Source: Liolophura sinensis
Taxonomy: Eukaryota; Mollusca; Polyplacophora; Chitonida; Chitonidae
Assembly (NCBI RefSeq): GCF_032854445.1
Contig: NC_088302.1
Location: 1,488,001-1,552,000 of the forward strand
Direction: 5' to 3'
Length of the DNA: 64,000 nucleotides
Each line of letters opens with the position of its first letter. Position 1 is the first letter of the stretch. The notes beneath the pieces were generated by a model, which searched no databases, was not told where the DNA came from, and saw only the letters and a program-made list of their open reading frames with translations. Positions 1 through 64,000 of this stretch are shown here, one piece after another. The position numbers were made by a program, and so were the translations under genes.

Positions 1-1272
1 GTCTAACTGACCTACATGTACATGTAGATAGGTGAATGCCAAAGCTAAGAGCTGATAAAATACAGCTTTCCCTGTTGACTGACTTCATAGGGGGATATAT
101 CTTAATCTAGTGCCTGTGTACAATGTACATGTACATCAGTGGACAGTGGGTGAAGTTACGGGTACATGTATGTGTTACTGATGCCAAAGGTTTACTGTTT
201 AATATCTGTGATCATGGATATAACAGGGCCATATCTAGTGCTATTTCAGTTCTGAAAAGAGTTTGTGCTCCTTAACTGTTGGGCACCCAAACTAACTGAG
301 CTGTATTAAAACTAGCAATACAATTGAAAAAAAATGTCATAGTTCATAAATAACTAGCTAGTTTTTATATTAAAAATAAGAAGTAATTTTGGTATCATAG
401 CCAAGATATAACCAAGGTTTCAGCAACTTTTAAATACAAGTACAATTTGTAAACGAAGTCCTGTAATGTGTGCTTTCTGACATTCAGACAACAGCAGTAT
501 CTGTAATGCAGCATTCACATTCAAAAGAACGTGTTTTATGTATATTGCTATTAACATCACCCCATAGTTTGGGCGGGGCGAGTGTGTGGGGAGTGGGAGG
601 GGGGGGAGTCTAAAATGTCTACTTACCATAAGCCATGTTGCTTTGGGGAGAATACATGTAAGTCACTATTATTTAACGGTGAATTGCAAAGTTTTTAATT
701 TTCACAAAAAAGTTTTGATCAACTGGCTTTTCCCAACATTGTATAATCTTGTAGAAGTTTTTTTGTGAAAATAATTCATCACCGGGTTGGTCTTTTTCAG
801 TAAAATATTTACAATAATCCAATGTAACATTGTATGGAAACTATTCATTGCTTATACTTCTTTGTTTGTAAAGCCTCGAGATATCATGGATGGTGCCTGT
901 CATTTATGCTCACAAAAATCTAGGAGTTTTTGTGATGTCATTGACGGTCAGATGGATAGGTTAGGGTTGCTTTGACGTCACAATGTTCCAAAATCCAGGG
1001 GGGGGGGGGGGGGGAGCTATTGTGTCCATACTTCTGCTTTCATTTTTGGCCACAAAAACCTACAATTTTCATACAAATATCAGAAATAACAGAAAAATGT
1101 AGAATAATCATCGCTATGCATTTGTTATATCTTTCCATTTCAGATCAAAGGCCTTGGCAGTTCACTTGTAAGCATGTACATGAACAATTAGAATAAAACC
1201 CTAACTGAACTAAATTGATAAGACATCCAGTTTCACCTATTATTCAAAACTGTGCACAGACGGGCAACTCAC
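1..1272. other. Left-edge non-coding stretch
   Basis: No exon, RNA gene or mobile element could be supported. The short open frames have no recognisable protein content. A run of 17 G lies at 998-1014. The words TACATGTACATGTA recur near the left end, as they do all over the window. Confidence 0.5.
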
Positions 1273-2104
1273 TGCAACTGCCTCCAGCAGTGGCAAGTAG
1301 ATGATGAAGAGATGGATAGCCTGGGTCAGTAGAGGGAAATCAATAACAATGAAAGAAATCCTGACAACTATGCCTGATAATAACCAAAAATTATACTATG
1401 TCAGACAGCAGAACATACTGCACAGCATACATGTATGTAAATGGTGAACATCAAAAAAGCAAAGTTTTGAACATATGTCGCCATGAAGCCAAGTTTTGTA
1501 GTAACTTTCAGGTTATTTACATAATATTTTTACCATCTTATCGTCACAAGTAAAGCTTGTTGGCGTGAGTAAACCGGAAAGTGCTTGAATGTCTGCATTC
1601 TTGAATGTGTGATGTTTAGTAGGGTGTTTGCTTTGGCCTGTTGTACAATGTCACTTGATAACAAAGGAAAAAAAAAACAAAAGCAAAGAATAAATGACAG
1701 ATGTAATAAATTATGGAACTCTCTTTCGTGTCTACCTAAACTAATGTCTGGTCATGTTACTATGCGGTAAAATAGCTTATTCTGCCGAAAAGTAACTTAC
1801 AATTGTTCACATCGCAGCATACTGTGACATCATATTTGACACGCAGATCAGCTGTTTTACTAATCCCAAGTATCTCTACTCAGAGTCCAGATTTCGCTTA
1901 TCAAGATTTGGCCAGCCTTTAAATTTATTTTAGTTTCTTGTGTTGCTCCTGTCAGATAACTGCATCCATGTCACTGGAAGCCTACAGTGAATGTGCTATC
2001 CAATGTGGTATTCTGTTTACAGAGGTCCAGTCTTCACATCTTAATTTGACTCTGATTTTGGTTAATTTCTACTCACCGCGAACGGATTTCTTGACAACTG
2101 TCAT
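1273..2104 (-). CDS. Possible start of a minus-strand gene (two short exons)
   Basis: Seen: on the minus strand an ATG at 2104-2102 opens MTVVKKSVR and runs to a strong donor (CGCG|gtgagtag) at 2077, leaving phase 1. Further left, 1320-1273 is a 48-base segment with a pyrimidine-rich acceptor (ctctactgacccag) and a strong donor (GCA|gtgagttg). In the phase left by the first exon it reads GYPSLHHLLATAGGSC. The protein is not recognised and later exons were not found; they may lie beyond the left edge. The ETS-like sites just upstream of the ATG support a promoter here. The first exon is more credible than the second, and joining them is inference. Confidence 0.27.
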
Positions 2105-2180
2105 TTGAACCGGAAGCGTCAGCGAACCCTTCCACTGACTTCCGGTTCTCCACACAAATGAGAAGAACTAAACAATGATG
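2100..2180. promoter_or_regulatory. Candidate bidirectional promoter with paired ETS-like sites
   Basis: GAACCGGAAGCG (about 2106-2117) and GACTTCCGGTTCTC (about 2139-2152) place two CCGGAAG cores in opposite orientation within 40 bases. This arrangement is common in TATA-less housekeeping promoters. A possible minus-strand first exon starts at 2104. On the plus strand a donor-like GATGAG|gtaaat at about 2195 could end a 5' UTR exon that splices to the acceptor at 4406 of the POLR1D-like gene. Motif presence is seen; promoter function is inferred. Confidence 0.4.
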
Positions 2181-2647
2181 CCGTAACTGGATGAGGTAAA
2201 TGTAGAGACTGGAGGTGCCTCGCACTCTAGCCACACACTACTTATGCTGACATCTAAATGACCAGAGACTTGGTTAGATTTGAGATGATTTGATATTTGC
2301 ACACAGCACCCCCCACTGAATCTGAGCTGCCGCCGGCATGCGCGTGTTGATAACATGGAGGATGGGATGTGCAGACAGAGGACTGTCAACAGTCACAACT
2401 GTGTACCCAGTCTTACACTCTCAGAATGTTGAATTTCACTCCAAATACCACTCCTTCACCCCACCTCATGCACATAGTATATATTCTGTAGGGCTGTGAT
2501 TACATATACTCTCACAGCCCTCTCTTGTTCCATAAGCATACATTGAACACCTCTGTACTTCCCTTGCTGGGTTCAATATACTACTGCTGGGCACCAAATA
2601 ATTTGTCTGTCCGTAGTCACAGTCGTCTCAGTTGTCTGTTACAGGTA

Positions 2648-2982
2648 GGTGTTCCCATGTGTCATCACTAGTAAATCCACACAAGCTTGAAACTACAGCG
2701 GAAATTCCAACTCCAGCCACCATGTTTGAATGCATACTCCTCACAGCCCATACAAGGGAGATAACCACTGATACTATTAGCATAATTTGTACTTGTTGAA
2801 TCTTTTCTTCAATTTTGTTTAATTTATTTGAAAAATGTTTTTAGTGATCAATGTTGATTATGGTTCCCTCTAGGTAATTACTGGTGAGACTGATCGTAAA
2901 CAATAGCCAGTTAATTTATCCAGTTTGCACAATAATTTCATGCTTGTGTGGGTTTACCAGTGATGACACATGGGAAAGCACT
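2648..2982. repeat. Imperfect inverted repeat (about 48-base arms)
   Basis: The left arm (about 2648-2695, GTGTTCCCATGTGTCATCAC...) is nearly the reverse complement of the right arm (about 2935-2982, ...GTGATGACACATGGGAAAGC). About 240 bases of unrelated sequence lie between them. The arms carry a few mismatches and the similarity fades on both sides. It could be a remnant of a small inverted-repeat transposon or an old hairpin; no target duplication was recognised. Confidence 0.55.
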
Positions 2983-4406
2983 CCGCTTACGTCTACCTTG
3001 CCCAATCCACGTCATAACATCTCCATTTTCAGTCACCACACACAATTTTGTAATGGTTTTCATTTCTCTTTTCATTCAGCGAGTCTCAAGAAAAGTGAGT
3101 GACTTGTACTTAAAGATCACTCTCTTGGCGTAGATTTATGCTAGAGCTAGGAGTTTCAGTGCACGTGTGAGCAGCGATGTTCCTTACCATAAATCTGACA
3201 CATTTGGAACTGTTTTTCTCTTAACTCCGCAGACATTTCATACGTGCATGTATTGAAACCCAGAAGTGCAAAAATGTTTGTTTTTAATTCAGCGTTTCCC
3301 TGTTTCTGTCCTTCACGTGCAAGTTACCAAGGAAAATAACTGATGCAGGTATGAGAATGATAAATGTTCATATGTTATCACTGATTGTTGGCTATATCGC
3401 ACCTTTGTTTATAATGTGCTGATCAAAAGGCCAGGCTGGTGGAAGTGCCATGTCATTATAAAGAAAGGACTGAAATGTCCACTTGAAGTGCAGTGGCGTA
3501 GTAAACATTGTCAAAAGTTGGGGGCCAACGCATGTTGTTACTGAATGAAGTTTGGTATTTGCAGTTTTGTAATTGGCAATATCGTGCATGTCTAACTCTG
3601 AAAGGCCTTACGGTGCCATTAAATGCTGTGCGCTGCACCTATGTAAAAATTGGTTTGCCAGCAAAACTCATTGTGGCATATGCCCAATAGATGTCATTGT
3701 GTGATATTTGACAATACGAGTAACTATTGAAAATCCAGCCTCTTGTCAATTTACGTCAGTTAGGGTTTATTTTACCAACTTAAAAGCCCCATACAAATCA
3801 CTCCACTTTTCATTTGCTTCCTGTGCCCCTGTAAGATGTTATCAGACTCAGTGCACCACTTTGGATTTGTGACATACACTGGTGTTGATTGAACTTGACT
3901 CAGACACACATAACATTCATTCTGTTCTTATTTCTGGCACCAATATTAATTACATGTATATTTAGTTATTTTGAGATAGTTCCAAGGAGCTCCAGGGAGT
4001 TCCAGGGAGATACACGTAGGTCTGAATGCATTTGTATGCAGAACAGCAAACTGATTATGTCAAAATATAAATCTCTTTCACAGAAACAATGTACAGAATG
4101 ACAAGTTGCATACCCTTGTATTTGTGATGCCCTTTAAGATTTATTATCTGATGGACTTTTGATTTGGTGTTTTGTTATGATAAACTAAAAGTGAAAAACT
4201 ATGAAATTTACATATTGATATTGACCATATATATTTGTTTCATGTTACATGTACCTAATGTAATATTTTCCTAACCTAATATTTCTGTGGTTTAATTTTT
4301 AGAGTTCTGGTGATAGCAGCCCTAACATTTTACATTATGCTGTCTGCCTGTGATACTTGCTGGTGGTTAAACTCTCCATTTAGCAAAAGCTCATGTTCAT
4401 TTGTAG
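2983..4406. other. Non-coding stretch before the POLR1D-like gene
   Basis: No coding exon could be supported. The stretch ends in an acceptor (ttcatttgtag at 4396-4406), so it is probably the intron between an unlocated 5' UTR exon and the first coding exon of the POLR1D-like gene. Confidence 0.4.
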
Positions 4407-4421
4407 AATCAGAAATCTTCA

Positions 4422-7400
4422 ATGGAACCAACTGTCAAAAATGGTGAGGTTAAGGCAGCTAACAACCAAGCCGACAAAAAGGTTGGAGAAGAAGAGGAAG
4501 AACTTGAAAGGTAACCACATGTACCCTAGCTGCTCTATGGCTCTACAGGTACATGTACCCTACCTGCTCTTTGGCTCTACTGTATGGCTCTACACATACC
4601 CTAGCTGTTCTATGGCTCTACATGTACCTGTGGCTGTACATGTATCCTACCTGCTATATGGCTCTACATGTACCCTACCTGCTCTATGGCTCTACTCTAT
4701 ACCCTACCTGCTCTATGGCTCTAAATGTACCCTACTTACTCTATGGCTCTACATATACCTCACCTGCTCTCTGGCTCTATGGCTGTAATTGTACCCTAGC
4801 TGCTCTATGGCTGTACATTTACCTTACCTGCTCTATGGCTATACATGTACCTTACCTGCTCTATAGCTATACATGTACCCTACCTGCTCTATGGCTCTAC
4901 ATGTACCCTACTTGCTCTATGGCTCTACATGTACCCTACCTGCTCTATGGCTCTACATGTACCCTACCTGCTCTATGGCTCTACATGTACCCTACTTACT
5001 CTATGGCTCTACATGTACCTCACCTGCTCTCTGGCTCTACATGTACCCTACCTGCTCTATGGCTCTGTATGTACCTTACCTGCTCTATGACTGTACATGT
5101 ACCCTACCTGCTGTATGGCTCTAAATGTACCCCACCTGCTCTATGGCTATAATTGTACCCTAGCTGCTCTATGGCTGTACATGTACCCTACCTGCTCTAT
5201 GGCTGTACATGTACCCTACCTGCTCTATGGCTCTAAATGTACCCTACCTGCTCTATGGCTCTACATGTACCCTACTTACTCTATGGCTCTGCATATACCT
5301 CACCTGCTCTCTGGCTCTAAATGTACCCTACCTGCTCTATGGCTCTACATGTACCCTAACTGCTGTATGGCTGTACATGTACCCTACCTGCTCTATGGCT
5401 CTAAATGTACCCCACCTGCTCTGTGGCTGTAATTGTACCCTAGCTGCTCTATGGCTGTACATGTACCCTACCTGCTCTATGGCTGTACATGTACCATACC
5501 TGCTCTCTGGCTATACATGTACCTTACCTGCTCTGTGGCTCTACATATACCTTACCTGCTCTATGGCTCTGTATGTACCCTACCTGCTCTATGGCTCTAC
5601 TCTATAGCCTACCTGCTCTGTGGCTCTAAATGTACCCCACCTGCTCTATGGCTCTACATGTACCCTAGCTGCTCTATGGCTCTGTATGTACCCTACCTGC
5701 TGTATGGCTCTACATGTACCCTACCTTCTCTATGGCACGACATGTACCCTACCTGCTCTATGGCTCTACATGTACCCTACCTGCTCTATGGCTCTACTCT
5801 ATAGCCTACCTGCTCTGTGGCTCCACATGTACCTTACCTGCTCTATGGCTCTACATGTACCCTACCTGCTCTATGGCTCTACATGTACCCTACCTGCTCT
5901 ATGGCTCTACATGTACCCTACCTTCTCTATGGCATGACATGTACTGTACCTGCTCAAGGGCTCTATGGCTGTACTTTGTGACTCTGTATGTACCTTACCT
6001 GCTCTATGGCTCTGTATGTACCCTACCTGCTCTATGGCTCTGCATGTACCCTACCTTCTCTATGGCACAACATATACCGTACCTGCTCAATGGCTCTATG
6101 GCTGTACTTTATGACTGTATGTACCTTACCTGCTCTATGGCTGTACATATACCCTACCTGCTCTATGGCTCTGCATGTACCCTGCCTTCTCTATGGCACG
6201 ACATGTACCGTACCTGCTCAATGGCTCTATGGCTGTACTTTATGACTGTATGTACCTTACCTGCTCTATGGCTGTACAAGTACCTTACCTGCTCTATGGC
6301 TCTGCATGTACCTTACCTGCTCTATGGCTCTACATTACAGCTCTCTGATGCTGTCTACTGTATGAAATCTGACAGATGTTTCAAGTAATCCATAGCATCA
6401 CTAATATCAGTGGCTCGTTAATAAGTTCTCACTTTTTTCTGTGTGCATCACATGATAGGTTAGCCATGGAGGAGCTGATAAAGGAAGCGAAGAGAGGAGC
6501 AGAAAGGGCCCGAGATATGGGGGCAACTGGATGGTAAGACACTCAGGCAGGGGGTATTCATGTAATGATTAATGGAAAGGTTTGAAATTGGGACAGTTGA
6601 ATTATTGGTATTGTAATGTCTTTTACTTTCATTTATGAAAATTGTTTTTTACTGTTTTATTTATTGATGAGGATTGTTAAACTAGGATTGAGAAATTTGT
6701 ACAGTTAGTTTTGTTACATGAACATGTAAAGCTTTCATCTATTAAACATTGAAATTTAATTCATATCAGCAGTTTTGACATTAAAGTCAAAGAAAACACT
6801 AACATGAAGTTTGTCAGACAAAAGACCATTTAACAATGTCCATAAAATAGACTGATTTCTTTGTACTGTTTTTCATGCTAGTAAAGTGCACTTGAAACTC
6901 GGAATTCTATGGTGGCCTTTGCTGACCATATTTGGACCAGTGAGACTAAATTAGGTTTGGCCACTTAACACATAGGCTTTCAGATTTCATCAGTCAGGAT
7001 ACATGTACACTGTACCTGTAGATCTATAACTGCATCCGCTCAGTGGGACATTGAAACAAACCATTTCAAGCAAAAATGTGGAAGTAGTGCCACTGAGACT
7101 CTGTGTCAATACAGACCATCATAGAATCTAATGTGTTAAGACCATTTCACTCTGCTGGAAAAATTCTAAAAAAACAGATTAAACTATTTTACTGGACACT
7201 GTTTACTGGTTAAACATTTTAGCGATTTTCTTGCCATTAACCTGCATCAAGCTTTAGGAATATAGTGGTGTGCACTACTTACGCTTTGACAAGCTGAAGG
7301 AAATAGCATGTTTACAAGGTAAAGGCTCAATGACCTTGGAACAGTAAGTCAGCGTATGTGAGAGCAGTTCATCCACAAGGTAGCACATGTTTGATGAAAG

Positions 7401-10138
7401 ATGCTGGAAGAGTTCAAGAGAGATCTTGTTTATAAGCCTGTCACAAAATATAAGTTAACTGACTGTAGTTTACCAAGCAAGGCAGCAACAAGTACCATTT
7501 TTAAAGACTTTGGAATGACTTGACCCTTTATTTGATCCCAGATCTGACTTTAAGGTGGACACTCTAACTATTAAGCCACCGAAGTGACTTAAGTGTTCAG
7601 AAGGAATGGAAACAAAGACCCATAGACCATGAACAATATACCTCACTGTCAATGATAGTATATTGCCAGAAAACAATGCAGTCCTTTTACATAACTGGTA
7701 AATGCACATGTGGTAAATGTTTGACCAAAATTGCTTATAGTTTCAAAGATGCCATGTTTACTGGCCTGTCACAAAATGTTACTTAAATGACACCAATGAC
7801 AACTCATGTGCCTGAAAATGAGTAAGATTCTTCCAATGTCAAAGTGTACATGCAGTACAAGCATGGTTCAAGACAGAGAGTTTACTGGGAAAATGGAGGA
7901 ATGGACTCATGCTGACTGCAGTACAAGCATGGTAAACCCGACAACAAGTGTTCAAGACAGAGAGTTTACTGGGAAAATGGGGGAATGGACTCGTGCTGAC
8001 TGCAGTACGAGCATGGTAAACTCGACAACAAGCGTTCAAGACAGAGAGTTTACTGGGAAAATGGAGGAATGGACTCGTGCTGACTGCAGTACAAGCATGG
8101 TAAACCCGACAACAAGCGTTCAAGACAGAGAGTTTACTGGGAAAATGGAGGAATGGACTCGTGCTGACTGCAGTACAAGCATGGTAACCCGACAACAAGC
8201 ATTCAAGACAGAGAGTTTACTGGGAAAATGGAGGAATGGACTCGTGCTGACTGCAGTACAAGCATGGTAAACCCGACAACAAGCGTTCAAGACAGAGAGT
8301 TTACTGGGAAAATGGAGGAATGGACTCGTGCTGACTGCCAGTACAAGCATGGTAAACCCGACAACAAGCGTCAAGACAGAGAGTTTACTGGGAAAATGGA
8401 GGAATGGACTCGTGCTGACTGCAGTACAAGCATGGTAAACCCGACAACAAGCGTTCAAGACAGAGAGTTTACTGGGAAAATGGAGGAATGGATTCGTGCT
8501 GACTGCAGTACAAGCATGGTAAACCCGACAACAAGCGTTCAAGACAGAGAGTTTACTGGGAAAATGGGGGAATGGACTCGTGCTGACTGCAGTACAAGCA
8601 TGGTAAACCCGACAACAAGCGTTCAAGACAGAGAGTTTACTGGGAAAATGGAGGAATGGACTCGTGCTGACTGCAGTACAAGCATGGTAAACCCGACAAC
8701 AAGCGTTCAAGACAGAGAGTTTACTGGGAAAATGGAGGAATGGACTCATGCTGACTGCTATGACAATATCCCTTGGCCAATTTTAGATGAAGGGTAAAAA
8801 TAAAACATTAAGGTCGTATTTTCTGTTCTGGAGAGAATTAATGTGAAAAATGGTTGCACATGCCAATTTCTCACAAGATTGGAGGAAGACTAGGACCATC
8901 TTGATAATTCCTGCAATTGTCAATATATTCCAGGCTTGTTATGTACAGAAAAGACCCTAAATGACATAAAATTTTGACCAACAACCGGCATTTTTGGAAG
9001 CAAATAAATGTCATAAAATATTACCTTTGGTGTTGTACTTGTCCTTTAGTGGGATCGTCATACTTCCAAACAAACCTGAGAACATGTTTCTAAAATCAGT
9101 AGAACCCTCAGAATCTGGCCTAGGGACCACAAAGCGATTTTAGACTTACCTCAAAATTTCAAATCATGTTAAAATTGTTGTTTTTATGATGCAAGGTCCA
9201 AATTTTGCTTGACGACATAAATTCTGCGTACATTATCATACAACAAATTTCCGCTAAAAAAACGGGAAGGAACATACAAAATTTAATGATTGAAGTTTTT
9301 ACTTAAGTCTAAGATCGCTTCGTGATCGCAGTGACGGGAAACTTGAGCATCTTAGTCATGGATGAAATTTTTTGTCTGTTGAAATCTTCTTAACTCCTCT
9401 TAGTTATCTTCTATAACAATTTGAACAGTCCCAGTACTTTAGCGTTTACATTGCTGTGTGAAGAACAATTCTCGGTGAAAGAATAATAAGTACCATGAAC
9501 CTCAGGAATCAAATAAATAAAATCATCTTAGGTGTCGATGGTTATATGGCCAGGCCACAGAGGTGTCAATACGTATGAGTGTGTACATCAGAGGTCAGGA
9601 AGATGCTAAGTAGTAATGTGTATAGAAAGGTTATCCAAAAACTAGCATAGAGAGAATTGTTAGGAGTCCATAAGATCATGGATACATCCAGAAGGTTTCT
9701 CTTCAGTTGTTGAACAAGCCAGTTAATTCGGGACTCATCTTTCATTCTAGGTTAAAAGCTCCAATTCCTCGTGCCAACAAAAGATTCCTGAACAATACAG
9801 TGGTCAGCACGTTAAGGAACCTTCGTAGTCCGGTTAAGAAAAAGCCTCATCAGCAGACGGATGGAAGTCACATGGATGAGACACGTTCTGCCAAATCAGG
9901 TGAAAGGAAATCTGACCTTGTGTGGAGAAAATCCCGATCCTCTGAACACAGACATCATCACTCAACGAATGATCATACTCATCCAGCGGGACATAGGTCT
10001 GAAATCCCTAAATCATCAAAAAGACACTCAGACATGAGCGAAAGTCTCAAGAGAAAGAAAGACCATAAGAGCAGGAGGCATGAGCGCAAGCATTCTCATC
10101 GAAAGTCCAAAAAGAGGAAGGAGGAAAGGCTACAGTAA
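4422..10138 (+). CDS. POLR1D: POLR1D isoform-2-like protein, 3 exons, 183 aa
   Basis: Exons: 4422-4510, 6459-6533, 9751-10138. Both introns are phase 2 with good splice sites (AG|gtaacc, TG|gtaaga; acceptors gatag, ttctag), and the sum is 184 codons with the stop. Residues 27-75 read as the conserved block of the human POLR1D alternative product: ELER, then MEELIKEAKRGAERARDMG, a W at the second junction, then ANKRFLNNTV. Human isoform 2 has EELLKEAKRG...GW...NKRFLINTI. The exon break after ELER also fits the human gene. The N-terminus is acidic. The tail (about 80-183) is disordered and rich in Lys, Arg, Ser and His, which suggests nuclear location. The function of this isoform is not established. 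The other product of the human locus, the pol I/III subunit RPAC2 (AC19), was not found here. The large minisatellites at 4511-6335 and 7852-8757 are intronic. The ATG was chosen because it lies just after an acceptor and starts ME as in human. Confidence 0.88.
4511..6335 (+). repeat. 28-bp minisatellite starting at the POLR1D-like exon 1 donor
   Basis: The unit is about 28 bases (core ACATGTACCCTACCTGCTCT then ATGGCTCT), in roughly 65 copies. The array begins at the first bases of the intron (AAAG|gtaaccacatgtaccctagc), so its left edge is the 5' splice site. Single-base variants and longer blocks (with TATGGCACGACATG or GGCTGTACTTTATGAC) recur toward the right end, indicating higher-order duplication. 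Because 28 is not a multiple of 3, all forward frames cycle through the same peptide words (MYPTC, LLYGS, PALWL). These open frames are repeat artefacts. Confidence 0.95.
7852..8757 (+). repeat. 84-bp minisatellite in intron 2 of the POLR1D-like gene
   Basis: About 10.6 copies of an 84-base unit (GTTCAAGACAGAGAGTTTAC ... CCCGACAACAAGC) with very few differences, so a young array. One copy carries an extra C, one lost a T and one lost an A. As 84 is 28 codons, the array stays open on both strands (words QDREFTGKM on plus, FLHFPSKLSVLN on minus). It lies inside a well-supported intron, has no start context and matches no known family, so it is treated as non-coding. Confidence 0.93.
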
Positions 10139-11286
10139 TACATGTACATGTATTTGCCCCTTGTGTAACAGATTCACTCTGTGGTCTGTGCTCTTTGGTT
10201 GAGAACTTTTAGTCAGCATTTCACATCATCATGTGTCCTCTTTTATATTTTTATAGTATTGACAAGTTCATTGTGATAAAAGTTTTGATATGTTCATGTT
10301 TTATTCTCCAAATGATGATCAAGGCTGATGGTTTTAGTTTTTTTTTTTCTGTTATTTTACATTTTGTAGATATAGAATTTTAGTCATCAGCAATATGTTA
10401 AATTATTGTTTTTATCAGAAGTTATTTGTGAACCTGGTATGTCTCTGCTAAAGTCACATTTAACACAGATTTTATGCATGAACATCTGATAGAGTATGTA
10501 ATTTAATGTGAAGACATACATTTGTCAGCATTATTGAAAAACGCGTAAAAAAAATAAATCAATCAATTTTTCTGAACAGTGTTTAATGGTCTTTCATCTG
10601 ATAAATACTTTCTTTTAGTGGTTTTTTGTTGTTTTTTTTTTTTTGCCTTTAAAGAGCTTCCCTTTGAATAGGGCACAGCAGGATACACATGTGTGATTAA
10701 ATCTGACCTGGCACTTGGAATCTCCCCATTTAAACTTTTTATGGAGCCTGTGTTCATTTGCACAGTCTAACGTCTTCTACCAGTGTGGTGTGCTTTTCCG
10801 TACATCACAAGTGGGAAAGTTTGTCAGTACCTTGTCAAAGGTAGTATTCTGGGCAGTCTGGTTCCTGATTGTGGCATTAAACCTGAATATATAAATGAAT
10901 TATAGGACCACTATTCCACATGAGCTTTAAATTGAATGAAAACTGCCTCAAGATTTTAAGAGATAGCGTGTTTACAAGCCTAGCTGTCACAAAGTATATC
11001 TTTACATGATCCCAGTGACCTTGGAAAAAAATTGTTCTCAGAAAATGTCCAGGATTTGTCCGAATGCCTAAGTGCTTCAAGGGATAAAGTTTCGTTGATG
11101 GTACGATACGTTAGTTTCCTCCAAGAATGATGCATGGTTCTTAGTAAAGTCTGCTGGTTTTGTCCAAGCATGTCACATTTTTCTCAACCCATGTGGCAGT
11201 TGTTGAGGAATAGTTCAATGAAGTATTGTGGTATAGTCACAGTCAAATACAGATCTTGGTTAACATAACAAAGTGCATAATATTAA
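10139..11286 (+). other. 3' UTR of the POLR1D-like gene and AT-rich spacer
   Basis: An AATAAA at 10553-10558 follows the stop codon by about 415 bases in an A-rich context and is the best candidate polyadenylation signal. No other gene is supported up to the SINE cluster at 11287. Confidence 0.45.
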
Positions 11287-11475
11287 TTTTTTTGATTTGT
11301 GTTATTCGCCATACTCAAGCATTTTTGACTTACATGACAGCGGCCAGCATTATGATGGGAGGAAACCGGACAGAGCCCACGACCATGTGCAGGTTGATGC
11401 AAGACCTTCACACGTACGGCCCGAGAGGAAGCCAGATATGGTACTAGGATCTGAGCCCATCATCATGCCATTTGC
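11287..11475 (-). mobile_element. tRNA-derived SINE, subfamily B, partial
   Basis: On the minus strand it has the family tail (gagtatggcgaataac...) and body, joined to a head ending in GATGATGGGCTCAGATCC instead of the tRNA-like head. The copy at 23172-23402 has the same head, so this is a distinct subfamily. Confidence 0.75.
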
Positions 11476-11488
11476 ATGATGATGGGCC

Positions 11489-11590
11489 CAGGGCACAGCC
11501 CAGGGCAAACCCACGACCATCCGCAGGTTGATAGCAGGCCTTCCCACGTACGGCCGAAGAGGAAGCCAGCATCAGCTGGACTTGAACTGA
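11489..11590 (-). mobile_element. SINE body fragment
   Basis: Matches the internal body (GGCTTCCTCTTCGGCCGTACG ... GGTCGTGGGTTTGCCC when reversed) and lacks the 3' tail. It abuts the subfamily B copy directly, so it is either a nested or a recombined insertion. Confidence 0.65.
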
Positions 11591-11719
11591 AAATAAGCTG
11601 CACATTTCTATGGAGAAATCATTTTTGTAATAACTGTATGATAAATTCCACTGAAAAGAGTGCTTTAGAGGTTGAGATCACAGGGTACAGATTGAAAGTA
11701 CTTTCATTCACAGTATTTT

Positions 11720-11940
11720 CATTTATTTGATTAGTGTTTTACGCCGTACTCAAGAATATTTTACTTATGTTACGGCGGCCAGCATTATGGTGGGAGGAAA
11801 CCAGGGAAATCCACGACCACCCGCAGGCTGGTGGTGGATCTTCCCACTTACGTCCGGAGAGGAATCCAGGATGAGCTTGAACTCACAGCGACCGCATTGG
11901 ACAGAGGCTCCTGGGTTATTACGCTGCGTGGAGGCCCCCC
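11720..11940 (-). mobile_element. tRNA-derived SINE, main subfamily, nearly complete
   Basis: The left edge has the ATTTATTTGATTAGTGTTTTA tail in reverse, followed by the body and part of the tRNA-like head (GGGGGGCCTCCACGC when reversed). The A-box part of the head is shortened. Confidence 0.8.
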
Positions 11941-12947
11941 ATATTTACAGTAAGGTGTAATACACTGCAAATATTAACGACGCACGACATGTATTTATAA
12001 AAACACCCGCTTTAATGTGCAAACACCTTGCTGTGTTTTTATTTGAACGCAGACGTCTTATCCATAAACACGTTACATGTGTATGGTGGGACTATACACG
12101 TATATGTTTTAACATAGGCTGGCGTCCTTTTTATAACATTGACGTTTTCAGTCAATCATTTCCACGTTTTCTCCCAAAAATTGGTGTTTCATAGAAAACA
12201 TGTGAAATGTCTACTGGAGTGGTCAAATATTTTATTTTAACATGTATATGCCTGTCTGTTTTGGTTGTGCATAAATCCATACGTCGGAACAAGCATTCAT
12301 ATACCAGCCATCAACCTAAATGCACGTTCCTGGTCAATGATTAGAAAGTTAGTTCCCAAAACGACGTTTAACACAAACCACACAAACAACTAAGAAACTA
12401 TAGAAAATACGACAGTCCGACGGAATCATGCAAAGAGAAGCGATTAATAGTTTGCAATGATAGAAAGGCGCAAGAGATGTTCTTAGCGAATGAATGATAG
12501 GCGAATTCATAGACCCGGACGGCGCCTGCAATACGGCAGTGATGTAGGCCCTATTGTCCATCTGGCAGAGTAGCACTCTCAAAGTTTAAAAGAACAGAAG
12601 TTCTGCAGATTGGATGAGTTTATATAGGCTGATGCAGATAGGCTACTGTTCGAACACAGACGTTAATTGTGTTGTATGATGTGAAAGAAATGTGCCAGAG
12701 ATGGACAAGGAACCATCCTTACAATTACGCCTTGATAAATTGTGGCTAGGGCCTAAGTTGATATTGACCTCACTCCAAAAAATCTTCTTCCGACCTATGC
12801 TAAGAGGTAGCCAAGCCTAATCTAAATGTGTATTGGCACGAGTAAAGTGCCTTAAAGTAGGCAACCAGAACAAGCTATGCAGGCTAGATATGTCCATCAG
12901 TATACAGGCCTAAGCCTACAATGGATGGTATGTATATATGTATGTAT
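11941..12947. other. Intergenic stretch without supported features
   Basis: No exon or repeat could be supported on either strand. Confidence 0.4.
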
Positions 12948-13180
12948 ACTGAGGTTTAACGTTGCACCCGCACTTAACAATTCTTCAGGTATATCACGAC
13001 GATGAGTCATTATGTGTACATATACTGTTCCTTTTTTTTTGGCAGGGCGAATAAACGCAGCCAAAATGCTGCCGCCACTGAAGTATCATGCCGAAGACAC
13101 CAGACATTACACCCAAGCCAGTCACATTATATTGACACCGGGCCAACCAGTCCTGTTTCTTTGCTCTAACCTCTCAGTAC
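12948..13180 (-). mobile_element. Diverged SINE of a second family
   Basis: Contains GAGGTTTAACGTTGCACC...CACTTAACAATTCTTCAGG...ACGACGATG and, further right, GGCCAACCAGTC. These blocks occur in the same order in the better copy at 22793-23130. Heavily decayed. Confidence 0.5.
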
Positions 13181-13860
13181 TGCAATGTAGGCATACACTA
13201 ATCTTAGTTGAGTAGTCATGATCACCTGCAAAGCATCCAGTGGAACATTAATTTTAAGACTTAGGCCTATTAAAATTCAACATGGTTGTGTCAGCGATAT
13301 TGACGGGCTTCGGGACAAACCCCCGGACAACGCAACCCCGGCCTGTGTATGTAAAAGGTTAAACGCTTAGGCTATATTTGCAGTCTCCTCTCTGAGAAGT
13401 GACAAAAGTCCATTCCGAAGAAAAAAAAAATCCTGGCGCATGATCAAAACATTATGAGCCTGAGTAGAAATCAAACAAAAGCGAAATGTGTGAAAAAAAA
13501 AATGACTCTAGTCTAAAAAAAAGTTAACCGCAATTGTTATCTGCGCTACATCGATTCAAGAGAGTTGACACAAAAGTCGACACGATTTAATCACGTTGTG
13601 TGGCCACTTAGCGGTCAGTTATAGATCTAGGTGACAGCTGAACACAGCGCACTGGCACACGGCACAAAACCGCATCAGACGCAGAAGTATTCAAGTACTT
13701 AACAGGCTCCCTTGATCAATTTTTTTTTCTTTGCAACAGAATTTTTATGAACTTGTGGTACCAAGTGAACTCCAGACGTAACTCACATCCATCACGTGAT
13801 CAACTCGTCATGACGTGTAACGCGCCACAACAACTAATGCTTCTCCAGCTATTTTTAAAA
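13181..13860. other. METTL7: Upstream region of METTL7 copy A
   Basis: No repeat or exon is certain. An open frame in phase with the gene begins at an ATG at 13747, but its first 38 residues (rich in N, Q, R and S) lack the hydrophobic anchor expected at the N-terminus, so it is read as 5' UTR. No TATA box was recognised. Confidence 0.4.
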
Positions 13861-15690
13861 ATGTCGGCAGGGAACGATTTATGGCCGTCATTGTCGCCCA
13901 GTTACATATTGGCATCTGCTTTTGTCCTGTTCATCCTACTTCTACTTCTACTTCATTGCTTGAAGAAAAAGTTGTTCTCATTTTTTATGTATTGGATAAC
14001 AGGTATCATAAATAGAAAGGTAGGAAGTGAGAAAGAGGAACTGTTTGCACCACTTCTGGAACTCAAACAGTCTTTGAAAGATGAAGGAAAGAGGTCTGCA
14101 CTAACAGTCGTGGAAATTGGTGTCGGTACCGGGGCCAACTTTAAATACTACCCCAGCGGAACAAATATTGTTGCTGTGGACCCAAACCCAAACTTTGAGT
14201 CCTATCTGAAGAGCAACATCTCAAAGTTTTCCCATGTGAAGCTCAAGGAGTTCATCATCGCTCATGGCGAAGACTTGTCCGCAATTCCCGATAGTTTTTG
14301 TGACGCCGTTGTGTGCACCTTTGTTCTATGTTCTGTAGAAGACATTGATATGGTGCTTAAAGAAGTGAAACGAGTTTTAAAACCAGTGAGTAATAATACG
14401 TTTAACAAATTTAGCAGAATATCGAAGTTGGGAAGTTGTGAAGACAACATTGTTAGCTGTGTTCAGATGATACTTTCCACGTGCGTCTTGACGCCTTTTT
14501 TTCCCCACGGTGACGTACTTTTTACTGATTTGTCATTGGTTAAAAAATAAATGGGGAGACGTTAATCTTGCAAAAATTTAGCAAAACGGACTCTTTTTTT
14601 TTTTTTTTTAATTTTTTATGCTGAACCCAATCATCTGATACCCAGCCTTGTGCTTTCCCTGGACACTTGATGGGATGTACATACTAACATACTGCTTTTA
14701 TGGTCCTTATGAACACCTCTTGATTCGAACTTCCATCAGACTTCCACTGGGTCCGTAATCTGTCTTCTATACCACTAGGCCATTTGATTTGTTGTCACAC
14801 AATGTATTTCTTAGACTTGTTTAAGGGAGATGAATACGCTATGTGTCATATGCGTTTGTCATGTGCACTACTGTGGGGAAAATACCTCCCACATGTACCG
14901 AAACAGTACAAAGCTGTGAACTCTTGTTGTTCTTTCCTTTATTACGTCACAGTAATCTGTATATATATTTTTGCTGATAAAACATATATGAAGTACACAG
15001 GCATAGCCCCAATAGACACCAACTCCTTTTCTTAAACAGGCCCAATGTTGTTGGGGTCTCTACGCTAACAGTGTTTATTTCATATTCAAGAACGTTCCAG
15101 GCCGATTGTCTTTGTTATAGAAGTCTTGTTTAAGTAAAAGACACCAGCCTAAAGGCTTGCTTTGTGCACTGAAGTGTGAATGGGATATTTTGTAAACCAA
15201 CCATGGCCTTACTATCAGCTAATCAGTAACAGCTCTTTTTGCCTTTAATCAAGTGTGACAAGGGTGGGTTAGCTGACCCTTTGTATTAATTTTAATATTA
15301 CCTGGGCTCCAGTCTCCAATCAGACTCTTCCAGGAACTCCTGGGACTCACTTTTTTCAGTTTAACAGCAAATAGATACTGCTGTTCAGTATATAGATGTA
15401 TACTTGTATGTGTTATAATTTTTATGCAGGTATGTTTTTCCTGTACACAGGGTGGGATGTTCTTTTACCTGGACCATGTTGCAGGCCGTCATTCAGGTCA
15501 CAGTCGCCTCCACTACCTGTTGAGTGGGATTCAGAGATTTTTCAGACATGACCAGAAGGGCCACAAGCACGGGGAACCCTGGTATAACATCGAATGTGCA
15601 GGATTTGCTACACTGGAGTATCGCAGAATTACTTTGTCTACGTGGATTTTCCCACTGAGAAATCTCCTGGCAGGGACGGCCACCAAGTGA
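13861..15690 (+). CDS. METTL7: METTL7/TMT1 thiol methyltransferase, copy A, 2 exons, 254 aa
   Basis: Exons 13861-14385 and 15451-15690, phase-0 intron (AAACCA|gtgagt ... tgtacacag|GGTGGG). This family (human METTL7A/B, now TMT1A/B) uses S-adenosylmethionine to methylate thiols and sits on ER and lipid-droplet membranes. Seen: an N-terminal hydrophobic anchor at about residues 16-38 (ILASAFVLFILLLLLLHC); SAM motif I VVEIGVGTGANFKYYP; the acidic loop VDPNPNFESYL; CTFVLCSVEDIDMVLKEV; RVLKP|GGMFFYLDHV across the splice; and a C-terminal WYNIECAGFATLEYRR. Length fits the family (about 244 aa). The stretch after LDHVAG (RHSGHSRLHYLLSG) departs from the usual STW pattern, so substrate contacts may differ. 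ATG 13861 is preferred over 13747 because it puts the anchor near the N-terminus. The stop codon lies in the first unit of a minisatellite. Confidence 0.9.
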
Positions 15691-16103
15691 ACAGTGTCGT
15701 CAGGCTTTCCATCAAGTGATCAGTGTCATCAGCCTTTCCATCAAGTGATCAGTGTCATCAGCCTTTCCATCAAGTGATCAGTGTCATCAGTCTTTCCATC
15801 AAGTGATCAGTGTCATCAGTCTTTCCATCAAATGATCAGTGTCATCAGTCTTTCCATCAAGTGATCAGTGTCATCAGCCTTTCCATCAAGTGATCAGTTT
15901 CATCAGCCTTTACATCAAGTGATCAGTGTCGTCAACCTTTCTATTAAATGATCAGTGTCATCAGCCTTTCCATCAAATGATCAGTGTCAACATCGTTTCC
16001 ATCAAATGATCAGTGTCATCAGCCTTTCCATCAAGTGATAAGCATCATCAGCCTTTCCATCAAATGATCAGTGTCATCAGTCTTTCCATCAAGTGATTGG
16101 TGT
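15679..16103 (+). repeat. 29-bp minisatellite seeded at the stop codon of METTL7 copy A
   Basis: About 14 copies of GATCAGTGTCATCAGCCTTT plus CCATCAAGT. The last codons of the gene (ACC AAG TGA ACAGTG) are the first unit: each later unit repeats ATCAAGTGATCAGTG with the TGA in place. The array therefore starts inside the coding exon and makes up the proximal 3' UTR. Confidence 0.9.
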
Positions 16104-18818
16104 CATTATCATGGTTATATAGCGTGAGAGGTTTTTTTTAAGTATTGTACTGACCAAAATGCTCACATTGTTCAACGGTGCTTAAATATTATCCTAAATA
16201 ACCCGACATTTCATCCATAACTAATTTTTGTGTTTTGATTTTTGTTTAGAAGGTGGGATCATATCCTACTTAAATTGTTTTTCACCACTGTGAATAATAT
16301 TTTATGATGTTCTTAGTTCATTTACACTGCACTGCCTTATATACATGTCCATACATGCAGGGTAGCTGCAGATAACTTTCACTGCTACCTGTCCAAGTGC
16401 ATGTTTTGTTTTTTGTTTGTACATTGTTACAAGACATTATATGGAGTATATCATTATATGTGATGGTGTAACTATCTGTACATAGTCTGAATTGTCACTG
16501 GATAAACCAGCATAATGAAAAGAGAGGAAAACTCTCAGGTCCTTCATGCTTGAAACAAAAGCCAGTCTCCTGCAGCGCCAGTAGCAACAAGCTTTAATTT
16601 CTGGGGCAATTTTGAGTAAAGAAAATACAAGGCTCCAAACATAGCTAAAAAGCAAAAACTATGCCTCTGTGCAGTATTGCGAACCTATGGTTAGATGAGT
16701 GGTCCATTACCCAATAACTAGGCAGGACTTGGGAATGCCGAAACGGTGCTGAAACAAGACACTACTGTAAAGTGTACGCCAACTCAGTTTGCAGCTTCTG
16801 GAAAATCGTTTGTCTCTTTTAGTTTGATTTCAGGGCCTGGTTGTTCTAAAATGTTCTCAGACTTAATACCAGGTTTAACTTTTAGCCTTTTAAGTCTTTT
16901 TTTTTTTTGTGTGTGTGTGTGTATTTAGTTCAAAATAACTTTGTAATAGTATATTAGATGTGAACTAAGTCTGTTGCTGTGACACTTTCACTTTGGACAA
17001 GTGTGTAATTTGACTTGATAACAGTATTAGCTAATGGGCCCTGAAGACTGAGAGAGAACATCGTATGGTTGAAGGGCTCATACCAAGACGATGTAGAAGA
17101 TACATCCTAGAAAGAGGACGAGATGAAAGGATTCAAGGCTATAAAACACTACTTCCAGACGCTGCAGAGCTCAGGGTCCAACCAGCCAAACATGGCCTAT
17201 CTCTGCTGTGTATGGCATACTCAGTGGAATAAAAAAGACAAAACCTGTAAAAAATCATGAATATGATGGACAGAGAGCTTAAATAATTTCCCATAATTTG
17301 AGTTATGTTTTGTTAAATATTGTACTTGGCATACTAACATTGATAACCACATATTCTCAACCTAGGATATTTTTCTCTTCACTATCACTGGTGTTCAGTT
17401 TCATTCTCCACAGCTATTATGGACAGGCGTACTGTATAAATGTTCATAGTTTTCTTAATAATTGTACGGTAATACATTTTAGTCTACATTTAAAAGAGCC
17501 ATATTTCTTATCAAAGAAATTCCTTGTCTTGATCAGAATTGAATTATAAAAAATTGTTTTGTTTTTTTTCTTTTTTCTTTTACATATAGAAATTGTTTTG
17601 ACTGCTGATATATTCTGGTAGATTTTAGTAACTTCAGTTTCAAGAAATATTGGTATTTTTAGTTTTCAGATATTCATTATTATCAGATATACTTGATACT
17701 TTTATACGTCCATTGTTTTATTGTATGTGAGACGTCCATGTCAGTTTAATTGTTTACAATAAATTTTACCATTCTGGCACCAAATGTCTTGTGTATTAAT
17801 AGAATTTAGTTTAGTTATATATTTTAGAACAGTCAGTAGGGTGTATAGGAAGTGACAAGGCACGGTGTAATGGCAATATACATGGGCTAAATTAACAACA
17901 TATTTTAAGTCATGTGAGCATCCCATTATAGAGTAGAGTCTCTATTCAAGATTAGTGAGAACAAACTGTGTGCTACAATTTGGAAACTGTTGCTGACCGC
18001 CCGTCCATCCCTCCATCTGTCCGTTTGTCTGTCCTTCCATCCATCCATCCATCTATCCATATGACCATCTGTCAACCCAGTGTGAAAGGGCTTTCAAGTG
18101 AGTTAACCTAAGGCCCAAGCTGTCAGCCTGAAAATTTAAGTAGCCTGCAGTCATGACGACTGCAGACTCGGGCGAAGGAATGAAAGCACCGTAATGGAGA
18201 GTACTAAGCTATTCCCCCATTATCACTAAGTTTATCGACCATTTATTTCTGGGGCTTGTTTTAAGAAGCAGTCAAACTCAAAATGTGCTCAAAATGAGTT
18301 AACTTCGATGACAACACAGTGTGAACCGATATTGGGTCACCACAGTAAATTGGCTCGATGGACTTGTGACGATTTTAATATGTGTGCTTTTAGTAAGAAA
18401 ACAACTTAACTTACAGCCTACCACGGAAGTATCAAGTTTGAAAAGCGACATCCGTTCATATAAGTAACTCATGCGTTTAAATTCGAAGCACAGATATGCG
18501 TTTGAGTCGATCAACCGATACAGACTCTGACCTGAATGAAGGACCACCATGTGCAGAGACATTCGGTTGATAGGAGATACATTTGTCCATTTTCTTTCGG
18601 GTAACACAAGCAATACGGGCTAAAGATTGCCGGACGAGCGAATGTTGTAAGTAAAGAAACAGCAGTCTATAGACCGGTCAATTGTTCGGGCTGCCCGAGC
18701 TGTAAGGGAGATAACGGATGTTTGGTTATCGCGTCTGAAAAAAAGTGTGTGGATCGATTAGGCTTTATTGGTGAAGAAACTGCCTTGAGAGAGTTCAGAA
18801 GTCTTACAGAAAAACAGA
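16104..18818. other. Intergenic stretch between METTL7 copies A and B
   Basis: AT-rich and without a supported exon. It contains a GT run at about 16908-16922 and a CCAT-type microsatellite at about 18003-18072. Part of the left side is probably 3' UTR of copy A. Confidence 0.45.
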
Positions 18819-20026
18819 ATGACCGAAGTTGATACCTCTGCGCAAAAACTCTCCTGAATATTTTGGGACCTATTCTTACTTTGTTTCTTTTGTTTCTATT
18901 TCTGAGAAAACAATTGGCAGGGTGTGAATGAAAAGTATTTTACGTGTTCTTTTAATCTTTTGTCAGGGGCGGTGGATAAGAAGCTTAGCAGAAAAACATT
19001 TGAAGATGTGAAAATAAGCAATACTGAAATCAACCGTAAGATAAATATTTAGGTTGACATGTACCTGTATGTACTGAATGTGTGTTAGATTTACTTATGG
19101 GTATCGCTTGTATTTAACTCATTACTCGGCTGCCAGCATCCGAGCGATATGAACGTCAGTTAACATTATCAAAGCTTTCAATACAAGTTTCCGAATTTTC
19201 CAATGGTGTATTGTATAAATCAGAAATTGTTATCCATACATGCACATATCCCGAGATGCTTTTCAAAATCGTAAGAATATATAGCCGTTTGTATTTATTT
19301 ATTCACTTCATTGGTGTTTTACGCTGTATTCAAGAATATTTCACTTTTACGACTGTGGCCAGCATTGTGGTGGGAGGACACTGGGCAGGGCCCAGGGGGA
19401 AACCCATGACCATCCGCAGATTGCTGGCAGGCCTTCCCACTTGCGGCCGGAGAGGAAGCCAGCATGAGCTAGACTTGAACTCACAGCGATATCCTGGGTG
19501 AGAGGTTCCTACGCTGCGGTATCGCGCTAACCAACTGAGCCACGGAGGCCCCTGTACAGTCGCTTGTATATGGCCAGTATTCTGCCATATGATAATGATC
19601 AACGTAAATTTTCGTGTGATTTCGTGTACACCGTCTATACAACATTCAAACGCCGTTAAAGTTATAGCCAAGTTTAGCATTTGTTGTGAAACATGTATGA
19701 GATTACACTGGGGGAATTTTAAGACAGTGCGCATTTGTGTGTTGTCTGGAGCAATTCTCTACTGTGTGATAACGGCTTGTTTATATCTATTGTAGTCAGG
19801 GTGGGGTATGCCTCTTCCTGGAACATGTAGCGGCGCCTCCGTCACTCTGATCCTGTATCGTTTCCAGTGTGTTCTGAATCCATTCGGGAGATTATGCAGT
19901 GTGAACAGGGAGATCTGGAGTAACACAGACCAGCCGGGGTTCTCCAGTCTGGAGTACCGCAGGTTCACCACATCCTCCTGGTCCTTCCTAATAAGACATA
20001 TGCTGACCGGAAATGCCATGAGGTGA
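18819..20026 (+). pseudogene. METTL7: METTL7 copy B, decayed
   Basis: Remains of a third tandem copy. From 18819 to about 18990 the sequence aligns with the start of copy C (ATG, then CTCCTGAATATTTTGGGACC, TTTTGTTTCTATTTCTGAG, GATAAGAAGCTTAGC), but with frame breaks, and the SAM-binding core of exon 1 is missing. Exon 2 is present from 19800 after tgtagtcag. It reads GGVCLFLEHVAAPPSL, meets TGA at 19848-19850, and continues in another frame as LYRFQCVLNPF...REIWSNTDQPGFSSLEYRR to a stop at 20024-20026. A SINE (19291-19552) lies in the gap. A functional product is unlikely. The C-terminal half is better kept than the N-terminal half. Confidence 0.85.
19291..19552 (-). mobile_element. tRNA-derived SINE, full length, inside METTL7 copy B
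   Basis: Reverse orientation: tail (GTATTTATTTATTC...GGTGTTTTACGCTG) on the left, body, and the tRNA-like head ending GGGGCCTCCGTGGCTCAGTT (reversed) on the right. It sits between the exon 1 and exon 2 remains of the pseudogene. Confidence 0.85.
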
Positions 20027-20560
20027 TGATATATGCTGAGCGGAAATGCCACGAGGTGATGACATATACTGACTGGAAATGCCACGAGGTGATGACATGC
20101 TGACTGGAAATGCCACGAGGTGATGACATATGCTGACTGGAAATGCCCCGAGGTGATGACATATGCTGACTGCAAAGGCCACGAGGTGATGACATATGCT
20201 GACCGGAAATGCCACGAGGTGATGACATATGCTGACTGGAAATGCCACGAGGTGATGACATACGCTGACTAGAAATGCCACGAGGTGATGACATATGCTG
20301 ACTGGAAATGCCCCGAGGTGATGACATGCAGATTGGAAATGTCACGAGGTGATGACATGCAGATTGGAAATGCCACGAGGTGATGACATATGCTGACTGC
20401 AAAGGCCATGAGGTGATGACATATGCTGACTGCAAAGGCCACGAGGTGATGACATGCAGATTGGAAATGCCACGAGGTGATAACATATGCTGACTAGAAA
20501 GGCCACGAGGTGATGACATGCAGATTGGAAATGCCACGGGGTGAGGAAATGCCACAAGGT
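20010..20560 (+). repeat. 33-bp minisatellite seeded at the stop codon of METTL7 copy B
   Basis: About 17 copies of a roughly 33-base unit (ATGCTGACTGGAAATGCCAC then GAGGTGATGACAT), with some shorter units (GCAGATTGGAAATGCC). The unit is the end of the coding exon: ATG CTG ACC GGA AAT GCC ATG AGG TGA, that is MLTGNAMR-stop, repeated with its stop codon. The array therefore grew from the last codons, in the same way as at copy A but from a different sequence. Confidence 0.9.
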
Positions 20561-22045
20561 GATGAGGGGATCTCTGTCCCTTGTTTAATTCACATGTAAC
20601 CTGATATTCGGTGGTCCATTATATAGACAATTTATATACGTCATTATATAATGAATTCAAAAAAAAAAAAAAGAGATCATGGAATGCTGGCTGTTTCTCC
20701 TATCGGGAAGCCCATTTCGCTCATTGCTATTCATCTACTCTATGTACCTGAACAGGAGGGAGACGCCCCATTTGACCCTTAAATTGGCTCATCTAAATAT
20801 ATCTCCTCTGGAGGCACTTTTTACGTCAAAATGATGCCCTTCGCGGGCTATGTTCGTGCTTTAGATTACTGTCGGTTCACAGCTTATCTGGGGTACGACC
20901 CTTTAATTATTCTGCTATATAGACTGAGATCGTCCGAGTATTGTTTTACCCAAGCGCATTCTACTACATGCTAATTAGATAGATGCTAATCTGATTCAAC
21001 GAACCCACATTGCTGAAGACGGATTATTGATTTTTTTCCAATGCTCAAGCTCAAACCTTTGGGCAGAGGGTAAACTTATAGTTAAAACGTTGACATGTTG
21101 AAAAAGTAACATTTTAACTTAAAACTTTAAAATTAAAAGTTTTAAAACTTAAAATGTTGGTTTGGATCCGTTTTGAAAACACTACAAGAGGATAATGTAG
21201 CGGTGGCACTTTCAAAAGGTCCCACTTTAAAGCTTGTATAACGAGAAGCCACCAGTCTTGGTGGTGAATGTTTGTATTCTGGTTTACAACGTGGCTAACG
21301 TATAGTCCTGGTGGGTTTGGGTGTTGAAAAGCTGTGGCTGGTATAGCATAGTCCTAGGGTTGCTGTACATTCATTACTAGTTGTTGACATCGTCTCAAGT
21401 GCTCAGTATGAAAAGCAGATGTCTGCCAAAGAACTGATGTCATACCGTCTGTCACATGATGTAAACAGCAGCCTCAGCTTAGCAAATCCCGAAATACCGA
21501 AAACTCGTACCTGAATAAAGGCGAAAAAAAATGAACACGATTTTTAAGAGATGTTCGCCAAAATCTAGGCCTACGTTGCTGTTAATGTCCTCTTACATCA
21601 CAGAAAGAATAATGACCTGGTCATTTTTTTCTAGACTTGACCAAGTCATACAGTTAGACGGCGGATTTCGAGTAAACCTATAATTATCAACTTAGGCCAT
21701 TAAGATCTTCGCTTGGTTGATTGCCATTGCAGCTAACACGTATTTTCTCCGGTCACGCTCGAGATTGGTTACTCATACCCCTGATATATGTTTTCATGAT
21801 AGCGCTCATGTTCGCTATTCACAGCTTGTCACCTGGTCGCTGGCATTGTGGTCCTCAGCTTGACGTCACTCATTGCCTCTTCAATAAAATGTTTCAGGTG
21901 TTCATTGCCCATACTTTAGATAAAGGGAGTGGCTATGGTATATATCGAGTAGTGACCTTGGCTTTTAATCAAATTTTATTAAATAAAACCACTTTAATCG
22001 GTACATTTATTTCACATTTCTGTGACTGATGGCATGCATTAGTTT
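20561..22045. other. Intergenic stretch with an AT-rich palindrome
   Basis: No exon supported. Positions 21109-21157 form an imperfect AT-rich palindrome (ACATTTTAACTTAAAAC ... TTTTAAAACTTAAAATGT) able to fold as a hairpin. Confidence 0.45.
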
Positions 22046-22049
22046 CAGG

Positions 22050-22790
22050 TTTCTTGATTCGTTGTATTCATAGGCTTTAGGGGGTCGTGTCTCTGTGACT
22101 GGTTGTATGAATGGGCCTTAGGTGGTCGCGTGTCTGTCATTGGTTGTATCAATGTGCCTTTGGTGGTCGTGTGTCTGTGATTCGCTGTATGGATGGGCCT
22201 TAGGTGGTTGCGTCTGTGATTGGTTCTATGAATGGGCCTTAGGTGGTCGCATGTTTGTGATTGGTTGTATGCATGGGCCTTAGATGGTCGCCTGTCTGTG
22301 ATTGACTGATGCATGTGCCTTAGGTGGTCGTGTGTCCGTGATTGGTTGTATGCATGTGACTTAGGTGGTCGCATGTCTGTGATTCACTGTATGGATGGGT
22401 TTTAGGTAGTTGCGTGTCTGTGATTGGTTGTATGAATGGACCTTAAGTGGTTGCGCATCTGTGACTGGCTATATAGATGGGCCTTAGGTAGTCGGGTGTC
22501 TGTGATTGGTTGTATGCATGGGCCTTAGGTGGTCGTGTGTCTGTGATTCCCTGTATGGATGGGCTTTAGGTAGTTGCGTGTCTGTGATTGGTTGTATGAA
22601 TGGACCTTAAGTGGTTGCGTGTCTGTGACTGGCTATATAGATGGGCCTTAGATGGTCGCGTGTCCGTGATTGGTTGTATGCATGGGCCTTAGGTGGTCGC
22701 GTGTCCGTGATTGGTTGTATGCATGGGCCTTAGGTGGTCGCGTGTCTGTGACTGGTTGTGTAGATGGGCCTTAGATAGTCGGGTGAATGA
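22050..22790 (+). repeat. 41-bp minisatellite
   Basis: About 18 imperfect copies of a unit reading GTGTCTGTGATTGGTTGTAT then GCATGGGCCTTAGGTGGTCGC. Units differ by many substitutions and short indels, so this array is older than the 84-bp one. No link to a neighbouring exon was seen. Confidence 0.88.
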
Positions 22791-22792
22791 GT

Positions 22793-23130
22793 AAGTGTTT
22801 GAGGTTTAACGTCGTACTTAACAATTTTTCAGTCATACGACGACGAAGGAATCCCTAGAATGTATGTAATGTGCCTCCTTGTTGCAGTTGCACCACTCTT
22901 TTATCTAGTGCTGTTTCATCGACACAAATTACTGAAAGCAAGTAAGGCGCCCCGCCCGAGCCATTATACTGATAAGGCTCAACCAGTCACTGCAATATCC
23001 CCTTAATGCTGAACACCAACTGAGGAAGTTACAACTTTCTCTTCTTTAAGGTCTTAGGTGTGACACGACCCACGATTGACCGTGGATCTACTGTAGCCTG
23101 CGCATTGTTGTAGGCAAGGGCTTCATATGT
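22793..23130 (-). mobile_element. SINE, second family
   Basis: The left edge, GAGGTTTAACGTCGTACTTA...TTTTTCAGTCATACGACGACG, is a tail-like conserved block. CCGCCCGAGCCATTATACTG, GGCTCAACCAGTC and CCCCTTAATGCTGAAC follow. The right part (GTGACACGACCCACGATTGACC) resembles a reversed tRNA B-box region, so the element probably points leftward. Confidence 0.65.
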
Positions 23131-23171
23131 CAGTGCCTGTCTGTTACTGTCCGTTTCAGGTTGCAGTATAA

Positions 23172-23402
23172 TCGATGAACGCTCGATCCCCAGGGCCAAA
23201 TAGCATGATGATGGGCTCAAATCCTAGTACCATATCTGGCTTCCTCTCGGGCCGTACGTGTGAAGGTATTGCATCAACCTGCACATGGTCGTGGGCTCTG
23301 TCCGGTTTCCTCCCACCATAATGCTGGCCGCAGTCGTATAAGTGAAATAGTCTTGGGTGGGCGTGAGGCGTAAATCACCAATCAAATAAATAAATAAATA
23401 AT
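23172..23402 (+). mobile_element. tRNA-derived SINE, subfamily B
   Basis: Head GAACGCTCGATCCCCAGGGC, then GATGATGGGCTCAAATCC, the shared body (CTGGCTTCCTCTCGGGCCG, CACATGGTCGTGGGCTCTG), and the tail ATCACCAATCAAATAAATAAA. The head lacks the tRNA-like A box of the main subfamily. Confidence 0.8.
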
Positions 23403-23640
23403 ACCACATTTGTTAAACAAAAAAATAACCAGGACACATTAAAATGCAGATTTATAGTAAATGTTACCTGCATTGCACATGTGGGCTCATCGGCTCTGAA
23501 TGCGCGCTGAAAAAAAATTCATTGAGATTACGAGTTTTACCTGACAACCGTCATGTGCTCAACTCGCGTCGACAAACGCCCCCCTACTGGTCACGACCCG
23601 GCCTTGTTATTGTAGCTGTTTTGAGAAGTAGGCTACCAAA

Positions 23641-25702
23641 ATGGCGCAGTTTGATGCATCGTTGAAAACAATCCTCCTCAATATTTTGGGACCCCTCCTT
23701 GTCCTGATGCTTTTGTTTCTACTTCTAAGGAAACCTCTGCAGAGTTTGAAAAGAAGGTTTTTTGCATATTTTATTAATCGGATGACAGCAGGCGTTAATA
23801 AGAAGCTAGGGAATGACAAAGAGGAACTGTTTGGACCCCTCGTGGCAATCAAAGGGTCATTGAAAGACCGTAAAAATCTGACGCTATTGGAAATCGGGGC
23901 TGGAGGAGGAGCGAATTTTAAGTATTACCCCCGAGGGACAAATATTGTCTGCGTGGACCCTAACCCACATTTTGAGTCCTATTTAAAAAGCAACAGTTCT
24001 GAGTTCCCACATGTGAAGCTGAGAGAATTCATCGTTGCTAAAGGCGAGGATATGTCCGAAGTTCCGGACAGTTTCTGTGACGCGGCCGTGTGCACGCTTG
24101 TCCTGTGCAGTGTGGAAGACACTGACCAGTTGCTGAAGGAGGTGAAGCGAGTCTTAAAACCAGTACGTCATTTGTACATCTAACTTAAATCCTGTTGATG
24201 TGGATGGACAAATTGGGCGCAGTTTTAAAGGATAGGCCGATACTTTTGTTAGTCAACGTTCAATGTTGTAAGCTGGTTCCGGTTCTTCAATAAATTGATA
24301 TCGCTCTACCAAGTGGCAACAACCACAGCTTTAAAAGTTGCCTGAAAAACCTCCTGACAAGCATGACAAGCCATAACCCAATCCTTTTAGGAGTTAAACA
24401 GCTGTCAAAGTCGTAAAAAGTGTAAAGTTGTCCTTTTGACCACATCATATGAATTTTGGGATGCTAAATTAGCAGAACTAATACCATCCCAGACCAACAC
24501 ACAAGCACTTTAAATCTTAATGTATATTTTTAACCCCTGCTTTGCCATTGCTATATTTTTATGTAAGTTTGGAGGCCTGTACATCAAATACTGATTTGCA
24601 ATATTTTGAACAAAATGGATTTCTAAGGTGATATATAGGCGTAGTGCCAGTGACCAGCTGACTGTTGAACTCTAGCACCAATGAAAATGGTATTCAAGTG
24701 ATATCCAAAAATACGCGTACCTAGGCGTGGAAACAGACACCCTTCTACCAATTTCCAAAAGAATGTTAAACAAAAACCACCAAAGAGCTACAAAAAAGTA
24801 TATTAAGAAAGAAATTTGGGCAGAGTCAATCAACAAACAAGTTCATTTGTCAAGTTATTAGGTATTTTCGGTGAATCTGTGTCAAACTTGAACCGTTCCA
24901 CGTACACATAAAAATGTAGTCAGTTTTGAGGGGGGCTGTAAGGGGGGGGGGGGGATGTGAAGGGAAGACACGTAAATGTATGTAGGCCGAAAATATGATT
25001 CTGTTGAAGCATGGGGCTGAATCATACACTTTTACTTCAGCCACCCACCCCCGCAGAATCCCCCACCTATGGAGTTGCGGTTGGAGGCGCTTAAAAAACA
25101 AAAGTTCCTGCAAAACCTCCTAACATAAAGCCACAGGAGGAGAAGGATCAGAAGATGCCATCTCATTGGTAAAGGGCTACAAGACATCTGATAGTAAGGG
25201 CTACAAAACATCTGATAGTAAGGGCTACAAGACATCTGATAGTAAGGGCTACAAGACATCTGATAGTAAGGGCTCCAATAGTGCAATAAAATGAAACAAC
25301 AAAACAATAAAACAAAAAACTAGTATAAATATTCGCTCTCTCCTAAACCAGCTGTGATGTTTGCATTGCATTACATATCACTATATGCTTTGTGTTTTGT
25401 GTTTACATGCAAGCTTTGTTCCCATCAAGCTTACGTGCAGTTTTGTTTTATCTCTCATGGTACAGGGTGGGATGTTCTTCTTCCTGGAGCATGTAGCAGC
25501 TCAACCCTCAACCTGGTCATATTGTTTGCAGTGTTTCCTGACCCCTGTCTTTAAAATTATCGCGGAAGGCTGCCACTTGAACAGGGAGACATGGCGTAAC
25601 ATCGAGCAGGCAGGATTTGCTAATCTGGAATACCGCAGATACACTACGTCCTCGTGGATGCCCCCACTTTGGCATTTGATGAGTGGAAATGCCACAAAGT
25701 GA
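23641..25702 (+). CDS. METTL7: METTL7/TMT1 thiol methyltransferase, copy C, 2 exons, 252 aa
   Basis: Exons 23641-24162 and 25466-25702, phase-0 intron (AAACCA|gtacgt ... catggtacag|GGTGGG). This is the same family and role as copy A: SAM-dependent thiol methylation at ER or lipid-droplet membranes, by analogy with human TMT1A/B. Seen: hydrophobic anchor at about residues 11-29 (ILLNILGPLLVLMLLFLLL); motif I LLEIGAGGGANFKYYP; VDPNPHFESYL; CTLVLCSVEDTDQLLKEV; RVLKP|GGMFFFLEHVAAQPSTW, which is closer to the human pattern than copy A; then NRETWRNIEQAGFANLEYRR. The two copies share most motif residues and the exon junction, so they arose by tandem duplication. The start codon lies in CAAAATGGCGCAG, which resembles a YY1 site over the initiator. 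The intron holds a 24-base repeat at 25185-25272. Confidence 0.92.
25185..25272 (+). repeat. 24-bp short tandem repeat in the METTL7 copy C intron
   Basis: About four copies of GGGCTACAAGACATCTGATA followed by GTAA. Confidence 0.85.
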
Positions 25703-26049
25703 TTGCTTCATTAAGGACAGTGTCCAGCAGAGCCATCCTTAACTTTCAAAATGTCAAATCTGCATAAATTAGGTTAAAAGAGGTCCATTTCACAAAGCAG
25801 TTAATAGGCCTTGATATGGACTCAATCAATTTGTGGCATGTTTTAACACCCACGCTCAGGTTTGCCTTAAAGTCATTCAGTATGTGAGGCAGCAGCTTAC
25901 AAGAATTATGAGAAAAACAAACCAATCTTCACAGTGTATCACCTACCCATTCCCCCATAAAACATTACTTAAGTCTATTCAAGGCCAGCATTTCCCTCAT
26001 TTTGCTGAAGAAGTATATCTGGGCACAGTGATAATATGTCATTAAGGGA
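25703..26049. other. 3' side of METTL7 copy C
   Basis: Probable 3' UTR or flank; no polyadenylation signal stands out. Confidence 0.35.
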
Positions 26050-26783
26050 GAGACGTTGGGACAGTGATGGTATTGTCATGAGCCTTGGGACAGTGATGGT
26101 ATTGTCATGAGCCTTGGGACAGTGATGGTATTGTCATGAGCCTTGGGACAGTGATGGTATTGTCATGAGCCTTGGGACAGTGAAGGCATTGTCATGAGCC
26201 TTGGGACAGTGATGGTATTGTCATGAGCCTTGGGACAGTGATGGTATTGTCATGAGCCTTGGGACAGTGAAGGCATTGTCATGAGCCTTGGGACAGTGAT
26301 GGTATTGTCTCGAGCCTTGGGACAGTGATGGTATTGTCATGAGCCTTGGGACAGTGATGGTATTGTCATGAGCCTTGGGACAGTGATGGTATTGTCTTGA
26401 GCCTTGGGACAGTGATGGTATTGTCATGAGCCTTGGGACAGTGATGGTATTGTCTTGAGCCTTGGGACAGTGATGGTATTGTCATGAGCCTTGGGACAGT
26501 GATGGTATTGTCTTGAGCCTTGGGACAGTGATGGTATTGTCATGAGCCTTGGGACAGTGATGGTATTGTCTTGAGCCTTGGGACAGTGATGGTATTGTCA
26601 TGAGCCTTGGGACAGTGATGGTATTCTCATGAGCCTTGGGACAGTGATGGTATTCTCATGAGCCTTGGGACAGTGAAGGTATTGTCTTGAGCCTTGGGAC
26701 AGTGATGGTATTGTCTTGAGCCTTGGGACAGTGATGGTATTGTCATGAGCCTTGGGACAGTGAAGGCATTGTCATGAGCCATG
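26050..26783 (+). repeat. 29-bp minisatellite downstream of METTL7 copy C
   Basis: About 25 copies of TTGGGACAGTGATGGTATTG plus TCATGAGCC. Variants (GAAGGC for GATGGT, TCTTGAG for TCATGAG, TTCTC for TTGTC) recur in alternating patterns, which suggests unequal exchange of multi-unit blocks. It begins about 350 bases after the stop codon. No sequence match to the gene end was seen, unlike at copies A and B. Confidence 0.93.
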
Positions 26784-27605
26784 GGTTCATGCTGAAAACG
26801 CGTGGACTCGTTTACGTGTTTACATTAGTCCCAAGCGGACCTGTTCTCAGAGCAATTGCCCGTCTTGTCTAGTGAAGTATTCTTATACCAAAGCCCTGAA
26901 CTTGACGAATACACACATTGTATTGTAAGCTTCAAAGGGAAATTCAAAAGGTATTGTACATGAATTGTTGTTAGATTTGGTGCTAGCTTGAGGGAGTGTA
27001 GAAATAAGGACTGTTGTATATTACTACAGTCAGCTGTTGAGGAGAAAGAGAAATCCAATTAGTTTCCAGTTCCAATTGGGGTACATTATGACCTAAGGAA
27101 TTATTCTCATTATGTGACCTGTTTCAGAGATGTGTTTATTACAGGCCAGCCTCTCCATGTTTTACAACCTTCATAAGGAATCATCAAAGAAGTAATACTT
27201 CAGGTAATTTTTAAAGGTTTTTAAATGTGTGTTGTTTTAACTCTCATACTTACTTGAAAAATTGTCCAAATACCAAATATAAAAAGTAAATACGAAATAA
27301 AACACTTTATTTGATGTCTGGTGAATGTGGAGATGAAGATGTGTACAGTATATGAATAGTGTGTACATACCTGTCAGAATATAGGGCCACAATTGCCAGG
27401 TTTTGAATACTAGTAAGCTCATTCAGTCAAGCTCATGATTTATTTACATGTTCATTCATTTTACTACATGGTAAGTCCAAGTATTTTGTTGAGGTTACTG
27501 CATGTACATGCATAAGAAAGCATTTCATTTATTTTATTTTTTAATTTGAAATGAGACAAGTGAAATAATATTTTATAAAGTTAAGATAGAATGGCTATAT
27601 ACTTG
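26784..27605. other. Intergenic stretch without supported features
   Basis: AT-rich; short open frames only. Confidence 0.4.
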
Positions 27606-27808
27606 AACTCCAGGAGAAGCCTGAGTTCAAGTCCAGCTCATGCTGGCTTCCTCTCCGGCCTTACATGGGAAGGTCTTCCAGCAACCTATGGATGGTTGTG
27701 GGCTTCCCCTGGGCTCTACGCGCTTTCCTCCCACCATAATGCTGGCTGTCAGCGTATAAGGGAAATATTTTTGAGTATGGCGCAACACCAATCAAATAAA
27801 TAAATAAA
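27606..27808 (+). mobile_element. tRNA-derived SINE, main subfamily, head truncated
   Basis: GAGTTCAAGTCCAGCTCATGC (B-box end), body, and tail ending CAACACCAATCAAATAAATAAATAAA. Confidence 0.85.
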
Positions 27809-29199
27809 CTCACAAGAAGCCTGTAGCGCCGTCATTTTGGCTTGATATATTTGTATGTAGGCAGGGTATATTGGCATGTAGGCAGGGTATGTTTATACTA
27901 CGTCATTAGTCTGCGCTCTCAGTGTTCTGTTTCATATTAATTTCTGAGGAAAACTGCTGGTTTTTAAGTCTGTCAACTAGTTGACCACTCCATGCCAATT
28001 AATTTTATATTTTTAATGAACACATACATGTATGTACGAGTCACGAGCGCTCATAAAGTAGCTCATAAAGCAGACTTTCTCCTATACATGTATGTTTACC
28101 ATATTTAACTATAAAAGGGGGAAATAAGTTTTTGATCAGAACTGTACATATATAATTGTAGGACTTATTGTATATCAAAGACAGGTGCTTATCTCATCAT
28201 TAAAACAGATGAGCAGTGTTCTGTATGAAGTCTGTTGGTTTTACACTAATAGTGATTATACAACCAGAGCTGTAATATCCAGCTTTAAATTTGCAAATTT
28301 CCAGTTATGGATACCTTTGTTTTTCCTTCAGAATTTTGTTTGTCATGAACTGTCCACTGTTTTCAGGATGGCAAGTTTTTTTTTTTTTGGTAAGACTGTT
28401 CTGTGTTCATACATGTACACATGAAAGCCTTTGTACATCTACGTATTTCGTCACAATCATTTCAAGGTACATGAAAAATGGTGGTATTCTTTCCATACCT
28501 ACATATATGTATATATATTTACACAAGTATTTGCTGATTGTAAATCAATTTTCTGGTTACATGTACATTCATTATAATGGGAAGAAAGTGAATATTAAAA
28601 TGACATCAAATTTTGGTGTTTGTTTACAGCGATGTTTTCACTTTTCTACCTGAATATGAATTAAACAGTGGAGAATAGGTCAAACAGTAAGCTCACTTGT
28701 ATTGTCCACTACAGGTCTTCAACTTCTGCACACGATGGACACGGTCAAAAACCTGGCAAGTGTGACAATCCTGAAAACTCTGATGGCAGGGGAAGCATTT
28801 TATGAACCCTGAGGGGGGGATAACTACAGGTCAAGCTAGCTGTAAGATCGGTTGGTCAGGTTTCAAGCTTAGCCTCCACATTTTCCACTCTGAATCATTA
28901 CATTCACAAGCTTGGAACTCCTGTTGTGTATTATGTTCTCAAAGCGTCAAGCTGCACGCAATGAAAACAGGTTTCCCACGATCTTAAAGTAATTCTGAAT
29001 TCATATCGCCCAAGTATGTCATGAGATTTCAGGATCAAACCAGAGCCTGGTCATATCAAAAACTTTAAAAATGGTACTTGCTACTGCCTCGCTTGTTACT
29101 CAGTACTGTGAGGTTAGAGCAAGGAAACATGACTGGTTGACTGTGCGAGTAGAATGTGACTGGGTGGGGTCTAGTTTTCTGGTGTCTTGGCATGATACT
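27809..29199. other. Intergenic stretch without supported features
   Basis: Some longer open frames (28185-28653) are low in complexity and have no recognisable content. No splice-consistent exon could be supported. Confidence 0.35.
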
Positions 29200-29322
29200 T
29201 CAGTGGTGGCAGCACTTTGGCTGCATGGACTCACCCTGCCACAAGAAGACAATACATGTACACACATTCACTCCTCGGTGTCATGTGATTGGAAAATTGT
29301 TAAGTATGACGTTAAACCCCAT
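29200..29322 (+). mobile_element. SINE tail fragment, second family
   Basis: GGAAAATTGTTAAGTATGAC followed by GTTAAACCCC reads as the reverse complement of the tail block at 22793-22860. The part to its left is only weakly similar. Confidence 0.45.
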
Positions 29323-30009
29323 AGATGCACTTTATTTTGCAGCAATAATAAACACTACATGTATAATGTTGCCAAATATAACCAATGCATTCTCTCGGAT
29401 AGCATTCAAATTTCCTGTGGCTAGGGTGATCCAAAACTTAATAATATCGTCTTTTAATAATGAACAGAAGGCAACAGTTTTGAAAGGAAAAAATAAAAAC
29501 TAATGGTAAGAGTCTCAAAATCGCCATTTATTATGGTGTAATCTGCCTAAGTTTATCTGTTGCCAGATGCTGCAGCCGATTTGTATCAAAATGGCGAAGT
29601 TTGGTGTTTGTCAGTGTGTCTGGTAGTTTGTGGTAATTATGGCAATGATGGTTTGCATCATTCACGAATACCTATGTGATGTCCGAATTACTGCCATTAT
29701 CGTCTTTGTAGTGTGCAAATTTGATGTGTCCACAACAGCATACTCGCATTGATCCCGAGCTGCAGGTTAGCCAATGTAAGAGTACAGATCTGTATTTCTG
29801 AAAGCTAAACTGGCAAGAACGAGTCTTGGATCTATCCCGAGGTAGCAGAAGTATTTCGTGAGCATGGAGGGGGAGATAACTATGGCCTGTTCTTGTAGCA
29901 CATTTATAGCCCTGCCTCACTTGAATGTCACTCTCTGAGCAGCACCTCACCTCTCCCCTTAGCCTGTGTTACAGACTTAGGTGTGAAGGCCTTAGGATTG
30001 AACATTTGC
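29323..30009. other. Intergenic stretch without supported features
   Basis: Nothing could be supported on either strand. Confidence 0.35.
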
Positions 30010-30305
30010 CTCCTGTTTACGATTTATTTCTTTGTTTATTGTGTCTTGAGCTGTACTCAAGAAAATTTCACCCAAAATTTCACTGAAATTTCAAAATTTC
30101 ATATGATGGCGGCTAGCCTTGTGACTAGAGGAAAACGGGCTGTGACCATCCGCTGGTTGCCGCCAGACCTACTCGTGTACAACTATATCCTTTTTACCTG
30201 TCTAACCTGTCATCTAATGCCATTGATATTGGTCTATTTATTTATGTTATTGTTATTTAATGCCATACTAAAGAATATTATGCTTATACGATGACGGCCA
30301 AGTTT
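30010..30305 (-). mobile_element. Two decayed SINE fragments
   Basis: 30010-30170 (GTACTCAAGAAAATTTCACC ... GATGGCGGCTAGCC ... TGACCATCCGC) and 30230-30305 (TTTAATGCCATACTAAAGAATATT ... ACGATGACGGCC, given in parts) both match the reversed tail of the main SINE family with many changes. Confidence 0.55.
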
Positions 30306-31213
30306 TACCAACAAATTGTCCCCACATCTGACAAACAGTTTGGAATACAATGGTGGAATGATGGTCTTCAATAAAAGTTTGACCGCGGAAACTGCCACAC
30401 AAGTATCTGCCACCACTTGTCATAAAACATGAATATCACAAAGAGGGAGAGACAAGGTTTGCAAAAACAACGGTGTTTATCACAGCTAACAAACCAGCTT
30501 GTATAGAGCTTCTGTTAATAAGGTAAATAACTGTTAAATGGTAACTCAGTTGTTGTTGACAATATCAGGTCAGCACACAGGTGAGATTTGACACTGAGCA
30601 CAGATTAGATTTTGGTGCTGAGCACCGTCTCCACACAGGGACTGCTGCAGTGTCCAATCCTATGCTCCATGCCTATTCCTGCCTTGGCAGCCTAAACTGT
30701 GAAGTATGTTCACAAATGCTCACTGAAATCGGGAGATAACAAATGGAAACATGACCAAACAATGGGCAGCTCAATGGGGGCTAGGACAATGTTGTTAACG
30801 CTCTTGTTAGGGATGATGTCCACCCCGATCAAGATCATCACCAGTCACCACACAGAGATCAGTTATTCTTGCTGATGTACAATTTCTGGAAAACCAACTC
30901 TGATCAAGCTACTCAAAGTAACAAATTTATTCCTGTTGTGTTTAACTCATGTGTAACTCAGGGAGGCAGGCTCTGCTAGTTACCATGGTAACGTGCTCAT
31001 TACGCCTAGAAAGTTGTCTACCTTATGAATAGACCAAGTCAAGGCCAACCCACATGAAAGGGTTGTATGTGAGACAAGGGCAGTGTGCAGAATTTGGCAC
31101 TGAAGGTGGCACTGCAGGTGTGTACATGCATATCCTTCCACTGGTTTGTCACTGATCTGGATGCTGTTGTGCCACTTTCACCACGCTGAAGCAATCAGCA
31201 GCTGCTTCAAGCA
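30306..31213. other. 3' flank of POLR1E (minus strand)
   Basis: No exon supported. A reversed polyadenylation hexamer (TTTATT at 30926-30931) is a weak candidate signal for the minus-strand POLR1E gene. Confidence 0.3.
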
Positions 31214-34200
31214 TCATCGGCGGGTTTTCTTCGTCTTTATTGTTCTTTCTGGGAATGTCAAAGGAACCTCCAATCTGGCTGTCTGCGTCATTGTCTTCTC
31301 CCCAAACTCTGTCTTCTTGCTGACATTGTAATGACAGCCCAGAGCTCGAACAAATGTTGTCAGTCTGAAACCAGTCAGAAAAACAGAGTAACACCACAAA
31401 TCTTCTTCTGAACAACAAGAGATACAGGTAAACATCTTCAATCAAATTTTAGTACTTTGAGCAAATGCATCTCATGAATTCACTGAAATTCTAAAATGTG
31501 ATGAAAATTTGAGAAGATTTGAATTTGGTTCAATTTGTTTACTTTGGGAGTCCTATGCTGGTTTTAATATAATATTTAATTTTTAACAATGTGCTCTGGT
31601 TTAACAGACCTATTCTTAATGAGGGAAGTGCCCAGGGTCAATCACTGCCCTTTTGTCAGCTATCTGACAAACCTCCTGGGTCCTGAAAACTGAGAGATAG
31701 ACAGTTTCTGACATCATTGTTGTGGCGAAAACAATGTTTAGCAGGGTACCAGATTGGTCTTCATACCAACATACTGCAATGCCATGCTAAAGGCACCAGA
31801 CACCACGTTCCAGTATACTGCCTCTGATCTGATGAGTACTTGATTTAATCTCTTATACCCAGCATCTTAGGCATGACATTACCCTAAAATAGGATAAGAT
31901 GGGCACTCTAATGTTTGTAACACCATCTATATTAGAGTTTACAAAGTCCCAAAGTTGACTGGCACAGCTTGAGTAGTGCTTACCTCTGTTGGCTTATTTT
32001 AAGGTCTTGCTGCAGTGGGCCTAAGTCCACCTGAAACTCGTCTATAATCAGACAAAGAACCAGGATGTATGAGATCACCTTGTCTTTCATCCGTGCCGGC
32101 ATGCATCTGATGAAAGAAAAAATGAAGAGAAAAGTTGTTTCTCATGAATTTAATACTGTTTAAGACACCACAAGCAATGACAGCCAAATTATTTGTGTAA
32201 ATTCAACATGATTTTGAAGGAATTCCCACAGGAAATCTTCTGTAAATAATAATGGTTTAGTATATAATAATGGTTTAGTAAATAATAACGGTTATTAAAT
32301 AATAATAGTTTAATAAATAATAATGATTTCGTAAATAATAATAAACTCTGTCAAAAAGGAAACGCAACCCCTGTCCTCGGATATCAAAAATTCGTTCAAA
32401 TAAAGTTATTGCTTCCAAACTAAATTTTAGCCAAATGTAATGAAATTATACACGTTTTTAATGAAGATTACCATCCAAACAACTGCCTTTTCTCTCCTAA
32501 GTGTATTTTATTGCTTATGACGTCACAACGCATGGACTGACCCTGTTGACGTCGCACACAGAACCATTCACTTGCAAATCATATCAATGGCAGTTATAGT
32601 GTGGGGGTGTATAAAAGCCCATGTGCTTTCGTATTTTATTCATTCATTCGTCGACGAAAGGCAGTCGGTAAAATGCCGCGACTGAGTGCTGCCGACCGAA
32701 ATATCGCCATTGGTCATCTTCAAGCCGGAGAAAGTTTTGGTACTATTGCACGACACCTAAATGTTCACAAAACAACGATATCCCAACTTTGAAGCCGTTA
32801 CAACAACTTTAATTCGACCAACGATCGCCCGAGAAGTGGAAGGCCAAGAATCACGACCCCACTTCAAGATCGGTACATCCGGGTCCTTCACCTGCGTAAT
32901 CGGCATGCCCTACCAATCGTGACTGCCAAACAAATACCAGGTTCGAGGAGAGTGTCGGCTCAAACGATTAGGAACCGTCTGAAAGAAGCGAGTTTACGTG
33001 CCTGTAGACCAGTTGTTGGACCTGTACTACGCCCCTTACATCGATGCCTACGACTCGGGTGGTGCAACAACGTAAGGATATGGACTTTACAAAACTGGAG
33101 GCGCATCTGGTTTTCTGATGAATCCCGTTTTCTTTTGACACGTCACGACGGAAGACAGCGTGTGTATAGGAAACGCTTTGCGCCCATCTGCGTCCGGCAG
33201 GTGGACAGATTTGGCGGAGGCAGTGTTATGGTTTGGGGAGCCATCTCGTACAACCAGAAATCAGACTTGGTGATCGTTCCAGGGAACCTGACAGCCCAAC
33301 GTTACATCAACCACGTGTTACAGCCTCACCTTCTCCCGATTATTGACCGACAGACACAGCTTTTTCAACAAGACAACGCCAGGCCTCATACTGCACGTGC
33401 AACAATGAACTTTCTGCAGGATTCCAACGTCAATGTCTTGCCGTGGCCCTCTAAATCACCAGACCTCAACCCTATTGAACACCTGTGGGATACTCTGGAT
33501 CGACACGTGCGTCAACGTCAGCCACCGCCACAGATGCTTCAACAGGTCGCTGTTGCGTTACAGGAGGAGTGGAGGGCCATTCCCTAAGAGAGAATCCGGC
33601 GTCTTATCCGTTCTTGTCCAAGGAGATGCCGTGCAGTGATTGCAGCTCGTGGTGGTCATACGAGATACTGAGGAAGACGCCCCCTGGTGAGCAACTTTTG
33701 AAAAGACAGTTTTAAACATGACCATCTTGATTATTATTCTGCCAAATTTCTGACTTCTGTCTTCAATAAGAAAAAAGTTGTGCCGTCCTAAAACTAAATA
33801 TTAAAATCTCTAAAATACGGGGGTTGCGTTTCTTTTCTGACAGAGTTTAGTTTTAAAAAATAGGAGCAGTTTACTGCATGCAGATTTATGTTGTATAAGA
33901 ATGACTACAATATTTACTTTTTTTATTCATCTTGGAACTAGTGTGATGGGCGTACTAACTGGAGATTTGAACCACCTCTTGGTTTGGAGTCCAAGCTTCC
34001 ACCACTAGAGGCCTGTAGGGAGACAGCGCTTATATACATCACAGTCTAACAGACACAGGGCCCATCAAAGCATCATGGCCTGCTATATAAGGTACCCCAG
34101 CAACCCTGCTCGCAGCACCAAGTATCACAGGGATTTGAACCAGCAATCTATGGGTTTGGAAACCACTCTTCCACCACTAGACTAAAGAAAAATTCCTCCA

Positions 34201-37200
34201 GCCCGGAGGTAGATGGCACTTGTATATGACCAATCTGTGTAGGCCTGCAGCTTAAAACACTGCTTATAAACTTGTTCAGATACACAAAATCATGATATCA
34301 AACTATAAACAATAGAGAATTGCAGAGTGAAGGTTGGGATATTTCTCATACGTCTCTCATGGGATATTATTTCCATCTCTTACTTTAAAAATATTTATTT
34401 TTATGGTATTACACTTTGACAATGTGAAATCCTCTATGTCCTACATTTCCAGATTTCCTGTTGTGTCTGTTGAGAAGTGACTCCACATCCCTTGTCATAT
34501 TTTGAGAGGTGACTCCACATACCTTGTCATGTTGGAGAAGTGACTCCAGGTACCTTGTCATCTTTAGCAAAGTGACTTCACATACCTTATCTTTTGAAAA
34601 GTGACTTCACGTACCTTGTTATCTTTAGAGAAATGACTCTACATACCTTGTCATCTTTCTCCCATCTTCACCCAACTTCAAAGTGAACTTGTTGAGAACA
34701 GACTTTTTCACAAAATCTGGTAGATCTGGAAGGGGGTCTGAAATGTTGAAACAAGACCTTTCTTGTCTCATATGAATTCGAATAAAAATAAAGAGAGAGA
34801 TACGAGATTCTAATTACTAAAAGTTCAATTTATCTATTCCTTTGGTATGTAGCACTGTTCTAAAGAATGATACATCAGTGGTCTTGTGTTTCGTGTCCTT
34901 CTCCATCCATCTGACAAACCTCCTGAGTGTGGTGAGTAAACCCCTGACTCTCTTGTCTGTCCATCTGACAAACCTCCTGAGTGTGGTGAGTAAACCACCG
35001 ACCTTCTCCCTCCATCTGACAAACCTCCTGAGTGTGGTGAGTAAACCACCGACCTTCTCCCTCCATCTGACAAACCTCCTAAGTTTGAGGAGTAAACCAC
35101 CGACCTTCTCCGTCCACCTGACAAACCTCCTAAGTTTGGTGAGTATACCACCGGCCTTCTCCATCCATCTGACAAACATCCTGAGTAAGGTGAGTAAACC
35201 GACCTTCTCAGTCTGTCTGACAAACCTCCTGAGTGTGGTGAGTAAACCACCGACCTTCTCCGTCCGTCTGACAAACCTTCTAAGTTTGAGGAGTAAACCA
35301 CCGACCTTCTCCGTCCATCTGACAAACCTCCTAAGTTTGGTGAGTAAACCACCGGCCTTCTCCATCCATCTGACAAACATCCTGAGTAAGGTGAGTAAAC
35401 CACCGACCTTCTCCATCCATCTGACAAACCTCCTGAGTGTGGTGAGTAAACCACCGACCTTCTCCATCCATCTGACAAACCTTCTGATTTAAAGCCTCAA
35501 CCAAACCAGCCAGAGTTAACTGCAAGCCAGCCAACTCATTGGTCAGAGGCCAATCAATTGTGGGAGGACAAAGACCTTAGCCAAGCTATGAGGAATTTTT
35601 CTCATCTGCAGTTGCATTAAGAGGATTTATTTATTTCATTGATTGGCGTTTTATGCTGTACTAAAGAATATTTCACTTGTACGACAGTGCCCAGCAATAT
35701 GGTCGAAAGAAACCAAGCAGAGCCCAGGGGAAACCCACGACCATCCGCAGGTTGATGCCAGACCTTCCCATGTACTCAGCAAGTGAGTATGTCTTATGTC
35801 TATGTCCCACCAAAGACCCTCGCAAAAGTGAAGACTTTTAACATAAAATACTATAAAATTCCCTGAATCTATCCTGTCCTGAAGAACAATTGTAATAACA
35901 TATGAAAATTCAACAGCACATTTATCTTCAATACACAACATCTTAGAGACATTTTGTGCACATTTAACAGATATACTTGAATTCTTGACTAAAAAACCAC
36001 ACATGAAGCCTTGAAATTAGAAAGGACAAAACGAAATATCTGAAAGAACATAAGGTGACTGATGGGTTTGTGGCTAACATCATTTTGCTGACTTACCTTT
36101 ACTCCTCAGCTCTGCTGCCTTCAACTGATAAAGCTTAATGAGGTTCTGAAGGTAGAGTAACAGCGAGGCTTTGTTTAGTCGGGCTTCCTCCCTCAGGGGT
36201 AAGGCGACTTACGTTTGTGTGACTTACCTTTACTCCTTAGCTCTGCTGCCTTCATCTGATAAAGCTTAATGACGTTCTGAAGGTAGAGTAACAACGTGGC
36301 TTTGTTTAGTCGGGCTTCCTCCTTCAGGGGTAAGGTGACTTATGTTTGTGTGACTTACCTTTACTCCTTAGCTCTGCTGCCTTCAACTGATAAAGCTTAA
36401 TGAGGTTCTGGAGGTAGAGTAACAATGTGGCTTTGTTTAGTCGGGCTTCCTCCCTCAGGGGTAAGGTGACTTGTGTTTGTGTGACTTACCTTTACTCCTT
36501 AGCTCTGCTGCCTTCGTCTGATAAAGCTTAACGAGGTTCTGAAGGTAGAGTAACAGCGTGGCTTTGTTTAGTCGGGCTTCCTCCCTCAGGGGTAAGGTGA
36601 CTTATGTTTGTGTGACTTACCTTTACTCCTTAGCTCTGCTGCCTTCGTCTGATAAAGCTTAACGAGGTTCTGAAGGTAGAGTAACAGCGTGGCTTTGTTT
36701 AGTCGGGCTTCCTCCCTCAGGGGTAAGGTGACTTATGTTTGTGTGACTTACCTTTACTCCTTAGCTCTGCTGCCTTCGTCTGATAAAGCTTAACGAGGTT
36801 CTGAAGGTAGAGTAACAGCGTGGCTTTGTTTAGTCGGGCTTCCTCCCTCAGGGGTAAGGTGACTTATGTTTGTGTGACTTACCTTTACTCCTTAGCTCTG
36901 CTGCCTTCGTCTGATAAAGCTTAACAAGGTTCTGAAGGTAGAGTAACAGCGTGGCTTTGTTTAGTCAGGCTTCCTCCCTCAGGGGTAAGGTGACTTATGT
37001 TTGTGTGACTTACCTTTACTCCTTAGCTCTGCTGCCTTCGTCTGATAAAGCTTAATGAGGTTCTGAAGGTAGAGTAACAATGTGGCTTTCTTGAGTCGGG
37101 CTTCCTCCCTCAGGGGTAAGGTGACAAGATGATTCAGCACATAGGATGAGTACCTGGTGGTGGAGGATCAGAAACTGTTCTCAATGTCATGGCTGAAGAT

Positions 37201-40200
37201 TTCTTTATTTATTTATTTGATTGGTGTTTTATGCTTTACTCAACCACAGGAAGTGCCTATCTGACAAGAACCTCAACCACAGGAAGTGCCTTTATCACAG
37301 CAACCTCAACCACAGAAAGTGCCTATCTCACAGGAACCTCAACCATAGGAAGTGCCTTTCTCACAGCAGCCTCAACCACAGGAAGTGCCTCTCACAGGAA
37401 CCTCAACCACAATAAGTGCCTTTCTCACAGCAAGCTCAATCGCAGGAAGTGCCTTTCTCACAGGAACCTCAACCATAGGAAGTGCCTTTCTCACAGCAAC
37501 CTCAACCACAGGAAGTGCCTATCTCACATGCAACCTCACCCACAGGAAGTGCCTATCTCACAGGAACCTCAACCACAGGAAGTGCCTATCTCACAGGAAC
37601 CTCAACCATAGGAAGTGCCTTTCTCACAGCAACCTCAACCACAGGAAGTGCCTATCTCACATGCAACCTCACCCACAGGAAGTGCCTATCTCACAGGAAC
37701 CTCAACCACAGGAAATGCCTATCTCACAGGAACCTCAACCATAGGAAGTGCCTTTCTCACAGCAACCTCAATCACAGGAAATGCCTTTCTCACAGCAACC
37801 TCAACCGTAGGAAGTGCCTTTCTCGCAGGAACCCCAACCACAGGAAGTACCTATCTCACCGCAACCTCAACCATAGGAAGTGCCTTTCTCACAGCAACCT
37901 CAACCACAGGAAGTGCCTTTCTCACAGGAACCTCAACCACAGGAAGTACCTATCTCACAGCAACCTCAACCATAGGAAGTGCCTTTCTCACAGCAACCTC
38001 AACCACAGGAAGTGCCTATCTCACAGCAACCTCAACCATAGAAAGTGCCCTTCTCACAGGAAGTACCGATCTCACAGCAACCTCAACCACAGGAAGTACC
38101 TATCTCACAGCAACCTCAACCATAGAAAGTGCCCTTCTCACAGGAAGTACCGATCTCACAGCAACCTCAACCATAGGAAGTGCCTTTCTCACAGCAACCT
38201 CAACCACAGGAAGTGCCTTTCTCACAGGAACCTCAACCACAGGAAGTACCTATCTCACAGCAACCTCAACCATAGGAAGTACCTTTCTCACAGCAACCTC
38301 AACCACAGGAAATGTCTTTCTCACAGCAACCTCAACCACAGGAAGTACCTATCTCACAGCAACCTCAACCATAGGAAGTGCCTTTCTCACAGCAACCTCA
38401 ACCACAGGAAGTGCCTATCTTATAGCAACCTCACCCAAAGGAGGTGCCTATCTTATATCAAACTCACCCAAAGGAGGTGCCTATCTTATATCAAACTCAC
38501 CCAAAGAAGGTGCCTATCTTACAGCGACCACAACCAAAAAAGGTACCAATCTTATAAAAGCCTCACCTAAAGGAAGTGCCCATCATATGGTAGCTTCATA
38601 TGGTAGGGGTATGCATATCTTATAGCAGCAACAAAACCTTACCTAATATGGTAGCTTCATATGGTAGGGATATGCATATCTTATAGCAGCAACAAAACCT
38701 CACCTAATATGGTAGCTTCATATGGTAGGGATATGCATATCTTATAGCAGCAACAAAACCTCACCCAATGTTTACTAATTTTTAAAGAAGACCAAATCAC
38801 TTACGTGGAAGTTTTTCTCCAGGCTTCTATTTGATCACGTTCGCATTTCAAGAACACTTCGGCCGCCCAAGACAGTTCATCCCTTTCTCTTGGGCTGACA
38901 ACTGTACACATTCAAAAGACAAAAGATAACAGTAGACCAAACTTAAATATGCATAGATAAAGTCTCCCATAGTTTAATTTATTTATTTCCATGATGGACA
39001 TTTTATTTCATTTACACAACAGCAACATTATGGCGGAGGAAACACATATCTTTTTATATTTGATATGTTGCATAACTATGACAGATCAAAGCAAGCTACA
39101 ACATGCACACTGAAAAAATTGTATCAGTGCCAACCAATCAGGCCTGAGTTATTTTTATTACTGGAGTATGTAGCTGTTTCCGCTGACGTCAAATGAATCT
39201 TGTTTTGTCCACATGTATGTGCGTACAAGGGACGCTACGTCATGTTTTGTCTTTATGACCACATGTACGTCAGTACAAGGGAAGCTACGTCCTGCTTTGC
39301 CTTTATGACCACATGTATGTGCGTACAAGGGACGCTACGTCCTGCTTTGTCTTTATGACCACATGTCCGTCGGTACAAGGGCCGCTACGTCCTGCTTTGT
39401 CTTTATGACCACATGTACATCAGTACAAGGGAAGCTACGTCCTGCTTTGTCTTTATGACCACATGTACGTCAGTACAAGGGAAGCTACGTCCTGCTTTGC
39501 CTTTATGACCACATGTATGTGCGTACAAGGGACGCTACGTCCTGCTTTGTCTTTATGACCACATGTCCGTCGGTACAAGGGCCGCTACGTCCTGCTTTGT
39601 CTTTATGACCACATGTACGTCGGTACAAGGGACTCTACGTCCTGCTTTGTCTTTATGACCACATGTACGTCGGTACAAGGGAAGTTACGTCCTGCTTTGT
39701 CTTTATGACCACATGTACGTCAGTACAAGGGACGCTATGTCATGTTTTGTCTTTATGACCACATGTACGTCGGTACAAGGGACGCTACGTCCTGCTTTGT
39801 CTTTACGACCACATATACGTCGGTACAAGTGACTCTACGTCCTGCTTTGTCTTTACGACCACATATACGTCGATACAAGGGCCGCTACGTCCTGCTTTGC
39901 CTTTATGACCACATGTACGTCGGTACAAGGGACTCTACATCCTGCTTTGTCTTTATGACCACATGTACGTCATTACAAGGGACGCTACGTCATGTTTTGT
40001 CTTTATGACCACATGTACATCAGTACAAGGGAAGCTACGTCCTGCTTTGTCTTTATGACCACATGTACGTCAGTACAAGGGACTCTACATCCTGCTTTGT
40101 CTTTATGACCACATGTACGTCGGTACAAGGGAGTCTACGTCATGCTTTGTCTTTATGACCACATGTACGTCGGTACTAGGGACTCTACGTCCTGCTTTGT

Positions 40201-43200
40201 CTTTATGACCACATGTACGTCAGTACAAGGGAAGCTACGTCCTGCTTTGTCTTTATGACCACATGTCCGTCGGTACAAGGGACACTACCTCCTGCTTTGT
40301 CTTTATGACCACATGTACGTCAGTACAAGGGACGCTACGTCTTGCTTTGTCTTTATGACCACATGTACGTCAGTACAATTGAAGCTACGTCCTGCTTTGT
40401 CTTTATGACCACATGTACGTCAGTACAAGGGACTCTTCGTCCTGCTTTGTCTTTATGACCACATGTACGTCAGTACAAGGGAAGCTACGTCCTGCTTTGT
40501 CTTTATGACCACATGTACGTCGGTAAAAGGGCCGCTATGTCCTGCTTTGTCTTTATGACCACATGTACGTCAGTACAAGGGACTCTACGTCCTGCTTTGT
40601 TTTTATGACCACATGTACGTCAGTACAAGGGACGCTACGTCCTGCTTTGTCTTTATGACCACATGTACGTCAGTACAAGGGACGCTATGTCCTGCTTTGT
40701 CTTTATGACCACATGTACGTCAGTACAAGGGAAGCTACGTCCTGCTTTGTCTTTATGACCACATGTACGTCAGTACTAGGGACTCTACGTCCTGCCTTGT
40801 CTTTATGACCACATGTACGTCAGTACAAGGGACGCTACGTCCTGCTTTGTCTTTATGACCACATGTACATCGGTGCAAGGGACGCTACGTCCTGCTTTGT
40901 CTTTATGACCACATGTACGTCAGTACAAGGGGCTCTACGTCCTGCTTTGTCTTTATGACCACATGTACGTCAGTACAAGGGACTCTACGTCCTGCTTTGT
41001 CTTTATGACCACATGTACGTCGGTAAAAGGGCTGCTATGTCCTGCTTTGCCTTTATGACCACATGTATGTTGGTACAAGGGACGCTACGTCATGTTTTGT
41101 CTTTATGACCACATGTACGTCAGTACAAGGGACGCTACGTCCTGCTTTGTCTTTATGACCACATGTACGTCAGTACAAGGAACGCTACGTCCTGCTTTGT
41201 CTTTATGACCACATGTACATCAGTACAAGGGACGCTACGTCCTGCTTTGTCTTTATGACCACATGCACGTCGGTACAAGAGATGCTACATCATGTTTTTG
41301 GTTCTTCGCAAGAATATAAAGATGATTAACAAAATTATGAAGCATGTCAATAAAGTGGATGTGTTTATTTATTTATTTATTTGATTAGTGTTTTATGCCG
41401 TACTCAAGAATATTTCACTTATACATCGTTGGTCAGCATCATGGTGGGAGGAAACTGGGCAGCACCCGGGGGAAACCCACGACCATCCACAGGTTGCTGG
41501 CAAACCTCCCCATGTACAGCCGGAGAGGAAGCCAGCATGAGCTGGACTTGAACTCACAGCCACCGCATTGGTGAGAGGCTCCGCACAGCCACCGCATTGG
41601 TCATTACGCTGTGCTTGCGCGCTAACCGACTGAGCCACGGAGGCCCCCTAAAGTGGATGTGGCTGAACAGGAAATAAGACATAACTAAACGAGGACTGGG
41701 ATGAGGTAAGACATAACTAGACGAGGACTGGGATGAGGTAAGACATAATTAGACGAGGACTGGGATAAGGTTAGACATAATTAAACGAGGACTGGGATGA
41801 GGTAAGACATAACTAGACAAGGACTGGGATGAGGTAGGATATAACTAAACGAGGACTGGGATGAGGTTAGACATAACCAGATGAGGACTATGATGAGGTA
41901 AGACATAACTAGACGAAGACTGGGATGAGGTAAGACATAACTAAACAAGGACTGGGATGAGGCAAGATATAACTAAACGAGGACTAGGATAAGGTAAGAC
42001 ATAACTAGACGAGGACTGGGATGAGGTAAGACATAACTAAACGAGGACTGGGATGAGGTAAGATATAACTAAACGAGGACTGGGATAAGGTTAGACATAA
42101 CTTGACGAGGACTGGGATAAGGTAAGACATAACCAGATGAGGACTATGATGAGGTAAGACATAACCAGATGAGGACTGGGATGAGGTAAGACATAACTAG
42201 ACGAGGACTGGGATGAGGTTAGACATAATTAGACAAGGACTGGGATGAGGTAAGACATAACTAGACAATTACTGGGATGAGGTAAGACATAACTAAACGA
42301 GGACTGGGATGAGGTAAGATATAACTAGACGAGGACTGGGATAAGGTTAGACATAACTTGACGAGGACTGGGATAAGGTAAGACATAACCAGATGAGGAC
42401 TATGATGAGGTAAGATATAACTTGACAAGGACTGGGATGAGGTTAGACATAATTAGACAAGGACTGGGATGAGGTAAGACATAACTAGACGAGGACTGAG
42501 ATGAGGTTAGACATAATTAGACAAGGACTGGGATGAGGTAAGACATAACTAGACAATTACTGGGATGAGGTAAGACATAACTAGACAATTACTGGGATGA
42601 GGTAAGACATAACTAAACGAGGACTGGGATGAGGTAAGATATAACTAGACGAGGACTGGGATGAGGTTAGACATAATTAGACAAGGACTGGGATGAGGTA
42701 AGACATAACTACACAATTACTGGGATGAGGTAAGACATAACTAAACGAGGACTGGGATGAGGTAAGATATAACTAGACGAGGACTGGGATGAGGTAAGAT
42801 ATAACTTGACAAGGACATGATGAGGTAAGACATAACTTGACAAGGACTGGGATGAGGTAAGATATAACTTGACAAGGACTGGGATGAGGTAAGATATAAC
42901 TTGACAAGGACTGGGATGAGGTAAGATATAACTTGACAAGGACTGGGATGAGGTAAGACATAACTAGACGAGGACTGGGATGAGGTAAGACATAACTAGA
43001 CGAGGACTGGGATGAGGTAAGATATAACTTGACAAGGACTGGGATGAGGTAAGATATAACTTGACAAGGACTGGGATGAGGTAAGACATAACTTGACAAG
43101 GACTGGGATGAGGTAAGATATAACTTGACAAGGACTGGGATGAGGTAAGACATAACTAGACGAGGACTGGGATGAGGTAAGACATAACTAGACGAGGACT

Positions 43201-45341
43201 GGGATGAGGTTGGACATAATTAGACAAGGACTGGGATGAGGTAAGACATAATTAGACAATTACTGGGATGAGGTAAGACATAACTAAACGAGGACTGGGA
43301 TGAGGTAAGATATAACTAGACGAGGACTGGGATGAGGTAAGATATAACTTGACAAGGACATGATGAGGTAAGACATAACTTGACAAGGACTGGGATGAGG
43401 TAAGATATAACTTGACAAGGACTGGGATGAGGTAAGACATAACTTGACAAGGACTGGGATGAGGTAAGATATAACTTGACAAGGACTGTAATGAGGTAAG
43501 ACATAACTAGACGAGGACTGGGATGAGGTAAGACATAACTAGACGAGGACTGGGATGAGGTAAGATATAACTTGACAAGGACTGGGATGAGGTAAGATAT
43601 AACTTGACAAGGACTGGGATGAGGTAAGACATAACTTGACAAGGACTGGGATGAGGTAAGATATAACTTGACAAGGACTGCGATGAGGTAAGACATAACT
43701 AGACGAGGACTGGGATGAGGTAAGACATAACTAGACGAAGACTGGGATGAGGTAAGACATAACTAGACGAGGACTGGGATGAGGTTAGACATAATTAGAT
43801 AAGGACTGGGATGAGGTAAGACATAACTAGACAATTACTGGGATGAGGTAAGACATAACTAAACGAGGACTGGGATGAGGTAAGACATAACTAGACGAGG
43901 ACTGGGATGAGGTAAGACATAACTAGACGAGGACTGGGATGAGGTAAGATATAACTTGACAAGGACTGGGATGAGGTAAGACATAACTAAACGAGGACTG
44001 GGATGAGGTAAGATATAACTTGACAAGGACTGGGATGAGGTAAGACATAACTTGACAAGGACTGGGATGAGGTAAGATATAACTTGACAAGGACTGGGAT
44101 GAGATAAGATATAACTTGACAAGAACTGGGATGAGGTAAGACATAACTAGACGAGGACTGGGATGAGGTAACATATAACTTGACAAGGACTGGGATGAGG
44201 TAAGACATAACTTGACAAGGACTGGGATGAGGTAAGATATAACTTAACAAGGACTGGGATGAGGTAAGACATAACTAGACGAGGACTGGGATGAGGTAAG
44301 ACATAACTAGACGAGGACTGGGATGAGGTAAGACATAACTAGACGAGGACTGGGATGAGGTAAGATATAACTAGACGAGGACTGGGATGAGGTAAGACAT
44401 AACCAGATGCGGACTATGATGAGGTAAGACATAACTTGACGAAGACTGGGATGAGGTTAGACATAATTAGACGAGGACTATGATGAGGTAAGACATAACT
44501 AGACGAGGACTGGGATGAGGTAAGACATAACTAGACGAGGACTGGGATGAGGTAAGACATAACTAGACGAGGACTGGGATGAGGTAAGACATAACTAGAC
44601 GAAGACTGGGATGAGGTTAGACATAATTAGACGAGGACTATGATGAGGTAAGACATAACTAGACGAGGACTGGGATGAGGTAAGATATAACTAGACAAGG
44701 ATTGGGATGAGGTAAGACATAACCAGATGAGGACTATGATGAGGTAAGACATAACTAGACAACTCACTGTCATCCAGATTGTACACTCCTGCTGGGCTTG
44801 TCGCGTCTTTGTTGTATGGAGGAATCAGGCTGGAGGTCTCGGAAGACTTGCTGGGGCCTGGCAAAACACAGCATCAAGGTCATATACACTGGATCCAACG
44901 AGGCAACAAACAGTAAAGTTACACAGAGTAAAATCATAGTATCAAAAAGTGAGGTAAAACAGAGTAAAGTCATGCTGTGACACACAGGTACATGAAAATA
45001 AATGTCACTTTTTAAAATAACACTTTTCACGTCAACACTTTTTATTTTGTTTTTCTGGTGAGAAATTAATCAAACATCACAAAAAATTATTAAGTGGCTT
45101 AAGGTGGGTGAATCAATCCAACTTAATCGCCCAAAATGTGCCATTTTATAGGTGAAAATCGCCCAAAATGTGCCATTTTATAGGTGAAATACCGAAAATG
45201 ATTCTTTGGAAAATTCCTCAGTGGTAATAGATTTAAAATTGTGTCAAGAAAATAATACACAAGGATGTGAATAACAGTACAGCCTGGCTTTGACTGCCGC
45301 CATTTTATTTTCTGGGTATTTAGCTGTTTAGGGCAACCTAC

Positions 45342-45406
<65 letters not shown>

Positions 45407-48400
45407 GTATAAACAGGCAGAAAACTGAGGGGAAATGAACAGGTCAAGATAAATACTGTCACTTTGCTACAATAAATGTAATTGTATCATAATTCTTACA
45501 TTTAAAACACTACAGGTTGAATATTTTTTGTTTTCTCTGAAGGACAATTACCACAATACAAATGCACAATACACTGAATATGCAGGTCGGGGCCTCCGTG
45601 GCTCAGTTGGTTAGCGCGCTAGCGCAGTGTAATGACCCAGGAGCCTCTCACCAATGCGGTCGCTGTTAGTTCAAGTCCAGCTCATGCTGGCTCCCTCTCC
45701 GGCCGTAAGTGGGAAGGTCTGTCAGCAACCTGCGGATGGTCGTGGGTTTCCCCCGGGCTGTGCCCGATTTCCACCCACCATAATGCTGGTCGCTGTCGTA
45801 TAAGTGAAATATTCTTGAGTACGGCGTAAAACACCAATCAAAAAAAAAAAAAAAAAAAAAAATATGCAGGTCAACATTTATGTTTGAATCCCAAGCACAG
45901 CTTTACATACTGTAGTACAGATGGCACTCACTCACAATTTAGTTCTTTGATTAATGCCATACTCCAGAAAATTCCACTCACTCAGAAGATTTTTGGCGTC
46001 TGGCTGAGACATGGCATGATCTACAGCCATCTCCAGAGCCATCTCTAATGCCTCCCCCTTTACTTGGTTCCTCTGACGTGATTCAACAGCTTTCTTCTTC
46101 TTAGAGCTCCCAAATGATTTTGTGAGAATGTCATTCTAATAAAAATCAAAAGACTACAATCTTGGAAAGGGTAGGCAGTGTTAATTAGTATCAGCTGTAC
46201 CTAATTTCTAAACTTATGATAACTTGAATTTCATCATTCATGATAACTAGGATTTCATCATTCATGATAACTTGAATTTCATCATTCATGATAACTTGGA
46301 TTTCATCATTCATGATAACTTGTATTTCATCATTCATGATAACTTGGATTTCATCATTCATGATAACTTGGATTTCATCATTCATGATAACTTGGATTTC
46401 ATCATTCGTGATAGCTTGGATTTTGTCATTCATGACAACTTGGATTTTGTCATTCATGGTAACTTGGATTTCGTCATTCATGATAACTTGGATTTCGTCA
46501 TCCATGATAACTTGGATTTCGTCATTCATGATAACTTGCATTTTGTCATTCATGATAACTTGCATTTTGTCATTCATGATAACTTGGATTTCGTCATTCA
46601 AGATAACTTGGATTTCATCATTCATGATAACATGGATTTCATCATTCATGATAACTTGGATTTTGTCATTCATGATAACTTGCATTTCGTCATTCATAAT
46701 AATGTGGATTTTGTAATTCATGATACAACGAATTTCATCTTTCATGATAACATGGATTCTGTCATTCATGATAACTTGGATTCTGTCATTCATGGTAATG
46801 TGAATTTTGTCATTCATGGTAACTTGGATTTCGTCATCCATGATAACTTGGATTTCGTCATCCATGATAACTTGGATTTCGTCATTCATGATAACTTGCA
46901 TTTTGTCATTCATGATAACTTGCATTTTGTCATTCATGATAACTTGGATTTCGTCATTCAAGATAACTTGGATTTCATCATTCATGATAACATGGATTTC
47001 GTCATTCATGATAACTTGCATTTTGTCATTCATGCTAACTTGTATTTCGTCATTCAAGATAACTTGGATTTCATCATTCATGATAACATGGATTTCGTCA
47101 TTCATGATAACTTGCATTTTGTCATTCATGATAACTTGGATTTCGTCATTCATGATAACTTGCATTTTGTCATTCATGCTAACTTGGATTTCGTCATTCA
47201 TGATAACTTGCATTTTGTCATTCATGCTAACTTGGATTTCGTCATTCATGACAACTTGGATTTCGTCATTCATGATAACATGGATTTCGCCATTCATGAT
47301 AACTTGCATTTTGTCATTCATGATAACTTGGATTTCGTCATTCATGATAACTTGGATTTCGTCATTCATGATAACTTGGATTTTGTCACTCATGGTAATG
47401 TGGATTTCGTCATTCATGATAACTTGGATTTCGTCATTCATGACAACTTGCATTTCGTCATTCAAGTTAACTTGGATTTCGTCATTCATGATAACGTGGA
47501 TTTTGTCATTGATGATCAGGTGGATTTTGAAATTCATGATAACTTGGATTTTGTCATTCATGATCAGGTGGATTTTGAAATTCATGATAACTTGGATTTT
47601 GTCATTGATAACTTGGACTTTGCCATTCATGATATCTTGGATTTTGTAATTCATGATAACTTGGATTTCGTCATTCATGATAACTTGCATTTTGTCATTC
47701 ATGATAACTTACATTTTGTCATTCAAGATGACTTGCATTTGTCATTCATTAGTTCCACTTTTTGCTGATCCTCAGAATGGGAAAAACATGCCGTATAAGT
47801 TCTGCATATTCCCCGACACAACATTATACTTATTAATCTGTCCTGAAACTTAGAGTTCTCACAATTTTTCAAAACACTGGTGGCAGAGGTAGAAGAATTG
47901 GGGTACATGGAGTTAGAAATTTGACAGTTTACAGCAGACTCCATTCTGATCTACAAGGCACCTGGGTTAATGTATAAAAACCTGAACAAGCTGGTTTGTT
48001 GATCACCTCACCTTCTCTCTGAAGGACAAATTCAAGTTGGCTGGAATTTCTGGGATGCTAGACTCTTCCTCCCCTAAAAGAGAAAAGATCTCTGGTCTGT
48101 TTGTCTGTTCTGCTTATATAGTCATATGGTAGAATGAAGGAATTTTCTTATTTTGTTTCTTTTTTCAACAATATCTTCTTTATTTCACACAAGAAAACAA
48201 GCTGTAACATGGCCAGTAAGATTCAAGCTGTCAATTAACAGAGAAATTAGCATACAATTTACCCATGACTGAAGTATACTGTGGCTGTAGTTATGAGTTT
48301 GTTACTACAACTGGTATGCGAACATTGCCCCAATATGACTGCCCTGCCATCTACACAGTTAGTCATGTTAGATGTTAGTCAAATTCAAACAAGCTCGGAA

Positions 48401-51400
48401 TTCACTTTTCCAAAATATCCAAAACTGTTGAGAATGTGGCTTTTGCTTCAGCATTCTATGAAATTACGCGATTCTGACTATTAAAACAGGGCATGGATAA
48501 AGAGTTCACTCAGCATTGGATAACCAGTGACGTTCAACACTCCCCTGCTATAACCAGTGATGTCCCACACGCACCTGTTATAACCAGTGACGTCCCACAC
48601 TCACCTGTTATAACCAGTGATGTCCCACACTCACCTGTTATAACCAGTGATATCTCACACTCACCTGTTATAACCAGTGACGTCCCACACTCACCTGTTA
48701 TAACCAGTGACGTCCCACACTCACCTGTTATAACCAGAGATGTCCCACACTCACCTGTTATAACCAGTGATATCTCACACTCACCTGTTATAACCAGTGA
48801 CGTCCCACACACACCTGTTATAACCAGTGACGTCCCACACTCACCTGCTATAACCAGTGATGTCCAACACTCACCTGTTATAACCAGTGATGTCCAACAC
48901 TCATCTGTTATAACCAGTGATGTCCCACACTCACCTGTTATAACCAGTGACGTCCCACACTCACCTGTTATAACCAGTGACGTCCAACACTCACCTGCTA
49001 TAACGAGTGATGTCCCACACTCACCTGTTACAACCAGTGACGTCCCACACTCACCTGTTACAACCAGTGACGTCCCACACTCACCTGTTATAACCAGTGA
49101 CAACCAACACTCACCTGCCATAACCAGTGACAACCAACACTCACCTGCTATAACCAGTGATATTCCCTCACCTGCTCACACTCACCTGCTATGACTGGCT
49201 CCATGTTTATCATATGAGCATCCAATAATCGCATTTTCCCAGTCTCCTTATTTAGTACACCGAGGTAATACCTGATGGAAAACAGAAAATCCAGATGGAC
49301 TTCCAACTAAGCAAAAGATTCAAATCACTCAGCAGAAAAATATATATAAGGTTTTTATAAGGCAAGCTATCCAAACATTCCAGAAAGAAACACCTAAGAA
49401 AATGGTTCCTATACCTTTGAAGAGAGCCACTGATCGACTAGATAAGCAATGTAAATCTGAATAAATACATTTTGACAATTTCAATATGTTGACTTTAATG
49501 CAGTCACGTCATATGTAATTAAGATGACGACTTAATAAAAGTAACACTGAAATATTGTCAAACTGGATTCATTTTGAGTAACTTTGCTCTCATATTATTC
49601 TGAAATAACTTTTCCATTAAAAGCACAGATGATACAAATCTGTCTCACACATACATTAACAAATAATCATAAATACTGTGGAAGATGGAAAGCAGGTGTC
49701 ACTTACTGACAGAGACCGGCAGATCTGCAGGCTGTAGGGCCGAAGTTCTGACCTCTGTACGTCATCTTGCCAGTCTTGGCCACCTAATCATCAACATAAA
49801 TAGGGAAATTTACCCACGTTTTTAATATTCAGGTGATATATAATATATGTAGACAGATACAGTAGCCGTTGCACTATCATCAATGCATACATGTATGTAC
49901 AGTACCTAATATGACTTATATTGATCAATAAATGCTATTAAAAAGAGGAGACCGGTTGAAGGCCTACAGCAATTTAATGTTGAGATTGTACTTGAAAGAT
50001 TTTAACATGAGTCAATTATGTGTACAGTATTTCAATACTTTCACAAACTGTCTACAGGCTAAAGAACAATCTACTTGTAAACACCCTCAAAGAAACAAGT
50101 TATGTGAGCTAACAGTTAACTCACCACAGTTTTGTGATTTTTCTTCACTGGATCGTCTTTGTCAGAGCTCTCAATAGCTTCAAATTTGATATCCTTTTTC
50201 GCCTCTTCTTTGATTTTTCCATTGGGAAAGTTAACTGGAGTAAGAAATAGAAAGGGGCTCATTCAGAACACCATAGGCCCATGAAGCACTTCATTCACTA
50301 TATTTAACAACCACTGTCTGGTCAATTTGTTAAGAGCATACTGGACCGGTGATACAAAGGACCAGTAATACAATGGACCAGTGACAGAATACACTATGTA
50401 CAGTAATACTGGGGTAAAGAAGCGAAAATTTTGTAAGAGTTCGTAATTTAGGATTTCACCAGGGGTGGGAGGAAAGCCTAGACAAGTTCTGGAGACAGTG
50501 GTTTGACAGTGCCAAAAAAGGGAGACAATTCATGATTGAAAATAAACTGAAGTTTATCCCAACACAAGCAACCTAAAAGAAACTAGAGGCTGGAATATAC
50601 CAGGTTAAAACATCTCCCTTTCATTGCAAATACATATACAAGGTTACATATCCATACCTGTGTAACATCAGTGAACCCGAAGAACAATACTAGTATCCCA
50701 ATCAAAATAACATTTAACAAAGAACTTATGTCCTATCCATCACAATCACAATATCTGCACTCTATGTCTAAGTTTCTAATACAAAATAAACTTTGAAAAA
50801 TTAACAGCACATACAGACAACAACATAACTAAGCGCACAAAAGAAAACAAATGGAATAGTACATAAACTACTCCTCTTTTCAAATCCTTTAATCCTCATA
50901 CACTGTATGCTATTGATCACTTCAAACAAAAAATATATTTTTTTCAGAGATATTTGGCATGAACGGCAGAATAAAGACAACCAAGTCAGAGAACAGAGTT
51001 TTAGCCACCCAAGTTAAAAATAAAAAGCCAACAGTGGTACTCTCTCTTCCCTGTGCAGAACCTGATACAGAACCTGATGAAGGGGACAAATCATGTAGCA
51101 CAAGGATTAATGGAAGAAAATCAGTTTTCCTGAATCTTCTGAACTTGCAGTTTGTAAAATTTTAAATTTCAAAATACTTTTGGCTGGATTTATTCTGTTT
51201 GTCATACTGAAATACAGGGGCCATACTTCACTAATTTGCGTTATATGCTTATGACTATTTTTACTTTCATGAATGTGCAGTCAGAGTCTACACCTTTTGA
51301 CACTGGCAACTGGCACACTTGACAGTGTTGGTCTCTGGTTTTTAAAACACACAGATTTTTCAGAAAATCTCTGTCTTGTTTTGTTATATTTTCTTTCTAT

Positions 51401-52734
51401 GAGGTGTGCTTATAAATATTTCACTAAATTCACTAAAATGTATAGATCTGACAGTGGTCAGTGTTGATATGGAGGACACTAGATTGCCTGGGCTGAGCTA
51501 TCAAATAGTATTTTAGCACCTAATTACCTGATGGTTGTTAGCCAAAAAAATCAGTTGTGAATTCATACTGGTACTCAGTAAGGTCTAGTTCAGCCTCTGC
51601 GTACAAGTAAATATATGCCATTTTTTGACTGCATTTTTGGGCTAGCTGATCAGTGCTTTTAAGCTAATTATTTGCATACTAGTACCCTCTTTTGGAAGTT
51701 CTGAATGATAACAACTTAGGGCATACTCTGTGCGGTTAGTTAGAGAGCTACTTAAGTGTCAAGACTTGTTCATCCTAAGAGCAAGGTTAAATGATAAGGA
51801 TGAAGACAGACAGACTTACTTTCTTACACTTAAAAAATGCTCTGTATTACAGTTGTTAGTTTGAGAGGATAAAACGGAAACAACAGTTTTCTGTTGTCTC
51901 CAAGTTTGCCTTTGTGTGACGTCATGCAAGAACACTTGACGTCACTGTCACTGACGTACAGCCGCAAATGACATCATACTCTCAAACGGGCATGGCGTCA
52001 TTCCAGCATAGCTACCTTACTCCATATCTGCCTGATTCATTGTCACATGAGGAATATTTTAACGTTACATCAGCTACATTTTACGGAAACTGCTGAAGAT
52101 TTTGTTTTTGAGGACTCTCCACTTACAGATGTTAAATAAAGTTATTCATCATAAATTTATTTGAAGCGTGGTGCTAGCTATATTCTATATTGTATCCTTC
52201 ATATCAGTTTAATATTTCCGCCTGGCCTCTCTTGGGACTGAAGCAGCACTTCAACTAACTTACATGTATGTACCATCGTCACAAATGTCACTGGGTGCAA
52301 TGCTAGACCACCGTACCTTTCCATATTGCTGCTACTGGGCTCCATATCTAAGGGAAGCACTAAAGGATACACACAGTCCCGTACTTTGTATCGGTATTGC
52401 AAATCCTGACAGACAAAGACAGATTTAGTTCAACAAGTCAAACGATACACTGCTATTTGTCGTCCATAGACGGGCACTGTAACAGACATATTCAGAAGCC
52501 AAGAACTAGCCTGTGATCTGCATTTTTTTCTCCTACTGGCTCACTTTCATATGAATTTGCATAAAGTATATTAGTCATATCAACCTCGACACTTACGAAG
52601 GATATGTGTCACTTTCATATGAATTTGCATAAAATATATTAGTCATATCAACCTCGACACTTACGAAGGAATACTTTTTCAGCATCTTTTGCACCTAGAG
52701 ACGACGTGTCTAGCGTCACTTCCATCTTACCCAT
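31214..52734 (-). CDS. POLR1E: POLR1E (RPA49/PAF53), RNA polymerase I subunit, 12 exons, 416 aa
   Basis: Exons in transcript order: 52734-52665, 50234-50125, 49783-49707, 49271-49186, 48073-48012, 46135-45982, 44857-44768, 38901-38805, 37153-37014, 34737-34647, 32106-31984, 31364-31214. All junctions are GT-AG and all phases agree (1251 bases with stop). The family subunit pairs with RPA34 on RNA polymerase I in the nucleolus and aids rDNA initiation and elongation. Residues 1-120 match the TFIIF-like dimerisation part (KVFLLNFPNGKI, MTYRGQNFG, YYLGVLNKETGKMRLLDAHM). A linker follows with LIPPYNKDA and the Lys-rich SSKKKKAVESRQRN. Residues 217-390 match the tandem winged-helix part (SPRERDEL, LLYLQNLIKLYQ, LPDFVKKSVLNKFTL, DKVISYILVLCLIIDEFQVDL). 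The end is basic (KTKKTRR), as in human KRRKIT. Start: M1 opens MGKMEV; M4 is the alternative. Introns 4, 7, 8, 9 and 10 hold arrays at or near donors; intron 10 also holds a Tc1 element. Confidence 0.93.
32246..32341 (+). repeat. AT-rich short tandem repeat
   Basis: About five degenerate units of roughly 20 bases built on AAATAATAATGGTTTAGT. It lies directly against the left end of the Tc1 element, so the TA target probably came from this repeat. Confidence 0.75.
32344..33847 (+). mobile_element. Tc1-like DNA transposon, 1504 bp, in POLR1E intron 10
   Basis: Terminal inverted repeats of about 27-30 bases: left AACTCTGTCAAAAAGGAAAC then GCAACCCC, and right the near-perfect reverse complement (GGGGTTGCGTTTCTTTTCTG then ACAGAGTT). 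TA duplications flank it (32342-32343 and 33848-33849), the standard Tc1/mariner target. One transposase frame fills the middle. It points opposite to POLR1E. The well-kept ends and nearly open frame indicate a recent insertion. Confidence 0.94.
32673..33671 (+). pseudogene. Tc1-type DD34E transposase, two premature stops
   Basis: A single frame from ATG 32673 to a stop at 33669-33671 (332 residues) encodes a Tc1 transposase. It has an N-terminal helix-turn-helix (MPRLSAADRNIAIGHLQAG, FGTIARHLNVHKTTISQL), the GRPR-type linker DRPRSGRPR, a second DNA-binding helix set (VSAQTIRNRLKEA), then the catalytic part: D in WFSDESRF, D in FQQDNARPHTA, E in SPDLNPIEHLWD. The last two are separated by 34 residues, the Tc1 pattern. 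In-frame stops at 32790-32792 (TGA after ISQL) and 33585-33587 (TAA after WRAIP) interrupt it; both are single-base changes from CGA/CAA-type codons. This copy is unlikely to make full transposase. Confidence 0.9.
33850..34475. other. POLR1E intron 10, unique part
   Basis: Intronic; nothing further recognised. Confidence 0.4.
34476..34646 (-). repeat. About 32-bp tandem copies of the POLR1E exon 10 end and donor
   Basis: On the minus strand the true exon ends AAGATGACAAG|gtatgtagagtcattt. Five degraded copies follow: AAAGATAACAAGgtacgtgaa, AAAAGATAAGgtatgtgaa, AAAGATGACAAGgtacctgg, AACATGACAAGgtatgtgg, TATGACAAGggatgtggagt. Each unit holds about 12 exon bases, the donor and the intron start. 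Confidence 0.85.
34895..35487 (+). repeat. 51-bp minisatellite in POLR1E intron 9
   Basis: About 11.5 copies of CTGACAAACCTCCTGAGTGT ... GGTGAGTAAACCACCGACC ... CCATCCAT. As 51 is 17 codons, it stays open on both strands (LTNLLSVVSKPPTF on plus, GGLLTTLRRFVRW on minus). It lies near the acceptor end of the intron. Each unit carries a donor-like GTG|gtgagtaaa on the strand opposite the gene. Confidence 0.92.
35625..35780 (-). mobile_element. tRNA-derived SINE, 3' half
   Basis: Tail and body in reverse (TTTATTTATTTCATTGATTG ... CGACCATCCGCAGGTTG); ends in the body, so 5' truncated. Confidence 0.82.
35781..36096. other. POLR1E intron 9, unique part
   Basis: Intronic; no feature recognised. Confidence 0.4.
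36097..37130 (-). repeat. Eight 131-bp tandem copies of POLR1E exon 9 with its donor
   Basis: Copies of the exon 9 3' part end at 36097, 36228, 36359, 36490, 36621, 36752, 36883 and 37014, exactly 131 bases apart. Each still encodes LREEARLNKATLLLYLQNL and KAAELRSKG with few changes and keeps the donor AAAG|gtaagtc. Only the copy ending at 37014 has the full exon start and a real acceptor (ctgatcctccaccaccag), so it is taken as exon 9. Reading on past its donor meets a TGA 13 codons later, so the other copies are intronic unless spliced separately. The spacer between copies is only about 36 bases (gtaagtcacacaaacataag...). Confidence 0.92.
37197..37243 (-). mobile_element. SINE tail fragment fused to a minisatellite
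   Basis: TTTATTTATTTATTTGATTG then GTGTTTTATGCTTTACTCAA is the reversed SINE tail. It stops abruptly where the 33-bp array begins. Confidence 0.8.
37244..38575 (+). repeat. 33-bp minisatellite in POLR1E intron 8
   Basis: About 40 copies of AACCTCAACCACAGGAAGTG plus CCTTTCTCACAGC. As 33 is 11 codons, long forward frames stay open (TSTTGSAFLTA; NLNHRKCLSHS). Units at the right end drift toward CTCACCCAAAGGAGGTGCC. It is inside a confirmed intron, with no start context or family match. Confidence 0.93.
38590..38770 (+). repeat. 61-bp triplication next to POLR1E exon 8 donor
   Basis: Three nearly identical 61-base units (GTAGCTTCATATGGTAGGGG ... CAGCAACAAAACCT) start at 38590, 38651 and 38712. 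The last ends about 35 bases from the exon 8 donor at 38804. Confidence 0.9.
39215..41295 (+). repeat. 50-bp minisatellite in POLR1E intron 7
   Basis: About 41 copies of CAGTACAAGGGACGCTACGT, CCTGCTTTGTCTTTATGACC, ACATGTACGT. The period is a strict 50 bases for nearly the whole length. Variation is concentrated at a few positions (GACGCT, GACTCT, GAAGCT or GCCGCT; CAG or CGG before TAC). Confidence 0.95.
41363..41648 (-). mobile_element. tRNA-derived SINE, full length, between two arrays
   Basis: Reverse orientation with complete tail, body and tRNA-like head (GGGGGCCTCCGTGGCTCAGT reversed). It has an internal duplication of CCGCATTGGT-GAGAGGCTCC. It sits between the 50-bp and 32-bp arrays in intron 7. 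Confidence 0.88.
41655..44762 (+). repeat. 32-bp minisatellite ending at POLR1E exon 7 donor
   Basis: About 97 copies of GAGGTAAGACATAACTAGAC plus GAGGACTGGGAT (3.1 kb). Its right end lies six bases from the exon 7 donor: on the gene strand GATGACA|gtgagttgtctagttatgtc runs straight into the repeat. A block of about 543 bases (near 42709-43250) recurs at 43252-43793 with the same marker variants, including a shortened GACAAGGACATGATGAGG unit, showing recent block duplication. Confidence 0.95.
44980..45590. other. POLR1E intron 6: short repeats
   Basis: A 32-base direct duplication (CGCCCAAAATGTGCCATTTT...) lies at about 45128-45190, and an (AT)n microsatellite at 45345-45396. Nothing else recognised. 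Confidence 0.7.
45592..45862 (+). mobile_element. tRNA-derived SINE, full-length reference copy
   Basis: The head GGGGCCTCCGTGGCTCAGTT is followed by GGTTAGCGCGCTAGCG, which together contain a clear pol III A box (TGGCTCAGTTGG). The B box is GTTCAAGTCC. The body follows (CTCCCTCTCCGGCCGTAAG, GGATGGTCGTGGGTTTC, CACCATAATGCTGG), then the tail (TGAAATATTCTTGAGTACGG, AAACACCAATCA) and a poly-A run. It is the most complete copy here and serves as reference. It may belong to the molluscan V-SINE-type families, but that assignment is from memory. Confidence 0.9.
46203..47755 (-). repeat. 24-bp minisatellite in POLR1E intron 5, open on both strands
   Basis: About 64 copies of GATAACTTGGATTTCGTCATTCAT (plus strand, joined from 20 + 4 bases). 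As 24 is eight codons, the minus strand reads (MNDEIQVI)n for about 500 codons and the plus strand (IHDNLDFV)n for a similar length. The array is inside a supported intron, about 65 bases from the exon 6 acceptor. No exon-end seed was found, so it is taken as non-coding. Confidence 0.94.
48500..49185 (-). repeat. 30-bp minisatellite copying POLR1E exon 4 end and donor
   Basis: On the gene strand the exon ends GTCATAGCAG|gtgagtgtgag. About 22 copies of the unit follow directly, each reading GTTATAGCAGgtgagtgttg or GTTATAACAGgtgagtgtgg plus a short spacer with GACGTCACTG. Nearly every unit keeps a strong 5' splice site (CAG|gtgagt). The copies nearest the exon keep the exon-like AGCAG; farther ones have AACAG. 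The period of 30 keeps frames open on both strands. Confidence 0.95.
50235..52541. other. POLR1E intron 1
   Basis: No array, SINE or other exon was supported here. The frames at 50959-51165 and 52199-52402 lack recognisable content. Confidence 0.45.
52542..52674 (-). repeat. 68-bp duplication of the POLR1E exon 1 end and donor
   Basis: Two copies, 52542-52609 and 52610-52674, nearly identical. The true exon 1 donor is CCTTC|gtaagtgtcgagg at 52665. The second, intronic copy repeats TCCTTCgtaagtgtcgaggttg, with its donor at the base before 52597. Confidence 0.92.
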
Positions 52735-54261
52735 GTGTGTAACCTGATGCACTACGTCGAAGTTTATGGGGGGTTTGTTTGGAACTATTCAAAGTAATTG
52801 AATAAAATATTAATATATGAAATCTCCGGAACAAACATAATTATTAATCGAAATGTTAAATGCTAAGTAGTTTTCTTGAAGTAATTGTTTTTTTTTTACA
52901 TTAAGTTTCAAACAACATCTCGCTGTGACTTCACGCACCGGGGGTCAAGGCCGATTGTGACTGGCCTGAGAAAAGCCGATCGATTTAGCCCAGTTCGATG
53001 TAATCACGCTTCATCTGATTACTGGTGACTTAGGATTAGAAAGGTTATGGCCTTTTCGGCAAATCCAGCATATGGTGTGTAACTGTCGTAACAGTTTTTA
53101 TGTTACTGTAGAACTTTTGCATTTAACAAGTTGAGTTAATGGAATATTGTAGTAGCAGACGACATTTTCATGCACCGTCTCATCTGACAGCTAGACGTTG
53201 ATGCAGTGATTTACGTAACTAACCATCGGTCATTCTCATGTCACTCGATGTGATGCTGTGTACATTTGTTGATCACAACATGAAACATGTAAGGACACGT
53301 CTGATGGATTATTTACACATTTCATAACACCATGGGTTGTCATGCAGCCGTCTCAAATTTCCATATGTCGTCTCCAGAAACCCGAACGTCAAGGGCTGAG
53401 CTGGCCAAACTTGAAGTTAGTGTGTTGTTGTTGGGTAACACTCTGGAACTGGAGAAGTACCTGTTTATGCTTTTTAGGTCTCGTGTATCTATTCTTTTAT
53501 ATGAAGAAATGTTTTCCAAGAAATAATATCAAGATTAAGACACTCTAAAATATAGGGCATGTATAGTACTGTATATAACTTGTCAGTCTTGAATATAGAT
53601 CAAGCTGTGGAAATAACGTGAAAATTACTGTATTACAAATGTATATCATAATATTACCTTAGATAGGTGTCTTAGTAGGTGACTGTAGACAAGTAGATAA
53701 TAAAGCTGAAAATGTAACAGAATGTATATATACTCTGTGGCAGTGTGTTGTGAAGTAGTTCATAAGGTAAAAAAAATATAAAATCAAAAAATATATTGCA
53801 GACATGACAGATTTAGTTGAAATTCAAACACAAGAATGTTCCATTGGCGAGTTCATATGTTTCTCCCATTCAACTTAACATTATGTTCACATACATCCCA
53901 ACATGTATTTAACACTTCAAAAGTTGCATTTCTTCTCATTATTGGGACATTAGGTCTTCTGGTAGACCTGTAATTCTTTTCTCTTTTCTCTTTTCTTGAG
54001 TGGTTTGTGCATCTAATGAACAACATAAACATATCTGCCTTTCCAAGAAAACTGAGAGAGAAATGTATTTTTACTATTAATATCTGTCCTAAAACTCAGA
54101 AGAATCAGAGTAGTTAGAGATGACTTAACAGTCGTTTATATAATTGTGATGTGTTGTGATTTCAGATTTCAACTATATCTGCAGCAATGCTATGAGAAGT
54201 TTACCTTGCCTTTAATGAATTATCTTGTGGCTGGAAATAAATTATTTTTTGGTTGGTAAAG
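52735..54261. other. Spacer between divergent POLR1E and CRAL-TRIO genes
   Basis: The two start codons are 1.5 kb apart and point away from each other, so both promoters should lie here. No TATA box or clear ETS site was recognised. Positions about 53915-54120 resemble 54870-55115 (shared CATCTAATGAACAACATA and following text), an old dispersed duplication. Confidence 0.45.
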
Positions 54262-57200
54262 ATGGCTGGTGATGAAGAAAATAACAAATTTGAGGAAGAA
54301 TTATTGGATTTAAAAGAGAACTGCAAGGTACGCATGTTTAACTGATTATTAATAACTGTGGCAATCATAAATTTTCATTGTAAAAGTGATTTTGTTTCAG
54401 TTCTTCTTGCACCATTATTAGACAAGGGCATGTGGCATTTTTTAAATTTATTTGTTAATGACAGTCTTTTCCCTTGAATCCCTTTATTAGAAGTACAGGC
54501 ATGTATTAAATTGCTTACAATACAATACAATATTTCATTAATTCCACCTGAAGGCAGTTGCGATGTATACAATTGTGTCCAAAGCTTCCATCGTTTGTCA
54601 AAGGCTAGTTCTTCCATAAAAATGACACCCTTTCAATTTCCCTGTTCTGTCTAAGAACATGGTTAAAAGCTGAAGCTTTTTGTATTTGTTTTCTAAATTT
54701 ACATGGATAAATATAGGTTTATCTGTGCCATCCATTCCCAAAAGAACTATATGTTTCGTTGTAATTAGGTAATTCACTGGGCCATGTGAGAAAGTTTTGA
54801 ACCACTCACTTATATCATGCAAGAATTCTTTACCTCTGCTGTATTAAAAATGTAAATGTTCTAGTGTTTCCATCTTTCTTTGGTTTAGATTGCACAGAGC
54901 TGATCCTTTCACATGTACCCCATTTTTTTCTAATTTTTGGGATGTCTGGTCTTTTTAGCCAATATACATGTAACTGTAGTGGGAATATTTACTTTCTTTC
55001 TTCTCACATGGTTATACCATCTAATGAACAACATACTTATGTCTTTAATATTCTGCTTTCAACACTATTGATATCTGTCTGGAAAATTAGAAGAATTAGG
55101 GTATCTTAAAAAGGAAACTATTTGCATTTTAAATGCAGTTCATTAGTCAAATCTGGAACCACCAAGGTGTGGCATGTATTATAGCAGTATAATTGCTGAG
55201 GCTGAGGGTAAGACTCATGATTAAAAAAATGATTAACTTAAATGTGAAATTATCTTTACAGCAATGCAGTGTAAAATTCCATTCAAAGGAATATACTGTC
55301 TCTGATATAGCTCAAAACACCATTGAATGAATGAATGATTATGGCTTAACACTACATCGGCAATATTTCAGCCATATCGTGGCGAAAAACACCATTGAAG
55401 TAAGTACCTGATTGCTAAGGATTTTATTCTTGCTGTGCAGCTTTTCACTTCATTAGTATAATGACCTGTTTTTGTTTGCTTTTAGATCTTATTTGAGGCT
55501 GATCCATCGCAGGTACTGGTAACAGCTTTTTTACTCAACTATTAAAAAAATAAAACCTAAACCAATGAAGATAAAAAGATAATAAATATTCTGACAGACA
55601 GAAAGATGAAAACCGACTTAAGGCTTACTTGGTGATATCTTTGCAATGCCTGTCAGAAAATTCGTGCAAGGTTGTGCTTTCTCTATCCGCTTGTTTGATT
55701 CAGCTTGTTACATTTAGTAGTCCTTTACTGAATAATGTTGAATGTATGGCGTCACTTCATTGCTGTGTTCTTACACAGGCTCATAGTGATGCATCTCTAC
55801 GTAGATTTCTCAGGGCTTTTGGGACTGCAGATTTAGCCTGCAAAAATTTATTAAAGAGTAACAAATGGCGGCAGGAGTTTGGCGTGGAGTCTTTGTCACC
55901 TGAAGACAAAGACATTCAAGAAGAGCTCATTTCTAGGAAAATCACAATCCTGAGGCACAGAGACTCCCAAGGCAGGTATGTAACATGATTGTCAAGTCTC
56001 GCTGCACACTGAAAAATACATCTGAAGTTCACAGACTTTAGCATAGTAAATATATTTATTACTTCAAATTTTGTTCTAAAAATATGCATTTTTAGAAGCA
56101 AATAAATCCAGTAGCATTACGTGCTGTTTATTGAATAATTTTAATGTTTTAGTCAACTCCTATTCACTGAAAAATTAGTGTGTCTCAAACACAAATGGTA
56201 AAATTTATTCTTAACATTGATTATACAAGAAAAAAAAAAGGGGAAGAAAAAAAAAAGATATAAAAACATGTGTCTTCACATATATAGCTGCAGTGTTTAT
56301 GGAATACCATTGGTTATTATTAATAATGTTTTGGTTGTTAGAGGGAACAAATGGTATATCCTGGGATATTTCACCTAGTACCCATGATAAATAAACTTCT
56401 TCTCACCTGTAAACAATACTGGTAATGGTGCTCTAAATTATGCTGAATGATGTGAAACCAATAGCATTTCAACACTCTCATGTACCTATGACCAGAACAA
56501 GAGCAATTCGTTGACCAGGCTTTTTTTTTTTTTTTTTTTGGTATTTCCCATTTTGCTTGGTCCCTTCCTAGTGGAACAGTATTAGTAAAGACTGTATGTT
56601 AATGTCTATGTCCTCATTCTGGTTACAGACCTATTGTGTATGTGGCGGTCCGGAAACATAATGTGTATGAGAGAGATATAGACAAATTTACCAGGTTTAT
56701 AGTGTACATACTGGTGAGTGCTGATGAACTTAATACATTTGTGTATAAGAGAGATACAGACAAATTAACCAAGTTCCAAGTGTACTTACTGATGAGTGCA
56801 GATGAACTTACATCTGTGTATGAGAGAGATGTATACAAATTTACCAGGTTTACAGTGTACATACTGGTGAGTGCACATGAACTTAACACATTTGTGTATG
56901 AGGGAGATATAGACATATTTACCAAGTTTAAAGTGTACTTACTGGTGAGTGCGGATGAATTTACATTGTGTATGAGAGAGATACAGACAGATTTAGAGAG
57001 TTTATAGGTTTCTTACTGCTGAGTGCAGATGAACTTAGTGCATCTGTGTATGAGGGAGATATAGACAAATTTACCATGTTTAAAGTGTACTTACTGGTGA
57101 GTGCAGATAAACTTACACCTGTGTATGAGAGAGATATAGACAAATTTATTAGGTTTAAAGTGTATTTCTGGTGAGTGCTGATGAACTTACATTGTGTATG

Positions 57201-60200
57201 AGGGAGATATAGACAGATTTAGAGAGTTTATAGGGTTCTTACTGCTGAGTGCAGATGAACTTAATGCATCTGTGTATGAGAAAGATATAGACAAATTTAC
57301 TGTGTATAGTGTACATACTGATGAGTGCAAATGAACTTACATCTGTGTATGAGATAGATGTAGACAAATATACCAGGTTTAAAGTGTATTTCTGGTGAGT
57401 GCTGATGAACTTACATTGTGTATGAGGGAGATATAGACAGATTTAGAGAGTTTATAGGGTTCTTACTGCTGAGTGCAGATGAACTTAATGCATCTGTGTA
57501 TGAGAGAGATATAGACAAATTTACTGTGTATAGTGTACATACTGATGAGTGCAAATGAACTTACATCTGTGTATGAGATAGATGTAGACAAATATACCAG
57601 GTTTAAAGTGTACTTACTGGTGAGTGCAGATGAACTTACATCTGTGTATGAGGGAGGTATAGACAAATTTATGAAGTTTATATTGTTCTTACTGCTGAGT
57701 GCAGATGAACTTAATACATTTGTGTATGAGAGAGATATAGGGAAATTTACATATAGTGTACATACTGATTAGTGCAAATGAACTTACATCTGTGTATAAG
57801 AGAGATACAGACAAATTTATGAAGTTTATGGTATGCATACTGGTGAGTGCAGATGAACTTACAAGTCAATGGCAACAGCTTGTTATATACATGACTGATT
57901 CATTACACTTAATATCTTTTGCTAGCTTCCTCTGTAGTAGTATGTGTGAAGATCTGCCAGCAACATGTGGATGGGCATGGAGAGCCTGGTTTCCTCCCAT
58001 CATAATGCTTGCCACTGTCGTATAAGTGAGATATTCTTGAGTCTGGCATAAATTAATTAAACTTAGTACAGTTTTAAAGTAATATGGGTGCAAATTGTTA
58101 TATGGGGCAGTTATTGAGAATAAGTTGAAAGGCATGCATGAAAGCCAAATTCATCTCGAAGTGTCATGTATGGCCAGGCCTGATTGCACATGTGTATACT
58201 GACTCTAGAATTATGATACTGTCAAGTTTCTGTAGGTACAAATTAAAGATGCACATCACGAGTCAGGTTATCAGTTTGGTGTAGAACGTGTATGGAGTGT
58301 GGGTGTGCAGTGAAGTTAAGCAGTTCATCTACAGTTTGTTGTGATTTGTAAGGTGTATCACGTTATTGGCAATTTTTGTTTAGGAATGTAGTAATCAGTG
58401 AAAGATCTCCTCTCTTCCAGGAAAATGCCTGCAAAAAATGTCATGAGGATGTCATTGACAACTTGTGTATTGTTTTTGACATGAAAGGCTTCAGCCTAAG
58501 TTGTATGGATTACCAGTTTGTGAAGAACCTGATCTGGCTGCTAAGTAAGCACTACCCTGAGAGACTCGGGGTCTGTCTCATCATCAACTCTCCTATGATG
58601 TTCTCAGGCTGCTGGGCTGCCATCAGACCGTGGTAAGTTCCTGCATTTACCACATGTACGTGTGAAAGTAGGTCTTGTCTCTCTAAGCATAAAAGCTGTT
58701 TGAAAGTAATGTTTTTTTAAGATCATGGTTGTACATTGGAACAACCTGTGGATGGTTGTGGGTTTCCCCCGGGCTGTGCCTGGTGTCCTCCCGCCATATT
58801 GCTGGCTTCCTCTCCGGCCATACATGGGAAGGTCTTCCAACAACCTGTGGATGGTTGTGGGTTTTCCCCGAGGCTGTGCCTGGTGTCCTCCCGCCATATT
58901 GCTGGCTTCGTCTCCGGCCATACATGGGAAGGTCTTCCAACAAACTGTGGATGGTTGTGGTTTTCCCCCAGGCTGTGCGTGGTGTCCTCCCACCATATTG
59001 CTGGCTTCGTCTCCGGCCATACATGGGAAGGTCTTCCAACAACCTGTGGATGGTTGTGGTTTTCCCCCAGGCTGTGCCTGGTGTCCTCCCGCCATATTGC
59101 TGGCTTCCTCTCCGGCCATACATGGGAAGGTCTTCCACAACCTGTGGATGGTTGTGGGTTTCCCCCCGGGCTGTGCCTGATGTCCTCCCGCCATATTGCT
59201 GGCTTCTTCTCCGGCCATACATGGAAAGGTCTTCCACAACCTGTGGATGGTTGTGGGTTTCCCCCGGGCTGTGCCTGGTGTCCTCCCAACATAAAGCTGG
59301 TTGTCTGTCGTATAAGTGAAATATTCTTGAGTACTGCATAAAACACCAATCAAATAAATATTCAGCTTGACTTTAAATTTGAATTTTAAGCCACATGTGG
59401 TGGCATTATGGCCACAGACCCCCATTAATTTTCAACAGGCGACATTGTTAATGTTTAGCGCTTTAGCTCAGTCCCAAACATTCCGTGGCCACTAAGCTTT
59501 GGTGCATACCTGGACCAGTCTGTGAGAAATAAGCCATAAAAATCTTGACTTTCGTTGGTCAAAATCTGGACCTTTCTATGCCGGCAGCTGGGAGGGGTGC
59601 CTAGCAGCGCCAAGGGGACGTCACCCACAGCCTCATCAGCACCTGTCTCCTGGTGTCCTCTCGCCCGGAATTTTAAACTTTTATCATTAAAACTCATACC
59701 TGCCCAAAGCTTAGACATTTTACATCATTTTGATACCAAGCATGCACTTGTTCACCAAAAACGGCAGCCTGGCAGCAAAAAAGAATTACATTCGTCCCTC
59801 CCGAAAAACGGAAGTTGTAGCGGGGGTCTGTGTCCTTATGTGCCTCTGGTATATCATAGGTCTGCCTGAGTTTTCTCCCTTACCATGAGTTGTCTCCACT
59901 TGGTCTGCTGACCTACTGACTAGTTTGGGATTACATTTCTAATGTACTTATTGTTTCTTTATTTATTTGATTAGTGTTTTATGCCAAACTCAAGAATATT
60001 TCACTGATGTGTTGGCGGCCAGCATTATAATGTAGTCATTGATATTCTTAGTATGATTTATTTGATTGGTGTTTTATGCCGTACTCAAGAGCAGTAGGCT
60101 TGGAGACCAGGCTTCTACTACTGTGATGATAAATGGGCATGATATCAAAAACTGCAAGGAACTTCTTGGTGCTAGACATGTGAACCCAATTCTTCGACAT

Positions 60201-60761
60201 GTTCTTGTGGTTTTACTTTTCCAAGACATGATTATTTGGACCAGACTTGCCGATAATATTGTCATATTTACCTTTACAGTTGATCAACCCAGCCAGTTAA
60301 AATTTATCTCTGTAGTCAAATAATTGAGCTGAAAAAATTGACTATATTTATTTCTGCCACTTGATATTTCAAAAGGTTGAAATAAAAATGTCAGCAACTG
60401 TTGAGCATAACCTGATGCTATCCAAAAATTGGGTCGGTTGGTGGGGATTTTTTATTATTATTATTATTCTTGCAAATGTAATAGATAGGAATTTTAAGAA
60501 ATTAACATGGAGAGAAAAATAAATAAATAAAAAAAAGCCATCATATGTGGCCCTTCTCTGAGGATTGATCTGGGTACATCCAAGAAGCACTTTTGTATCG
60601 TGACATATGTTCTTTTGTATCATCTGAGACCATGTTTACCTTTTGCTGTTTGTTGTTCTACCAGGCTTCACGAAGTGACAGCCAGCAAGGTGGTGTTTGT
60701 GAATAATGAGCAGGATATGTGTAAATACTTTTGCCCGGACATCCTGCCTGAGATAGACTGA
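54262..60761 (+). CDS. Small CRAL-TRIO (Sec14-like) protein, 6 exons, 227 aa
   Basis: Exons 54262-54327, 55486-55512, 55779-55975, 56629-56713, 58421-58632, 60665-60761; all junctions GT-AG with consistent phases. Sec14/CRAL-TRIO domains bind one lipid (phosphoinositide, retinoid, tocopherol or other) in a pocket and move or present it. Seen: an acidic N-terminus (MAGDEENNKFEEELLDLKE); the helical CRAL-TRIO N part SDASLRRFLRAFGTADLACK, NLLKSNKWRQEFGV (residues about 32-60); then the lipid-binding fold: RDSQGRPIVYVAVRKHNV, DNLCIVFDMKGFSL, YPERLGVCLIINSPMMFSGC, WAAIRPWLHEVTASKVVFVN. It ends soon after the fold, so there is no GOLD or other extra domain. It resembles the small 'random slug protein 5-like' group from memory; the ligand is unknown. 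Exon 4 is followed by a long array copying its end. Intron 5 holds a SINE-derived array. Confidence 0.87.
54375..54840 (-). other. Possible LINE 3'-end remnant in CRAL-TRIO intron 1
   Basis: Minus-strand frames carry ISEWFKTFSHGPVNYLITTK, HIVLLGMDGTDKPIFIHVN and KRWKLWTQLYTSQLPSGG. Their order and composition recall the C-terminal end of non-LTR reverse transcriptase polyproteins. No catalytic motif is present and the match is from memory only. Confidence 0.25.
55322..55390 (-). mobile_element. SINE tail fragment, third type
   Basis: GAATGAATGATTATGGCTTA then ACACTACATCGGCAATATTTC, AGCCATATCGTGGCG. It has the same layout as the tail blocks of the other two SINE types, with different spacing bases. 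Confidence 0.55.
56636..57860 (+). repeat. 75-78-bp array copying CRAL-TRIO exon 4 end and donor
   Basis: About 16 units. The true exon ends GTGTACATACTG|gtgagtgctgatg at 56713. Each later unit repeats GTGTATGAGAGAGATATAGA, CAAATTTACCAGGTTTA, GTGTACATACTGgtgagtgc. About seven units keep GT at the donor position (for example after 56865, 56942, 57094, 57168, 57393, 57618, 57842); others read CTGATGAGT or CTGCTGAGT. The frame stays open from exon 4 through about four units to 57007. A 225-base block at 57163 recurs at 57388, so multi-unit duplication also occurred. Confidence 0.92.
57922..58062 (+). mobile_element. tRNA-derived SINE, 3' half, diverged
   Basis: CTTCCTCTGTAGTAG...CCAGCAACATGTGGATGG, then TCATAATGCTTGCCACTGTC, GTATAAGTGAGATATTCTTG. 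Head missing. Confidence 0.8.
58733..59360 (+). repeat. Tandem array made from a SINE body, about 98-bp unit x 6
   Basis: Each unit is the SINE body (GGATGGTTGTGGGTTTCCCC, TGTGCCTGGTGTCCTCC, GCCATATTGCTGGCTTCC, GGCCATACATGGGAAGG, TCTTCCAACAACCTG). The last unit runs into a normal SINE tail (CGTATAAGTGAAATATTCTT ... CACCAATCAAATAAAT). So one SINE was amplified internally. It lies about 100 bases after the exon 5 donor of the CRAL-TRIO gene. Confidence 0.92.
59955..60092 (-). mobile_element. Two SINE tail fragments
   Basis: 59955-60035 (TTTATTTGATTAGTGTTTTA ... GGCGGCCAGCATTATAATG) and 60056-60092 (TTTATTTGATTGGTGTTTTA then TGCCGTACTCAAGA), both reversed and truncated. Confidence 0.8.
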
Positions 60762-63700
60762 GCCAGGTGAAGATTCTGTATGCACTGGGCACCGGGCAGG
60801 ACTGAGGCTGGTCATACTCTCAGCATAACCAGACCCTGTAGGGGTAGTCTCTGTTGCTGTTCATTACCTACATGTACGTGGCCAGCAAGCCACCTTTCTT
60901 GACTAGACCTATCTCACAGGCATGTGTTCTTAGATCTGTATGTAATTTGGACTTTACAGCTCACTTATAGTTGACGGCAGCAAACCTTTTATTTCATTAA
61001 GGGCTGTAGAACTACACCTGTCTTAATTCTTTATGGCAGCTTGAACAAGATAAACTTTTATTGGAAGTTTCATCAGTATCCCAGTTCCATCAGCTGATGA
61101 TTTTGTACAGAAATATGCATATGGTTCCTTTCACCGTCCTCGACAATAGTCAATCTCCCAGGACCCCACCTAGCCATCCTAACCGTTGTATGTGTATTTA
61201 CCACAGACTAATGTCTATCACTCAAACATTGTTAATGTCAATTTACCGTAACAAGTTGAATAAGAAAAATGTTTAAGTTGAAAAAAATGTACACCATCTA
61301 TAGTTGAAGACATCCAGTTTAAGTCAGTTGGGATTATTATTTAATGATTATTTTTCTTGATATCATTTCAAAGCCTGCTTAGTGCACAAGGAAAAATACC
61401 TGCATTATTGACATGTAGTGCATGAATTGAAAAAGATATGAACTGCCTGCAATTGGCAGTAGGTGACCCAAAACTGTTCTACAGAGTGTCACAGTATGTA
61501 TGAAATTGTAGAAGTAACATGTGGTTTGAAGATGGCTTTGCTGTTGAGCTATTCAATAAGAATGACCACAAATGTTCCATTCCTATCAATGAGAAAATGT
61601 CAGGCACAGATGGAGTTAAGTTTCCTTGCTATGGATTGTCTCCCCTGAGGTGGCCCAATAACATGACTATCTTCAGTTACTGCTTGACATTTTATGTCTT
61701 TGTGGTAGAACACACATATATATGGCTCTCAAGACGTAAACTGTGTTCTTATTAGAAGAGATTAACTATTTTTCAGGTAGTTGTTTCAAGACTTTGCTGA
61801 TTAAGTCGATTAAAGCCTTCTGAGGATGACACATGTCATATTGAAAATTTGGTCACAGACTGGAATCTAGCTGTAATTGTTCTCTTGGCATCATTATATA
61901 TACAAGTTGTATAAATAAACAGAAATGACATTCTCAGCATTAAGCCTAAACCAGTTTTAATGTGCATGTGTTTAAGTTATAAACAGTGCTTAAAATTCAT
62001 ATTTAGGATAAACTGTTGATAAATTAGGGTACGGTGGGTTTTTGGTATTGACAGATCTTGAACTGCTACATATATGTAGATGCCTGGATGTCTAGATTTA
62101 GATGTGGGTCAGGTAGACAATGTAGACCAGAGTATGTAAAGTTCTCACGCTGCCTCATGGATACATTGTAGTTGGTGCTAATGCTGTGTGGAAGTGATAG
62201 GCATTAAACCAGTGTGGATTGGGTAATAAAATTCCACACTAGTGTTATGAATATGGTTGACTGAAGAAACAAAATACATAATGCATTTATTAATGGCGAG
62301 ATTCATGGAATAGGTCATTGTACACTTTTTCTTTTTGATTTCAGTTTGCTGAGGTCACAAGTAGTCGTTGCATATTTGCTTAGTGTTTACCTGTATATAT
62401 TTGCTGTCTGATTGAAGACGGAAAACGCTTGTACAGAGTACAGTGCATTACTCTTCACATTCTATTAGCACATTATATTGGCTGGAGTAGTTATTTAGTT
62501 ATTTATTGTTTTCTTAATTTAATTGTTGCAGTGTTAAGTTGACCAAAGATATCTCCGTTGTAGTGTTTAATAATTTATTTACTGTCTGGACAAATTTTGT
62601 TCAGTAAAATCAAAGACAGTGTAGTGTTCAATATTAAATGTTGATTTAATGTCACAACATAATCACTTTATTTGATGTACATTAATGACACTTGGTGTAA
62701 CTCAAGGGTTTAGAGGGATGCTTACCTTAGAGGCTTGTAGATCACAGCATTTACAACAACAACGAACCCGATATGAGCTTGGTAGGTAGTTTACCTTCCT
62801 CAAGGGAAATATTTGTAAATTGTAAAATGACAATCTATATATAAAATAAGGTAAGCATTGTCAAACTTGATTGATGTAAAGGTGTGTGTCAGTGGAATCT
62901 GTGGGAAGGATATTCTACATGTATGTATATGGAATCACTTATTGATATGTGAAGTAATTTACTCCTAGGTTGGTTCATTTATGTGAAGGACATCATGGCC
63001 TGCATCTTATCTGTAAATTACAGCTTTAGAGGTGGCTAATTACCAGTATACTAACAGTGGTGACATGAATGCATGGTATAGCCAAGAAAAGTTGAGAGCT
63101 CTTGTTAGTGTCGTCTGCAAAGGTACAACCCCAAGTCTAACAACTGAGTGAGCTTACGAACAAACTTAAAAAAGATAGATGCTGCCACTCATGGTCTTCA
63201 GCCATGTCTTTTAATACCAGCTGGTCAAGAGTATTGGAGTTGAGATTAACAAATAAAATGAATAAAATTGAGTGAGTTTTGCCAATCTTGATCCATGGGT
63301 TTTATGACAAGATGTGCTAGAATGTGATATTAGTGAAACCATGTGATTATAGGTTAAAACAAATCTCATATTCTAGAGTTCTTAACTTCTGATTTTGACA
63401 AGAGTCAAAATTAGCAGTTTTTTAAAATTATTCTCAGACATTTGTTGACAAACTGTGCAACAGTAGTAATAATGTCACCCAGTTTGTCTCGCTCATCCCA
63501 TTATAAAACCTGCAGGACAGGACTAACAAAACCGCTCAATTTTTTTAATCCTCGTGTGTTAAAACACGTGGCTCGAGAAAGTAAGTGGATGCATCCTTCT
63601 TCCATACAAAACAACACCCAAAAAGAATAATTGATTTCATAGGTTGAGTGGACCTGGGATAAAACTGTATAATAGTGTGTTCTTCAGAAGAGAGAAGATA

Positions 63701-64000
63701 AACTTAGCATGCCTGCACAGCTGGTTAGCAGTGGAATGTTTTGAACTCTGATAATGTCAGTGGTCTGCAGAATGTTTTTACAATTGTAGTCCTAAAGATG
63801 TTAATTGTATTAGATGAAAGAGATAATCATCACACTGCAGTAGGGTATCGATCAAACTTGAACAGTTCCATGTTCAGCCTGTCTGATGGTTATATTGTTC
63901 AGATCCTGTTAGTTATTTGTTCAGATGTGAAGCGAAAATTGAGATATTTATTGAGTGTTTGATTTAAGAGTGTTTTAAAATTATATTCACAAAAGAAAAA
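60762..64000 (+). other. 3' UTR of the CRAL-TRIO gene and right flank
   Basis: A candidate polyadenylation signal AATAAA lies at 61914-61919, giving a 3' UTR of about 1.2 kb. No exon, RNA gene or repeat array could be supported to the right edge. Confidence 0.45.

Follow-up and report, generated by a model that had tools for sequence, protein, structure and literature searches.

Minisatellite arrays that carry the 3' ends of coding segments in a 64,000-nucleotide window of the chiton Liolophura sinensis

Minisatellites occupy much of the intron DNA in a 64,000-nucleotide stretch of the Liolophura sinensis genome (the window analyzed herein), and several of them contain the end of an exon, which raises the question of whether such arrays begin at 5' splice sites as such or at some broader class of gene boundary. 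To place these boundaries, exon edges were set via the splicing of exons into clean reading frames, giving the following gene models (window coordinates).

4422..10138, forward strand: POLR1D isoform-2-like gene, 3 coding exons, spliced frame
13861..15690, forward strand: METTL7-like gene 1 (METTL7_1), 2 coding exons, the last at 15451-15690
19800-20026, forward strand: METTL7_2, a frameshifted METTL7 paralog
23641..25702, forward strand: METTL7-like gene 3, Pfam Methyltransf_11 at 1.1e-18, stop codon without an array
31214..52734, reverse strand: POLR1E (RPA49/PAF53), 12 coding exons, 416 aa, clean spliced frame
55779..58632, forward strand: CRAL-TRIO gene, three exons identified, incomplete here at both ends

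The 416-aa POLR1E product matches Pfam RNA_pol_I_A49 at 1.9e-80 and the PDB RPA49 chain 7ob9 at 2.4e-54, and the three CRAL-TRIO exons join in frame, with PF00650 at 2.6e-30. The POLR1D-like product had no match in Pfam, and we take its name from a presumed resemblance to POLR1D isoform 2; METTL7 is likewise our assumed name for the methyltransferase-like genes. Rfam and tRNA scans of the window returned nothing, and the window also holds a SINE-like repeat, which presumably resembles mollusc SINEs.

Five repeats in POLR1E and the CRAL-TRIO gene carry an exon end together with its donor (a slash marks the splice site).

52541..52670, reverse strand: 68-bp duplication, 1.9 copies, across the POLR1E exon 1 donor (exon 52734-52665, TTC/gtaagt)
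48520..49195, reverse strand: 30-bp array adjoining the POLR1E exon 4 donor and spanning it via a diverged seed copy (exon 49271-49186, CAG/gtgagt)
36089..37125, reverse strand: 131-bp array, about 8 copies, with the final 112 nt of POLR1E exon 9 (37153-37014), its donor AAG/gtaagt, and the intron start
34466..34658, reverse strand: 32-bp array across the POLR1E exon 10 donor (exon 34737-34647, AAG/gtatgt)
56662..57863, forward strand: 75-78-bp array, 16 copies, with the final 52 nt of the CRAL-TRIO exon 56629-56713 and its donor CTG/gtgagt

At POLR1E exon 1, there is a duplication only, with a copied part of 6 exonic and 56 intronic nt. Exon 4 is the weakest spanning case: its seed copy has 5 edits in 24, and the repeat finder ended the array at 49160, 25 nt into the intron, from where we extended it by hand to 49195. 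Three further arrays lie near donors but outside them.

4517..6335, forward strand: 28-bp array beginning 6 nt beyond the POLR1D exon 1 donor (exon 4422-4510), after hand extension from a raw start at 4549 (46-bp row), 38 nt past the donor
41675..44760, reverse strand: 32-bp array beginning 7 nt beyond the POLR1E exon 7 donor (exon 44857-44768)
38585..38769, reverse strand: 61-bp array beginning 35 nt beyond the POLR1E exon 8 donor (exon 38901-38805), which it does not span

Two more arrays, absent from the original prediction, are built like the donor arrays and carry a stop codon instead.

15680..16106, forward strand: 29-bp array with the METTL7_1 stop codon within its first unit
19995..20562, forward strand: 33-bp array with the METTL7_2 stop codon within its first unit

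The homologous stop has thus been duplicated in two METTL7 paralogs with unlike units, and the third METTL7 gene is untouched.

A boundary was scored as duplicated when the 24-mer over the exon edge had a second copy within 600 nt at no more than 5 edits. By this test, 5/18 donors (POLR1E exons 1, 4, 9, and 10, and the CRAL-TRIO exon ending at 56713) and 2/5 stop codons (METTL7_1 and METTL7_2) were duplicated, as were none of the 19 acceptors and none of the four start codons in the window; unextended repeat-finder edges spanned 4/18 donors, exon 4 being the soft case. Taken together, coding-segment 3' ends were duplicated at 7/23 and 5' ends at 0/23 (Fisher p=0.009). The contrast becomes marginal once the soft cases are removed, falling to 6/23 (p=0.022) with raw edges and to 5/22 (p=0.048) when METTL7_2 is dropped as well. 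The same one-sidedness is seen in the layout of the arrays: in the window, at least 80 nt separate every merged array from the next exon downstream, all extra copies fall beyond the real boundary in non-coding sequence, and no array, which would have shown a general exon bias, was found wholly inside an exon in the window.

The original prediction had held that array units repeatedly take in an exon end and its 5' splice site at these five donors, that two more arrays (POLR1D exon 1 and POLR1E exon 7) begin close to donors, and that acceptors have no comparable set, all of which agrees with the counts above. It had also described the arrays as independent events, and the boundary arrays do differ from each other in unit sequence, with the periods that it gave; with units this unlike, the spread of a single mobile repeat to the boundary sites is rejected. 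Repeated seeding at donors is supported, and what is weakened is the donor-specific reading of it, given two stop-seeded arrays without an intron, although one of these lies in a frameshifted paralog. What the boundary arrays share thus appears to be a coding-segment 3' end, and not the donor in its own right.

Could these counts be a coincidence in a very repeat-rich region, found by a pattern-seeking reader in a window picked after the fact? Arrays make up 28% of the window and 49% of its intron DNA, and a nearby copy was present at 140 of 400 random non-coding positions (35%), about equal to the 7/23 at 3' ends; because arrays occupy half of the introns, 3' ends seem like ordinary non-coding DNA per base. 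A different picture emerges when seeds are counted. We merged 39 repeat-finder rows by hand into 25 arrays (repeating the overlap count with raw edges) and, for 24 of them (the AT repeat was excluded), placed one seed per array at random. Seven 3' ends (six with raw edges) were observed vs 0.39-0.47 expected; seven was never reached in six settings of 100,000 trials each (P<1e-5), and five or more arose in at most 9 per 100,000 (P<=9e-5). At 5' ends, none was observed vs about 0.44 expected (P(0)=0.64), a difference too small for depletion to be provable. Within introns (17 arrays, with the AT repeat and one array from the incomplete CRAL-TRIO intron set aside), 5/17 arrays spanned the donor vs 0.67 expected (P=0.0006; P=0.005 with four spanning), and 7/17 spanned it or started within 10 nt of it vs 0.90 expected (P=4e-5). 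The nulls thus disagree: counted by base, 3' ends are unremarkable and 5' ends empty, whereas counted by seed, there is an excess at 3' ends and nothing unusual at 5' ends. We prefer the seed null, since an array gains bases as it grows but no further seeds; it also seems apt in that coding segments occur only at array edges. Further, both stop cases came later and independently of the original prediction, and we consider coincidence very unlikely.

The boundary arrays are probably minisatellites of the type called "mirages", formed by ordinary tandem duplication and growth and retained at sites where the message stays intact in the first copy. In such a route, tandem duplication would first copy 29-131 bp lying across a coding segment's 3' end, taking in either an exon end with its donor or the final codons with their stop; slippage or unequal exchange would then enlarge the extra copies into an array on the non-coding flank. 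A survival filter would then act, with the first donor still closing the exon and the first stop still terminating the protein. Because genes are read in the 5' to 3' direction, a boundary duplication whose first copy leaves the message intact would survive, and an additional acceptor or start codon preceding the real one would usually ruin the product. The protein models point the same way: of 43 decoy donors scoring within 3 bits of the genuine donor, 40 would cause a frameshift or introduce a stop, so that the first donor would have to be used. At POLR1E exon 9, eight donors have equal scores, and only the first keeps the protein.

How freely the interior copies vary differs among arrays. 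The donor's first G is missing from 8/15 later copies in the CRAL-TRIO array, the one case in which interior copies are clearly likely to be free of selection, and GT is retained by most copies in the POLR1E exon 4, 9, and 10 arrays. Donor core variation in the exon 9 array is 0 vs 0.025 over all columns, and the exonic part of the exon 4 array varies about half as much as the intronic part (0.049 vs 0.110), so that some constraint may act on interior copies in these two. Selection to retain the decoy donors is not supported, although only the CRAL-TRIO array makes this clear, given the invariant donors of the exon 9 array and the lower exonic variation in the exon 4 array. The survival filter alone does not lift 3' ends above the intron background, and the excess over the seed null remains; our preferred guess for it is a seeding bias toward whole exons, trimmed by the filter.

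Breakage specific to donors, through U1 binding, R-loops, or nicking at 5' splice sites, could also initiate duplications, and it would account for the within-intron donor excess; the stop contexts CAAGTGATC and GAGGTGATG are, in addition, weakly donor-like (p about 0.08 each). However, two arrays were seeded at stops without an intron, and in a donor-motif test of 19 units (7 boundary and 12 others), sense donor-like motifs were not enriched in the units of the 12 arrays away from boundaries (p=0.20). The donor-side R-loops put forward in the original prediction are weak at best: G enrichment of the sense strand is inconsistent among boundary units, with positive G skew in 5/7 of them (mean +0.16) and in 10/17 other units (+0.02). 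We therefore regard donor breakage as quite improbable. The antisense version of the motif test gave p=0.0025 for the 12 non-boundary units, three of which (A1, A11, and A16) carry the motif; in the 7 boundary units, this unexplained signal had p=0.010. A general mutational hotspot at coding-segment 3' ends or exons, reflecting composition, chromatin, or transcription and giving splicing no special role, is unlikely as well, despite accommodating donors and stops jointly, and with them the full excess of seven over the seed expectation. GC content is 44% in array DNA, 46% in coding DNA, and 38% in the remaining non-coding DNA, in keeping with such a hotspot, but the GC of the 17 non-boundary arrays is only marginally high (P=0.067), far below a 15-fold effect, and the in-exon arrays that a hotspot over exons suggests were not seen in the window.

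Boundary-spanning repeats are already known from lancelet and human genes, and the published passages cited here on these and related repeats allow a comparison. In lancelets (Branchiostoma), mirages are described in Adh3, the globins BflGb6 and BflGb9, TnC, and PGBD5 (PMC3087553, PMC3902484); those in the globins and Adh3 reportedly leave splicing undisturbed, as supported by RT-PCR for the globins (PMC3087553). The chiton arrays resemble them in being minisatellite-type repeats that span boundaries (5/18 donors, four with raw edges), with AG/GT signals in many units and locus-specific unit lengths; the stop-codon arrays do not literally lie at an exon-intron boundary. They differ in copy number, with 16 to 21 at two donors here compared with 3 and 6 in lancelet globin haplotypes and up to 7 in PGBD5, and in placement, with four or five in one gene, on the coding-segment 3' side only and at stops too, whereas the lancelet cases include acceptors. 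In recently duplicated human genes, variable internal tandem repeats at exon-intron boundaries were reported with 27 intron modifications; many of the boundary repeats there result in new introns or alternative splicing, and coding sequence contains half of the variable repeats (PMC2812944). These are likewise minisatellites, with units of about 30 bp and about 4 units on average (PMC2812944); unlike them, no chiton array is confined to an exon, and the protein depends on the first donor. Given the acceptor-side boundary repeat of lancelet BflGb6 (PMC3087553), the survival filter would not be absolute. In human paralogs, boundary repeats often alter splicing (PMC2812944), which likewise speaks against the mirage reading proposed here. 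An array in intron 3 of the abalone TSSK1-like gene, of 27 bp and variable between individuals, is a similar short-period intronic minisatellite for which the cited passage reports no exon end (PMC6905558).

The original prediction had framed the arrays through intron gain by AGGT duplication (PMC3443670), leaving aside the published boundary repeats (PMC3087553, PMC3902484, PMC2812944). What the two share, as far as the cited passage describes it, is a starting tandem duplication with splice-site-like sequence; here, however, the duplication falls on an existing donor, no new intron is seen, and donor and acceptor are unlike. Specifically, donors and acceptors of the same intron were no more alike than shuffled pairs (mean 5.18 vs 5.08 over 17 introns, with 38% of 300 shuffles equally high), and intron gain is thus unsupported as the origin of the present introns. 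The top single score, 9, was that of POLR1D intron 1.

At its broadest, the claim would be that coding-segment 3' ends, donors and stops alike, are birthplaces of minisatellites in this genome and, through the arrays seeded there, a main source of intron growth, with splicing routinely picking the first of about twenty near-identical donors; we hold this to be possible but doubtful. If true genome-wide, it would join minisatellite birth, intron growth, and the reading of genes in one testable rule, whereby duplications over the ends of coding segments persist on whichever side has the correct signal first. The arrays also provide a natural test of exon definition, as the eight equal-scoring donors of POLR1E exon 9 illustrate, because the cell would have to pick out the correct splice site from a series of nearly identical ones.

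On this evidence, the boundary arrays in the window, that is, tandem repeats whose unit spans the end of a coding segment, are a property of coding-segment 3' ends rather than of donors alone. The genes in the window supply 23 coding segments, with 18 donors, 5 stops, 19 acceptors and 4 starts. POLR1E, on the minus strand, has 12 exons bounded by AG and GT, which splice together into an uninterrupted frame of 416 codons; its product matches Pfam RNA_pol_I_A49 (1.9e-80) and the RPA49 chain of the solved structure 7ob9 (residues 14-384, 2.4e-54). The other genes lie on the plus strand: a three-exon gene that we take, by similarity, to be POLR1D isoform-2-like, for whose product a Pfam search returned no matches; the METTL7-like paralogs METTL7_1, METTL7_2, with a frameshifted last exon, and METTL7_3, with a methyltransferase domain; and a CRAL-TRIO gene, of which three exons were identified.

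Each exon edge was probed with 12 nt from either side, and a second copy was sought within 600 nt at five edits or fewer. As the original prediction had proposed, array units span donors, at 5 of 18 (POLR1E exons 1, 4, 9 and 10, and the CRAL-TRIO exon ending at 56713), and no comparable set exists at acceptors in the window (0/19); under the same test, second copies were also found at two of the five stops (METTL7_1 and METTL7_2) and at none of the four starts. As controls, about 5 of 400 non-coding positions lying outside arrays passed the same test, as did 10 of 300 exonic positions. A probe of 6 exonic and 18 outer nt recovered the same seven 3' ends and still no 5' ends, and one of 18 exonic and 6 outer nt kept four of the seven. 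All boundary copies lie on the non-coding side of the coding segment, and the exonic part that was copied varies widely:

Copied exonic part of each boundary array
POLR1E exon 1, minus strand, donor: 6 nt
POLR1E exon 4, minus strand, donor: about 10 nt, set by hand
POLR1E exon 9, minus strand, donor: 112 nt
POLR1E exon 10, minus strand, donor: 12 nt
CRAL-TRIO exon ending at 56713, plus strand, donor: 52 nt
METTL7_1 and METTL7_2, plus strand, stops: 11 and 32 nt, stop included

POLR1E exon 4 is the weakest case, since its gapless periodicity starts 25 nt into the intron and the seed copy has diverged. The two stop arrays differ in unit length (29 and 33 bp) and in their register relative to the homologous stop codons, and are most simply of separate origin; the METTL7_3 stop is without an array. 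Because METTL7_2 is frameshifted, METTL7_1 is the only stop case with an intact last exon. Two further arrays had been placed within six bases of a donor; that of POLR1D exon 1 does start 6 nt past it, after hand extension of its edge, and that of POLR1E exon 7 starts at 7 nt. At POLR1E exon 8 the distance is 35 nt, and on the upstream side of exons the closest array is 80 nt away.

All counts come from one window of a single genome sequence with hand-merged arrays, and the P values that follow are optimistic because the window was chosen for its boundary-repeat pattern. When 24 units, one per array, were placed at random (six settings, 100,000 runs each), 0.39 to 0.47 were expected across 3' ends, against 7 observed; 7 was never reached in any setting, and 5 or more in at most 9 of 100,000 runs. 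The repeat finder's own edges span 6/23 3' ends versus 0/23 5' ends. The zero at 5' ends is not by itself a depletion, as only about 0.44 were expected (P(0) = 0.64 in the plain setting). Within introns only, 5 donors were spanned versus 0.67 expected (P = 0.0006; with 4 donors, P = 0.005), or 7 versus 0.90 when starts within 10 nt are counted too (P = 4e-5), and no acceptors were spanned (P(0) 0.4-0.5). Compared directly by Fisher's test, the two sides differ (7 vs 0 of 23, p = 0.009; with the two near cases added, p = 0.0015), and only marginally with soft cases removed (6 vs 0, p = 0.022) and METTL7_2 dropped as well (p = 0.048). Per base, 7/23 would be ordinary, since 140 of 400 random non-coding positions also have a near copy; we hold the seed count to be the apt one, as it is only the edges of arrays that contain coding segments.

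These arrays probably arose by tandem duplication across a coding end, after which growth would have proceeded on the free, non-coding side. Such events would survive where the message stays intact through use of the first donor or stop; an extra acceptor or start ahead of the real one would be encountered first. This survival filter would account for the side, but not for the excess at 3' ends, for which some further bias has to be postulated that favours seeding in exons or at exon 3' ends. The original prediction looked to causes specific to donors, and the five spanned donors, together with the weakly donor-like context of the stops, fit that reading. It is nevertheless weakened by the existence of stop-codon arrays, by 12 other units, which lack donor-like motifs on the sense strand (p = 0.20), and by an inconsistent strand skew.

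Of the 15 later copies in the CRAL-TRIO array, 8 have lost the donor's first base. In most boundary arrays the exonic part is about as variable as the intronic. Freedom from constraint is clear in the CRAL-TRIO array only, because in the POLR1E exon 4 array the exonic part is half as variable as the intronic (0.049 vs 0.110) and in that of exon 9 the donors are invariant among recent copies. In the exon 9 array, all seven later donors score equal to the first. The five donor arrays hold 43 donor-like sites that score within 3 bits of the real donor, and splicing at 40 of these would cause a frameshift or introduce a stop codon. The protein models, as built, require the first donor, which is presumably the one used in splicing. 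The first few units of the CRAL-TRIO array (56603-57004, plus strand) stay open in the exon's frame, and two of its seven decoy donors, donor-like sites in later copies, would add in-frame sequence without a stop.

Overall, merging by hand reduced the 39 repeat-finder rows to 25 arrays, with the edges at 4517 and 49195 extended manually, and these cover 18,200 bp, or 28% of the window. Intron length in the window is largely set by minisatellites, as arrays make up 14,845 of 30,163 bp (49%, AT repeat left out) in the 17 complete introns of the POLR1E, POLR1D, METTL7 and CRAL-TRIO genes. Several other features were observed in the window. An 84-bp array in POLR1D intron 2 (7866-8758, plus strand) has long open frames on both strands, at about 28 residues per unit. 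Strong antisense-strand donor-like motifs occur in units of the arrays at 4517-6335, 34897-35487 and 41675-44760 (12 non-boundary units combined, p = 0.0025). A tRNA-SINE-like repeat, recognized by eye and reminiscent of mollusc SINEs, occurs several times, with single copies near 41640-41390 and 45840-45590 (both minus strand) and 27640-27810, and part of its body makes up a 99-bp array at 58740-59287. POLR1E intron 10 holds, antisense to the gene, a transposase-like open frame (32793-33587, plus strand) that we take to be Tc1/mariner.

Tandem repeats across exon-intron boundaries are described in lancelet as 'mirages', in globins (PMC3087553) and in PGBD5 (PMC3902484, which also cites cases in Adh and TnC); there, either boundary may be affected and splicing is said to remain normal. 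Human paralogs in segmental duplications are likewise reported to carry minisatellites at exon-intron boundaries, often altering splicing (PMC2812944). Stop-codon-seeded arrays are not mentioned in the excerpts of the boundary-repeat literature found by a search not directed at stops. Whereas lancelet mirages can affect both boundaries, the boundary arrays in the window are confined to 3' ends, stops included. They are of a known kind, here in a one-sided form that extends to stops.
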